Positions 1 through 64,000 of a stretch of DNA of 64,000 bases are shown here, one piece after another. This stretch comes from Thelephora terrestris (taxonomy: Eukaryota > Basidiomycota > Agaricomycetes > Thelephorales > Thelephoraceae): the NCBI GenBank assembly GCA_015956445.1, contig WIUZ02000013.1:434001-498000 (forward strand). The letters run 5' to 3'. Each line of letters begins with the position of its first letter. Positions within the stretch are counted from its first letter, which is position 1. The notes beneath the pieces are model-generated. The model searched no databases, had not been told where the DNA came from, and saw only the letters and a list, made by a program, of their open reading frames with translations. Position numbers and translations under genes: made by a program.

Positions 1-1
1 G

Positions 2-436
2 GCACAGTACTATCGGGACCCAGACCGTTTGGAGGCTTATCTCGCTAACAATAAGTTCCTTGCGGACATCAACAACGAAATCCCTGATACACACAACGCC
101 ACGTACGCCAAGAACTTTGCTACCCTGAACAAGCTTGTCCTCGTGCTCTTTTCGAAAGACATAACAGTCGTGCCCAAGGAAAGCGCTTGGTTCGGATCTT
201 ACGCCCCCTCAGACGAGACTATACCCGGGGAGACGACAATCATTCCAATGCGGATGCAGGAGATATATATTCACGATACTATTGGTCTTAAGAGGCTTGA
301 TGAGGAAGGAGATGTGATTTTCAAGACGTGTGAGGGTGTACATATGCAGCTGACGGAGGACTGTTGGAGACCACTTGTGAAGGAGTTTGTAGGAGGTGCA
401 GTTCGCAAGACTCCAAGTTTCCGCATCCAGATCTAG
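2..436 (+). CDS. PPT1: Palmitoyl-protein thioesterase 1, C-terminal part (5' end outside window)
   Basis: The frame is open from the first bases and stops at 434-436, giving the last 144 residues. These match the C-terminal half of palmitoyl-protein thioesterase 1, the lysosomal/vacuolar alpha/beta hydrolase that removes fatty acyl groups from S-acylated cysteines. Family landmarks are the DP..L..YL..N.FLADINNE stretch near the start, the WFG.Y motif after KESA, ETIP, GLK.LDE.G, and EGVHMQL. The histidine of that last motif is the expected catalytic His. The Ser and Asp of the triad and the signal peptide would lie upstream, outside the window. No intron is needed in this part. There are no frameshifts, so the gene looks functional. 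Confidence 0.93.
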   Translation, partial: AQYYRDPDRLEAYLANNKFLADINNEIPDTHNATYAKNFATLNKLVLVLFSKDITVVPKESAWFGSYAPSDETIPGETTIIPMRMQEIYIHDTIGLKRLDEEGDVIFKTCEGVHMQLTEDCWRPLVKEFVGGAVRKTPSFRIQI

Positions 437-3349
437 TTTCTTCCATGGGAGCTCTCTTTCTTTGCCACCTGTATGATTAAAGTTTTACGGCTGAGGTCTA
501 GTTGTTATTTAAGCAATTCTTTGGAGCGTTTGCAACTGGCCAGAGGTTGCGGGCTTCCGACTATCCCGGAGGACGATGGAACGTGGGAATTCCCAGAGCT
601 TGCGTGCAGAGCGGGGCCAAAAGAAGTCGAACAACACCAAAGAAGTCCATGGATAGGACGAAAGTTTCCGGAGAACCTTGGAACGTTGGTCACGTCGGCT
701 TCCATATCCCCGAATCCCGTGCTCTTTGCACAAGCCTTCACCACAAGGTGATTGATCACGCTATTTCGTCCCACATTGTCGCCGTATAGCTTCAATCCGC
801 ACCATCGACTCCAGCGAGCCTAAGGGTTCATCTCCTTATTTGGAGAGTTTACTCTGTAGAAGGAGTAGGGTAGTCCGTACCCGACGTCCTGATTCGACTT
901 GTTTGATGAGCAGATTGGTCGGCAGAAAGCTGTGGTGCCGCGGCGAGGAACTGAGATTCGACAAAGTTTTGTCGGACAAGGGGTATACATACAAAAACTG
1001 GGGTTTTGGGGCGACCTGGAACATTTTAGACTAGATGGGCCCTCGCGTGTGCCCTGGGCTTCATGTGGTCGAGTTCTTGGGGCCTGGAAGCTCGGAGGTC
1101 GCGTGTTCTGGCAAAGGGTCGTGGCGAAGAAAGGGCGGCCATTTTTCTGGTGTAAATTTGGAACATGAAGCGGGGATTCGTTTTTTCAAACTTACGTTAG
1201 CTATTCCACGAAATCATGAAAATACGACCAACCGGATAGAATTAGGGACCTTACATGTTCTAGTTTGCACGCCGCACCGTTCTGACTTTTCGGCCATTGG
1301 AGTTTTGCAACCGTGGACGCAACTCGAGGCAGTCCCAGGGGGAAGGTGTAATAAAAACGGTGAAGCTATCTCGGCTCAGCCTCCTAGAAAAGATCGTATT
1401 CGGGGGCTTGTGAGGCGTTGATGAGGGATTCACTACTGATAGTCGAGTACGGAACGCTGTACCGAGAAAGAATATCAGCACGGCAAGCAGGCCCCTTTCA
1501 TCATCCAACTCGTAGGGTCTGGTTTGGCACCTGGCCCATCTTTTGGATGACCATGACTTCACCGATGACTCGAATCGCCGTTGCAATGGTGGTGGCCACC
1601 AGCGCCGTTAATGCTGTTTGGCAGGTACAGTTCATTACATCAGAAAGGAGGAAACTACTGATCGGGGTTTTGCTTGTGGTGGCGTTTTGGAGGACTAGTA
1701 GCGACCCACGATCGGCCGACGAGCGGTGGTTGGCGGTGTCCTGATGAATTCAGACAGGACAAACTCGAGGGGCTACTTACCGTGAAACGAACCAGGAACG
1801 ACAACCAGTGGAACCTGCTGGGGAACCCCAATGAAGCGAGGTAGGGTGAAAAGGGTGTGAGGGCATAGGTGATCAGCTTATCGGAAGTGGCCTGAAACCC
1901 TTCAACAACGAATGAATTGCAACAGAATATCGATGGCCTCCCGAGGGTCCGAGAGGTGGGGTAGATTACGCTATGGAATCGGGTGCTAGGACGTTTTTGG
2001 ACACTGGCAGGGAAGACGACGGACGAGAGACTCACACGTGGGGGAGCCACTGGTGAACAGAGATGATCATGATGAAAGCTTTCGACTGAATCTGGGTCCA
2101 GGGTCTTGGTCCACGTTCCAAAGCCTGTAGACGCCGCGGGCAGAAGCACAAGTTTGGGTGCCCGCTACCCGTGACTGCGAGGGTGATACTTATGGTGATC
2201 GCAAGATAGCTCACGCTGCGACCGGGGGAGCGCAAACGACGAGACAGGAGCAGCACCAAGTCTAAGAGGGAATCTCGAGGTATTCCTCTTCCTCGCTGTC
2301 TTTGGGCAGCCCAAAGAGTGTCTCTTGATTCCGGGTGATACGGCGGACAGATTAGGAACAGTGCGAGTGAGACCATCGGTGACCAAAACCGTGTCCAGGT
2401 TTCGTAAGCGTTTCGTAAATGTGCCATGTGGGTGGCCACTAACTTAAGTCGTGCTCAAGAGGGCGATAGCGGTCAACGAGGGGATAAGAATCAGGCTGCA
2501 ATTGTGTCTATAATCGAGTGGCCGGCGCTGTTGTAAAAAGGTCGAATATGAGTTTCTCCCATCCCTTCGAGATTTACCTATCCACTGTGGGTGAGGTTAC
2601 GAATTACCTAGTTTTAACGAGGAGGAGACGCTGTGGGATTGTGAGCGTTTTAAGTTAGCCGATCGCTTTTAGTTAGGTACCACCACATCGACGCCAACGA
2701 CGACCTTGACCAGCGGCAACTGCCACACACTATCCGAGCCTTTCTCGATGTTCTCGATCTCTCATCTCAAAGGGGGGGCGCTCGAATGAATGCCCGTGGG
2801 CTTGGCCCTCTTCTCGAGCCGGGTTGGTGCCTCAAACCCAACGCAAACCCTTTCCTCTATTTGGTGGTTACCTCTGTCCTATCTCGGGGAGCTAGGGGCC
2901 AGCCATCCTCGTCTCAACTCCTCGACTTCCAGGTCTCTCACAGGGTTTCAATGGAGGACGCCAGGGCATGGGCTCAACGCTAGAGATCTCGCAGCGGATC
3001 AGATCCGATGACTCTTCTCGCCTGCCAGTCTCAGACTTAATTTTTTTTCGTTCGAGAACCTCGTTGGCCATCTTCCGGATGTACATGACGTCCGTCTCCA
3101 CCTCCCACATATCAAATATCTCCGATCATTTCTGGGGTAAATGTTGCCCTACTACGGGTCCCTTTCCAAGTAGCGCCCGACCACACTTGCGTATAAATTG
3201 AGCACCTCAGCTAACTCCTTATCTTCTTTCAAGGTCAGTTTCGCTGATTCCTCTGTAACGCCTCTCCTCCTGCTCGACAAGACTTTTTGGGAGTTCATCG
3301 CCTCGGAGTTATACATCAAGCTCGAGCCTTCTGAAAAGTCTTAGAGAAC
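437..3349. other. 2.9 kb with no supportable gene
   Basis: Several 60-160 aa open frames exist on both strands but none has a recognisable domain. The best hints are on minus. One is a stretch around 1260-2440 with hydrophobic segments and a good donor-like site (cacg|gtaagt, near 1780). Another is at 2892-3110, where a charged helix-like peptide opens. A spliced minus-strand gene is possible, but I could not assemble one with consistent phases. The last few hundred bases presumably hold the promoter of the PAQR gene. Confidence 0.4.
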
Positions 3350-4445
3350 ATGGTCGAGAAGGTCACCCACGACGTCGAGATCGCTATCCAGAGGTCTCTC
3401 AACGGTTCGAAGCTTATCCAGTATGTTGACCTTCCCGAGGAGTGGAGGAGCAATCCCTTTATCTACCGCGGGTATCGGTTTATCCCGATAGACAAGTGGC
3501 ACCTTATTATCCTTTCGCTTTTCGCGCTGCACAACCAGACACGTAAGCGACACTTAGTTCTACCGTTACCGAGGATTTAACGAATCAATTCCTAGTGAAC
3601 ATCCATACCCATCTTATACCAGGGATGATCTGGCTCCGTAACCACCTTCCAAGGATCTCTACCTCACCAGAGGACCTTCCCTCTCTTATCTTTACCTCTT
3701 CAGCTCTCCTCTGTCTCTTCGCTAGCGCTGCATGGCATACCATGTCGGGGTGTGCCCACCTCACAGGGATGTTGATATGCGCCCAAATGGACTACGTCGG
3801 GATCGGCTGGTTGATCTCAGCGAGTATGGGGACTGTCGTTCATTATGGCCTCTATTGTCACGAAACTCCAAGGATCCTGTTCTTGTCGCTGTGCGCAATT
3901 ACTGGTATCCTAGGGACGGTATTTCCGTTCATGGATTGGTTCGATAGGTATGAATACCGGGTGAGCACGAAGGGTCCTCGTGTTTTTCTCTGAAGTTATT
4001 CTGATGGCGTCCGCGTAGTTCTATAGAATTGCATTTTTCCTGGGAATCTCATTGTCTGCTGTCGCCCCTTTGGCTTGGATGATTCGTCTGTATGGGCTTT
4101 GGGAAGCAATTTCTTTCATAAGTGAGTATTGGTTTCCACTCTGGATTGCTTATCTCACAACTCACCCCTCTAGCTCCCGTCTTCCCGTCCATCATATCCT
4201 GCCTCGTCGGTCTTACCTTCTACATTACTCACTTTCCTGAATGCATCTTCGCTGCTCATGCTCGGACTTCGGGAGACCACAGCATTTGGTCTTGGATGGA
4301 CAGGCTCGGTGGGGGGAGTCACGCTATCTGGCATGGGCTCATCGTTTTGGGGATTAGCCAATGGCGGGGTGCATTGGGCCTATTGGAGGGAGGTGTCGGC
4401 GGAGTTTTGGCAGCTGGCGGATGCCCGGTCTCCAGCCAGGGTTAG
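3350..4445 (+). CDS. PAQR / hemolysin-III family 7-TM membrane protein (adiponectin-receptor/IZH-like)
   Basis: There are four exons: 3350-3542, 3596-3960, 4019-4121 and 4174-4445. All have GT..AG introns and phases that join cleanly, giving 310 aa. The exon 1-2 join gives the PAQR signature LHNQT..NIHTHLIPG. Exon 2 carries SAAWHTMSGC, whose His is an expected zinc ligand, followed by MDYVGI. Exon 4 has SHAIWHGLIVLG with the paired H...H ligands. Several strongly hydrophobic segments fit seven membrane spans. Family members are zinc-dependent, hydrolase-like membrane receptors; the fungal IZH proteins affect zinc, sterol and lipid homeostasis. The start was chosen as the first ATG in frame, ahead of the conserved EEWR..PFIYRGYR. 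Which PAQR subgroup this is cannot be told from sequence alone. Confidence 0.92.
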
Positions 4446-6072
4446 GGTATGTCATGTCATGGACGAGGCGCGTTAAAATTTCGTGTCCACACCCGTGCAC
4501 TTATCTGGCGGTTCTGGATTCTGCCCTCCATTCAGAATTCGCCGTTTCTTGGTTTACTGGCCCACGTTTACTAGTGGCTCAGTTTTTTCTTCTCAGATGG
4601 AACTTGTTTTGATAAATGTATGCGTTGTTTTCCTCATTCATTCGTTCCTCGCTTCGTGGGATCACATCCAGGGATGACGTGAGAAATCCTAGGAGACGGT
4701 GCACAAGGCCTGTTACGAAGGGTGGGTCATTTGATTGTTTTTCAATGTTGTGCTAACATCCAACAAAGACCAACGTGCGAGTGTTCGAACCTCATGTACC
4801 TAAGTCTTTGTTCGCACGCGACCACCCAGCAACCACAGCGACTGGTGTCACACGACCACTTCCAGCGATGGCGATCTCTGTGTCACACGACCACTTTACC
4901 AACGGCGATTACGGAATGACACACGACCTCTCGTAACGGCATTTACAGCGCGTGCTAAGTACACGAACGTGCGATTGTCTGTCGGACTTGTTATCTAATC
5001 ATGGGTTATTTATTCATCGACAGTACAGATCTCAGTGTTTTTAGAACGTCGGGGAGATCTGAACAAGTCCACATACGAGGGCCACAGTTCACAGAGGGAC
5101 TCAAGGCGCCCCGGTTTTTTCTCGGATTGTTGTGCGTCCTGGTTGCACCCACTCTTGCTTGAATGAAAGGGTTTGACCGTTGAGGTTCATACGTACCTCC
5201 GGCCGGGACCTTCCAAACGATCGATCTCTTGGCGTTTGTGAGCCTTGGGTCTCCGGCCCGCGCTCCGTCATCAATAGAGTATGCATCCGGCTTTTCTCTT
5301 TTCGTCGAACTGAGCTTGTGCTCGAGCTTCGAATGCGGGGTGATCGAAATTGCTGCCAAAATTTGTGTCATTTCCGGTGGCTTTCCGTGGCGTTTGGAGG
5401 GTTCCAAAACACTGAATGCCTTGGCGGGACTGTCGCGACCCCGACCGTGGTTTGGGGCTTGCATTGGCGCTTTTGAATCAACAGCTCAGCAGACGATCTA
5501 CAGGCTTATCTCGTTTGTGTAGAGTTCGAAAAATTTTCAACAGACTCGGTCTAGCGGGTCAGATAGGGTATTGGTATGGTTTCCCCCCGGATCTCTCTTC
5601 CACCACTAGCATGCTTTCAGCTAGACCTCGTCGATTCATGCGACGCAGCTCGCCTACTGCTCGCGAGTTTCGCAGTGATTGGCCCTGCTACATCTTCGCG
5701 GGTGCTGGTGCTAGGTGTAGGGGAAGTATGCTGGAGAGAGTATCTAGTTCGTGGCGGAGGTAAGCACAAACAGAAACTTTGGCCAGTAGTGATTAGGATA
5801 GATCTGCGGCCACATATGCATTGAGGGGGATCCAAGGTAGGGATTTACAGGCAGGACTGAAGGCGCACAGTAAGTCGGAGCCAGCGCGAGCCTGCCCATC
5901 GAACTACCAGTTTCACCACCGAACCTCATCGGCTATTCGAGCGGCTGCGATCAGCAGACCCTCTCGTGCCACGTGGTTTCGCTTGTGGCCGAAACCGTGG
6001 AGTAGCAAGCGTGGGAATAACCATCAACACTTTTCCGATTCTTTCCTCAGGGCGAACCACACCAGCTGAAGG
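4446..6072. other. Intergenic 1.6 kb without a supportable gene
   Basis: Open frames here (for example 5006-5464 on minus, 5180-5763 on plus) overlap one another in several frames and show no domain. A short degenerate direct repeat at about 4840-4930 repeats a TGTCACACGACCACTT-like core. The right end must contain the NDUFS4 promoter. Confidence 0.4.
4840..4930. repeat. Degenerate short tandem repeat (core TGTCACACGACCACTT)
   Basis: The core occurs at about 4847 and 4880, and a decayed form (gacacacgacctctcg) at about 4916. Each is followed by a similar ACGGCGAT/ATGGCGAT segment, giving a period of roughly 35 bp. No function is evident. Confidence 0.5.
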
Positions 6073-6817
6073 ATGTCTCTCCTTCGTGCCGTCCCACGGA
6101 GCCTTCCAAAGGCAAACCTGTTTACTCGCACGCTCACTGCTCAGACCCACGGCGCTCCAGTCGTCTCGAGGGAAAACTCGTCTTCGACAGAGATCACCCA
6201 GCAACAGCCGAAAGATGTCCTCGCCGCGGATGTCATCAGCGGAGCTCCTGGTGTGTTCTTGGCCGGAATCGTTTTGGAGATGCGCGTAGACTCAAGGGTT
6301 TCTGTGGCGTAGTGGAACTTAGACACCGCCAGGTTCGAATCTTCGTCCCGACCCGAAACACCATGCAAAGCGGAGGGGCGAAGAGTGAGAGGTGGAGGAT
6401 AGATTTTGATATCTTGCAGGGAGGTGGTCGATGGGAGAATCAACTCATGGGATGGGCCAGCTCGTGCGTCTGAATCAACAGACCCCACAATAGTCGTTGC
6501 TAACCCGTTGACGATAGCGCGGATTATAACCAGGCTTTGCGCATGGGTTTCCGGAGCAAGGAGGATGCCATTCATTTTGCAGAGAAGCAAGGTCAGTTTC
6601 TGTTGCTCGCTCGCACTCTGCCTTGTTCTGATGTGGTGTACCGAACAGGATGGGACTACTACGTGTAAGCGTACCTTTTCGCTCGAGCCACCCTGACCCC
6701 TGATCTTTCCTCCTCAACTTTAGCCAACCTGAGACGGTAAAGAGAGTTCCACCCAAGAATTATTCCGAGAACTATGTTTACAATCCCAAGCCACTCCGGA
6801 TTATGCGTACCAAGTAA
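6073..6817 (+). CDS. NDUFS4: NADH dehydrogenase (complex I) 18-kDa iron-sulfur-fraction subunit NDUFS4
   Basis: There are five exons: 6073-6250, 6313-6463, 6518-6591, 6649-6664 and 6724-6817. Introns are GT..AG and phases close, giving 170 aa; exon 4 is only 16 nt. The N-terminus (MSLLRAVPRSLPKANLFTR) is a typical mitochondrial presequence. The core matches the NDUS4 family: RQVRIFVPTRNTMQSG, WRIDFDI, RWENQLMGWASS, then DYNQALRMGFRSKEDAI, FAEKQGWDYYV, and the C-terminal KNYSENYVYNPKPLRI. The protein is an accessory subunit of respiratory complex I in the inner mitochondrial membrane, needed for late assembly of the NADH-oxidising arm. The stop lies about 175 bp before the CSC1-like start, so the spacing is tight. 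No defects were seen. Confidence 0.95.
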
Positions 6818-6991
6818 ATTAGAGTAGCAATTAATAAGAATGAGATCACGTTTTTGGCCCCAGCTGGCGCCATGGTGGTGCATCATTTGTCCGCTTTCGA
6901 ATATCTCCGTTGCGTCGTTCCTTCCACCGCCATCTCCTACACTGGGGCTCTCGACTAGCTCTTCGCCCGTCGTCATCGCTCTAGACAGTCG

Positions 6992-9900
6992 ATGGCAACT
7001 CTAGACCAACGACCATTTTCCAAGGATTATAGGCGAGCAACGATTCCAAACCCGGTTCACCAGCCCACTGACGGACTCTTTGCAGTGGCCTTGTCAACCA
7101 ATCTGCTTTTGCTCTCGGCCTGGCCCTGGTATGCGTGACTTTCCATGACATTATGAGGCGAACGAGGAGGGGAAGGGGGAAAGACCCCAGGTACGAGCCT
7201 GGGCAACTGGGTAGTGTGGAAACCTGGGAATTTGGATAGTGAGCAGCGGGTTATGTCCTCTTTTGAGCCGTTATCACTGACGCATATTCACCAGCCTATT
7301 CCAGGGTCGATCTTGGGCAAAGTCAGTGAATAATTGCCAAGCCGAAATCGGGATATCCAACTGACCGCACTATCATTTGTTTTCACCGAACAGCAATCCT
7401 TCGCCACGCCATCCGCGAGGTTGGCCGCTAAGTTGGGTCAAGGAAGTGGTCGCGTTTCCTGAAGAGAGAATGCTGGCGCTCAGGGGGATTGACGCTACCC
7501 TCTACGTTCGATTTCTGCGCGGGTGTTGTACGTGATGTCCCACTTCGTACTTCCCGGTTCAATTCCTGGTAGCGCTTACCCATATACCTTAATAGGGTGG
7601 TTCGCGCTCTTGCATACCTTCACCACATTCCCGGTCTTATTCCCCATCCATGTAATCTTTTCCGAGGGAGACGGGGACTCCTCGGCCTCCATGACCAGAG
7701 CTTCGATTTCCTCGCTAACAGACACCCCGAAGGGCAAGTCTCTGCTTTGGGTGCATCTCATCATCATCCTCTGGATTTCGGTCACTTGGATGGCGACACT
7801 GCTATGGATTTCTCTTGGGCTTATGCGGATGCGAGCTACTAATCTCCTTGCTGCCGCGGAAAACCAGTCTAATCGGCCCGAAACCCACTTCAGACACCCT
7901 CACCCGCAGTACTTCTTCCAGCCGGCCGTCGAACCCACGATGCGCATAGACGATCAGTACAGGGGAGTCCGCTACAGGACTATCATGGTGGCCAATATTC
8001 CCAGCTACATGCGAGACGAACGACAACTCAGAGAATACTTCGAATACTATCTTTCTCGGAAGATCGCTAAACCGACCACTGGCATCAATACCTCTACCCA
8101 ACCAGGGTTTATCAATCGATGGCTTACCTACTTCTGGAACAGACTCCGGCGCGTTCCTCTCGATGACAATGCTAATCCGAATCTTATGGCGGGATCGTCT
8201 GAAGATGGACACACTGCCGAGTCCTCTGGAGAGAACGGGCGGACCGTCGGCGTGGAGCGGGTTACCATCGTTCGAAGGACGTCTCAGCTCGCTACCCTCT
8301 TGGAACGCCGCGAGGAAGTTTTACGAGTGCTCGAAACTGCCCACATTCGGCTCGCCTGCAAAGTCATCACTGCGGTTGCTGAACTAATGAAGGACAGGCC
8401 CGAAGCTGTTCTCGCAAAACGCCGGAGCATCCATCGTCGGAAGTCGACTCCTCTCCTTGGAAACATCAAGTTTTGGAAGAACGAGAAAAACGATAACGAC
8501 GTCGAGGACGGTGCAGGGGCGGAAGAGCAAGAGGGAGAAAACCGAGCGGATCTTTTGGTGAGAACGATCGGTCCATTCGTCCAGAAGTTTTCACGGGAGA
8601 GGCGTCTACCTCCGTTTCCCCGGGATTCGTCGTGTAAGAAACCCCATGAGCAGGCTTCGAAGGGGGACGGACAAGATGGCTCGGATCAAATCAACGACAA
8701 CCACGAGAAGCACAAGACGATTTGGGATGCTCTTCTCAGCCTCCCTCGATCTGTCCTCGATCCTTATCAACCACTTATCCACCTCAATTCGTTGTTCAGG
8801 GGGAAGGCTGTACCGACCATCGACTACTACACTGCGAAACTCCGGGTTCTCACCTCCTTGATCGTTGAGGCAAGGTCACTGCCTTTGGGTGGGTATGACC
8901 CTGTGTCAACCGCTTTTGTGACTTTTGAGAGCCCGAAGAATGCTCGGAGGGCGTGTAAGTACCTTGCAGTGCACCCTAACAAACCACACCTCTGCACCGT
9001 ATCCATGGCACCTCTCTATGAGGATATCGATTGGACTAGGATTATGAAGCTGCCGTACAATCTCGAGGTTGGCGATTACCACCTTCGTTCTCGTAACCCA
9101 CCCGCTGACTCATGTTCCTGAATTCAGTTTGTCAAGGATTGGGTTATCAGTCTCGGTGTCTGGTATGACTTCACAGCTCTTTGTTCCACGTGGTCTAACT
9201 GCTGTTTCCCACAGGGCGTTCACCATTTTCTGGGTCTTCCCAATATCGCTTTTTGTCGGCCTCGTCTCCATTCAAAATATCTCGGCCTTCTGGCCAAGTT
9301 TGGTACGCTAGCCGTCACAGGTGTTTATATTTCTCTCTCATTTTGTTACAGAAAAACTACTTGAACAAGCACGAATGGCAGTCCGAAGTGATTCAGTCAT
9401 TCCTGCCCACCTTCCTTGTCTCTGTCCTTGCTATTCTTATCCCGCTGCTCCTACTGCTTATCGCCAAGAAGGCACACACGATAATCACCCTCTCCGCGCT
9501 TCACGACCTGATCATGACGAGGTACTACAAGTTCTTAGTGGTCAACCTTTTGGTGTTCTTTTGTGTTGGGACAGCGGCCCTTCAGTCGTTCTTGGTTTCC
9601 ATCAAGAGTTACACGGACGGGACAGTCATCGAGACCGTATCGAACAGTTTCCCGAGCGCGGGTCCCTTTTATGTTGGCTGGTGTAAGACTTTTTCTTGAT
9701 TTTATCCCTCCTCTCTGCTGAATGCCCCTTGTTCAGTGATTTTCACGACAGCCATCCATTGTGGATTCGATCTCGCGTTACGTGAGTGCGATCTGTTGGG
9801 TTTGCAAATGTATTGATTCTGATGTTTTTCTTTTGTAGTTGGGGTTCGTATTGGTCCTTTCTGCGTCGGGGTACAGTCATTCAACTGAAACCCGCAACCA

Positions 9901-12054
9901 GCTGCCTTTATTGGTATACCCGGCTACCAGAAGACAGGTGACACCCAGAAAACGTACCGTTGGAATCCGTCCGAGGACGTTTAACTATTACTGTATGTGT
10001 CGATTCGTTAGGCAAACCTTCTGTCCTGACCGTATGTTCCCTGCACAGATTGGTTGCCGAACCACATCCTCATCATACATATCCTGTTGCTGTTCTCGGT
10101 GCTAAATCCGTTAGTTATCCCCTTCGGTTTGTTTTACTTCACCGTTTCGAATAGTGAGTGTTTTCTATTTCGGTTCACCTATGTGATTGTTGATTGTCAT
10201 CAAAGCCATAGTCAAGAATTCCGTACGTATCGCTACTTTTCTCTCGAACTCCACACTGATATTCCTGATAGCTGTTGCATGTCTATGCGAAACACTACGA
10301 GGGAAACGGCCAAATACTACTCATCCGAATCATCCGATACACTCTCGATGGTGAAGATTCTCTAATTGGTGTCATCTGCAGACGTTGATCGTGGTTTAGG
10401 TCTCATCTTGTCCCAGGCTGTATTCCTGGCGTACATGGTGGTGAACAGATACACCGTGAATGTGGTATTCTCTGGCGTCTTCATTGTCTGCACAGCCGTT
10501 TTCAAGATGGTGTAAGTGTTTGGTTTGCCTTGCATCATTTACCCTCACCAACCCTCGAACAGGTTTACCCGTTGGTGTCGCGAGAGGTTCGAAATCGACG
10601 ACATCCGAGAAGCGAACATCTACTGTGAGACCAACGACTGCGAAATCGAAAATGTAGAGGGTTCCGCGGACGGGGGATGCAGACCAGGAGGGGAACAAGG
10701 AGTCTCCCACACCTCACGTGCTTCGCGGAAGGAAGGCATCTTCTCCACCTGGAAGCTCCCACGAAAGTTACAGTTCTCTTATTCCACTATTCCGAACCGT
10801 ACGACGGCCAGGAGACAACCGAACCCATTTGCGCCACCCGCCACACCTCCCCCAGGACCCCGAACTACGTCTATGCAGCGCGATCGTGGCGGCGTGGGGA
10901 TGTCGCCAATTACGGAGGAGCAAGTGCACATGGAGGAGATGAGGTCCGCGCCAAGTTTGGGAGATCGGGAGTCTGAAGTTAGGGCGGACGATCGAGACCG
11001 GGAGGGGGAACAACGATGGGAAGCGGAGTACAATGACTTTCCCCCCAGCTGCCGTGTGACGATCAACCCCCCTCACCCCCCTTGGGACGACAACTCACTT
11101 CCAGATCAGCCCTACGACAACCCATACTACACGCTGCCGATCAAGGATGCACTGTGGTTACCCATGAATCCAATTGGCATCCTCGACTTGGACATGACGG
11201 TGACCATGGACGTGGCTCTGACAAGCGAACCTGGAGCTGGACACGTGGGACCCCTAAGGGAGAGGTTGACCTCGGTTGGATCTGTCTTGTCTGGCCTCAC
11301 AGCTGATCTGGAATCCGCGACTTCCATCTCCGGTGACGAGATGTCCACCAATGGCGCCCCTCTCGACGGAACGGAAGATATAGAGCTGTCCCCGACTATC
11401 GCATCAAGGGTGCAAAACCTGAGGAACGATGACGATGTCTCGACCCCCGGACAGCAATCGGATTTGTTACGGACGACCAGACCTCGTCCGAAGACGTCGG
11501 GGAGTGCGACCAGCCAGACCAGGCGTTTCGGGGCCGATTTACTGACCGGGAGCGTAACCCGACTTCCGCTCGCTTTATCACTACCAAATAGTCCGCAAGC
11601 GCCACAGATCACAACGAGCGAGGTTCCCCCCACATCTCCATCGCTATTGACGGGATCGTTGAGGTCGATGTCGACCGGACCGTTGCTCAGAACCACGGAA
11701 TCTGCGGACTGGAGAACATACCCAAGGCATGCGTCTATGGACGAGGGAGGCAGGTTGACCGTGCAGCGTCCTATGCAGACTCCACTTCAAAGGCGTCGTA
11801 GCCTGAACCAGATGCATTCCGCAAACTCGATCGGCCAGAATTCATTCCTTCCCCCTCCAAGTGGTATCGGCTCTCGATTCGCTCAACGGTCGATGATCAG
11901 TCAAGTCTCTGCGCAGAGTGTTGCCATCCAAGAAGCACTCACCGAGGAGACGGAAGTGCTACAACGATCACATATTCTGCTACAAGAAGAGGCGGAGAAA
12001 CAAAACGCCCCACGTTCTTGGTGGACTTCATGGGCTTTCAAGAAACGCGAATAA
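6992..12054 (+). CDS. CSC1: CSC1/OSCA-type (DUF221) osmosensitive cation channel, many exons
   Basis: Exons supported by family motifs and phases are 7086-7238 (VNQSAFALGLALVCVTFHD, first membrane span), 7295-7321, 7394-7527 (GWPLSWVKEV, GIDATLYVRFLRGC), 7596-9067 (WWFALLHTFTTFPVLFP, then the PHM7 cytosolic region with RTIMVANIPSYMRDE), 9128-9162, 9215-9302 (FTIFWVFPISLFVG), 9352-9682 and 9737-9781. Further short exons run to about 10505, and the last exon is about 10566-12054. The first exon, starting at ATG 6992, is uncertain. CSC1 proteins are membrane channels that pass calcium and other cations under hyperosmotic stress. The last exon begins FTRWCRERFEIDD and continues as about 490 residues of low-complexity, Ser/Pro-rich tail without a known domain. 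A 5-nt microexon (about 9839-9843) is required to keep the family motif LALLGLPLL in frame. Confidence 0.88.
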
Positions 12055-12889
12055 CGACCAGTGACGACAAATCACGACCTAGACAGACCATGAATTATTT
12101 TGCATATTTCAGGATTTTTTTCATCGCTTTCCGGATCACTCACCCTCAATACCATACAACGGCACATTGCATTATTCTACGTACAGATTGGCCTTTGCCC
12201 TTCTATCTACTTGCTCGCTATTTTTCCTGCGCCATATTCATCCCCCTTTCTTGTGCTCTTATTCCAGTGTTTCATCTACCCCCGCGCCCTACGTATACAC
12301 CCATTTGCACTTTGAATGATCTTCTATTGTATCATCTTACATTTACCTTCCTAGGGCCCTAGATTGTCCAACCGTGATAGGCCTCAGGTGGCAACCACAT
12401 CAATTCTACATAGTTGTTTGGTGCTTGCTCCATCCATCACATTCCTGTGAAAACTTCCCCAGTTGACTCACCCCAGTCAAATGTCTGTCGAACTTTGTAG
12501 ATGAGATTGACTTGCAATTTTGAAAGATGCCCAATGCTATATTATCATCCTACATACTTGAAATGATAAGACTGTCTTGAGACCATTGAACAGCACCACC
12601 ATGCCACCTTGCCATATTACATGCATATGGTGAGTCAGTAAGAGCTGGTTTAAGTGCTTAGGTAATTCAATTCAGCAGAGGGGCTGTTTGATGTTCAAGC
12701 TCATCAAGGAACATGTTTGTGTACTTGTATGCTTGTTCCAACATTTCTACACACCTATAAACCGGAAGGCTGGCATGGATGGTAATTCATCTTCTGAATT
12801 GCCCTGGGTCTCAGAGGGTGGGTCACCCATTATGACTCTTCATCACCAGTCACTGGTGCTGCTGCACACAATGGTCACAGGATGTATTG
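12055..12889. other. 3' flank of CSC1-like gene; no gene seen
   Basis: The first 300 bp are T/C-rich and presumably hold the 3' UTR and polyadenylation region. The remainder has no frame with recognisable content. The last five bases (TATTG, 12885-12889) are the left target-site duplication of the next element. Confidence 0.5.
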
Positions 12890-15821
12890 TGTCAGGGCCA
12901 CTCTTCGCCCTTCAGGTACCAGTGCTGTTGGTGAGTCGCAACTCCAACCAACAAGAAACAATGGGGCAAAGGGGGAACGACTTCCCTATATCCACCCAGA
13001 GTCTACGTGGTCCAAAACGCGATGGACGAGCGTTCTCCGGTAGGTTGTCCGAATTCACAGCAGGAGTGCCGAGCCTCTATCAGATCAATCCCTATCGTCT
13101 TCTGAGGGCAGAGATAAGAGCCCGAGGATGGCGCCTCAAACTGATGACTTGATTCAAAGAGCAGTGCAGAACTCGATGTCGCGTCCGAGCTCGCTTCAAA
13201 CACCGATTAAGGATCAAGACTGAGTGAGAGAGGAGAGCGAACGGTTCAAGGAGTTACTCGATAAGCTCTTCAGTGGCCTACAGCAAATACACCGATGCTG
13301 CAAGGAGAAGAGGACTTCCCGAGATATCAAAGATGGGGAGTCCTCAGCTACTCTACTGGTACCTATATAGGAGAGTGGCCGGGACATAGATAACCCTATC
13401 TAATAATAACTCGGAGCAAAGAAGGGCCGAGAGTAAGCACGAACAATAAGCGGCCCGGAGTATAGAATTGAAATGATAAGGGAATGACTAACGGGTCAGG
13501 GTTCGTGAGAGAATAAGAAAGGGGTCATGACGTCGTGTGGGAAAGGAATGACAAAGGATAATATCACATGCAAGGACGAACCAATGAGAGGACGATGCGT
13601 CAGCTCGTCCGATCGGGACAACAAAAGACCGAGTGGGGCGTGAATGTCGAAGGTGAATGTATGAAGAGTCTGGACCGGTGAAACGATGGACCGAGCCAAT
13701 GGCGAATAGGGCGCGAGCGCTGTCGATGGTCGAATAAAGCGTAATGCGAACCGGCCATTGGATCCATCAAACTCCCTTCTTTCCAAATCAACAATCCCAC
13801 CAACCAAATACTCATCCACTATGCCCATGATCTCCGATCGTGTCTTCCGGGCTGAGAACAGCACCGCTACCATCGAGTCTGCGGATCCTCGATCTGTGCA
13901 GAACAAGGGTTACTTCCTTCCGAACGCCAACGTGGCGTACCCTAGTTATCGCGAGGTGCGACGTCACGTGTCGCCGTTTGCTGGCAACAACTGACATCGC
14001 ATTGTAGATCTTCGCGGTTGCTGACAAGGTGGATGCTCGACAACTGGAGGCAACGATCGCCAGGCCTCCCCACTATTTGACCATGGATGACGAGTTGTGG
14101 TATCACAACTTGATTGACCACAAGTTACAGGAGTCTATGCGCGGGGTCACGTTTGACACCGAGTTGCGTATGCCATGGGAGACTCCGGTGGCGTCATCGT
14201 TGTGGGGTCTTCTGAAGATGGGAATCTACGACCTGGGAAACGGCGAAGGAAGGTGGCCAGGGGCGACTCGTTCGCAACACTATACCGCGGCCGTTGGTCA
14301 CCGCCTTTGGTTCCTTTTGAGGACAGAACAGAAAGCGGTGAGTCGGTCTGTGCATCCCGCTTGTGGGATAACACTGACAGGCTTGTAGAATGAGCGGCTG
14401 AAGCGTGAAGTGAAGGAAGCGAAGGATGATGCCCGTAGGATGTATTCGGAAGCGTTGGACACGAAGAAGACGCTGCTCCTGATGAACGATACGCTCCGCG
14501 TCACGTTTGAGAGCGAGATGCTAGCGATGCGCGAAGAACACAACCGGTTGGTCGAGTCCTTGAAGGAACGGGATGACACCATCCAGCGAGACCTGATCGA
14601 GGTCGACCGACGGCTCAACCGTCATAGAAGGGTTCTGAATGAGCTCGACACCAAGGTTGGTGCGACTTCTCCTGGTCTTTGTCCAAGAGAGCTCATGCCA
14701 CTCCTAGGTCGATACGTTGGACGACGCTTTGCCATTGTTGGGCGCTCGGGTCGAATCGATGAGCGAGCGGTTGTGTCACTGCCGCACTCGTTCGGTAGCT
14801 GCGGTTCGCGACGAGTCCGAGGACGAGTCGATACCGGATCGGATGGCTTCTCCCATAGGTGGGATGTCGGTTGACATATTTGACTTGTCTATTGACACCC
14901 TTTTTAGCTTCCGATGGGTCGTACCGCACACCTGCGCACACCGATGGTGGGGAGGAGGTTGTCCGCGAGACGTCCGAGGAGACGGCCGTGAATCCGGTTA
15001 GCAGTTCTCCCGAGTTGGAGTACGCGGGGGAGAACGAGGTGGCCGTTCCGATTCCGCCTCCTTCGATCTCGCCGGTGCGTGGTCAACGTTCTATCCGTGC
15101 TCGTCGTTGGGTTCCTTATCGTGGGGCACTTCGTCCAGCGCACCGTATGCGTCCCAGTAATCCCAATGTCGTCCGCCAGGGTGGAGACATCGAATCCACC
15201 GTCCTATTCCGATGCAACGATGCTACAGTGTCGCGTGGATCGCGGCGAGCTGATTCCGGTGGAGTCCGTCGACGTGAACGGCTTAACCGACCTTACACTC
15301 TTGTCGGTCCAGCGTGCAGCGGAGGCCGTTCACCTGGTGGCTCAACTGACCGAGAGAGTGGAGGGTTGGTCAGTCCAGAGGACTCTGGATCAGACTACGG
15401 TCGATTCAGCGAGGAACCGCCTTCGCGCCGAGGTTCAGTTGGCCGTCGCTCATCGTCTGGAGGAAGCTCGGGTCGTCGAGATGGTCGACGAGGAAGTCGA
15501 CGAGAATGCCTCGGAGGGGACGGAGGAGGAGGTTGCCAGTGCTGAGGAGTACTGGCAAACTAGGTCTTGACGACTAGGGTTTGTACGCCTTAGTCCTCGT
15601 CCATAGAGTCCGGGCGGATTCAACTCCGTCGGTTTGGTAGTCTTGTGTCTTTGCTGCGCGTCGCGTGTAATATCATCAGTGTCCTTGTCTGTGTTCCTTG
15701 ATGACGTGTGAGTCGTGATAAGGGAAATGATAAGATAGGAACGGGGTATAGGTAAGGAAAGTGGGCGAAAGTTGGGTGTAAAAAATGGTTTGAAAAGGAA
15801 ATAAAATTCAGCACGCTGACA
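12890..15821 (+). mobile_element. LTR-B copy 1: 2.93-kb solo long terminal repeat carrying a gene
   Basis: The unit begins TGTCAGGGCCACTC and ends GCACGCTGACA. It is flanked on both sides by TATTG (12885-12889 and 15822-15826). TG..CA ends, a 5-bp inverted repeat (TGTCA/TGACA) and a 5-bp duplication are the marks of retroviral-type integrase insertion, so I read it as a solo LTR. The same start, TGTCAGGGCCACTCT, recurs at 62025. No internal retrotransposon domain is present. A TATA-like CTATATAGG lies near 13364 inside the unit, ahead of the gene. Alternative: a non-autonomous element of another class with similar ends. Confidence 0.8.
13821..15570 (+). CDS. LTR-B encoded coiled-coil protein of unknown function (493 aa)
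   Basis: There are six exons: 13821-13955, 14008-14337, 14389-14655, 14708-14858, 14908-15074 and 15139-15570. Every intron is GT..AG and all phases join, giving 493 aa without a stop. No known domain is recognised. Exon 3 (residues about 156-244) is strongly charged and helix-forming, with heptad-like Leu/Glu/Arg content, so a coiled coil is likely. Residues about 295-350 are acidic and disordered. The C-terminus is Glu/Val-rich. The gene lies wholly inside the TG..CA unit 12890-15821, so it moves with the element. The N-terminus shows a weak resemblance in pattern to the LTR-A plus-strand protein at 49481 (a Y..PAN.A motif at the first intron). Function unknown. Confidence 0.7.
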
Positions 15822-18051
15822 TATTGACATCAAACAGTTTCGCCAGTTGCAAGTCCTCTTGCTGTGGAGGTAAGCATGGATTCGCACAGGCCTACTCATT
15901 CCACATCTCAATACCCTGAGCATCAGCAACCCACAAACCTCCAATATTTACATCTATTTCTGGAAGATTTATGAAAGCTTGATAAGGACCCCTCTTGCAA
16001 TCAGAGAGCATTGTCTCTTTCCCTTCTGGCAACTTCCACCATCATTGTTTGCTCATCCCTAGACTCAGCCTGTTTATTCATTGTTTATTTCTGTATTGTT
16101 TAACCACACCCTGATCTAAACCCATCTGAGTTTGGCTGAGGTGGAGTATGTGGAGCGGTTTTGTCACCGGTGAGCACATTGATGTCACTTGAGGTTCAAT
16201 TGGGACCTTTTGGAGTGGTCCATGAGGGGTTTGGTTGGTTCCCCCAGGTGGGTTTGCAACCTGGTTCACCAGTGTATACACAATAACATTGTGTACATGA
16301 TTGTCACGTTTGGTCAGAATACAAGTAAAATGATTCTTAAACCGAATGAAGTGGCTGAACAAGTGACAGGCTATCACTGTGGGAACTTGTGTGCATGACT
16401 GTAAGTATGCATCAATAATGTTGTGTGTGAACTCATATCTTTGTTATTGATGAATCAGTTCACATTTTCACTGAAGAATAAGTAAGCACTTACCAGCGCC
16501 ACCAGTACTATCACTGTAGGTACTGAAGGGAACTTATGGTAGACTTGGTTTTGGCTACATGTTGGGTGATCTCACCTATATATGTATACACATAAATCCC
16601 TTTCCCTCTGTTTTCTTTACCTTCTCTCATGTAGGCCCTCATCTTAGCGAGTCCCTCCCTTCCATCCACTCACTCACCATATCTGCAGGTGCATGTCTGC
16701 CTACTCGCATGAACTGTGCCACCCACTAACAAATGTGATGAGGACAAACCAGAAGTGTCCTGTCTCCCCTGTCAATTCTATCTTGTTGTCAGCACTCTTG
16801 GCAGGTGTGGCCCCCATCCTGTACTACAAGGAACATTGAAAACCCCTTCATGCACCCCTGCCAACTGGCTACCCATGCTTGGCACCCACGGTAATGGGCA
16901 CCAACCTCCTCAACTTTGGGCCCATTTGTTCGAGTTATGGGCAATGCGGCATCCTTCCATCTGCACTAGTTAAATCTTTTTCTGGTCTTCCTGGACCACT
17001 TTCTACAACCTCTTCATCATCTATCTTGTGCATCTTGTGGCAGGGCTTGTCATTTTAGGCAGATCACTCTTTGGCCATAGTTTCTATGGGCTTTTGTTGC
17101 CCCTTGGGATTGCATTGGCTGCATGTGCTGTCAACCTGCACAATGGGGAGAATGTGCCACTCATATAGTTCAGCAAAGCCCTGAGGGCAAGTGATTAGTG
17201 ATATTTTTCCTGCACTTTTGTGTTTCCCATATTCAATACAAATGATTTTGTCTCATTATTAACCAATGCCTGTGTGAGGTTTGTCAGCACATACATTACT
17301 GTTGTGAAGCACCCAAAAGTGTGCCTGACCACACTGATAGGTCAGTAACTTTGTTTCTGGCCATGAGTCCCTGTCATACTGAAGTTGGCTTTTTTTTGTA
17401 CTTAAAATGCACCAAAAGCGACTGATAGAAATGTCTTGAAATCAGTACTTACATGTATTATCTGAGACACTGCTCGCAGTACCAGTAAGACTGATCACAA
17501 CACGCAAATGTACTGACAGAATCACAAACTATCAGTACCTTTCCTTCTCACAGTGTATGGATCAGTATAGGTGGCCCCAGAAGATTTTTTTTTGACTCTC
17601 CAGCTGAGGATATCGTGGATGCATTCCCAAGCCACTGTCAGGGGCTGCAAGCACATCTGCATATATGCAACTGCAAGATTGTCTCCTGCTTCTGGTAAAT
17701 ATAAGTGCATATATATTGATTCCAGCTTTCCTGATGTAGTTTGTATCCCCCTGGTACCCCACTGAGAGTGTAACCACAGTGATATCAATGTGTGACCATG
17801 GTGGCACCCTGTTAGGTGCAAGACCATAGTGGTACCATATTGCCACAAATATATAAACTTGCTAGGAAAACAGTGGTCCTACACCTCTAATGCTCCCTGT
17901 GTAACTTCTTCTGGGCAGATGGTGTTGGGAGAGGGTGAGGAGTTCAATGGCCAGGTGAAGTAGTTTGAACTGGTCCCATGCATTAGCAAATTCCAGGGAC
18001 TGTAGCATTCTTGTACTTTGAGCCCAGTTCCCAGTGCATGTAAACAGGTTT
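15822..18051. other. 2.2 kb between two LTR units; no supportable gene
   Basis: This is A/T- and C-rich sequence with only short frames (for example 16716-16973 on plus, 17522-17848 on minus) and no domain. It is probably old, decayed repeat DNA. It begins with the right TATTG duplication of LTR-B copy 1 and ends with GGTTT (18047-18051), the left duplication of LTR-A copy 1. Confidence 0.45.
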
Positions 18052-18145
18052 TGTCAGGGTTGTAGGCCTGCTTACTGTTTATGGGGCGCTAGAGGATTAG
18101 CAGAGGGGTGCGGGGTGTCGGGTCGAGTTTTGAAGGGGGTTCCGG

Positions 18146-19511
18146 TGTCGGGTTCGTGGGGAGTGTAGTGTTATTTCCTATACAGAAGATAACTAACACC
18201 CTTTGGTTTGCCTAGAGACTAGAGTATAGAAACCAAGCAGGCTGGTTGATTAGTCAATGAACTCGACTAACAACTCCACAGGGTAGAGCGGGGTTCCTCT
18301 TTCCGGCTCTTGGTCCTGATGAGTTCGCTGGGGATCTACTAGTAGTGTGTCCCTCAGTAATTATTCTAGGGAATCAGTAATGTTATCACTCAGGGGCTCT
18401 GTACACTCTGATTAGACACCTAACTTCACCGTGGGAATCTATGTTCTGATAGGAATGGGGTTCCTGACTCAAGGATGGGCCTTGAGGCTGTGCTTGAGGC
18501 TGTGTAATAGTCCTGTCCTTAGGCTGTACCTAAAGCTGTGTCGAGGCTGTGTCGTGAAGCTAAACCAAATAAGGAAGGTGTACGCTTACACCTGAGGCTG
18601 TGCTTGATATGTCGTAAAAGTGACAAGATATGTCGTAGAGCTTATAGAGGTATGTCAGATACCTTAAACTTGCTACAGATGACGTCTAGTGCGTCAAACA
18701 AATATAACTTCAAATAAACTTGGGATAAAATGATATGTCGTAGAATATGTCGGAGACCTTTGTGGTACCTGCTAAATCTGGCTGTTACCTAGACAAACAC
18801 TCTTCTGAAGTGGAGGGCTATCTGCCTAAAGTATCAGACTTCAGCAATACAGACACCAAAAACTCCAACGTCACAAGTGTGCTAGGCTTGATCAGTACTT
18901 CTGACTTAGTGCTTCTTCACACAGAGGATGAGGCTGAAAGTGGTATGTGATTACTCAAAATCACTCAACCAATCAGTCCTAAGGGGTAGGGGGTAGATGA
19001 AAAGTTGTGGGGGAAAACTAGCAAAGAGAGCCTCAGTCTAGGTGAAGACTGAGCTGTTGGTGATTCTCCCTGAGTAGTGGGTGAGCTTCTGTCCTGGTGG
19101 GGTGAACTGATTGTCCCTTAGAAGTGTGGTTGAGGTCTATATATACTAATTTACAGGAGAATGTCCCAGAACATTCCAACGCACTCCACATTATTCCATA
19201 ACATTCCATCATGTTCCATGGCATTCCGTCTTGTTCCTTTGGGTGACCAGTGGTCACATCTGTGACATTCCGTCACCTTCTAGAATGTTCCATTACCTTC
19301 TAATACGTTCCGGTGTTCTCCAGTAGGCTCCAAGGAATTCCATGATTTTCCATGATTTCCCAGGCTTATCTTATCTCTTATCTTATCTATTGTCCTTATC
19401 TTATCAAATGAATAAACAATTATCCATAAAATATTCCTGCTTGGGCTGTAAGTACACTATTAATTGTGCGAAAAATAGTAAATAAATCATGATTAATCCA
19501 GGGGTCCGACA
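18146..19511 (-). repeat. 3' LTR of the gypsy element
   Basis: This 1366-bp repeat is the same length as 46830-48195, with every compared landmark offset by exactly 28,684 bp. It contains short direct repeats (GAGGCTGTG-type at about 18485-18600, GATATGTCGTA at about 18605-18735) and a run of CATTCC/TTCCAT words at about 19160-19360. No clear polypurine tract is seen just upstream of it on the minus strand. Confidence 0.95.
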
Positions 19512-21239
19512 TCCGCGGGGAACTTTAAACGATCGTCCCTGATCGCAACTATCCCAACTAGTCTAGGATTATCAGTTTATTATTTGCTGATTGGAAGCAC
19601 AATAGAAAGGTGGACGTACATTAAACGAGATGATCTACGATCATTTCGACTCCAATCGAATAGAAGAGACAGGCAAGGTGACGCTGGAATTCGTCGTCGG
19701 TTTGTCCCTTCCTGATACGGAGATGATACCGATCACATTGGTGATAAATGTGGAAGTATTCGCCGTCAAAGCTTCCCTTCTGGTTGACGAACGCTTGTAT
19801 GCGGGCCCGTTCCCAAGGGGTGAAGTAGAGATAGCAGTAAAGCTCAAGAGGGGTCGTCCAATACATGTCTATCCCTTTTGGATCTGGGGAGTAGTAGATG
19901 ATTCTCATTGGGAAGGGGATGTGGTGGTGATAGGGGTTTGCCGTGGGAAGCGATGAGCTGGCAGTTCCATTCGTGACCACGCCTTAATTCTTTTTATTCA
20001 TGCTCACCTCATGTAAGGAGGGAGGTAACAAGGCGACAAACACGTGATGGGTTCTAGACTTAATATAGATTTTTGACAGCCGGGCGTCGGAGGGGCGGAA
20101 CATCTTAGACTGAATGAAACGTAAAAGGGCGGAACGTAAACGGGCGGAAGGCTAAGGGTTGGAGTGTCATGGCCTAATATGGTTAGTGTCTGTGATGTTG
20201 GGGAAGTAAGGGAACTTGAATACAAATAACAATAGAATTAACCGAATGAGGAAAAGGCCGTTAGGTAAGGTCTAGGCAGATGTCAAATACTCATTCGATT
20301 TGATCGAGCGCCATCAAAGGTGTCGATCGGAGAAGATTACATACAAATTAATAAGGGGAGGTGGCTCTGTGGGAAGGTGAAATGATCAATAGGTGAAATG
20401 TGTGAAGAGTACGACGCCTGCCGGCGAAAACGAGCCGGAGGTGTGGTTGTGCAGGAGGAAACAGCAAGGAAGTTGTTATATGGGGGGGGGAGCGAGGGGA
20501 TACGTGCTACGAAGAGGCAGAATTTGCGAACTACGAGAGCGGTATCTAGCTTTAGAGTTTAAGGACTGAACGGGGCTTATCGTGAAGGTGCTTCTTGATT
20601 ACCTTGACGAAGTCCCTATCGCTTTCTACGAACTTTAGACTAATGTAAGAATAGAGGAGGGGGTGAGTCAGCCATCCGGGGCAACCCGAAAATACTTTCT
20701 TCCTTTGAGCTTTCATTCGTAGATAATGACGCAGACCTTTGTTCTTGAGTAGATAACTTAGTACGTCGTACGCAGAACTCCACAATTCCCCCATGTAGTT
20801 CTTGATGATGATGTGGTCTTCAATACGCTCGGATATGGGGGTTAAAGGGACAGTTCTTAGGTTGTAGTGCCTTAGCCAAAAGTTCAGTCTTCATCCGGCT
20901 TTGGCGCTGTTGAACGTACCGTCTCATGTAGAGCGTCATATCCTTCTGCTTTCGGTAGCGTCGGGAAATCTGCATGGCAATAGAGATGTTGGTAGGGATA
21001 GGGGGTGTTGGTGAGGGAGAGGTCGTAAGAGTCGTGATTCGTAAATGAGTCGTAAATCGTAAATTCATTAAATCGTGACGTGGCGTCTTCTCGATGGGCT
21101 CAGCTTTCCGAATTCTGTCCTTATCCGTCGGAGGCGGCGAGTCAAAATACTTCTTATCTTTTAATGATACAATAGTAGATTAAAAAGGGTGGAGAAAAGA
21201 TAAGATGTAGGAATGTCTGCTTGGTAACTTGAAAGGGAG
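19512..21239 (-). other. Downstream (env-position) region of the gypsy element with small minus-strand ORFs
   Basis: Minus-strand frames at 19621-19980 (119 aa), 20552-20794 (80 aa) and 20820-21068 (82 aa) lie between the integrase and the 3' LTR. The 20820-21068 and 20552-20794 frames could be parts of one spliced gene; both are basic and helix-rich. No domain is recognised and no envelope features (signal peptide, cysteine pattern, membrane anchor) are visible. Confidence 0.4.
19621..19980 (-). CDS. Hypothetical 119-aa protein in the env position of the gypsy element
   Basis: This is a single frame of 119 residues ending about 110 bp before the 3' LTR. It is rich in Tyr, His and Trp (IIYYSPDPKG, YCYLYFTPWERARIQAF, YHLRIRKGQTDDEFQ). 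No known domain is recognised. An antisense frame of similar length overlaps it, so coding status is uncertain. It is kept because it lies on the element's coding strand in a position where extra ORFs occur in large retrotransposons. Confidence 0.35.
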   Translation of the reverse strand: MVTNGTASSSLPTANPYHHHIPFPMRIIYYSPDPKGIDMYWTTPLELYCYLYFTPWERARIQAFVNQKGSFDGEYFHIYHQCDRYHLRIRKGQTDDEFQRHLACLFYSIGVEMIVDHLV

Positions 21240-21339
21240 TTAGAAACCGATCGCTTTGTATGAAGGCACAAGGATCTCTTCCTTTGTCAAGGTTCCACTG
21301 GCACGGAATTGGTTGTCTATATCTTCGACGAACATACTG

Positions 21340-22648
21340 CAGTAGTCCTTATTGAAATTTTAAAAATCTCGTGGTCCTTGCCCGCGGTTTTGACTTTTTT
21401 TGTCCAGGCCCAATTCTGAAACTGTAGGGGAGGATCCTACTTACTTTTACTCGGCCGGGTTGTTTCAGCACTGGCCCAGTGAGGCCAGGTCCGGTCAATA
21501 TGACCCTCGGCTATTTGCACCGGCCCCAGGATTGATCTGGGGGTGACAGACGTGGGAATTCGCTTCCAGCTGGTTCCTCCCCGGCGCTTCGTCCCATCAA
21601 TATCCTTCGGTAGGACGATCGGCCGTGGGAACCAGCCATCACGCATCCCCTGGTTCCTCCCCGGCGCTTCGTCCCATCAATATCCTTCGGTAGGACGATC
21701 GGCCGTGGGAACCAGCCATCACGCGTCCCCTGGTTCCTTCCGGCGCTTCGTCCCATCAATATCCTTCGGTAGGACGATCGGCCGTGGGAACCAGCCATCA
21801 CGGGCCTCTCCTGGTTCCTCCCGGCGCTTCCTCCAGTAAATACCGCCCTCCTGGGCACCCGGTTGCCGGGTACTGGGTTGCAGGCTTACATAGTTATTTG
21901 TAGTGGTATTTGTACATAATAATTCAATTTATTTCACCACTTCTCTCGCTTGCGCCGCCCCAGAAAAAAATCAAAAAAAATCTCGAAAAAATTGCTGATA
22001 GGTACTTCACATATTCGCCAGCTCATCCCGCTTAAAACCACTGTATTTTACGTAGAATTGAGCCCAGAAATCGTGTTTTAAATTCCTCCCGGGTTGATTG
22101 CAGGTGATCGGAATCTGCCGAGCTGAAGGGGGAAAGAAAAAGTGCGGCAGTGCACCTGGTATTCCCTTTTTTTATACAAAATTTGTACCAGTAGGTAGCC
22201 AATGTATACTGCTCAAATTTCCGTCGCGTCCGAAGCACTAAATTGGTGTTTTCACGCAGTGGCAGCACTGCCATTCCGTGCCGGCTCACTTGCGCGGGTT
22301 CCGGCGCCTAAAATCGCCCTCAACATAAAAAAACATATCGGCTACGCCGGATTTTCTGCTTTCTGACTTAGATATCCCCTTATTCCCTTGTATTTACTGT
22401 ATTTAGCAATGGGTAACATACATCCACACAATAAAAGCAGGTTTCTCGCCTCTGCCAGCCTGCCTCTTGTTCTCGCTGCCAGCGACACTTTCCTTTTTGG
22501 GACACTTTCCTTTTTGGGAACTCAAACAAAAAAGTTGCTAAGTCCACGTCGCATCAGCGAAAACACAAGAAACATTCCATTGCAATCAAAATACGTTGTA
22601 GCTAGAGATAACGCAAGAGGTAGCTACGTAAAAAAACCCGAAATTCAA
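21340..22648 (+). repeat. KDZ left terminal inverted repeat (1309 bp)
   Basis: It is the reverse complement of 31140-32448. The inner border is at ...CGAAATTCAA. It contains an 80-bp tandem array at 21571-21835 and the stop codon and presumably the 3' UTR of the minus-strand partner gene. Confidence 0.95.
21571..21835. repeat. 80-bp tandem repeat inside the KDZ inverted repeat, 3.3 copies
   Basis: Units start with TGGTTCCTCCCCGGCGCTTC at 21571, 21651, 21731 and 21812 (the last partial). Each holds TCGGTAGGACGATCGGCCG. Copies differ by a few bases (atccc/gtccc/ggcctctcc at the unit ends). Subterminal repeated motifs of this type are common transposase binding sites, which is an inference here. 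The mirror array is at 31953-32217. Confidence 0.9.
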
Positions 22649-24879
22649 TGTTTAGAGGTACGGCGACGCTTCCCTGGGGGTCCAATCTTCGGCGCAACAC
22701 CACCCTTTCGTTTGAGAGAGGCGGGGGTCGAGGGGGGGGTGGAGTGACGAATAGTGGCAGGGGGTGAGATGGAGTCCTCCCGTGAGAGTACCGACAGAAG
22801 GTTGGACAAGACCCACAAAACGTCAGCGATAGCTGCCTCGAGCTGGTGAGACTCGCCTTCCATCTCGGCCTGCGCGTTGGACCACCAAGCAAGGGTCATG
22901 ACGACGATGAACAGTCCATCTTTCCCCCCAGCCAAAAGCTCGTCCCATCCACCATGAACGGGAACCCTGCGGGGTAGTGGCCACCGACCAGTCTTCCTCC
23001 AGTCCGGTTGAAGGGAGGTCCACCAACAGATCCAAAGCTTGGTGTACTTCTCAAGCGATTTGATTGGTGGACTCTTGTCGAACGAGCGACGGCCGATGCG
23101 AAGCCACCACCCAACTTGGTCAGGACGGGAGAATGTTGTCAGTTTGCGCTGCACGGAACGTACTATTAGCATTGAGCATGAAAGGAAAGTGAAGTACTCA
23201 CAGGAGGTGCAATTGCTTCAAACTCAACATACCTCGACAGCAGAGATCCCCACTCATCATCGCCATGGACGTTGAGCAAGAAGTCCTTGCCGTCATGAAG
23301 GAACTCGGGGTGTCTTTCATCAAGGTCCCAGGTGTCGAAACACGGATCTTCAGTCGTTTCATGTGCTCCGCTGCCCTCAGATTTTCCATCGCTCGCAAGC
23401 TCGTCGACATCACTATCCTGCCCATCGTCGTCCTCGCACTCTTCGTCATCCTCTTGCTCTTCATCATCCTCGTGCTCTTCATCGTCCTCGGGCTCTGCAT
23501 CATCCTCATGCTCTTCATCATCCCCAGAGTGACCACTGCCCTTGCGGCTAGTACGACGGGCCCGCTGGCGAGGTGCAGAGGGGGAAGGCACAGATGGCTT
23601 CGGTGGCTTGCTCTTTTGGGTTGGCCTCGCGCGTTGTGTCGGTGGAGGGGTAGGAGGGATCTCGGGCATTGTGGTCATATTGAGGCCAGTCCGCGAAGAG
23701 GTGGCGAGGGGAGGAGAATGATGTGATTCAGCAGATGGGGTGTCGCGAGAAGGAGAGATACTAGCAGTGGGCAAAGCAGTTGACATCAACATGGAGGGTT
23801 GATTTAGTTCTTCGGATGCTACGAGAGATGGTTAGAAAGTCGTTGGTCAACAAAACATTATACGCACTGTACGTGGTATTCAACCATTGACACCACTTCT
23901 CCTTGAGGATCGGAAACAAGTCACCCAGGTACGATTCGAAGTCTCCTTGTTGTTGCTTGTTGACCGAATGACCACGCTGGACTCGCAAAACCGAGAGAGC
24001 ACCCCCACCGTCTGGCGATGGTCCACCGACGAGAATGAAAGTGCGGAAGTTGGTGACAGACTCAACCTCTTGACAGGCCGCTTGAAGCGAATCAGGGAGG
24101 GATTCAATCTGGCTGTTGTTTGCGTCAGCGGAGGAAAGGGTAATGGAAAAGATGGTACTCACGAACGAAGGTACCGATTCTTCTTCACCGCTTCTGAATC
24201 ATCCTCGCCCTTAGCACAAGCATCCCAAGGCCGGTCGTGCAGATCAACCTCTTTTTTGTAGCGCCGTTCGACGTAAGCCTTAACAGCAAGTGTTTCCTCT
24301 TCACTGGAGCACTTGACCCGCATCTGCATCACAGCTTGGTAGAATGGTAACCAGGGGACTTTGCACAGGTCGGAATCATCAAGAGTGGGAAAGAGATACG
24401 CGTATTTTGCGAGAGCGGCGTCATCGCCAGCCAATAGATCGTGATGGTCGGAATGGAGTTCGCTATGGAGGGAGGTGCCCTTTTTGAAGTAAATTCGAGA
24501 GTAGGCTTGCCAGCGGGCGAGGCGAGTTGGCTTCCTTCGCTTCATAACAACAGGGATTTTGAGGGCGACAGGTGTACTGCGATCGTTGGAGTCGGTTTCT
24601 CCTCTCATCTCAACACGGGGGCCAGCATGGTAGGAGTACCAGTTGCGGAGTCGCTAAACGAAGGAGGATGGATGAGATGCGTTCGAAACAAAAAAAATTA
24701 GCACGTACCTTCACCAATGCATCGGTTTCCCTGGTGGGGTGCTCAGGGAAAGCGACAAGAAACTGAGGGGCAGTACCTAAGAGCCATTCTTGGATTTGTT
24801 TGCCACGGGTGTCCCTTACTTCACGGAAGGAAGGGATGCGATCGGTGAGCCAGGCGGACTCAGCGCTGCTGGTCCACAT
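22645..24879 (-). CDS. KDZ-associated 675-aa protein of unknown function
   Basis: Exons on minus are 24879-24709, 24653-24163, 24112-23868, 23818-23202 and 23148-22645. All introns are GT..AG and phases close, giving 675 aa. It starts MWTSSAESAWLTDRIPSF. Exon 2 holds a basic RRKPTRLARWQAYSRIYF patch. Exon 4 has a Pro/Arg-rich part followed by repeated acidic EDDEEHEDD blocks. Exon 5 is Trp-rich (VGWWLRIGRRSFDKSP) and ends in a basic GKRRRTSKH likely nuclear signal. The stop codon lies within the inverted repeat. I recall similar genes beside KDZ transposases in agaricomycetes, but no biochemical role is known to me; a DNA-binding or accessory transposition role is an inference. It diverges from the 25057 gene across about 177 bp. 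Confidence 0.8.
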
Positions 24880-25056
24880 CAGAGGAGAGGCGCAGAGGAA
24901 AGACGGGGAAAAGAGGCACAGAGAAGATCAAGTGCCGAGTGCCTGAATGGGGCAAGAACCAAACAAACAAACAAATCAACAAACAAATCAACGAAGGAAT
25001 AAATAACCGAGACAGACCGAGACTAAGCGGAAGTCGACCTTTCGTGCCACGTCTTC
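24880..25056. promoter_or_regulatory. Short bidirectional promoter region inside the KDZ transposon
   Basis: Only 177 bp separate the divergent starts at 24879 (minus) and 25057 (plus). It contains an (ACAA/ATCA)n microsatellite at about 24958-24992. Both genes must be driven from here, unless longer leaders are spliced in. Confidence 0.5.
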
Positions 25057-26255
25057 ATGATGTCCGACCCTGAGGCAGAAGCGATGCGAGCGTTGGATCA
25101 TCTGTTGCTTGAGAGGGGCATGCCTGGAGGTACGTGGGTTGAGACTCATTTTTTTCCCCTCTTTACTTACCGCTCAGCACCGCTTTCCAGTTACTCGGGT
25201 TCTTGAAAAGTTTGAGGCCCGCGTCAAGTCGGTTTTCCCTAACGAGGTAGTTGAAATTGGAAGGTACGGCGCGCTTACACAACTGGTCGCAGCCACTACC
25301 TGATTCTTTTCCTATAGGCCAAAGGTACCGCTTCGCCGTGTTGCTACTTCCTCAGCTGTTCCAGCCTCTGCGACTCCTTTGTTGCCATCTGGACCCCAGC
25401 GTCAGAATCAAGCCGGCACCAATCATCCCGCCCTGCCACCTGTCAATGCTCCCGTTCAACGTTCTCACTCGCTGCCTCAGAGTGCTGTTGATTGCGATTC
25501 CAGCGACTCCAGCGACTCCGAAGACGAGCACAGTCACCCCCCCGTTCGAACTTCAAGCCCGGTAAAAATAACTCCTTCGCTTAAGACCCCTTCGGTAAAG
25601 GTTCCGTCGTTGAAGGCCCCTTCCGTTCAGGTTCCTTCCCTCCCGGCCCCTTCTCCGAAGGTCCCTTCCCTCCTGGCTCCTTCTCTGAAGGCCCCTTCCT
25701 TCCCGGCTCCTTCTCCAAAGGTCGCTTCCCTCCCAGGTCCTTCTCCAAAGGTCGCTTCTCTCCCGGGTCCTTCTCCAAAGGTCGCTTCTCACCCAGCTCC
25801 TTCCACGCAGTCCCCTCCCTTCTTGCTCCCTTTGTTGAGCGGAAGGGGTGGTCATACCATCCCCACTCACCCTCGTAATTACATCAATACACCTCCCATC
25901 ACTCCGATCTTCGAGGAACGTTACACCGATTTCGAAGACCTCAAACATTTCCTCCAATATAGGGGACCCCATAGCGAGGAGGATGAAGTAATTGTTCACC
26001 CCTCCCCAGGTGAGATTGGAGATGCGACTGGCTGGTATTATGTGGCAGTCGGCAGGCGCGTTGGCGTATTCAACAACTGGTGAGTCTCGCTCGCCAAACC
26101 GAGCAACCTTGCTCATCAATCTCAGGGCTTTGGTGGCATCCTCGATTTATGGTATCGAAGAGCCAGTCTGGAATCGCGTTGAGACAAAACAGATTGCGTA
26201 CAATGCTGTGACCCAGGCTCTCAAAAACCGCTCAGTCTTTGTGGCCAGTTCTTAG
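25057..26255 (+). CDS. KDZ-element proline-rich protein with RNase H1 N-terminal-like C-terminus (345 aa)
   Basis: Exons are 25057-25129, 25191-25263, 25318-26079 and 26126-26255. Introns are GT..AG and phases close, giving 345 aa. Residues about 125-205 are an array of about 10-residue PSPKV-type repeats (PSPKVASLPG twice in a row) encoded by about 30-bp tandem repeats. The C-terminus, spanning the last intron, reads WYYVAVGRRVGVFNNW, then GIEEPVWNRVETKQIAYNAV. This resembles the small RNA/DNA-hybrid-binding domain found at the N-terminus of RNase H1 and in caulimovirus viroplasmin (aromatic VxVGRxxGIF..W pattern). No nuclease domain is present. A nucleic-acid-binding accessory of the transposon is likely by inference. 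Confidence 0.75.
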
Positions 26256-27457
26256 ATGTGGTCCTCGTCTTGTAACCAATTGTTTGGGAGGGGTGTTAGC
26301 ATGATTTACCGTAGCCGTCGTTTTTTTTCATTACCCTAAATACAGTGCTCTCGTTCTCAGCCTTGGTGTTTTCGGTCGATTTAACACCGTGAACTTTGAA
26401 TGATTTTTGGATAAAAAAACGCGAGCTTGTGATGCGCTTTTAGCCGCATTGTAAAGAATATCCGCAGAATTTCGGCCGCACAAATTGGCTGAAACTTGGT
26501 CGATTTATGCTGCCCCCTTCACTTTAGCACTTATTTTCAGTGGCCCGCACTGACTGAAATTTTGAGATCAGTTTCGTTTTCCGACTGAAGTGGTAATTTC
26601 AGTGGGAATTCACTGAATTTGTCGCGGGGTATATTTACCAGTGGCCACGGCAGCACGTTTCATCTATTTTCATAATTACACAATTCAACGGTTTTATGGA
26701 GTATATATATATATTAATTAATTATTAACAATATTGAGTCTGAGATCTGTGCATGGCGTTGAGTGCTGTGCACAGAGTACCGAGTTGAGTATTGAGGGTC
26801 GAGTGCAATGTTGAAGGTTTTGGACATTGGCCCAACTTTTGGCTCGTTATCAAGAGTCTCGATCGGGTTGCACGCCGTCCTGCCTTTTGCACAATAGAAC
26901 AAGTATTGAACGAAGAACTTCGAGTTTAGAGATTAAAATTACTTATTACCATCTAGCATTAATCTCTGCCTTTGGCATAGAGGCCTGAGTATTACTCCGT
27001 CGACTTGAACTGATATCGATAACAACCCATGAGCATTCTGGTCACTCGCCTGATTTTCCCTCTTTTGATTTCAAGATATTTCGCCTTCAGCCCTGAAGGC
27101 GCAATATCTATTCAGGGTTTGTAAACTATTCGTTATCTATCAACCTCGTGTTTCAGCTCAGTGCCAAGCACTTGGGGTGAACACACAGTTGACTCAGAGT
27201 CGCCATCGATAAAGAACCCTTGCAAGGATTCAGCAATCCGTCTGACTTCGCAGATCTCGTGCACAGTGCACATGGCTCAGATACAGTAGTTTTTTTTGTT
27301 GGAATTTGTAGTAGATACCAGTTACAATAGATCTGCAACACACGAATTACTATCCAAATCAATCGAAGTACTAGCCAGGCCAAACGATCCAGGTGCCAAC
27401 GCCAAAACTTGGTGTGATCGGCGTCTATTCTCGCCGCGCTTGTCTTCCACCTCTCCC
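26256..27457. other. 1.2-kb upstream region of the KDZ transposase gene
   Basis: No coding frame is supported. It has repeated CAGTG/CACTGA words (26530-26640, including TTTCAGTGGGAATTCACTGA), an AT run TATATATATATTAATTAATT at about 26702-26728, and a hairpin at 27075-27108. It is probably the transposase promoter and 5' leader. Confidence 0.45.
27075..27108. repeat. 16-bp inverted repeat (hairpin) upstream of the KDZ transposase
   Basis: GATATTTCGCCTTCAG (27075-27090) is followed, after CC, by CTGAAGGCGCAATATC (27093-27108), with a single mismatch between arms. Its position, 350 bp before the transposase start, suggests an operator or binding site, but this is inference. Confidence 0.6.
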
Positions 27458-30400
27458 ATGCCACGTACCCGCAAACGCTCAGCAAGTTCCGATTTTTCAC
27501 AAGTCGGCGCCCCCGGCAGCGTCGTATTTACCTCCGTCGATGTCGTTGCTGGCAAGGTTGTAAAAAAACGGGCATTCGAGCGTCACCTTTTTGTCCCCAC
27601 CTTCTCTGACGACTCTCCCCCCGACGACCCTTTCCTCAATGATCTCACCGAGGCCAATTCTACTGCACCCAACGCCAAGGGACCCAGCCGCTCTTCCTCT
27701 GTAAGGTTTTTCTAAATGTTTTCTGGCTGTTCTGACCACACTCTTAGATGTTGCTTGAAGAATGGCTTCCACATCGCAAGCAGTTCCTGGATGAACTCCT
27801 TCGCCTGGAGGGTCTCAAAAAAGGAATGACAAGGAGTTCTTGCGGGGAGTGTAAAGTTGGCGCTATCTACCGCTGCAAGGATTGCTTCGGCGGGGAGGTG
27901 ACTTGTAAAGAATGCATCCTTCAAGACCACGAGTCCCATCCACTTCATTCTCTCGAGGTACGTCCTCACGTTTCCCAGTTTTCAACATTGCTGACTACGT
28001 TCCGCAGAAATGGACTGGCTCATTCTTCGAGCCCACCACCTTGACTTCCCTTGGCCATGTCGTTCAGCTCGGGCACAAACTCAGCACCTCATGCTCCAAT
28101 CCGTCGAAACCCATCGATCAAACAGTGTTCGACTTAAACGGGGTCCACCGCATCGTTGTCAGGTTTTGCCATTGCTCATCCAGCTCAGCGTCGCATCAAA
28201 TCCAACTCCTTCAAGCACGTTGGTTTCCCGCCACCGTGTTTCGCCCTTCAACGTCCTTCTCGTTCAACCTGCTTGACTTTTTCCACAAGCTTCAAGACCA
28301 GAACAAGTGCAATTCATACGACTTCTATCACACAATCATGCAGCGCTCAAACAACGCGAAGCTTGAACCTGAAATAGTGAGTTTATGCTCACTGCTCTCG
28401 CGTGAGGCACAACTGATTCTCCGAAGTTCCGATACAACGAAATCTGTCTTGTCTTTCGTCTCTGGAGCCACTTGAAACTTCTTAAGCGCGGCGGGGCTGG
28501 CCATTGCTGTGGCGGGGTCGATTCTATGTCGGACGGAAGTCTTGCTGTTCTCTGTCCCGCGTGTCCCCAGCCAGGAAAGAATATTGTACTTGACTCGAAA
28601 CACCCGATGTACGCCTGACGCTGTTGTCTGTTTGTAACTCCCTGATGTACTCACTGTACTCACTACAATGTGATCTTTAGCCATTTCAATACCACATTCC
28701 TGGGCATAGATGGCTGCTTCAAGACAAAGCTCAAAGACCGGGGTATCACGGACCCGGACCTTGGGACCGGCCTCGCGTATATGGTGAATTCTGCAGACTA
28801 CGCCGCTCATCTCAAAGACCCTGCTGGTACTGTGTCTGAAGAGACGGTACGTGTGTAGGCTGCATCTGCATCCGCTGCATCACTCACCGCCATCTACAGG
28901 GAACGTCCTGTGGCTCAGACCTCCGCGCTGTTGACCAAGCATATACCCGCAACCCGAAGGGCTACAGTGTTACTGGTGTTGTCGCCGTCTCTTGTCGCCA
29001 TTCCTTCGTTCGTCCAACTGGTGTCGCTGATCTTCAAAAGGGTGAACGGTAAGCAAATATCTGACATCCACCGCTCACCACTTATCCCCTTGCAGATATC
29101 TGAATGTTGACTATGCCTTCGCCTCCACTGTTTCCCACGAGTTAGAGATGGGGGTTCCACACCTTGTTGTCACGTATGACATTGCTTGTCAATGGGGTCG
29201 CCACCTTCGTGAGCGTTTGGCAAGGTACAAGGCTACCAAGGACGTCAACCTCGATTCGCTACAATCTTTCCGCGTTGCAGTTCCGAAGTTTCACCTGATC
29301 GGGCACGGGAATTCCTGCCACCTCGATTACAATCTTGCTTTTATGCGAGGCGTTGGCATGACGCATGGTGAGGGTGTTGAAACGATTTGGTCTCATTCCA
29401 CATCCCTCGCGACGTGGTCGCGAGAGAACGGGCCCCAAGCACGTCAAGCACTTCTTGATACTCATTGGAGCGGGTGGAACTGGAAGAAACTCATCAATCT
29501 TCGTGAGTCCATCTAGTTTTACGACTGCCCCGCGTTTCTCATTTCCGTCTTTCCAGGTCGTTTGTTGAAGAAAAGTCTAGAGAGAGCTTGGAAACTCTGC
29601 AAGGTCCAGAACGGCATCGCAGCCGCCGTCACAGCAGCCCTCGATCCAGCCCTCATCCACTCCTGGACTGAGATGATGAACGCCTACTACCTTGACTCGT
29701 CCAACCCCAATCCATTCAAAGAGGTTGCTCCAAGTAAGTGTATTTTCATCTCTTCGCCTGCTCTTTTTGAACGGCAATCCAGGCGTAACTCTCAATGATC
29801 TCAAGGCTGAACTTGGTCGGGTTGACGCAACGGTCAAGAAGTCTGGAACGCCACATGCGCATGAGACAACACCCTCCCAGTTTATCATGCGAGCCCTCGA
29901 GATTGAAGAACAGCAGTAAGTGGCTACCTTTCCGTGCTCAAGCCTAAGGTCAACTCATCCCGGGCTTAGACGGAGGCTGCGATCGAAACGTCTCGACCCC
30001 AATGACAATACCACCATCTGTGATCAACGTCGTCTTCTCTCCCAAGCCATCAAGAGTCTCACCTCCCCCCAGCGGGTCTATATGCCTGGAGCCTCTGCAC
30101 GCCTTGACGAAATCGACCCCACCACCATCACCGACGCCCCCAAGACCGTCAAACTTTGGCTCCCATCGCAACTTCCGGCTGCCTCTCGTGATACATCCTG
30201 CATTGGGAACCTCCCCCGCCTTGAGCTCAGATTCCGGCTTGCCCAAGCTTATGACGCCCTCGACCTCATTCGGCATTTGCGTGGTGTATACCAGGTGCTC
30301 CTCGTGAAGAACCAGGCCCATGTCTCAACGTCCCAAGGCACGATGACCAGAACCAAGGCTCTCTTCAGAAATTTCGCACTCAAGATTGACCAAGCAGCTG

Positions 30401-31143
30401 CCCGTTACCGTGATGCCCGCACTGCCCTCCTCCGCCTCGACCCCGAAGGGAAGTTCTCTCCATGGAAGAATGACCTCAAGGACTTATGCCGGGAAGACAT
30501 CAGGGGACCCTCGCGCGAGACTACAGACACGTCAGAATCACGGCGGGAGCTTTCGTGGATCTGGCACACCGGATCGCTACAACCTGACACCGGGATCAAT
30601 GACCCTCAGTTGCAAGGTGTTATGCGTGTCGAATGGTGCAAGGCGGTTGCTCGTGCTGAACGGTTCCAGGAGGAGGTAGAGCTACTGGTTGAGGAAATGC
30701 GACGGACCCTTTGCTTCTTTGATTGGAATGCAGGGAACTGGGAGAAGCTCGGGGAGGCTCGTGTCGGTGAGCCCACCATTGATGAAGAGATCACTGTTGG
30801 CATGAGAGCATACGCTGCACGCCAGGCCGCGCTCTATCGGAAACTTGTTCACGTCTTCATTGCAGACTGGTACGAATGTTTGGAGCTCAAATCACTCGGG
30901 TCCCACTGGCTTGCAAAATACCCTCGCCCCGAAGCAGCCCGAAATCGAAGGCGCCGGCTCAAATCCAACGTCAAAATGTACCACTCTTCTGTATTTCCTT
31001 CCTCCGCTGGGACAGAAGACATTCCGGAGACTGAAGACGCCCTCACCGACGACCCTCCCTCTGATAGCGACCCGGACCCAGTGGATTTTGAGGATGACGT
31101 GGATGTTGCTTTGGACGATCTGGACGCCCCCCTTTGGACTTGA
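27458..31143 (+). CDS. KDZ transposase with CxC2-like cysteine cluster (1069 aa)
   Basis: Exons are 27458-27700, 27748-27957, 28008-28376, 28427-28608, 28681-28846, 28900-29048, 29096-29502, 29557-29733, 29783-29915 and 29970-31143. All are GT..AG with matching phases, 1069 aa. Near residues 110-145 lies the cysteine cluster C..C....YRCKDC....TCKEC...H..HPLH seen with KDZ transposases. Next come KWTGSFFEP, VQLGH, FCHC and ARWFPATVFRPSTSF. The catalytic RNase H fold shows FLGIDGCFKTKLK (first D), GVVAVSCRHSF, VVTYDIACQWG (second D), VPKFHLIGHG and HGEGVETIW (E). The C-terminal third is basic and helical, then acidic, ending on a stop inside the inverted repeat. It would cut and join the element ends. 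ATG 27458 was preferred over upstream frame extension. It looks active. Confidence 0.93.
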
Positions 31144-32448
31144 ATTTCGGGTTTTTTTACGTAGCTACCTCTTGCGTTATCTCTAGCTACAACGTATTTT
31201 GATTGCAATGGAATGTTTCTTGTGTTTTCGCTGATGCGACGTGGACTTAGCAACTTTTTTGTTTGAGTTCCCAAAAAGGAAAGTGTCCCAAAAAGGAAAG
31301 TGTCGCTGGCAGCGAGAACAAGAGGCAGGCTGGCAGAGGCGAGAAACCTGCTTTTATTGTGTGGATGTATGTTACCCATTGCTAAATACAGTAAATACAA
31401 GGGAATAAGGGGATATCTAAGTCAGAAAGCAGAAAATCCGGCGTAGCCGATATGTTTTTTTATGTTGAGGGCGATTTTAGGCGCCGGAACCCGCGCAAGT
31501 GAGCCGGCACGGAATGGCAGTGCTGCCACTGCGTGAAAACACCAATTTAGTGCTTCGGACGCGACGGAAATTTGAGCAGTATACATTGGCTACCTACTGG
31601 TACAAATTTTGTATAAAAAAAGGGAATACCAGGTGCACTGCCGCACTTTTTCTTTCCCCCTTCAGCTCGGCAGATTCCGATCACCTGCAATCAACCCGGG
31701 AGGAATTTAAAACACGATTTCTGGGCTCAATTCTACGTAAAATACAGTGGTTTTAAGCGGGATGAGCTGGCGAATATGTGAAGTACCTATCAGCAATTTT
31801 TTCGAGATTTTTTTTGATTTTTTTCTGGGGCGGCGCAAGCGAGAGAAGTGGTGAAATAAATTGAATTATTATGTACAAATACCACTACAAATAACTATGT
31901 AAGCCTGCAACCCAGTACCCGGCAACCGGGTGCCCAGGAGGGCGGTATTTACTGGAGGAAGCGCCGGGAGGAACCAGGAGAGGCCCGTGATGGCTGGTTC
32001 CCACGGCCGATCGTCCTACCGAAGGATATTGATGGGACGAAGCGCCGGAAGGAACCAGGGGACGCGTGATGGCTGGTTCCCACGGCCGATCGTCCTACCG
32101 AAGGATATTGATGGGACGAAGCGCCGGGGAGGAACCAGGGGATGCGTGATGGCTGGTTCCCACGGCCGATCGTCCTACCGAAGGATATTGATGGGACGAA
32201 GCGCCGGGGAGGAACCAGCTGGAAGCGAATTCCCACGTCTGTCACCCCCAGATCAATCCTGGGGCCGGTGCAAATAGCCGAGGGTCATATTGACCGGACC
32301 TGGCCTCACTGGGCCAGTGCTGAAACAACCCGGCCGAGTAAAAGTAAGTAGGATCCTCCCCTACAGTTTCAGAATTGGGCCTGGACAAAAAAAGTCAAAA
32401 CCGCGGGCAAGGACCACGAGATTTTTAAAATTTCAATAAGGACTACTG
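31140..32448 (-). repeat. KDZ right terminal inverted repeat (1309 bp)
   Basis: It is the reverse complement of 21340-22648. The stop codon of the transposase (31141-31143) is made by its innermost bases (TTGAATTTCGG). It carries the mirror of the 80-bp tandem array at 31953-32217. Confidence 0.95.
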
Positions 32449-32796
32449 CATACTGTCAGGCGTGTTTTCCTCGAGGAGGAAGGGGTACTGGAAGAATTCG
32501 TGGTCTACCCACACCGCTTCCCAGGTGCTAAAACGATGCTTTTTGACTGCCTGGCGGATCCTTTCCCGGGCATCCTCAGTGTCGCGGAGATATTCAAGTA
32601 GGAGGGGCAGGGTTTTGAGGTGGGTGTCGGGAGAGAGGATGATCCAAACGCAGTTTCCTCCGACGAAACTGAAGTCCATTTGAAGACGGGGGAAGAGGAG
32701 GGAGTGGTGTTGAGGTGTTGGTTTGACTGACTGGGGGTAAGCGCGGAGTAGGAGTCGTAGATACCGAAACGGATAGGAGACCACACCTTTGAACAA

Positions 32797-33142
32797 ATTC
32801 AGGGGAATGGAGGAGGGCTAATGAACGTGTTTCTACCCTTCAGACAGCTAAGTATGTTGGGCGGAAGTGGGGAGAGAAAGAGGAATAGTGGGGCCCAGTT
32901 CGCCGCTCCGTGAGAGTATTTTGTTCTTGTGGGCGCTCCGTTCTTGAATAAGGTTTCGTGATCGGGTAATCCTTCCATAACTAAGTTAGCGCAACTGGCG
33001 TTGCTAACATAATCATTGATGGTTCCCTACGTTCTTATGGCATTCTTCTTCCTGCCCGACCGTGCTTTCCTTTTCAGTCGATGGGGAGAGGGGGGCAATT
33101 GGGGCGAATGGGATAGGATAATGACTGTGGGGAATGGGTTTT
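32797..33142. other. Gap between the gypsy integrase stop and the split env-position ORF
   Basis: About 350 bp downstream of the integrase gene on minus. It may hold a first exon of the split ORF (a CATTCCCCTGAATTTGTTC stretch runs into the presumed donor) but no start was fixed. Nothing else is seen. Confidence 0.4.
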
Positions 33143-36100
33143 TTAGGGAGAGGACGATTCTGAGTCGTTTCCTGACTGAGAATCTTGCGTACCTTCGTCT
33201 GATTGTTCCTGAGAGATCTCGTGTTCAACTTCGTTATCAGTGCCAACTAGTGTGGCCCAATGGTCTAGATCCTGTCTTTTAACGTAAGGGATTAGCCTAT
33301 AGGCGGCCACATGCTCCGTTAGCTCACTGCTATCCATTTCTTCCAGGACATATGATCCTCCTTGAGTCCTTCTGATGACACGATAAGGGCCCATGTATCT
33401 ATCTGCAGTCTTCCTTTCGATAGACACACTGTTCTCAATCCGGTTGTTTCGTACTAAGACTAAGTCACCTGACTGATAAGCTCCTATTTTGAGTCGTCTA
33501 GCAAACTTCTTTTCGTAGGCTTGCTTGGATCTGAACCTTGATTTCTGGAGAATTTTCTTTGCTTTGGCTATGTCTTCTGGAAGCCTAAGGAGTTGACGTG
33601 CCCTAGTTTGCACTAGTTCGTCTCTGGTCATGCCTGGTCTGAAGTCGTTAACTAAAAATGTTGCATCAGCGAGATCTCCTGGCAGCAAGGGATGTACACC
33701 GTGTAGGAGGTAATAAGGGCTGTATCCTGTGGATTTGCGTACTGTGATCCTGTCAGCGTAATTAGCAGCTGAAACATACAGAGGCCATTTGGACAAGTCT
33801 CCTTTGCACAACTTTACTAAGGCTTCTCGGATGTTGTAGTGTCCACGTTCGACTGGTCCATTGGCTTGAGAATTGTAGGGAGAGATCTTGATGTGACATA
33901 TTCCATATTTGGTCAGTAGCTCAGAGAATTCCTTTCCAAAAGAAGGTCCGTTATCTGTGACCACTTCCTGGACTATCCCATAACGTAGGATGATCTTCTT
34001 AAGGAAAAACCTAGCCATGACTTTGGCTTTGTCTCTTGCTATTGCTTTGCATTCCGTTACACCAGACAGGTCATCTCTACAATTAATCAACCAACGCTTG
34101 CCTCTGGCTAAGGGCATGCTCATTACATCCACGTATACCTTACTGAACAGACTTGGCGGGTGGGAAATTGTGACAGGAATATGCATCTTCTTGGTACTTC
34201 TGAGTTGACAAGTATGACAGCTCTGTACGTGTTCCTTGATCTGGTTCCTCATTCCTGGCCAAAAGTACCGGAGGGTTAGAAGTTGTTCTACGGCCCAAAC
34301 TCCATGGTGACCTATGTTCTCATGGGCTTCCCATAGTATTTCCTTTCTTCGTTCTTTAGGGAAAATCACGACTTGGGAAGGATAGCCTAAACGTTTCTTG
34401 TACATATGAGCTTCCTTCATATAGAATGGTTTGGCTTTGTTTAGGAAAGCCTTCCTGTGCTTGGCAAACCGGAATTCTGGTACTTTCTTGGTAATCAGGA
34501 ACCGTAGGATGGCAACGAGGTCATCATCAGAATATTGATGGCCTGATGCTACTGCGTAAGAGGCTTTAACGCTGTCATCCAAAAAGGTGGCATCTTCCAA
34601 ATGGGGGTAAGCAAGGGGTTCAGGGTCTGACTGAACTGGGGAGGTGATGACTGGTACAGGAGGGGAGGGCTCATCATGAACCTGAACAGCTAGAGCAATG
34701 TTATCTATCCATTCCTCTGGGTCAGATTCCTGGGATAGATCTTCTTCATCACTAGCTTGTCTTCTTCTTGATAGAGCATCAGGGGCCTTGTGCTTATGCG
34801 CAGGGGTGTGAACTAACTTGAAAGTGAACTGTAGGATTGCTTTTACCCACCGATTCATAGGGGCTCCTGGAATCGTATCTGGGTTCTTCAACATTCCTCC
34901 TATGCTTGAGGCATCCACTTCAACAATGAGGTTCTTTACACCGTATAGGTAGGCTCTGAACTTGTGTAAGGCTCGATACAAACCGTAGAGTTCCAGCTTA
35001 GATTGTCCGTAGCGTTCACTATACCCACTGAAGGGGATGGATCCATATCTCGCTGGAGTACGGCGGCCTTCTTCATCTTCTTGGGACAAAACCATGCCTA
35101 TACCATGCACACTTGTGTCTACAGAGAAATAGACTGGCCTGTCACTAGTGTAATCTATTGACCGTAGTGCTGGTGCACTTGATACTAGCTTCTTGAGCTT
35201 CTCAAAGGTTTCTTGGCGCTCTGGGCTCCAACAGTATTCTACGTCTTTTCTGGTTAGATCAACCAAAGGTTTAGCCAATAGGCTGAAACCTTCAATCCAA
35301 ATCCGGACTGTTCCACATAAGCCTAAGAATCCTCTGAGCTCTTTGAGGTTACGAGGTACTGGCCAATTTTCAACCTTCTGAGCACGACAATCTACTGGCT
35401 CTCTTCCTTTAGCACTGCACTTATGACCTACTATTTCTACTTCTGCACGGCAGAGCTGCATCTTCTTGGCCGATATTGTACCACCTGCTTCTCCGATTCT
35501 ATGAAGAATTCTATGAACGTCGCTGATATGCTCCCATATGTATCTTCTGATACCTGGGTTCTCTTTGAGGGTTTCCTCCTTGCCATCCGGTCCAAGGTAC
35601 TTTGAAGCTGGTCCCTTGATTGGTATGTCGTCTATAAAGACTCCTGCAACGTCTGGGACTTCATCATGGAGGATGAACATCATAGTATCCTGGAATTCTG
35701 CTGGGGCATTAACGTATCCCATTGGCAGTGACGTAAGTCGGAAAACTCCTATAGGGGTCTGGAAGGCAGTAAGATCTCTACTATGGACATCTAGGACTCT
35801 GGCATGGAAGCCCCAGTACATATCCAATACAGTATAAACACTACGTCCAGCATATGCTTCAACAAATTCTTCAATGATGGGAGGAACAGCTGAGTCCCTG
35901 ATTGTTACACTATTAAGACGTCTAAGGTCATGGACTAACCTTAAACCACCGTCCTTCTTAAGAACATAGAACCATCTGGATCTATAAGCTGTTTGGGCTC
36001 TCTCGTAGACTCCAGCCTTGATCTTTTCCTTAAGGAGACGTAGAACTTCATCCTTGTGACTTAGACCTAAGGGTATGTTCTTCTCAGTCCATGGTTCGTG

Positions 36101-36688
36101 CTCAATAGTAGGAATGATGTAATCAGAGAAGTAATCATTACGAAATGTTCCTCTTTCGTCCTCATCAAAGGCTATACTCCTTTCGTTGAGGCACAAAACA
36201 TATTGCAACAATTTACGTTCCTCAGTTGACAACTCCTCATGGTTATCAATATCAAGCTCTTTCATCCGTTCAGATGTAATCCTAGTAGTAGGGGAAAAGG
36301 TAGGGGGGTGGTAGGGTAACTTAGGGAGGTTGAGGAGAGGGTCTTGAGGGAAGCTACGTCGAGGCTTCTGATGTTCAGGAATTGGCATTGCCACAGGCTT
36401 TACCCTGTCCTGAACCTTCCTATACTTGAATACTGCGTAAGGGGGGTTTTGAAGGGTTGCAGGCGTATCACAATCTTCCTCAGAATCCGAGCTATCGTAC
36501 TGATGCATTAAGCTGGGTAGTTCATTCCAAGATTCTTGGTCAGAACAGCTCTGTTCAGATTGGACATCCCATTCTGAGTCCGATTGAGGCCTGCAGAAGG
36601 TGACGGAGTGAGGGGGAACAGAGGGAGAGATGGGTCGTACCCAAACTTTCCTAGCCCTATTCATCGTTTTAACGGGTCTGTGGGACAT
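33143..36688 (-). CDS. Gypsy Pol: reverse transcriptase, RNase H, integrase (1181 aa)
   Basis: A single uninterrupted frame. Approximate residues: Pro/acidic N-tail 1-150; reverse transcriptase 200-430 with KKDGGLRLVHDLRRLN, LTSLPMGYVNAPAEFQ and the catalytic FIDDI near 351; RNase H about 500-640 with YFSVDTSVHGIGMVLSQ and KLELYGLYRAL; integrase zinc module HENIGHHGVW...C..C near 790-825; integrase core with D in KVYVDVMSMP, D in VTDNGPSFG and E in NGPVERGHY, the last two spaced about 35 residues; and a GPY/F-like YMGPYRVIRR module near 1100. No chromodomain is seen. It copies the element's RNA into DNA and inserts it. Protease is not in this ORF but at the Gag C-side, and Pol has its own ATG about 2.4 kb after the Gag stop. 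It may need a separate or spliced mRNA. Confidence 0.96.
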   Translation of the reverse strand: MSHRPVKTMNRARKVWVRPISPSVPPHSVTFCRPQSDSEWDVQSEQSCSDQESWNELPSLMHQYDSSDSEEDCDTPATLQNPPYAVFKYRKVQDRVKPVAMPIPEHQKPRRSFPQDPLLNLPKLPYHPPTFSPTTRITSERMKELDIDNHEELSTEERKLLQYVLCLNERSIAFDEDERGTFRNDYFSDYIIPTIEHEPWTEKNIPLGLSHKDEVLRLLKEKIKAGVYERAQTAYRSRWFYVLKKDGGLRLVHDLRRLNSVTIRDSAVPPIIEEFVEAYAGRSVYTVLDMYWGFHARVLDVHSRDLTAFQTPIGVFRLTSLPMGYVNAPAEFQDTMMFILHDEVPDVAGVFIDDIPIKGPASKYLGPDGKEETLKENPGIRRYIWEHISDVHRILHRIGEAGGTISAKKMQLCRAEVEIVGHKCSAKGREPVDCRAQKVENWPVPRNLKELRGFLGLCGTVRIWIEGFSLLAKPLVDLTRKDVEYCWSPERQETFEKLKKLVSSAPALRSIDYTSDRPVYFSVDTSVHGIGMVLSQEDEEGRRTPARYGSIPFSGYSERYGQSKLELYGLYRALHKFRAYLYGVKNLIVEVDASSIGGMLKNPDTIPGAPMNRWVKAILQFTFKLVHTPAHKHKAPDALSRRRQASDEEDLSQESDPEEWIDNIALAVQVHDEPSPPVPVITSPVQSDPEPLAYPHLEDATFLDDSVKASYAVASGHQYSDDDLVAILRFLITKKVPEFRFAKHRKAFLNKAKPFYMKEAHMYKKRLGYPSQVVIFPKERRKEILWEAHENIGHHGVWAVEQLLTLRYFWPGMRNQIKEHVQSCHTCQLRSTKKMHIPVTISHPPSLFSKVYVDVMSMPLARGKRWLINCRDDLSGVTECKAIARDKAKVMARFFLKKIILRYGIVQEVVTDNGPSFGKEFSELLTKYGICHIKISPYNSQANGPVERGHYNIREALVKLCKGDLSKWPLYVSAANYADRITVRKSTGYSPYYLLHGVHPLLPGDLADATFLVNDFRPGMTRDELVQTRARQLLRLPEDIAKAKKILQKSRFRSKQAYEKKFARRLKIGAYQSGDLVLVRNNRIENSVSIERKTADRYMGPYRVIRRTQGGSYVLEEMDSSELTEHVAAYRLIPYVKRQDLDHWATLVGTDNEVEHEISQEQSDEGTQDSQSGNDSESSSP

Positions 36689-39046
36689 GGTGGGAAAATA
36701 AAGATTTTTATTTCACCTGTACCTACAGGTACCCACAGCAAACAGAAAAAAAAAATTAAAAAAAAAAAAATGAAAATTTTTTAAGCAAGGGGTGGGCGGG
36801 AGGGAGAGAAAGAGAAAAAAAAAAAATTAAAAAAGCAACAATTTAAAAATTAAAAATATAGCTAGAGGAGGGAGAAGGCGGAGGAAGAGTAGGGGAAAAA
36901 CGGGACCGAGAGGGGCTGAAAAAAAAAAACGAAGGAGACTGAGCTACGATCGAAGAGGTAGCGGTCGTGAGAAACAGAGACAGAAAAGGAAAGAGGGGAA
37001 AAGCCGATTGGAAAACCGGGAGAGAGAAAGAAAGGAAAAAAAAGATTAAAACGACGTGGGCGGAGAAAAGATTAGAATGAGACCGGAGAGAATAAAATAC
37101 GGGGAGGGCGTGGAACGGCGAACGCGGGGAACTAAAAAAAAATTCGAAGGGGAAGAAAAAGGGTGGAAAAAAAAAATGCAACCGCGGGGAACGGTTTAGA
37201 GGTGAGCTACGCGCCGGAAAGCCAAAGAGAAAATTAAAATACGGGGTAAGGAGGGAGACGCGAGAGACCGGGTAAACAGCTCAAGTATTACCGGAGTGCC
37301 GAAGTCGTGACACTTAATGACAAATAAAACTGATTACCTGGGGAGATATGCGAGTGGCGGACAAACCAAAGGCTTTATCACGCGAGAAAACGGTAAACGG
37401 GGGGGGGCTCTGTTGCACGCGGTGTAAACTAACTGGTAGGTAGTCTACCTAAGTGCAAATACTAGTAGGTGGAACGCGGGAGCGAGAGGCAGAAGGCACG
37501 AAGGGGTCACGGACCACGTATGTCGAATACGAAGTAAGCGAGGGAAAGAAGGGGGGTGATGAGGAGGGGAAAGGGGGCCGTCAACAAGGGACGGCGTGTA
37601 CAAACGACGACCGGCGTCGAACAAAGAGGGAAGGGGGTGCTGAGGAGAAGGCCTGCGCGGTAGATAAGCAGGTAGAAAGATTTGGTGGCGGCGGCGGAAA
37701 CGGTGTGCAGTAGGCCGAAAGAAGGGGCCGACGTGCACAAGAGGGGTGGAGGCGGCGACGGAATAGGTGGGTCGCGAGTAGAAAGGGAGAAGGCGGGGTT
37801 GGGAGCGGGTTACGGGTGGTTGAGCCGAGCCGAGGTGGTCGAGATGGAGGGTTGGTGGAGGTGCGGCGTTGCACGCAAACAAGAATTTGTGAGGGAGAGG
37901 GTCGACGGTTGGACGTCGCCGAGGAGGTTGGAGTGGTTGGCGTTCGCGTTGGAGCGAAGGAACGGGCGGGCGGACAAACGAGGCTGAGATGGCACGGAAA
38001 TTAGGGGGGGGAGGTAAGATAAGCAGAAATATCAAAAGAAACAGAGAGATAGAAATAAAAAATTATAGGACGGGACGCGGAGAGGGGATTAGGATAGGAT
38101 AGGCTATTCGAGAAGAGGGGGCTCGGAGAAGGGAAAAGGAAAACAAAGAAAAAGAGGCAGAAAAGAGGCGGAAAAGGAAGGAGACGGCGGACTCAACGGA
38201 ATCGCAACAACTGCGCGGAACCTTTTCCGAAAGCTGAGAGGTTGTCCGGCCTTCGCTGCTCTGTAAGACGATACCAGTTGCGAACACGAGGAGAGAGAGG
38301 AAGACGAGAGATAGAGGAGAGAAGGAAGACCTGGGAGGGAGATATTAGGCGGGAGGGGGTTCTACTGTTGGGCGACAAACGGCGGCGTAAACGGGGAATC
38401 GAAGGGTCGGAGGACGTCGACGAAGAGGTGTAGAGTCCAAAAAGAGAGTTTTCGGAGGGCAGGGAGGAGGTTTGAGGTAGAGATCGGGGCGGGTTTGAGG
38501 TCCGTTGAAGGTGGGAGGCCGAAAAAGTAGGTTGCCAAGTAAGGGAGCAAACGAGCGGAAAATGCACCAGTGGCGTTACAGTCGACCAGCGAGAGGTGGT
38601 CCGGACGTTCGTCGAGAACGTGGATGAAGGAGAGAGAAGAACGGTTGGCAGGGACGTAGGGGAGAGGGAAAGAGATAGAGGGCGCTAATAAGTCAAGAGC
38701 TCAAAGAGTTAAGTCAATAAGCGACGTACGCGTAAAGATGGGGTCAGGAACCGGGGATCGGATCGAAGGCTTCTAAGAATCCGATCGCTTAGACTGAATT
38801 GAGATGGGGCGTTTGATGGGATGGGACGTGCGAATAGATTAGAGAGGACGTGCGGTAGATTGAACGTCAGAGAGTAGACCATAAATCGGCGGGGAAAAGG
38901 GGACGTACGTCAAAGTGCTTCAACGGCCTTGGCTTCTGGATCAACATGAGGAGGAGAGGAGGCCTCAGTGGCGCAAGCTTGGTTTTCCTGCCGGGCGCCA
39001 GCAGCGTAGGCCGAGTACACGAGTTGATAAAGATACTGGAAGCAAC
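36689..39046 (-). other. 2.36-kb pyrimidine-rich spacer between Gag and Pol ORFs of the gypsy element
   Basis: On the element's sense (minus) strand this stretch is strongly C/T-rich with A/T runs, while + is G/A-rich. Minus frames such as 37445-38035 and 38193-38567 give only Pro/Ser/Leu low-complexity peptides. C/T-rich tracts precede transcription starts in many fungal genes, and the final 60 bases before the Pol ATG include splice-acceptor-like CAG and TAG steps. An internal promoter or a large intron that places Pol in frame with a leader are both possible. Confidence 0.5.
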
Positions 39047-42000
39047 TCATGAGGGTGGCGATATTACGTCCGTGCTCTTCGAGAGCGAACTGAGTCTTTG
39101 GGCCGTAGAATTTTTGAAGGTCGCCATATCTTGCTTGAGTTCGGCGATATCCGAGTCGTTATCCCTGGTGGCGAGGATAAGGAGGGCCGAATCGACGTCG
39201 TCCCGAAGGCTCTTCAGTTCCCGATCGTAGGCCTGGTGGTTATCTTCGACCGTTTTCGCGAGTCCTTCAAGGTCAGGCGCCAACGTTACCATCTTATCGA
39301 GCCTCGCCTTGATGGACTCGGCGTCAATGTGAGTGGCTTCGATCCTTCTTTCCACAACCTTAATTTCACCGTTTAGCCGAGTCAGATCCATCCTCGCGCC
39401 TGCCAGCCGCTCATCAATTACCGTGCGGGCGTGGAATCGCCGAAGGCCACGGGGGTCGTCCATATTGTACGCCATCTCCTGACATTCTCGTTCCCGCGCC
39501 TCGCAACGCCGCGTCTCATTAAACTTCCACCGCAAATTCGTAAGTAGGCACCCATCCTCCATGATCTGGTCATCCATCCGCTTAACCTTAGCCCTCAATC
39601 CGTCCAACGTCGATCCGAAGTCCTCCTCAAGGTCGGATACTCGTTTACGAAGCTCCCGAAATTCTTCCGGATCGTGTGGCATCGGCAAAAGGTAAGGGGG
39701 TCGGTTTCCGGGGACCGGACTCTTTGGTACGTAAAACTCCTCATCCTGCTTCATATTTTCGTCGTGATCCTGGAAATGGTGCTTGACATCGGAAAGCCAA
39801 TCGCGTGTCTTGTACGGGGTCGCTCCGGACTCATCCACTGCTTCCTTTTTTACCTCCGGCTTCTTTTCCTCATCCTGTCGCTTCTTCTCCTCTTCCTGTC
39901 CAAAGCTTCGTCCCCTTTGCCATGCCTCCCTCAACTGAAGGAGGTCAGTTGCGACCTCACCCATGTCCACCGTGCTACGCTCCTCTAAGACGGCGGTAAT
40001 CTTCTTTACCCAATAGTCCCGATCTGGTTCGATCCCTTGGAGACGCTGGGCACCGATATCATAGGCGATCTGGAGGAGGCCTAACTTAGCAAAGAAGTCT
40101 TGGACGTCGCTCTGGTCCCCATGTTCCAGCAAGATATCCAGGTATGGTTCTAGGCGCGCGAAACTTTGATGGATTCGGTCCAGCGCTTCCCTCTTGGAGA
40201 CGTCTTCCCTGTCAGACTCGGCTAACACCTTCTTGTCTTTTGCGAGTGGCGAGTTTGTCGGCGCGTCATCTGTCAATTCGTCGTCCTCTTCGAAGTCGTC
40301 AGGGTAATTTAGAATAATCGGGGAGCCGGGGCAGAGGTGAAGTCCGTCAAGGGAGTCGAACGGGGTATCGACGTGAGTAAACCCCATCCTCGGGGATTCG
40401 TCGGACTTCGGCTGATTGTTAGCGATAGGGGGAACACGGTCAGTCATCTCGTCGTCCAGAACCGCGATCTTAGGTACGGATCGCGATCTACCCTTCCATG
40501 GGTTGGGCGTACCGGGACGTCTAAGCAGGGGTCCATACGACTCGTCCGAAGCTGAGTATTCATTAATCTTTTGTTGTTCATGAAGCGAGATGTTGCGCTT
40601 ACTACTGATGTCATCGCTGTCACTATCTTCTAGGTCCATCGATCCGGTGTCGGCGTCAGCGCTATCTTCTGAATCCATTTCTTCCTCGATCCGTCGCAAT
40701 CTGACGATCGCGTCGGCCATCGATATGGGTCGTCCACGGCCATCGGTAACGGTCGTCTTTTGCGGACCGTACGGCGGTGGGTTCACTTTACCAGAGGGTC
40801 GGGCTACCGACTGGTCCGGGAACGGCGTATTCCGAGGGATGTCCAGAGTAGGGACGGGGTCGGGACCGAGGTGGTACCGACTGGGGAACAGGTCTTCGTA
40901 AGTGTCGAGGACTCGGCGTAGGGGCGGTGGCGTTGGGCGGTTGCTGCTCGCGTCCAGCTCTGGACCGTACAGGTGTATGTACGCCGCTCCCTGGTAGACG
41001 TACGGGGGCTGCTCCACTCCGCCACCCACGATGATAGCTCCGAACGCGAAGAAGGAGTCCTCCGCGCGGCCTAGGGTGGGATCCGTTAACTTCTCGAAGT
41101 GGGCGGCGGCCAATAGTCCTGGGCTTCGTTGGCCGAGGGGTGGGACGTTGACGTCCATTACCTCTTCCATGGTAGGCACGTTGTTGGGCACCGGTAGCTC
41201 GATAGTACGCCCTAGCCTCGGAGGGCTGGGTTCCGACGGCGGCGTCAACAACGTCTGCAACGGCCCTTCCTTCAGCCTAGGACACTGCTGACAGCCACAA
41301 GAACACTCACCATAAGTAGTTGACTCCGTTTTGGCGACGTCTGGGGCGGTAGATTCGAGAGGGGCGAAGTTTTCAAGGTATGCTACACCTTCGCTTTTTA
41401 TACCCAAATTTACATTTATTTTCTTTCTGACTTCATCCTCAGGGTGGTCTGAACCCTTTTCACAAGTTCCCACAGGTTTTGAATCGATAAGGTGGCTGCG
41501 GCCCTTATCGTTTGCAAAATTATTCCAACTTTGTGCTCGGGCGCTAGTCGTTCCAGCGGAGGTCTGTGGGTCTCTTCCGTATTTGGGAAGACCCCGGCGC
41601 TTCTCGTCTTGATGCCGGTACCTATCGTCTCGTTCGTCGCCGGAGTCAGACTCATCTGACATGCTGTCGTAAGCTTTCTTGGTCCGTGGCTTAGTCCTTT
41701 CGTGGTAAAGCCCGGTGCATACCCTGATTTTTCCGTCTTCTAGCTTATCGACCGTGTACGTCCGGACCTTTTCGTCCTTGATCATGGGGTGTCGGTTCAT
41801 GTCGTCAATTACCCCCTCGAGTTCTTCCTTTCGTACGGCGTTCCATTTTATTTCGTTTCCTCCTTTAGTTTTGGTTGTGGTCTCCGTCGAGAGCACGGTC
41901 GCGCCACCTCCAAGGCGCACGCCTCTACGGAACACGTACTCATGTGCTCGCCTAACCTTATTCCTGACAGGCACGTAAATCACGTCACCCGGTTCCGGTT

Positions 42001-45000
42001 CATCAAGCCTTAACGTCAGGTCTCCATGATACACGGTCCTGTTCCCTGCGGGGCCCTCTATCACTAACGTCACGTCAGACGCGTGTAGGTGTCGCTGACC
42101 GAGATCTTCGTCTTGTGCAAAAATCACCATCTCCTTCGACGCCAACAGTCCTTGCGGACGATATCCCGGTTCCGGTAAGTACCTTAGTGTTACTCGTTGT
42201 CTTGGCGTACTGATCCGATTTTGCAGGGGACCATCCTCTTCGTTGTAGGTTGCTCCTTCCCCTATGCTTCCGTCTTCGGTACGGTCAGAAGCGGGGTCGT
42301 CCTCGCTATCTTCCCATCGTCCGCGACTCCACTTGCTCCGTTCCTGGATCCTTGTTCCTAGCGTGGTTACGCGTTCAATTTCATCCCGGATTGACACTGT
42401 TCCGTTTTTTCTCTCTTTGGGTGCCGTTCCTATCCCTGCTCCACTTCGCGAAACGAGTTCGTCGTCTTCCGAACCAGACTCATCTTGGTAAGTTTCTCTC
42501 TCTCTTATCAACTCCGTTCCGGGTTTATCTGTCCTCAGGGTTTGATCCTGTCGTCGGTCGTACAGCCTTGTTACGCAATGGCGTCGTACGACGCTATCGT
42601 TCGTGGATTCTTCCGCCGCCGACAACTCTTCGTCGACGTCTTCAGGTACGTCGTACGGCATCCTTCTCTTGTATTCGACCCTGACCTTTTCCTTATTAGA
42701 TCCATCTACGTCCTTCTCACGGATTCGAAACGAGCTAAGTTCTTCAGGGTTTCTTTTAGGCTCATTTCCTCGTGTCTCACCATTCCATAGGTTTCGAGCT
42801 AATTCCTCCTTTCCCTGAATATCTCCTTTATCGACCACCTCAGGGTCTTCACCTTTACCCTCTTGGGTCGACATCGGCTTATCTGGTGTGCCTGTTTCGT
42901 GGGACACGCTTTTCATGGTAAGCTCAGGTCCTTCTTGGTTGTTCTCCGTACTAATACCGCTTATCGCGGATTCATAGCCATCCGTCTCATCGGGCATTGA
43001 TCCTTCAAGACTATTTCTGCCGGTTACTAGGCCAAACTCGTCTTCTTCTTCCACTTCAAGACTCACGGCACGCCTTCGGGCATCTCGGAAGGTTAGTCCT
43101 TCCTTATCGGGAAGTCCGAGCCTTTGTAAACTAATGACGTCGTCGCCATCAATTTCATTAGCCTTCCGACGTTCCGCCAACAGCTTCGGTGTCACGTCAT
43201 CCATCGCTTCATCGCCTTCATCGTCGCCCTCGCTTCCGTCATCCCATTCGTTCGACAGGTCCGGTTCCGGTATTCGGCATGAGTACGCTGCCGCAGGCCT
43301 TTCCTTGTTACGCGTCCTTGTCGTTTCATGCGTCTGCCGTTCCTTGTGGCGGTACCTTCCTATATACCTTAGATATTCTTCTCCTTGAGCTTTCTCTGTC
43401 TGGTAACTAGTCCGGCTCGTCCGTCGTAGCTTAGTCGTCCGAGTTCTTCTTTTCATGCCTCCGGGTCCTTTCCGCCTTCGGCTAGTAGGTACATCGTTCG
43501 GTAATTCTTGTTCGGGTTCGTCGTCCGGTATGTCCAGCGTTTGCGAGGGCTGCGCTTCTTCGCTGTCTCGCTCATCTTCTAAATTAGGCTCTTCCCTGTA
43601 GTCATCAATGTCAAACTCCTCTGTTTCTTCCAAGGTGTTGTCATCGCATAGCCTTCTCCATCGCGCTTCATCATTCTGCTTCTCTTGTTGCATCATTTGC
43701 TGAAACTCCTCCCAGTCTTGATCTGTCACTCCCCTTAGCACCTTTTGTATCAGTGTTTCATGTAGAACCGACCGAACGGTAGACTCCTCAATTTGAGTAT
43801 TTAACTCTGCCTGATTTCCTGGGTGTTCCTGTCCCTGGGCTTCTTCTTCTTCTGCTGCTCCAACTTCATACTCGTCCATTCCTTGTTCTTCTTCCTTGTC
43901 AGACTCTTCTACCTCTCGTCTCTGTCCTGGTTCCGGTGGATCCATTTCTCCAATTGCCACAGGTGAGTAGGGAAAATCTCTCCCTCTATCTTCTAGGCCC
44001 TGGGCTCCAATATGAGCTACGTTGCTTCCTATGTCGTCATCCTCTTCTTCTTCATCCGTTTCTGGTACTTCCTGTGCTTCCTTAATGGCATAGACTTCGG
44101 CCGGACTTTGCTTCCGTTCTGTCTGTGGTGTATTGGTCCCTTGCCTTTTTAGGTTAGAGATAGGGGTTATGTTGTGCCACCCGTTCTTGGTCCGGAATGC
44201 TATTCTTGTTCCCTCATTGTCTTCAATGAGATGAGCCCGATTCCTACGTCCCCAGGGTCTTCCCAGGAGTAGCTGAAATCCGACTCGAGGATTGACATAC
44301 AAGTTTCCCCTGGTTAAGATTGGTCCATCATCAGTTTCAATCGTTATTTCAGCCATTGGCACCATTCCTGCACATCTGGTTAGGTTACCATCAACTGACA
44401 ATAATTGAATTTGGTGCGGTTCAGCGTCTAACCAAGGTATTCCTGCCTTTTCTGCCAAGTTCTGACTGATGACGTTGAGCTGGGATCCACTGTCAAATAT
44501 TCCAGTCATCCGTGCTTTTCCTATCCTCACTGGTACTTTCAGCAAGTCTCCCTTCTCCGTCGTTATCTGGGGTTCTTTTACCTGTTCACTGAGGTAAGCT
44601 TCTTCTTCCTCCTCCTCTCCCTCTTCTTCCTCTGACATTTCTGCATCAGATGGGTCTGAGTGATCGTCCTCGTAAATCCCAACAAAACCTGTTTTGTCCT
44701 GAGCTGGGGCCAAAGCCTCACGCTGTGGTCTCATGGCGCTCACTAGGTTTCGTCGCAAGGAAGGCGCATTACTCACAATCTCCTGTACTGTTAGGGTAAC
44801 TGGGGTGCTCAGAATTTCCTTGGTTATTTCTGAACTGTCTCTTCCCACAGGCCCAGTATTAGCGACTTTGATGATGTTGGGTTTAGGTTGATGCGTAGGC
44901 TCCTTCCTCGTGCTCTTTATGGGTTTTATGGGGATTGTCTTGTCGACGTCCATTGGCACCGCCTGTATGTCAGCTGTCTCCTCAGCTATGCCCTTGTTGA

Positions 45001-46723
45001 TGTTCATGGTTCCCATTCCTTTGGGGTTCCTTCCTTGGTGGCCATTAGGATTGACGCTTACCTTGATGGGGGCTTCCTTCCTACCCAGACCATTTGCTTT
45101 GCCACCCCTGGGGAGTTTCTTCACCCCTTGGGCACTGCTAGGTAAGTCTCCCTGGGCTATGTTTTTCCTATGAGCTTTGCTGACCTGTTCTGTCCTTATT
45201 GCGCTATAAGCCTGGTAATTTCCTACCTGCCCAGAGGCCCATCCTAGTTCCTCTTGTGCATCTGTCCCAGCGTCTTCTTCCTCGTATTCTACTTCCATGT
45301 AATTACATGCTGCGTCGTCTTCATCATGTTCATATGTCCCAATTCGTGTGAAATGAACTTCTGCTACCTCACGCTGGATTGCCTGCACCCAAGTTTCTTC
45401 TTGAGCCCGGATTATTCGTGAGCCATCAGGTCGTTGGAGTCTTCCACTGTTTGGTTCTCTCACAACTTTCCCTTGCTGGATTAGCTTGTTCACTTCCTCA
45501 CAATACCTGATATGGTGCCCTGGCTGTCCACAACCATAACAGGTAATACTAATCCCAATTGCATTGGCTCCTGTTCCCAGAGCAAAACTCTTCTGAGGGG
45601 GTTTACTTGGTTGCTGAGGATTGGGATTGGTTCGTTGTTGGGAAGGGGAATTGAATTGTTGACGGGGAGGGTTGTTGAATCTCTGATGGGGAGGAGGGTC
45701 TCTCTGGAATGTTCCACCTTGCCAAGGGGATCTGCTTGGGCCTTGTTGAACTGGGGCCTCTATTATGCCTTTGAGCTCTGGGTAGTTCCTGACAAGATTG
45801 ACGTACTTTACTAGGTAGTCTGGTTCGTTGAGTTTCAGCCCACTCATGCTTTCGACTAGCTTGTTAAGTTCCTTGTCATCTTTCCCTTTGCCCTTCTTGG
45901 TCCTGGGAGGTGTCTTGGGTGGGGTGATGGGTGACTTCCGTTGTGTAAGGGGTTTTACGTCATGGTCTGACTCATCTCCAGAACTGTATCCGTGCTTCTT
46001 CTCGTTCTCATCATCATCCTCATCTGAGTCAGATTCAGAGTCCGAGGAATCGTACCTAGTCCTTGTAGTGAGATGCTGGTCAAACCTGTTGGGGTTGAGG
46101 ACTGAGTTAGCCGCCTTCTCTATGTCAGATATTTCAAATGGGGTGGTAACATCCAACTCAGGGTTCACCATCCTCATATGAGATTCTGCCTGTCTTCTGA
46201 ACGAGGAATTCAGTCCTTCCCAGAAATATCTGCGAACCTCTCGGTTGGAGATCCTCTTCCTTTCTTTGGCTAGGCCAACCAGCTTCCAGAATTCTAGCTG
46301 ATATTTCTTAAACTCATCCAAGGTACGCATCTTGCGTTGTCTCCATTTGGCTGTGAATCCATCGATTTTTCCCATGTTCAGACATACTTCTTTGACTCCA
46401 AAGTAGTACTCCAAATCCTTCAAGAGATCGTGGTAATCTCTCTCAGCATGGGAAGGCAAACTCCGGAGCTTCCGAGCTACCTTATCACTGCAATATCTAA
46501 TAAGCCCTTGGTACTTTTCTCTGGATGAGGTCACTCTGTAACGCTCACAGAGGTGCTCATATGTCTCCAGGAAAGGTTCCAGGCTGTGGGGCTCCCCATC
46601 AAAGGTTCGGGGTGCTCTTGATCTGTTGGGGGAGGGCAGTTCCAAATAGGAACCAGAGTAGTGTCGATCTTCATTCCTGAAGATGGGGGAGTGTTCGTTT
46701 TCTGACTCTGATAGACGAGTCAT
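39047..46723 (-). CDS. Giant Gag-protease polyprotein of the gypsy element (2558 aa)
   Basis: One uninterrupted frame of 2558 residues. Residues about 40-230 form a retrotransposon Gag region (PFLETYEHLCERYRV, YYFGVKEV, KKYQLEFWKLVGLAKER, RYFWEGLN). A zinc knuckle CYGCGQPGHHIRYC (CX2CX4HX4C) lies near 400. An aspartic protease lies near 745, with the active-site motif IFDSGSQLNVIS and a downstream LLLGRPWG flap-side motif. Beyond about residue 900 there are some 1600 more residues, highly acidic and Arg/Glu-rich, then a region with Pro-rich repeats, and a coiled-coil C-terminus (about 2340-2558). Typical gypsy Gag or Gag-protease proteins are a few hundred residues, so this extension is exceptional. 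It packages RNA and processes the polyprotein; the role of the extension is unknown. Confidence 0.93.
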   Translation of the reverse strand: MTRLSESENEHSPIFRNEDRHYSGSYLELPSPNRSRAPRTFDGEPHSLEPFLETYEHLCERYRVTSSREKYQGLIRYCSDKVARKLRSLPSHAERDYHDLLKDLEYYFGVKEVCLNMGKIDGFTAKWRQRKMRTLDEFKKYQLEFWKLVGLAKERKRISNREVRRYFWEGLNSSFRRQAESHMRMVNPELDVTTPFEISDIEKAANSVLNPNRFDQHLTTRTRYDSSDSESDSDEDDDENEKKHGYSSGDESDHDVKPLTQRKSPITPPKTPPRTKKGKGKDDKELNKLVESMSGLKLNEPDYLVKYVNLVRNYPELKGIIEAPVQQGPSRSPWQGGTFQRDPPPHQRFNNPPRQQFNSPSQQRTNPNPQQPSKPPQKSFALGTGANAIGISITCYGCGQPGHHIRYCEEVNKLIQQGKVVREPNSGRLQRPDGSRIIRAQEETWVQAIQREVAEVHFTRIGTYEHDEDDAACNYMEVEYEEEDAGTDAQEELGWASGQVGNYQAYSAIRTEQVSKAHRKNIAQGDLPSSAQGVKKLPRGGKANGLGRKEAPIKVSVNPNGHQGRNPKGMGTMNINKGIAEETADIQAVPMDVDKTIPIKPIKSTRKEPTHQPKPNIIKVANTGPVGRDSSEITKEILSTPVTLTVQEIVSNAPSLRRNLVSAMRPQREALAPAQDKTGFVGIYEDDHSDPSDAEMSEEEEGEEEEEEAYLSEQVKEPQITTEKGDLLKVPVRIGKARMTGIFDSGSQLNVISQNLAEKAGIPWLDAEPHQIQLLSVDGNLTRCAGMVPMAEITIETDDGPILTRGNLYVNPRVGFQLLLGRPWGRRNRAHLIEDNEGTRIAFRTKNGWHNITPISNLKRQGTNTPQTERKQSPAEVYAIKEAQEVPETDEEEEDDDIGSNVAHIGAQGLEDRGRDFPYSPVAIGEMDPPEPGQRREVEESDKEEEQGMDEYEVGAAEEEEAQGQEHPGNQAELNTQIEESTVRSVLHETLIQKVLRGVTDQDWEEFQQMMQQEKQNDEARWRRLCDDNTLEETEEFDIDDYREEPNLEDERDSEEAQPSQTLDIPDDEPEQELPNDVPTSRRRKGPGGMKRRTRTTKLRRTSRTSYQTEKAQGEEYLRYIGRYRHKERQTHETTRTRNKERPAAAYSCRIPEPDLSNEWDDGSEGDDEGDEAMDDVTPKLLAERRKANEIDGDDVISLQRLGLPDKEGLTFRDARRRAVSLEVEEEDEFGLVTGRNSLEGSMPDETDGYESAISGISTENNQEGPELTMKSVSHETGTPDKPMSTQEGKGEDPEVVDKGDIQGKEELARNLWNGETRGNEPKRNPEELSSFRIREKDVDGSNKEKVRVEYKRRMPYDVPEDVDEELSAAEESTNDSVVRRHCVTRLYDRRQDQTLRTDKPGTELIRERETYQDESGSEDDELVSRSGAGIGTAPKERKNGTVSIRDEIERVTTLGTRIQERSKWSRGRWEDSEDDPASDRTEDGSIGEGATYNEEDGPLQNRISTPRQRVTLRYLPEPGYRPQGLLASKEMVIFAQDEDLGQRHLHASDVTLVIEGPAGNRTVYHGDLTLRLDEPEPGDVIYVPVRNKVRRAHEYVFRRGVRLGGGATVLSTETTTKTKGGNEIKWNAVRKEELEGVIDDMNRHPMIKDEKVRTYTVDKLEDGKIRVCTGLYHERTKPRTKKAYDSMSDESDSGDERDDRYRHQDEKRRGLPKYGRDPQTSAGTTSARAQSWNNFANDKGRSHLIDSKPVGTCEKGSDHPEDEVRKKINVNLGIKSEGVAYLENFAPLESTAPDVAKTESTTYGECSCGCQQCPRLKEGPLQTLLTPPSEPSPPRLGRTIELPVPNNVPTMEEVMDVNVPPLGQRSPGLLAAAHFEKLTDPTLGRAEDSFFAFGAIIVGGGVEQPPYVYQGAAYIHLYGPELDASSNRPTPPPLRRVLDTYEDLFPSRYHLGPDPVPTLDIPRNTPFPDQSVARPSGKVNPPPYGPQKTTVTDGRGRPISMADAIVRLRRIEEEMDSEDSADADTGSMDLEDSDSDDISSKRNISLHEQQKINEYSASDESYGPLLRRPGTPNPWKGRSRSVPKIAVLDDEMTDRVPPIANNQPKSDESPRMGFTHVDTPFDSLDGLHLCPGSPIILNYPDDFEEDDELTDDAPTNSPLAKDKKVLAESDREDVSKREALDRIHQSFARLEPYLDILLEHGDQSDVQDFFAKLGLLQIAYDIGAQRLQGIEPDRDYWVKKITAVLEERSTVDMGEVATDLLQLREAWQRGRSFGQEEEKKRQDEEKKPEVKKEAVDESGATPYKTRDWLSDVKHHFQDHDENMKQDEEFYVPKSPVPGNRPPYLLPMPHDPEEFRELRKRVSDLEEDFGSTLDGLRAKVKRMDDQIMEDGCLLTNLRWKFNETRRCEARERECQEMAYNMDDPRGLRRFHARTVIDERLAGARMDLTRLNGEIKVVERRIEATHIDAESIKARLDKMVTLAPDLEGLAKTVEDNHQAYDRELKSLRDDVDSALLILATRDNDSDIAELKQDMATFKNSTAQRLSSLSKSTDVISPPS

Positions 46724-46809
46724 ACTGTGAGTGGGGTGGGGATTAAGGGTAGAAGAGGGTCTAATGGTGAATGAGATGTCCTGGGTGATGTGGGTTTGTT
46801 TACTGGAAT

Positions 46810-46827
46810 CCCTCGCCGTGGGCTCCA
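46810..46827 (-). promoter_or_regulatory. Candidate tRNA primer-binding site of the gypsy element
   Basis: Two nucleotides after the inner edge of the 5' LTR, the minus strand reads TGGAGCCCACGGCGAGGG. TGG at this spot pairs with the CCA end of a tRNA. The base after it implies U at the discriminator position, which is usual for tRNA-Cys. The tRNA is not confirmed. Confidence 0.6.
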
Positions 46828-46829
46828 GT

Positions 46830-48195
46830 TGTCGGGTTCGTGGGGAGTGTAGTGTTATTTCCTATACAGAAGATAACTAACACCCTTTGGTTTGCCTAGA
46901 GACTAGAGTATAGAAACCAAGCAGGCTGGTTGATTAGTCAATGAACTCGACTAACAACTCCACAGGGTAGAGCGGGGTTCCTCTTTCCGGCTCTTGGTCC
47001 TGATGAGTTCGCTGGGGATCTACTAGTAGTGTGTCCCTCAGTAATTATTCTAGGGAATCAGTAATGTTATCACTCAGGGGCTCTGTACACTCTGATTAGA
47101 CACCTAACTTCACCGTGGGAATCTATGTTCTGATAGGAATGGGGTTCCTGACTCAAGGATGGGCCTTGAGGCTGTGCTTGAGGCTGTGTAATAGTCCTGT
47201 CCTTAGGCTGTACCTAAAGCTGTGTCGAGGCTGTGTCGTGAAGCTAAACCAAATAAGGAAGGTGTACGCTTACACCTGAGGCTGTGCTTGATATGTCGTA
47301 AAAGTGACAAGATATGTCGTAGAGCTTATAGAGGTATGTCAGATACCTTAAACTTGCTACAGATGACGTCTAGTGCGTCAAACAAATATAACTTCAAATA
47401 AACTTGGGATAAAATGATATGTCGTAGAATATGTCGGAGACCTTTGTGGTACCTGCTAAATCTGGCTGTTACCTAGACAAACACTCTTCTGAAGTGGAGG
47501 GCTATCTGCCTAAAGTATCAGACTTCAGCAATACAGACACCAAAAACTCCAACGTCACAAGTGTGCTAGGCTTGATCAGTACTTCTGACTTAGTGCTTCT
47601 TCACACAGAGGATGAGGCTGAAAGTGGTATGTGATTACTCAAAATCACTCAACCAATCAGTCCTAAGGGGTAGGGGGTAGATGAAAAGTTGTGGGGGAAA
47701 ACTAGCAAAGAGAGCCTCAGTCTAGGTGAAGACTGAGCTGTTGGTGATTCTCCCTGAGTAGTGGGTGAGCTTCTGTCCTGGTGGGGTGAACTGATTGTCC
47801 CTTAGAAGTGTGGTTGAGGTCTATATATACTAATTTACAGGAGAATGTCCCAGAACATTCCAACGCACTCCACATTATTCCATAACATTCCATCATGTTC
47901 CATGGCATTCCGTCTTGTTCCTTTGGGTGACCAGTGGTCACATCTGTGACATTCCGTCACCTTCTAGAATGTTCCATTACCTTCTAATACGTTCCGGTGT
48001 TCTCCAGTAGGCTCCAAGGAATTCCATGATTTTCCATGATTTCCCAGGCTTATCTTATCTCTTATCTTATCTATTGTCCTTATCTTATCAAATGAATAAA
48101 CAATTATCCATAAAATATTCCTGCTTGGGCTGTAAGTACACTATTAATTGTGCGAAAAATAGTAAATAAATCATGATTAATCCAGGGGTCCGACA
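46830..48195 (-). repeat. 5' LTR of the gypsy element
   Basis: It is 1366 bp and matches 18146-19511. Read leftward, U3 starts at 48195, followed by a GATAAG cluster (48089-48049) and a TATA box (47830-47821), so transcription probably starts near 47790. The other two thirds would be R and U5, which is unusually long. A 67-aa antisense frame occurs in both LTRs and is not considered a gene. Confidence 0.95.
47821..48089 (-). promoter_or_regulatory. Gypsy U3 promoter: GATA-factor site cluster plus TATA box
   Basis: On minus, GATAAGATAAGAGATAAG-type sites are repeated between 48089 and 48049 (about five GATAAG cores). A TATA box GTATATATAG lies at 47830-47821. GATAAG is the core bound by fungal GATA factors (nitrogen, iron and light regulators). 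The orientation and order fit a promoter for the leftward element. Confidence 0.65.
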
Positions 48196-48749
48196 CCGGG
48201 CGTAGAGGTGAGAGGAGGAGGGATATCAAGCGAGAGTGGTGACTCTGATTGATAAGGATGGACGGGTGAGTTATAATCCTGGCAGAACTGGTTCAATTGC
48301 TGAACGAACGGTTCGAAGTCTTGACCGCTGAGCTGTTCGAAGTGAACGAGATACTCTATAATCGAATAAGGTAGTTCAGTAGGGATGTCCCACCAAAGGA
48401 CGATGAGAGCGGGACAATGGGTGTGAACGTTGGTGGTTAAGTGGACTTTGGGAGATGGGAAGTAAAAGGCGGGGCTGACACAGAAGTAGACGGTTGCTAG
48501 AACACTCTCAGTGAGGTCTGAGTTCCAAAGGAACTGATGGTCTGCGCCTAGAAGAAAAGGGGGAGTAGTGACTCCGGCGTCGAGAGCGGCGAAAGGTCGG
48601 TAGTAGGGAAAATGGGTGAGTAAACCGGCGGTTCGGTTTACCTGAAGGCTTCTGATGAGTTTATACTCCCAGATAGACCTTCTAGCGTCAGGGACAACTG
48701 GTCGCTGGGTTGGACTGGTGGAGGGAAAAGGGTTAGGGGTGCTGAACAT

Positions 48750-49480
48750 ACACTGGCAGGAGGATTCCTGCTAGAATGAATCAGAAAGAGTAGAGCGTGA
48801 AGAGAATTCCTCAGCTTACTTGTTTATTCGAGTTGAGGGTAGAGAAGTACAGAAGAGATTGAGAATGGGGAAAAGGAAGGAGCGAACGCTCTCCTTTATA
48901 TACCCAATCCTCTACAGGAGTCATTATTCTACAACGAGTCAAACAAGAGTCAACATGGTCTGTGCGTAGTTTAGGGCAGGGTAGATGAGTCAGAATAAGG
49001 GGAACTTAGGACGATAGATAATAATTACTCATACGGGAACAATAGGGGCACGAGTCGATGGAAGCATTCAGGGACTTCTCGTGTTCGATGGGGATTTCTC
49101 TGGATCAATGGTAGCAATAGAAGCGTGGTGGGGATTTCCTGTGATCGATGGGGATTTCTCTCGTTTCATGGTGGTAATAGAAGACTGATGGGGATTTCTC
49201 ATGATCGGTAGGGATTTCTCATGATCGGTAGGGATTTCTCATGATCGGTAGGGATTTCTCATGATCGGTGGGAATTTCTCGGTTTTGATGGAATCGCGAT
49301 TGGGGCTGAGGGTTCGTTTATCCTAATTGAGATTTTAATGGATAATGGGTTATTGTTTTCCCTTCTCGGTTCCCTTTTGAGTCAGGGTGTATTTAAGTCA
49401 GGGGAGATTATTGGTCGCTCTCCTCATCGTCTCTTTTCCACTCCCACCAAGCACCAGTACCACCCTCTTCCTCTACTACT
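48750..49480. promoter_or_regulatory. LTR-A bidirectional promoter region
   Basis: It lies between the divergent starts at 48749 (minus) and 49481 (plus). On minus a TATA box GGGTATATAAAGG sits at about 48895-48907, roughly 150 bp before the ATG. On plus a weaker TATTTAAG lies near 49391. The middle has GGGATTTCTC-containing repeats. The same order is kept in the inverted copy at 59006-59661. Confidence 0.6.
49199..49280. repeat. 20-bp minisatellite in the LTR-A promoter, 4 copies
   Basis: The unit ATGATCGGTAGGGATTTCTC is repeated from 49201 to 49280, with the last copy altered to GTGGGAATTTCTC. Looser copies of the GGGATTTCTC core lie upstream (49080-49200). Copy 2 (59223-59350, inverted) has different spacing and number, so the array varies between copies. 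Confidence 0.9.
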
Positions 49481-50384
49481 ATGTCTGCCTTCGTTGCCAA
49501 CAACATCGTCCTCAACGCCGCCGCCACCCCCTTCACTCCGTCTTTTGAGACGGACGCTCCCTACGACGTGGAGCAACACTTATATGACTCCCCTGCCAAC
49601 ATCGCCCACGACAACCAGGTTGCCGTCGATTTCCTCACCGCCCATAATGCTCCCGCCGAGTTCTGGGAACAAGCCGGGTATGAAGATCCTAGACTTCCCA
49701 TGCCTCAGATGCAGGCCCAACACCCTGCAGCCTCTCGCTTATTGGACATCATGGAACAGGATAGGGAGGATAGGATTGCGAAGTTGGAGAAGCGTGTGGA
49801 TCTCATGTATGTCATTATGAACAGTTTGAACGAGGACTTTTCTCACTTCGCTTTGGAACATTGGGGACCTTTCCAGGCATCTCTCTTCCGATATTTCGGA
49901 CACCCATGTCGCGGAGCTTATTGCACCGACCCCCCTTGCAAGTCCCCAGTCGTCCCTTCGCCACCGCCAGGATCAGGGCGTTCCTCTCCCTCCATCCCCT
50001 CCCTGGAGTCCTGCCCCAGTTCGCCAGATGGTGGAGAGGTCCCAGAAGAAGAAGACCCGCAGGAGTCCGATGACTCGTTCTGGACAACGTTGTCGTCCCT
50101 CCGACAAGTCACGTCAGGTGAGGATGAAGTTGAAGGTGGAAGTGGCGGGTCTCCAAGACCGCTATGGGTTCGCCTTAGTGAGCACAGCCTTGTCGGACGT
50201 GAAGCGGGAGATGTATGATAGCTTGTCGCATGATGTGTTGGGGTGTAGGGAGTGTTGGCAGGATCCGGTGACGCGACAGTGGTCTTACTGTCCTGAGAGT
50301 GTTTATAACCCTCACCACTTTGCTCATCGTTGCCCTCTCCCTCAGGAATGTTCGTGTGACATCGACCCGTTTGTCCTTGTCTGA
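49481..50384 (+). CDS. LTR-A plus-strand protein of unknown function, Cys/His-rich C-terminus
   Basis: Two frames are conserved with copy 2. Frame 1 from ATG 49481 gives 245 aa. A second frame (50028-50384) ends in a Cys/His-rich block. A simple model with one 79-bp intron (49949-50027, weak GTCGTC donor) joins exons 49481-49948 and 50028-50384 into 274 aa. The matching exon sizes (468 and 357) recur in copy 2. Residues about 75-120 are helical and charged (MEQDREDRIAKLEKRVDLMY). The C-terminus reads GCRECWQDP, then YCPESVYNPHHFAHRCPL, then CSCDIDPF, which looks like a zinc-binding fold. No known family is recognised. The splice or frameshift choice is not settled. Confidence 0.6.
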
Positions 50385-50681
50385 CTTTGTAGTTCTTTTT
50401 AATCACTCTTGTACTACTATTACTGCGAATAAGACCAATGTCTTGAATTACTTGTGAGATCCTGGCTACTATGTCACGCGTTCGTGACAGGTTTGTCCTG
50501 ATAATCCCTAGCCATTATCATGGATTTGCTTCTTGGAACAGAAGATAAGATCATTCAGATAAATAAAGAAGGATCTGTCAGACCTTTCTATTGTCCCATC
50601 TTCAATCTTCTTGGTAATCACTATTAGCACCTAGAGTGTACTTCCCCAATTATATGCCCACTATCTTTTCAGTGTTTATTC

Positions 50682-51023
50682 CAGCGGGTTGCAGATTGAT
50701 AGACCCTTTTTCGAAAAAGTAGGGTGGGATTTTTTTGTTTGCACCGTGACATATAAACAAAGGTTTTTTGTGGGACTTAGATCAGAATCTTCGATAGCCA
50801 CCTTCCACCACCTCTTCCGTTGCCTCCCATGTTGCCTTCCACATTGCCTCCCGCCGTCTTGCTCACCAACTTCATTTGCTTGCTGCCCTCGTATCTTGTC
50901 GCACAACACCTGTGTGGTGCGGCACCACTCTCATCAAGCATGCATGAAGACATAGGCCAAGCAGTGGGGTTGTTTGCTGGTCGTTGTTGTCGCTCGTTGC
51001 ATCGGGCGATCTCAACAACAGTT
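50682..51023 (+). repeat. Left inverted repeat of the Tc1-like element
   Basis: It aligns with the reverse complement of 55061-55408 throughout, including CCCTTTTTCGAAAAAGTAG, GTGACATATAAACAAAGG and GGACTTAGATCAGAATC, with base changes and short indels. Confidence 0.85.
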
Positions 51024-51694
51024 TTGGTACATGCCACCAAATCCCTGAGACATGGTCTAATCATGTTGGGACCTCATTGCTATGCTCTCAGATTCCAAGA
51101 TTTCGTTCTCCAAGCTCCCCACTACTTCTCCAGATCTCATCATACTCACACCTGCTTTTCTCTCGCCTCGCTCACCCGCACCACCACATACGGGGAACCA
51201 ATACTTCATTTCAGACCTCACCAAGCAACACATCTTCACCCACGCTACATGCCACCAACAAAAAACTGTTGCCAGTGCATTTTGGGTTTCCACCAAAACA
51301 GTAAAACAAGTCGTTGAGAATGTCCGCAATCATGGTATGGTATCTCGCCAGCTGTTGACGGTAGGCTGGCAAAGAGAGCTATCGTGGGATGACATTACTG
51401 TATTACATCTATTGTACTCAATCTCTCGTGGCTGACAGTGTCGTAGTATCTTATTGTGCTCATCAAGCACATGCCAGACATGCACCTCAGTGAACTTCGA
51501 CATATGCTTGAGGTGATGCGTGGTGTGTCGGTTCACAAGTCTACTGTTTGCCAGTGTAGTGCCTCCAGTTCTGGGGATGTGGGATTCTGATGTTTGCTGT
51601 CCTCAGTCCTCATTCCTCCTCTTCGCTTTTCCTCTCCTTTGTAACCTTTGCAACCTCCTTTGCAACCTTCAGAACCTCCTCCTCTTCGGAACTT

Positions 51695-51880
51695 CTTCCT
51701 CTTCGCTGGAGCTTCCTCTTCGCTGGAGCTTCCTCTTCGCTGGAGCTTCCTCTTCGCTGGAGCTTCCTCTTCGCTGGAGCTTCCTCTTCGCTGGAGCTTC
51801 CTCTTCGCTGGAGCTTCCTCTTCGCTGGAGCTTCCTCTTCGCTGGAGCTTCCTCTTCGCTGGAGCTTCCTCTTCGCTGAA
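51695..51880. repeat. 17-bp minisatellite, 10 copies plus one variant
   Basis: The unit CTTCCTCTTCGCTGGAG repeats without change from 51695 to 51864, then a variant ends CTGAA. Its length is not a multiple of three, so the open frames over it are artefacts of composition. Confidence 0.95.
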
Positions 51881-52040
51881 CTTCCTCTCCTTCGCCGGAG
51901 CTTCCTCTCCTTCGCCGGAGCTTCCTCTCCTTCGCCGGAGCTTCCTCTCCTTCGCCGGAGCTTCCTCTCCTTCGCCGGAGCTTCCTCTCCTTCGCCGGAG
52001 CTTCCTCTCCTTCGCCGGAGCTTCCTCTCCTTCGCCGGAG
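51881..52040. repeat. 20-bp minisatellite, 8 perfect copies
   Basis: The unit CTTCCTCTCCTTCGCCGGAG is repeated exactly eight times, directly abutting the 17-bp array, from which it differs by a 3-bp insertion and one substitution. A partial ninth copy follows. Confidence 0.95.
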
Positions 52041-53646
52041 CTTCCTCTCCTTCGCAATCTCCTCTTCTTCGCGATCTCCTCTTTGCCGGAGCTTCCTCTT
52101 CTCCAGAAGACTTTCCCCTTTGCTTAGTTCCCCCTTTATGATGACTTTCCCCTTTCATGACGACTTTCCCCTTTTTTCCTCTTCCCCTATGACTTCGCCA
52201 TTGCATCATAGGTCCCTATTTTGCAGTTTCCCTCCTTTCTTCTCTGGATCCTTCTCAGAGCAGACCTTAGTATATATCCTGTACTAGCTACTCTGGAGAT
52301 CATTGCGCTCCATCCTATTGAAGTCCAGTCAGCCATGTTCCCCTCCTCCTAGTCTGAAGCTTTGCTCTAGTCCCCTCGTCGTCCCCAGTGTCTTCTTGCT
52401 TTCCTCAGTGTCTTCCCCTCGTGTTCTCCGCTTCCCTCGTCGAATCTCCCCTTCAGAACTCTGGGAACTCTGGGAACTCTTTCGGAACTCTTGTGATCTC
52501 TCTGTTCTTCTTGCTTTGTCTCTAGCTCTCTTCTGGTCTCTCCACCTTTGCGCTTTCTTCACAACTGTTCCCCAGTTGCCACTTGGAGTTCCTTGACACT
52601 GTACAACCTAGGACCCTCCTTTACAGGAACTCTCTGGGCCTTGATCCTCTGCCTTCACGGAGGTCACCAAGAAGAACCCCTGTTCACCGGTCATTGCATC
52701 GTGTGGGATATTCACTGAAGAAGGCTTCAATCTCTGCTCTGGAACAGAATGAAGATATACGCTGCAAGTACCTTCTCACAGTCGGTCTACAGTTCTCTGT
52801 GGAACAATTGGTCTTTGTGGACAAGTCCACCTGTAACCGAATCACCACCCGACAACAATGTGCATGGGCACCAATTGGTAACCGTGTGAAGAGACACGAC
52901 TACTTTGTTCGTGGAAAATGGTAGGTTTGCTCACATACAAACTCAATGTCTCACTCATTTGTTTTGTTTTAAGTTACTCTATACTGCCGGCAATGTCACT
53001 CGATGGGATTTTGCATCTTGCAATCCAAGACCAGCCCTACACTGCCATTCAATTCAATAGCTTCATCGACATGCTCCTTGATGGCATGAATCCATTTCCG
53101 CAGCCGAACTCGGTGATCGTGATGGATAACGCATCCATCCACAAGTCAGTAGAACTTCAGGAAATGGTTGAAGCACAGTTTGTTTAGCTATCTCTAACAA
53201 TTGTACACATGGCTGATAGTTGAACAGCGGAATGTGACTCTTCTATCTCTCACCTTACTCACCAGACTTCAACCCCATCGAAGAAGCATTTTCTTGCATC
53301 AAGGCATGGATTTGTTCGCACCAGGATGGAGTACTAGTTGAATTGGATGGAGATGATGCATCATGGCCCTATGAGATCCTTTGGGAGGCAGTATTTACCT
53401 CGGTCACTGTAGATAAAGTTCAATGCTGGTATCGTGACTGTGGGTATCTTTAGGACATGTATGAGCGCCGAGAATGTTCGTAATTCATGATTGCATAACA
53501 AACCATGTGCCTAAACACACCCAAACCACCCGTGCTCAGGCTGCCCGTGTCCGTTATCTCACAGCTTGTAACAATTATAGAATGAACAGAGTTTGTATTT
53601 CAAGGCCATGAGATACAAGCTTTTGGTAAATACGTGATACAAGTGC

Positions 53647-54921
53647 TCAAAATTTCCAGTCAGAGTGTTGAAATTTTGCCTTGAACGTGGCGGGGGAGGG
53701 TGTTGTCTGCTCAGCGTCAGAAACCTCCTTGTGGATTGTTTCAGCCACTCTGGAAGATGTTGCTCCAATGTTGAGGTGATCTGGGAGGTGGATGTGGATT
53801 TTGGGGAGGGAGGGAGCCTTTTTTCCCTTTTGAACTTGTGTCCAGAGATGATTGAATGCTGAGGTCGAGGGGGGCTGATCGAGTGTAGCGATGCCACTAG
53901 CCTAGAACATCCGGGTCAGCGATAGTAATGTTAATTGACATATCACAGACAATCATTTTTGCCCAGAGTGTAACTTGAAATACCGTCATCGTCTTGTGTA
54001 TCCCACCTGGCACTACCCAGCACCATGGACAATGGTTTTCTTGACACTTCCTCAACTTTTCCAAGAGTAGCCAAAACTCAATGGTTTGCTCAGTAGCAGC
54101 AGACAACTTAGTTGCCTCAACGGTCTTTTTCTGCCGAGCTGCTGACTGTCATTTGGCTGCCTATAAATGAATCAGAAAAGGGTACCATATGTGGAGGAAG
54201 CATAGTGGAGGATACCAGATTGTGGATTTCAAGAACCACGGCATGAGTACGGGCACGTGTGATCCGAGACTTCACCTTTTCGAGCATTGTGTCGAACGCA
54301 GTAGAATTGTTGGATGGGAGTCGAATAATGGACTTTTTTGGATCTGAATCAAATTTGTATCCGAGCATCGCATCATCCATGTTGGTGTCCATGCGAGCAC
54401 AAATGCAATCATAGAAATCATGGAACAGGACATTCCATTCGAATGTGATCTCGGCTCGGCTCAGAGTGTCCTGGCGACCGAGCGGTTTCGAAGGAACGGA
54501 AACAGTAAAGCCTATGGAGATATTATTTTTCAATCCCATAGAAGAGGTGAGATTTTGAATCATGTGGGGGAAGAGAGGTGCGGGAATCCCTTGCAGCAAC
54601 TGGGGCCAGGTCAACATGCCGGCGAACATCATAGACAGGAACTTGGCTAGCTGGGAGGAACCCTATTGTCGCCTCTGAGTGAATGCCTCCAGGAAGGCTG
54701 GGAACTACTTGTGTGTTGCTGAAGTGAGCTTGCATGGAAGGCGCGGGAGGACCAGGTGGGTGTGGAGGTGTATAGGGTGGAGGTGGTCCAAACTCGGGAA
54801 TGGGCTGTCCACCATTGATATCAGGGTGAGAATCACTGATGTGAAACCAATAGGATGCACGAGGGGCCCTCTGCTGCCAGAGGAGACGATCTTCAGGAGA
54901 CGAAGAAAAGTTGTTAGCCAT
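53647..54921 (-). CDS. Second gene of the Tc1-like element: Pro-rich protein with LGYKF and Cys/His motif
   Basis: Likely start MANNFSSSPEDR at 54921, then a Pro-rich part. A junction near 54640 leads to MLTWPQLLQ..., then the conserved block FEWNVLFHDFYDCI...MLGYKFDSDPKK...TAVLEI-type helix, then LLLEKLRKCQENHCPWCWVV. After that comes TLWAKM, ATLDQPPS and a tail ending at 53647. Exon borders are only partly resolved; at least two introns are needed. The pattern W..F......M....LGYKF and C..H/N...C.V...H..L....L..WA..I....AT...PP recurs in the gene at 57.9-62.0 kb, so this is a family. I recall such genes with agaricomycete DNA transposons; function unknown. Possibly zinc-binding. Confidence 0.55.
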
Positions 54922-55060
54922 GGAACAAGACAGGTTGAGATCGAGAGAAAAACATCGAAAAAGCACCTTTTATACCCAAGAGAATGACAACAGCCGCAGA
55001 GATCTCATTGGCGAAATAGCACGGGACAGATGGGCAGAGCATGCAGCACAGACCAAGAGT

Positions 55061-55408
55061 GTTGTTGAAATCAGTGGATGCGGCGAGCGACGACAATTGC
55101 CAGCAAACAGCCAACCCTACTGCTTGGCCTATGTGTTCATACATGCTTGATGAGAGCAACGCCGCACCACACTGATGTGTTGTGCAACAAGATATGAGGG
55201 CAGTGAGCAAACAAAGTTGGTGAGTGAGACGGCGGGAGGCAATGCGGAAGGCAATGTGGGAGGCAACAGAAGAGGTGGCGGAAGGCGGCTATCGAAGATT
55301 CTGATCTAAGTCCCATGAAAAACCTTTGTTTATATGTCACGGTACAAACAAAAAAAAAATCCCACCTCTACTTTTTCGAAAAAGGGTTTATCGATCTGCA
55401 ACCCACTG
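55061..55408 (-). repeat. Right inverted repeat of the Tc1-like element
   Basis: Inverted match of 50682-51023; see that entry. The element ends at 55408 (CCCACTG). Confidence 0.85.
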
Positions 55409-57867
55409 TCATGGTAACCAAGAGAACTCCCTCCAACCCTATACTCAAGTTCACATCAATTCATTCCTACTCTCAACATTGATTCTCTGACATCAGAATA
55501 AGCCTATGCTGTTAATCCTGATGGCCATTTCCTAAGTCAAGCAGAGTTGGATGTCAGTGTACTGTCAATGTACCACATGAATGACCAGATATGCAGGTTT
55601 TCCAGTTATGGTACTTTCCATATTGTGTCAGTTCTGATCACTTGGAAAAGTTTTATTTCTTCCACAATGCTTGTAATGATCATTGGCCGAAACTGACCCA
55701 GATGTCAGCTCCTACAAAACAAAATACTGTGAGGAAGAAGCCTGCACCACCAGAGGAAGGTGCTATTATCCATTGATAGCATCTTTCTTTGGGGGTTCAG
55801 GTTTTTTCTTCATGGTCTTTTTCTTGTAGGTACTGACATCTGGGCAAGTTTTGCCCAACGATCAGTACAAGCATCATGGGGGGAAAAACTATCAAAGTGA
55901 TCAGAAGTGGTGGTGGTTCAGAGTTACTGCCGTTTGCGAAATAGTTGGCAGGCACGAGTTGCACCAATCACTTTCTTCTAACTCTCACTGTACCCACAAA
56001 CACAAATAACTCTGTGCATACTCTACCTCTCATAAAATACTTTGTCTCCCCTTTATCTTGGGTCATCAGGCTAGAGCATAGCACCAGCAATTGCCTGTTA
56101 ATCTTGAGTTTCAACGTGCATATTGCCACGTCTCTGATCACCACTCTTTCCGCTCGGAACACTCATATCTTTGCTGCATCAAAACACGGTGGGTCTTGGT
56201 TAGTAAAAATCTTATTCAGGACATGTCCATAAGGTCTCACAGCCTCCTCATGCGGCAGGACTCCACTGCTCCCCGACAACTGTCAAGACATCCACTTCTC
56301 ACCCCTCTCACTGGACTCGCATCCCCCTCTCTCATTCTTGGACTGGTCATCAAAGCGTACGTGTTACACTACCAAATGGCATCCAAGGAAGTGTTTCTGT
56401 GCATTCTCGGGGAGTCTATGTGCTCCCTGTTGGCACGAGCTACCATTATTGATTGGTGCTCTCCCTGCCAGATATCTTCATTTTCTCTAATCTCAGCTTC
56501 ATCGTTCTCACACAGAATTGTCACAGATCAACATGGGGAATAACAAAAACAAGAGAAGGCCGGCAAATGATAAAACCATTGAAAAAACCAGGAAGAGCAT
56601 GGAAGAAGATGCTGAGGAGCTCTCAATGACCGACGAAGAGATACACGCCGACGTCACACCAACGCTGACCTGCCTCCGTTTCGCTGGCCGTCTGACTCGT
56701 ACTATACCCCTAGCAACTCCAGCACCCTCCTCAGCTATCCACCCATACGTCGCGACGCAGCGCGAAGCCCCCTCCTCCGACACGACCCCTTGCCAACCAT
56801 CGCCAGCCTCCCGATAGTCTCGCAACCTCCTGCTCCTCTGGACTTCGACAAAATCCTCTAAGTCCACGCTCCGAGTCCGGCCTCCCCGATCCCACGTACC
56901 ACCCGATCACTTCCGTTCTCCCACCTGACTTGACTCGCCTCGCCCCCCTTGTTCGTCATTGTTTGGATTCCCCCGCATCGGTCCGCCGTCCCGACTCCGG
57001 AACACGTGCCCCCCGCCCTCTTGTTGCATGTCATCGCCGTCTCGACTGTCTCGCCGTGTTCCCCGCCTCCCGCCTGTTCCACTCCGATCCCGCTTTGACT
57101 TCTCGGTTCAATCCTCCATTTCATTGTCCCGTAGTTTCCCACAATACCTTCATTTCTCCCCCCACTCCTCCTGCCATCTTGTTCGTCCTTCGCACATTCT
57201 TGTTCTCCCCTCTGTTCCGCTCTTCGTTTTTGTATGACCTCCCTTCTCCCCTCTTCGTGTTCTACCTTCGACCACTCTCTCTACCTACTATATAATTGTC
57301 AGTAGACAGTCCTGGTTTGAACAACGAAGTGCAGTTCCCCCCTTTCCCTCTGAAGTTCAACTCAGCCTTGCGCTGTCTAAAGCCTCCAACACTCTTCGTT
57401 CCTCGCGACCAAGTTCTCTGTGAGTGCAGTGCTCGAAGAACCCTCTAGCCTTTCTCTTTCCTTGTCTCGACTTCTCTCGACGTGAAGCGCAGTGCTCTAC
57501 CCCAGTCTTGAGCGCAGTGCTCAGCTCTTAGTTCTTCATGGCGAACGCAGTGTTCACCACTTCTACTAGTTTCTTCTCGTCTCAGGTATCCTCTCATTCT
57601 CTTGTCTCGCGCTGATAGCTTCTTTCTTAGCCACCTATCCCGCCGCGACCCTCTTCGTCGCGACGCTCGTCTATTGAGACTCTACTCTATCGCTACCTCT
57701 TCCTATTCCCTCCCTACTCCTCCCTACTTCTCCCTGCTCCTCCCTACTCCTCTCTACCTCTACCTGCTTTACCCTACCGACGTCTGCACAACCCGTCACC
57801 CACACCCTTCAGCTCCCTCTTCTTGCTACGTGTTCCCACGACTTAGCAAGACTGGGTAGTTCAACGT
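55409..57867. other. 2.5 kb of decayed repeat DNA without a supportable gene
   Basis: A 94-aa frame at 56534-56818 starts MGNNKNKRRPANDK and is basic then Ser/Thr/Pro-rich. It could be the N-terminus of a mobile-element protein but has no follow-on. From about 57100 the plus strand is C/T-rich, with GCAGTGCTC words repeated four or five times (57330-57560), similar in style to a fungal promoter or leader. Nothing firmer can be said. Confidence 0.4.
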
Positions 57868-58101
57868 GCCTCACCAAACGGAAGCATGCTAGGGATTCTT
57901 CCTCTGAAGAGGAAGATAATGACAATGTTTCGGGTGAACGCCCAACCGATGGTAAGAGGCAAGTCAAGTTGATACGAGAAAACACTACTCACATATTGTC
58001 ACGAACGCGTGACATAGTAGCCAAAATCGCACAAGTAATTCAAGACATTGGTCTTATTCGCAGTAATAATAGTACAAAGGTGGCTAGCAAAAACTACAAA
58101 C

Positions 58102-59005
58102 TCAGACAAGAACAAACAGGTCTACGTCGCACGAACAGTCCTGAGCAAACGGACAACGGTGAGCGAAATGGTGAGGGTTATGGACACTCTCAGGGCAATA
58201 CGAATACGCTCGCGTCACCGGATCCTGCCAACACTCCCTACACCCCAACACATCATGATATAGACTATCATGCATCTCCCGCTTCACGTCCGACAAGGCT
58301 GCGCTCACTAAGGCGAACCCATAGCGGTCTTGGAGACCCGCCACTTCTACCTTCAACTTCATCCGAACCTGACGTGACTTGTCGGAGGGACGACAACGTT
58401 GACCAGAACGAGTCATCGGACTCTTGCGGTTCTTCTTCTTCTGGGACCTCTCCACCATCTGGCGAACTGGGGCAGGACTCCAGGGAGGGGATGGAGGGAG
58501 AGGAACGCCCTGATCCTGGCGGTGGCGAAGGGACGACTGGGGACTTGCAAGGGGGGTCGGTGCAATAAGCCCCATGGCACTGGTGTCCGAAATATCGGAA
58601 GAGAGATGCCTGGAAAGGTCCCCAATGTTCCAAAGCAAAGTGAGAGAAGTCATCATTCAAACTGTTCATGATGACGTACATAAGGTCCACGCGTTTCTCC
58701 AGCTTCGCAATCCTATTCTCCCGCTCCCTCTCCATGGCGTCCAACAAAAGGACGGCTCCAGGGTGACCAGGCTGAACCTGAGGCCTAGAAAGTCTGGGAT
58801 CTTCATACCCAGCCTGTTCCCAGAACTCAGCGGGGGCATTGTGGGCGGTGAGGAAGTTGATGGCGACTTGGTTGTCGTGGGCAATGTTGGCGGGGGAATC
58901 ATATAAGTGTTGCTCCACGTCGTAAGGAGCATCCGTCTCGAAGGACAAAGTAAAAGGGGTGGCGGCAGCGTTGAGCACGGCGTTGTTGGCGGTGAAAGCA
59001 GACAT
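58102..59005 (-). CDS. LTR-A Cys/His-rich protein, copy 2
   Basis: It starts MSAFTANNAVLNAAATPF at 59005. Modelled exons 59005-58538 and 58458-58102 have the same sizes (468 and 357 nt) as in copy 1, for 274 aa. The frame extends upstream without a stop, but the conserved Met matches copy 1. It differs from copy 1 by scattered replacements and keeps CRECWQDPVTR, YCPESVHNPHHFAHRC and CSCDVDLF. No nonsense codons are seen, in contrast to its neighbour on plus. The choice between splicing and a frameshift is open, since both overlapping frames are conserved. Confidence 0.55.
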
Positions 59006-59661
59006 GATAGTAACGGATGTTTGGAGAGGATGGTGGTACTGGTGGTTGTAGGAGGGGAAAAGAGACGATGAGAGGAAAAGACCAATAATCCCCTGGATTA
59101 TATCTGATTGACTCAATAGGATGCCGAAAAGGGAAGACAATGAACCATTATCCATGCACATCCCAAATAGAATAAACGAACCCTGAACCCCAATCACGAT
59201 CCCATCAAACCCGGAGAAATCCCCCTCGATCATGAGAAATCCCACCTATCTTCTATTGCTACCTTGAAACAGGGGAAATCCCCATCGATCATGGGAAATC
59301 CCCACCCGTCTTCTATTATTATCATAAAACGAGAGAAATCCCCATTGCACGCCTAATGACTCATTCGCTATTATTCCTCTAATCTATATTTGTCATTCGT
59401 CGTTCTAAGTCCCACTTCTCTGACTCACCTACCCTACCCTAAACTACGCACAGACCATATTGACCCCTGTTTGGTTCGTTGTAGAATAATGACTCCTGTA
59501 GAGGATTGGGTATATAAGGAAGAGCGTTCGCTCCTTTCTTTTCCCCATTCTCAATCTCTTCTGTACTCCTCTACCCACAACCTGAATAAAAGTAAGCTGA
59601 GGAATTCTCCTCACGTCTTACCTCTTCTGACTCATTTCAGCAGGAATCCTCCTGCCAGTGT

Positions 59662-60285
59662 ATGTTCAGCGCCCCCAATCCTTTCCCTTCATCAAGTCCA
59701 GTCCAACGACCAGTCGTTCCTGACGCTAGGAGATCTATCTGGGAGTATAAACTCATCAGAAGTCTTCAAGTAAACTGAACCACCGGCTTACTCACCCACT
59801 TCCCTTACTACAGACCCTTTGCAGCTCTCGACGCCGGAGTCACTACCCCTCCTTTTTTCCTAGGGGCAGATCATCAATTCCTTTGGAATTCAGATCTTAC
59901 TGAGAGCGTCCTCGCGACTGTCTACTTCAGTATCAGTCCAGCCTTCTACTTCCCCTCCCCGCGTATTCATCTCACCACTAACATCCATACCCATTCCCCT
60001 GCTATTATTGTTCTTTGGTGGGAGATCCCAACTGAATTACCTTACTCGGTTATAGAATATCTCGTCAATTTCGAACACCTCAGCGATCAAGACTTCGAAC
60101 CCTTTGTGCAGTAACTCAATCGGTTCTGCCAGGACTACCACTCACCCGTTCACCCTTATCAAACAGAGTCACCCCTCTCCCTTGATATTCCTCCTCCCCT
60201 TATTTCCACGCCCGGAACCCCCTTCAAAACTAGACCCAACACCCCTCACCCTTCCGCTAATCCTCTAGCGCCCCACAAACAGTAA
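59662..60285 (+). pseudogene. LTR-A 207-aa family gene, copy 2, with two nonsense codons
   Basis: The frame starts MFSAPNPFPSSSPVQRP at 59662 and would end at 60283-60285. It has TGA at 59776-59778, where the intact copy has CGA (Arg), and TAA at 60112-60114, where it has CAA (Gln). Both are C-to-T changes on the coding strand. Otherwise the protein sequence stays close to the copy at 63279-63902. Confidence 0.85.
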
Positions 60286-60355
60286 GCAGGCCCACAACCC
60301 TGACACATATTACCAGGTATTGATATTATCTTTGACTATCCTGCGAAAGGTGGTC

Positions 60356-61057
60356 ACTGGGGGCAGACCCCTACTTACCCAGCAGGAAAATTGAGAGTTT
60401 TTTGAGAGTTTTTAAACAATTTACTCAGATTTTACCCAGTGGGTTAATTGTGAACAAATTCAAAACTTACCCACCACTTTGCCCACACTTTGATCACTGG
60501 GTAAGTTTTGAAATTGTTCTCAACAAACTCATCAGTTTGCCCATGAGGTACTTCTTTGACAAAACTCCAGGGGTTCTTTCACAAATTGCACAAAATGTGC
60601 CCACCACATGTTCTGAGCCACTCATCAAGAGTTCTTTCAAAACTTGCTCACAATACACTCAGTAACATACCCACCAGGTTCTCTTTGATGTAATCACAAC
60701 AAACTCTTGATTTGCTCAGTTTTATGACAAACTCTCAACAAACCCACTGTGTACATGCTTGAACATGTTGTGGGCAAATCACTGGGTAATTTGTGAAAGA
60801 ACTCTGGGCAAGTGGCTCAGGTCATGCAGTGGACACATTTTGTGCAATTTATGAGTGAAAACTTGGGGTTTGTCAAAGAAGTACCTCATGGGCAAGCTGA
60901 TGAGTTTGTTGAGAACAATTTCAAAACTTACCAAGTGATCAAAGTGTGGGCAAAGTGGTGGGTAAGTTTTGAATTTGTTCACAATTAACCCACTGGGTAA
61001 AAACTCTCAAAAAACTCTCAATTTTCCTGCTGGGTAAGTAGGGGTCTGCCCCCAGTG
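60356..61057. mobile_element. CACTA-type fold-back element (non-autonomous), 702 bp
   Basis: The ends are CACTGGGGGCAGACCCC and its inverse. The two arms of about 300 bp are near-perfect inverted copies of each other, with a short centre near 60680. The 3-bp sequence GGT flanks both sides (60352-60354, 61058-61060). CACTG ends and a 3-bp duplication fit the CACTA/EnSpm class. No coding frame is present. It splits the LGYKF-family gene. Confidence 0.85.
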
Positions 61058-62024
61058 GGTATGGTGGATAGCATCACTCTTCCGAGTTCGATTTCTTGGG
61101 TCGGGTTCCAGGAGGAGATGTGCACTGCGATGACTCTTCACATCAAGGATCTGAAGCTTGGCTACAAGTTCTCAACACACCCTCAACGCGAAGTCCCACG
61201 AATCCTCAGTACACCCGCAGCATTTATCAGGATGAAGGATGATGCTGTGACCCAGATTTGTGAACGAGGGAATTCGTTGGGGAAGGGTAAGAAGGGAAAA
61301 TGCAGGGATGTTTTTTGGGTGATACTTGTTGAATCGGGCAGGAAGACTCGTGAGAAGACAGTTTTCACGAAGGGAAAGGTATAGGTGTATATATTCTTTC
61401 TCCTTCACAAACCTGATTTCGTTGATTATCCAAGAAAAATGCTTTAGCAAAGGGACCTCTGGAGGAAGAAGATGAGCCATCCGAAAAGGGTGCTGGGGAA
61501 CACCTGAGTGTTCTCTTATCACGATATACATGCCCCACCCATTCACGCTTATGCTATGCTGTATCCGACACTGATCACAAGGCCCTCTCACACGGTGATC
61601 TGGGCATATAGTCTACAATGATGGTTTGTGTCCCCATTGCTACATTCCACACTATGACTTACTTATCATAGACTGCTGGGCATGCAACACTCGACAACCC
61701 ACCTGGATCCTTACAAATTGAGCAACAACCATCTGTCAGGGCATCAACAAAACAGCCAACTACTGGTTCTGGTCTCACTCCTTCCACATCAACCAGCGAA
61801 CTACTGCTCATGGAATTCATCAAGAATAACTCATCCAGTCGTCTTTACTCTCGCTCCCAATCTCGGTCTCAATCTCAGTCATCCTCTCCTTGAAAACGAC
61901 TCAAGTTATCATCTGTTCCCATCTTTTTCAATGACCCTGCTGTTTACCCAAAACTGGATGCTTGGCTCAAGAGCCTTGATCACAGTCCCCAAAACATCGA
62001 CAACCATAACTTTAGCCAGATCTT

Positions 62025-63258
62025 TGTCAGGGCCACTCTACCCCAACAACTACCAGTGCACTGAGCCGACTCCGCAGAGTACTCACTAGTCCAACTAGCT
62101 TGTGAGAGAACGATCACGTCTCTATTCTTCTGGTAGGTTGTCCGAGGTCACTGCAAGTCAGGTCGAAATCCTAAAGAGAAACCCAACCTAAACCGTACTT
62201 CGTTCGGTTTAACACACAAGGGTTTATCTCTACAACAGGATTGATGACTCCACCAGTTGATCGACTGGACGCTCGAGGTGTTCTAATATGAACGCGGGGG
62301 GGGTTCTATAGTTACGAGGCACAGTTGACGCGCAGAGCGGGAGGGAGAGCAGATGGGGATGTCTTGAATCAAACAAGAAACTCTGACTTGGCCTTAACTG
62401 CAACTGGGCTGAGAAGGGCAGAGGATTTCCTGAGGTAACAAAACTAAGGTACTACGATACAGCCACAGTTGCTACTTATACTAAAGGAGTGGCCATGATG
62501 TCAATACCCTAATATACCCTTATCAAGCCAGAACAAAGGGAAATAAGGAGTGTGAGAACGCTAAGTAAGGGAAGCGAACAACGGTGACGCGTGAGAGAAT
62601 AAAGGACAAAGGGCCTTACTAGCGTGTGAAAGATTGCATAAAAGATAACGAATGTCTGCATGAAACATAGGGGTAAAGATAACACTAGTCCTAAAAGAAA
62701 TAGGGGCATGGGTCATGAAAGTTCGTACCTGGATCTAGACCACACCCAAGGGTCAGGTGAGCACCGTCTCGTGGCTTCTGCGATTGGCCAGAGATAACGA
62801 AGAACTCTACACATCCCTTGTTGTCGGTAGGTGGTATGATACCAATGGACAGGCAGTAACCTGGGAGTTGCAGCCGTAATCACTTGATCAGACCCAGTCT
62901 TGATTAGGCATAGCACCTGGGAATATCGTTCTTCCTAAGTGGCACCAGGGATTATATTCTTCGGCCGCCGTTCTCGGCTCGGGCCTACTCTGCTTCCAAA
63001 GCACAACTAGATCAGATAGGGTTACTATCTGATTAGAAGCACAGTGTCCAAATGTTGATACCCCATGCCCACGTGTGTGTTCCAGGGTCCAGGGTTGATC
63101 ATAATTGTAAAGTCATGAGGGGTCGTAAAAAGGGGTTCGTGATGTCATGAAGGGGTCATCAGGGTCTTGAGACCTATTTTTAGTGCACGCGCGTTCTAGG
63201 CGTTCCGGAACGAAGTTCTTCCAAGGCCGTCCCGCGGGCCGAGGTGTCAGCTTGATGT
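62025..63258 (+). mobile_element. LTR-B copy 2, left part (interrupted and incomplete)
   Basis: It begins TGTCAGGGCCACTCTACCCC, matching the LTR-B start at 12890. It keeps landmarks in the same order (GGTAGGTTGTCCGA near 62134 versus 13041, TATA-like region, GGGGTCATCAGGG near 63143). ATCTT precedes it (62020-62024). LTR-A copy 3 enters at 63259, so the rest lies beyond the window or is lost. No gene remains visible here. Confidence 0.65.
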
Positions 63259-64000
63259 TGTCAGGGTTGTAGGCCTGCTTACTGTTTGTGGGGCGCTAGA
63301 GGATTAGCAGCGGGGTGAGGGGTGTCGGGTCTGACTTTGAAGGGAGTTCCGGGTGTAGAGACGAGGGGAGGTGGGATATCAAGAGAGAGAGGTGACTCGG
63401 TTTGATAGGGGTGTACGGGTGAGTGGTAGTCTTGGCAGAACTGGCTGAGTTGCTGCACAAAGGGTTCAAAGTCTTGGTCGCTAAGGCGTTCGAAATTGAC
63501 GAGATATTCTATAACCGAATAAGGTAATTCAGTAGGGACTTCCCACCAAAGAATGATGATAGCAGGAGAATGGGTATGGATGTTAGTGGTGAGGTGAACA
63601 CGTGGGGAGGGGAAGTAGAAGGCTGGGCTGATACTGAAGTAGACGGTCGCGAGGACACTCTCAGTAAGATCTGAATTCCAAAGGAATTGGTGATCTGCCC
63701 CTAGGAGAAAGGGAGGAGTGGTGACTCCGGCGTCGAGTGCTGCAAAGGGTCGGTAGTAAGGGAAATGGGTGAGTAAACCGGCGGTTCGGTTTACTTGAAG
63801 ACTTCTGATGAGTTTATACTCCCAGATAGATCTCCTAGCGTCAGGAATAACCGGGCGCTGAACTGGACTTGTAGAGGGGAAGGGATTTGGAGCACTGAAC
63901 ATACACTAGCAGGAGGATTCCTGCTGAAATGAGTTTAGAAGGGGGTAAGACGTGAGAAGAATTCCTCAGCTTACTTTTATTCAGGTTGTGGTTAGAGGAG
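63259..64000 (+). mobile_element. LTR-A copy 3, truncated by the window end
   Basis: It starts TGTCAGGGTTGTAGGCC, identical in form to copy 1 at 18052, preceded by GATGT. It contains an intact minus-strand 207-aa gene and the start of the promoter region. Whether it is solo or part of a full element cannot be seen. Confidence 0.75.
63279..63902 (-). CDS. LTR-A 207-aa family protein, intact copy
   Basis: One frame without intron, ATG at 63900-63902, 207 residues. It begins MFSAPNPFPSTSPVQRPVI and ends PAANPLAPHKQ. The middle has aromatic, hydrophobic segments (HFPYYRPFAALDAG, SPAFYFPSPRVHL, AIIILWWEVPTELPYS) and a helical FERLSDQDFEPFVQQL. The N- and C-tails are Pro/Ser-rich. There is no signal peptide and no recognised domain. 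It is the reference copy showing where the gypsy element entered copy 1. It probably belongs to the retrotransposon's LTR; role unknown. Confidence 0.7.
   Translation of the reverse strand: MFSAPNPFPSTSPVQRPVIPDARRSIWEYKLIRSLQVNRTAGLLTHFPYYRPFAALDAGVTTPPFLLGADHQFLWNSDLTESVLATVYFSISPAFYFPSPRVHLTTNIHTHSPAIIILWWEVPTELPYSVIEYLVNFERLSDQDFEPFVQQLSQFCQDYHSPVHPYQTESPLSLDIPPPLVSTPGTPFKVRPDTPHPAANPLAPHKQ

What the first reader, a model, noticed from the sequence alone, without database searches (positions are those of the whole stretch)
12890..64000. A family of 2.3-2.9-kb TG..CA units with 5-bp duplications that carry spliced genes: protein-coding LTRs
Three complete units (12890-15821, 18052-50489 minus its nested insert, 57997-60305) each have TGTCA...TGACA ends and a perfect 5-bp flank duplication (TATTG, GGTTT, CATAT). 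Two more start at 62025 and 63259. They behave like solo LTRs, yet hold genes conserved between copies, one with six exons. LTRs rarely encode proteins (mouse mammary tumour virus sag is the classic case), and I know of no fungal example with divergent, spliced genes. This is the best candidate for an undescribed system.
Basis: partly seen in the sequence, partly recalled or inferred. Interest (0 to 1): 0.93.

Follow-up and report, generated by a model that had tools for sequence, protein, structure and literature searches.

The report
Retrotransposon LTRs carrying antisense spliced genes
In a soil fungus, the repeated ends of certain jumping genetic elements each carry a complete, spliced, evolutionarily conserved protein gene running against the element's own genes, so that many leftover element ends in the genome still hold an intact gene of unknown function.

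Summary
Unit 12890-15821 (family A) is a true LTR: 2.9-kb copies flank Ty3/gypsy chromovirus gag-pol in two complete 11.7-kb elements with 5-bp duplications; a third is indicated. A second family (C, 3.3-kb LTR; a piece starts at 62025) has the same build. In both, the LTR gene lies in U3, antisense to gag-pol, and the element appears self-primed like Tf1. A and C LTRs barely align as DNA, yet their genes share protein sequence (34%) and three intron positions. In the exons checked, 26 of 26 A and 9 of 9 C copies were intact, under strong purifying selection. In all three families the last intron looks optional and shifts the frame; both frames show signs of selection, least clearly in C. Family B (18052-50489, 57997-60305, 63259-) has a conserved gene and LTR-like ends, but no complete element was found. 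About 900 LTR termini were counted (A 172, C 411, B 317). The organism is Thelephora terrestris, by contig match. Function is inferred: probably an element-encoded nuclear regulator. It is a new variant of known antisense accessory genes, placed inside the LTR; nine searches of open papers listed no such case.

The parts
12890..15821 (.). Family A LTR (single copy, TSD TATTG)
   Evidence: TG..CA ends and TSD; copies about 95% identical flank gag-pol in two complete elements, third indicated
13821..13955 (+). A gene exon 1
14008..14337 (+). A gene exon 2
14389..14655 (+). A gene exon 3 (coiled coil)
   Evidence: coiled coil from the model of the homologous C protein
14708..14858 (+). A gene exon 4
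14908..15074 (+). A gene exon 5
15075..15138 (+). Intron 5 (64 nt), seemingly optional; if kept, the exon-5 frame stays open to codon 211 (counted from exon 5) in 21 of 24 copies
15139..15570 (+). A gene exon 6, two overlapping frames
   Evidence: shared variants 3.7 per 100 nt against 13.2 in exons 1-5
13324..13334 (-). Self-primer: 11 nt of the LTR sense strand complementary to the PBS just inside the 5' LTR
13362..13371 (-). TATA-like box of the element promoter, about 28 nt upstream of the self-primer
   Evidence: role inferred
18052..18145 (+). Family B unit 2, left piece (TSD GGTTT)
48196..50489 (+). Family B unit 2, right piece after nested element
49481..50212 (+). B gene of unit 2, frame 1; second frame runs to about 50384
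57997..60305 (-). Family B unit 3 (TSD CATAT)
58268..59005 (-). B gene of unit 3, frame 1 (245 aa)
58610..58679 (-). 70-nt intron of the B gene, seemingly optional
   Evidence: some database models are spliced here (by reading)
58102..58368 (-). B gene second frame, C-terminal part
   Evidence: past the frame 1 stop, shared variants 17 synonymous, 1 not
59506..59517 (+). TATA-like box facing away from the B gene, in a conserved block
   Evidence: role inferred
62025..63258 (+). Start of a family C LTR (no gene in window), cut by the next B unit
63259..64000 (+). Start of a further B unit; its gene lies outside the window

Best explanation
Families A and C are LTR retrotransposons (chromoviruses) whose U3 region holds a complete antisense gene that starts upstream of, and faces away from, the element promoter. 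Each LTR is therefore a two-way unit: one direction starts the element RNA (TATA, self-primer, R, U5), the other expresses the LTR gene. The gene makes a protein with a helical N-terminal part, a long coiled coil and a disordered tail; keeping or removing the last short intron would switch the tail between two reading frames. Because the gene sits in the LTR, a new insertion carries two copies and a single LTR left by recombination keeps one whole gene. I think the protein is an accessory regulator that the element itself needs (nuclear, acting on LTR transcription or element RNA, in the manner of HBZ, Rev or Grande gene23). B is most likely an older relative by layout. Shown: LTR status of A and C, orientation, a splicing model conserved between copies, selection, two open overlapping frames. 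Inferred: expression, use of both forms, the regulatory role, B as LTR.
For: Two complete A elements with TSDs AACTG and GTTTT, gag zinc knuckle, PR-RT-RH-INT-chromodomain. PBS-LTR junction pattern: 11 sites, matching the 3 A and 8 C pol loci, backwards control 0. Self-primer match 11 nt in A and 12 nt in C at LTR positions 435 and about 410. C: integrase, chromodomain and gag. A and C LTR DNA: four short matches only, yet proteins 34% identical with three shared intron positions. 26 of 26 A copies intact over the CDS and 9 of 9 C copies over exons 1-4; 0 of 30 gap columns in the A CDS and 0 of 113 in C exons 1-4. Shared variants, synonymous:non-synonymous: A exons 1-5 126:13, C exons 1-4 81:12, B N-terminal part 52:15. 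Overlap: A exon 6 and the B overlap have about 4-fold fewer shared variants; the C intron read in the alternative frame 7:1. Last introns of 64, 94 and 70 nt, all 1 mod 3.
Against: No transcript data here, so expression of either form is untested. No domain or solved relative gives a function; models are poor outside the coiled coil. B has no complete element and no significant similarity to A/C. The C exon 5 overlap shows no clear two-frame pattern (35 shared variants: 8 synonymous in the model frame, 15 in the other). A exon 6 fits the annotated frame weakly (9:7 shared, 18:33 private). In A, 3 of 24 copies have the alternative frame shortened; 1 of 9 B copies lacks the GT donor. The main database models I read for A and C use the spliced form, so intron retention there rests on sequence alone.
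Confidence: 0.6

Rival explanations
1. Domestication: the genes in single LTRs now serve the fungus and are kept by host selection copy by copy.
For: 22 of 22 A copies outside the two complete elements have no stop or frameshift in the CDS; 131 of the 150 best-scoring B genes have no stop (a list selected by score).
Against: Private variants are much less constrained than shared ones (A 82:41 against 126:13, P 2e-6; C P 0.008; B P 0.0006), as expected if copies drift after insertion. Of three older A relics with useful coverage, two have stops: L026b two, L027old one; L013b has none.
Confidence: 0.12
2. Selfish persistence: the two products act like a killer and its antidote, so that losing an LTR is punished and single LTRs are retained.
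For: Two possible products from one gene by a frame-shifting intron; many intact dispersed copies; very many LTR termini per complete element.
Against: No toxin family was recognised; membrane segments were not tested; no genetic data. The wtf parallel in fission yeast is recalled, not tested.
Confidence: 0.08
3. B units are not LTRs of a chromovirus but a separate mobile gene unit that borrows integrase in trans, or LTRs of some other element.
For: 317 B termini but no complete B element found; no gypsy RT lies in any of the 27 same-strand B pairs listed; one gap read held only LTR pieces. A copia RT lies inside two of the pairs, at C17:199287/212740 and C13:650338/655758.
Against: TG..CA ends sharing TGTCAGGG with A and C, 5-bp duplications, and a TATA-like box facing away from the gene in a conserved block. 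The first unit of the C17 pair has its own duplication GGCTC, so it is single; the C13 pair was not read. An extinct or unsampled complete element explains B more simply. Only the best 150 B genes, 82 gypsy RT and 86 of 99 copia RT places were compared.
Confidence: 0.18
4. The ORFs are chance frames with no function.
For: Gene finders often call ORFs in repeats; the proteins match no known family.
Against: Frame-specific purifying selection exon by exon, conserved splice sites, A-C homology across barely alignable LTR DNA. An unrelated LTR in the same window has no ATG-started ORF above 67 aa.
Confidence: 0.02

Closest known systems
Antisense additional ORFs of plant Ty3/gypsy elements (Grande gene23, RIRE2, Retand TRP28)
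   Same: Conserved antisense accessory gene with its own promoter (Grande), unknown function, nuclear or DNA-binding suspected (PMC7264820, parts 1 and 2 of 3 seen; PMC11963269, passages).
   Different: There the gene lies between pol and the 3' LTR, once per element, and so is not part of a single LTR; here it lies inside the LTR, is spliced and has two overlapping frames.
Boty brtn antisense gene in Botrytis cinerea
   Same: Fungal LTR retrotransposon with an antisense extra gene (cited in PMC7264820 and PMC8365987; the original paper not seen).
   Different: Placed between pol and the 3' LTR by the review; not in the LTR.
MMTV sag
   Same: Protein gene inside U3 of the LTR (recalled).
   Different: Recalled: sense orientation, superantigen. 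Here antisense and spliced.
HTLV-1 HBZ
   Same: Antisense spliced regulatory gene with a leucine zipper (recalled); the HTLV antisense promoter in the 3' LTR is mentioned in PMC7264820.
   Different: HBZ coding sequence is mainly outside the LTR (recalled).
Tf1/Tf2 of fission yeast
   Same: Chromodomain gypsy element, self-priming (recalled for Tf1; self-priming in general is described in a passage of PMC2864245); SH3_Tf2-1 domain found here.
   Different: Short LTRs without a gene (recalled).

Membership tests
Ty3/gypsy chromovirus (A, C) | gag with zinc knuckle; pol order PR-RT-RH-INT; C-terminal chromodomain | tested here: met
   A: (integrase core below its cut-off, H2C2 above). C: gag, integrase, chromodomain; RT by 65% identity to A; C protease and RNase H not tested by profile.
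Ty3/gypsy chromovirus (A, C) | Paired LTRs, TG..CA, 5-bp TSD around the whole element | tested here: met
   A, two elements. C: LTR pairs by place, one LTR read between two element pieces; TSD of a complete C element not read.
Ty3/gypsy chromovirus (B) | gag-pol between paired LTRs | tested here: not met
   No such element found among 150 B genes and no B junction by the A/C PBS pattern; a different PBS or unlisted copies would be missed.
Tf1-like self-priming | PBS complementary to the start of the element's own RNA | tested here: met
   By sequence only: 11 nt (A) and 12 nt (C); 4 and 5 of 500 shuffles reach 11. RNA start not measured.
Antisense additional ORF (aORF-3R) | Antisense, conserved in most copies | tested here: met
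[quoted passage not shown]
   Gene lies wholly inside the LTR
MMTV-sag-like LTR gene | Gene within U3, sense orientation | tested here: not met
   Within U3 but antisense
Single (solo) LTR | One LTR with perfect TSD, no internal region | tested here: met
   A 19 of 22, B 7 of 9 copies examined

The most novel reading that the evidence does not exclude
LTRs as self-sufficient two-product genes: a lineage of retroelements has moved a dual-coding gene into its LTRs so that single LTRs remain active genetic units after the rest of the element is lost, and in family B the unit has outlived (or left) its gag-pol and spreads or persists on its own, by trans-mobilisation or by a drive-like effect of its two products.
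Probability: 0.12. Interest if true: 0.93.

Novelty: new variant of a known kind. Interest (0 to 1): 0.78.

Why it matters
Extra genes in LTR retrotransposons are known, but a gene wholly inside the LTR is recalled mainly from MMTV. Here a fungus shows two related families (plus a third by layout) with a spliced antisense gene in U3 that seems to use two overlapping frames. It offers natural two-way LTR promoters, overlapping genes in a eukaryotic mobile element with many copies for evolutionary tests, and a handle on the open question of what antisense accessory genes are for. It also matters for annotation: many of the species' 'hypothetical proteins' are LTR genes (211 members in the 37 clusters I took as full-length C models, 51 in the main A cluster).

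Tried and rejected
Complete B element: same-strand B pairs were checked against gypsy and copia RT places. One 9.6-kb gap (C60) held pieces of B- and C-type LTRs. For the pair C12:3266329/3270249 the outer flanks do not match (acttg and gacgg). For the pair around a copia RT on C17 the first unit has its own duplication and is single. The pair on C13 around another copia RT was not read. A-B homology: profile comparison probability 7.7%, E 0.0045, not accepted (0.5% with the smaller alignment). Function by fold: models too weak, so no fold search was run. Coiled-coil-like Pfam hits below cut-off were not used. Post-insertion selection on single LTRs was considered and not claimed, since private variants are relaxed. 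The A and A+C protein searches scored only 7998 and 8000 candidates, so distant relatives may be missed.

Rows dropped: the second LTR of each of the two complete elements (L010, L012) was left out of A variant counts, leaving 24 of 26 sequences. The copia list pasted into held 86 of the 99 matches. L059 was left out of the C alignment. W2 is only the right piece of unit 2. Relic L026c covered 70 nt and was not used. One A singleton was classed 'stop' against the majority codon, but no copy has a stop in its full CDS. One search's control LTR included the 4-bp duplication at its start.
Full report
WHAT IS THERE. The window lies in an unnamed 40.6-Mb genome (G000). They fall into three families. 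A is 12890-15821. B is the interrupted unit 18052-50489, 57997-60305 and the start at 63259. C begins at 62025 and is cut by that last B unit.

LTR STATUS. A: the search returned 49 matches (40 of 296 candidates scored), 35 of them over the full query. In two places same-strand copies about 8.8 kb apart flank a gag ORF with a zinc knuckle and a pol ORF with protease, RT, RNase H, integrase and chromodomain. The whole elements (11,731 and 11,697 bp) have 5-bp duplications AACTG and GTTTT, and their LTR pairs are 1.000 and 0.999 identical, so the insertions are recent. A search with the A RT found three A-type loci (100%) and eight others at 65-66% identity. C-type LTRs were read or placed next to these; C has gag, integrase and chromodomain. 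A pattern for the junction between primer site and LTR found 11 sites, matching those 3 A and 8 C loci, with no match in the backwards control. Just inside the 5' LTR the primer site repeats 11 nt (A) or 12 nt (C) of the LTR strand opposite to the transcript, at LTR positions 435 and about 410; 4 and 5 of 500 shuffles reach 11 nt. A TATA-like box lies about 30 nt upstream. This is the layout of self-priming as in Tf1 (name recalled; self-priming is described in a passage of PMC2864245).

THE GENE. gag-pol is on the strand opposite to the LTR gene. With the transcript start placed at the self-primer, the A gene (13821-15570) lies in U3 and runs away from the element promoter. Its six-exon model gives 493 aa, and a database model of the same organism (P0001, 51 members) has the same length at 97% identity. 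The C gene has five exons in my model and about 480 aa; 37 clusters I took as full-length hold 211 members. A and C LTRs share only four short stretches of DNA, but their proteins are 34% identical and share the first three intron positions.

SELECTION. 26 of 26 A LTR sequences read (25 fetched plus the window) have an intact 1482-nt CDS with five GT-AG introns. None of 30 gap columns is in the CDS. In exons 1-5 variants shared by two or more copies are 126 synonymous and 13 non-synonymous; private ones are 82 and 41, plus one classed stop against the majority codon though no copy has a stop. In the other frames the ratio is reversed. At noncoding rates 6.4 private stops were expected over the whole CDS. 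C: 9 of 9 copies are intact in exons 1-4, shared 81:12, private 90:36, and 0 of 113 gap columns in those exons. B: 9 copies, N-terminal part shared 52:15, private 32:34; one copy has a stop in frame 1 and one in frame 2. Among the 150 B genes scored in the genome (of 392 candidates) 131 have no stop; this list is selected by score. The gap between shared and private variants is significant in all three families. I read this as selection while elements multiply and relaxation after insertion. Older A relics agree in part: L013b (87%) has no stop over 1199 nt, L026b has two, L027old one.

TWO FRAMES. In A the last intron (64 nt) could be kept: the exon-5 frame then stays open to codon 211, counted from exon 5, in 21 of 24 copies, and exon 6 holds 3.7 shared variants per 100 nt against 13.2 in exons 1-5 (P 6e-9). 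In C the read-through frame is open for 248 codons from exon 4 in 9 of 9 copies, and within the 94-nt intron shared variants are 7 synonymous to 1 in that frame; in the C exon-5 overlap, however, the pattern is not clear (8 of 35 and 15 of 35 synonymous in the two frames). In B frame 1 (245 aa) and frame 2 overlap; the overlap has 18 shared variants in 393 nt against 67 in 345 nt (P 2e-10), and past the frame-1 stop frame 2 has 17 synonymous to 1. A GTACGT...TTTCCAG intron of 70 nt joins the two frames, with GT in 8 of 9 copies, and some database models use it (P0037-P0039, by reading). The three introns are all 1 mod 3. An arginine-rich stretch encoded in the C intron has a counterpart in the A alternative frame (by eye). 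That the introns are optional is inferred from sequence; no transcripts were available.

HOW MANY. Termini with up to two mismatches: A 172, C 411, B 317, each with backwards control 0. With 3 A and 8 C primer-site junctions the great majority are single or truncated LTRs.

FAMILY B. No complete element was found: no A/C-type junction, no gypsy RT inside the 27 same-strand pairs of B genes (82 RT loci). A copia RT lies inside two such pairs (86 of 99 places); at one of them (C17) the first B unit has its own duplication GGCTC and is single, the other (C13) was not read. B keeps LTR features: ends, duplications, and a TATA-like box facing away from the gene in a conserved block. Its gene has relatives elsewhere: of 40 hits 19 are T. 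terrestris, 18 JGI (47-95% identity), 2 ENA and 1 from an unnamed source. A and C proteins were found only in T. terrestris, apart from one JGI fragment, P0005 (7998 and 8000 candidates scored).

FUNCTION. No Pfam family above cut-off and no solved-structure relative. Models show for C helices and a long coiled coil (126-243, pLDDT up to 94) and for B a short helical part and a helix 85-115, much of the rest disordered; overall confidence is low (48 and 54). The shared layout (helical start, coiled coil, changeable tail), the divergent position next to the element promoter, and the arginine-rich stretch make an element-encoded nuclear regulator my first choice; this is inference.

WHAT IS KNOWN. 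The review PMC7264820 (parts 1 and 2 of 3 seen) describes antisense extra ORFs between pol and the 3' LTR in plants and in fungal Boty, with unknown function and nuclear location for Grande. [quoted passage not shown] PMC8365987 (passages) cites brtn of Boty. What I saw of these places no such gene inside the LTR. Nine searches of open papers listed no LTR gene of this kind in fungi; only the listed titles and abstract starts were seen for most, and subscription papers are mostly not held, so absence is weak evidence. I therefore call it a new variant of a known kind.

Noticed in passing
18146-48195: Nested element inside B unit 2 with LTRs of about 1.37 kb (99.8% identical) and 4-bp CCGG duplication; holds a 2558-aa ORF with a weak protease match and a gypsy pol ORF (33143-36688), both on the minus strand, and is unusually long (30 kb). 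Its LTR has no ATG-started ORF above 67 aa.
   Followed up: partly
21338-22648 and 31140-32450: Perfect 1311-nt inverted repeat inside the nested element.
   Followed up: no
60355-61057: Element with inverted ends CACTGGGGGCAG...CTGCCCCCAGTG; an insert of about 500 bp with similar ends interrupts an A copy on C12, and another A copy on C2 is split at the same place.
   Followed up: no
C23:1029464-1051373 of G000: Two C-type elements in tandem sharing the middle LTR.
   Followed up: no
7523-9121: ORF with the cytosolic domain of the PHM7/RSN1 transporter family.
   Followed up: no
51646-52105: Short tandem repeats of 17 and 20 nt.
   Followed up: no
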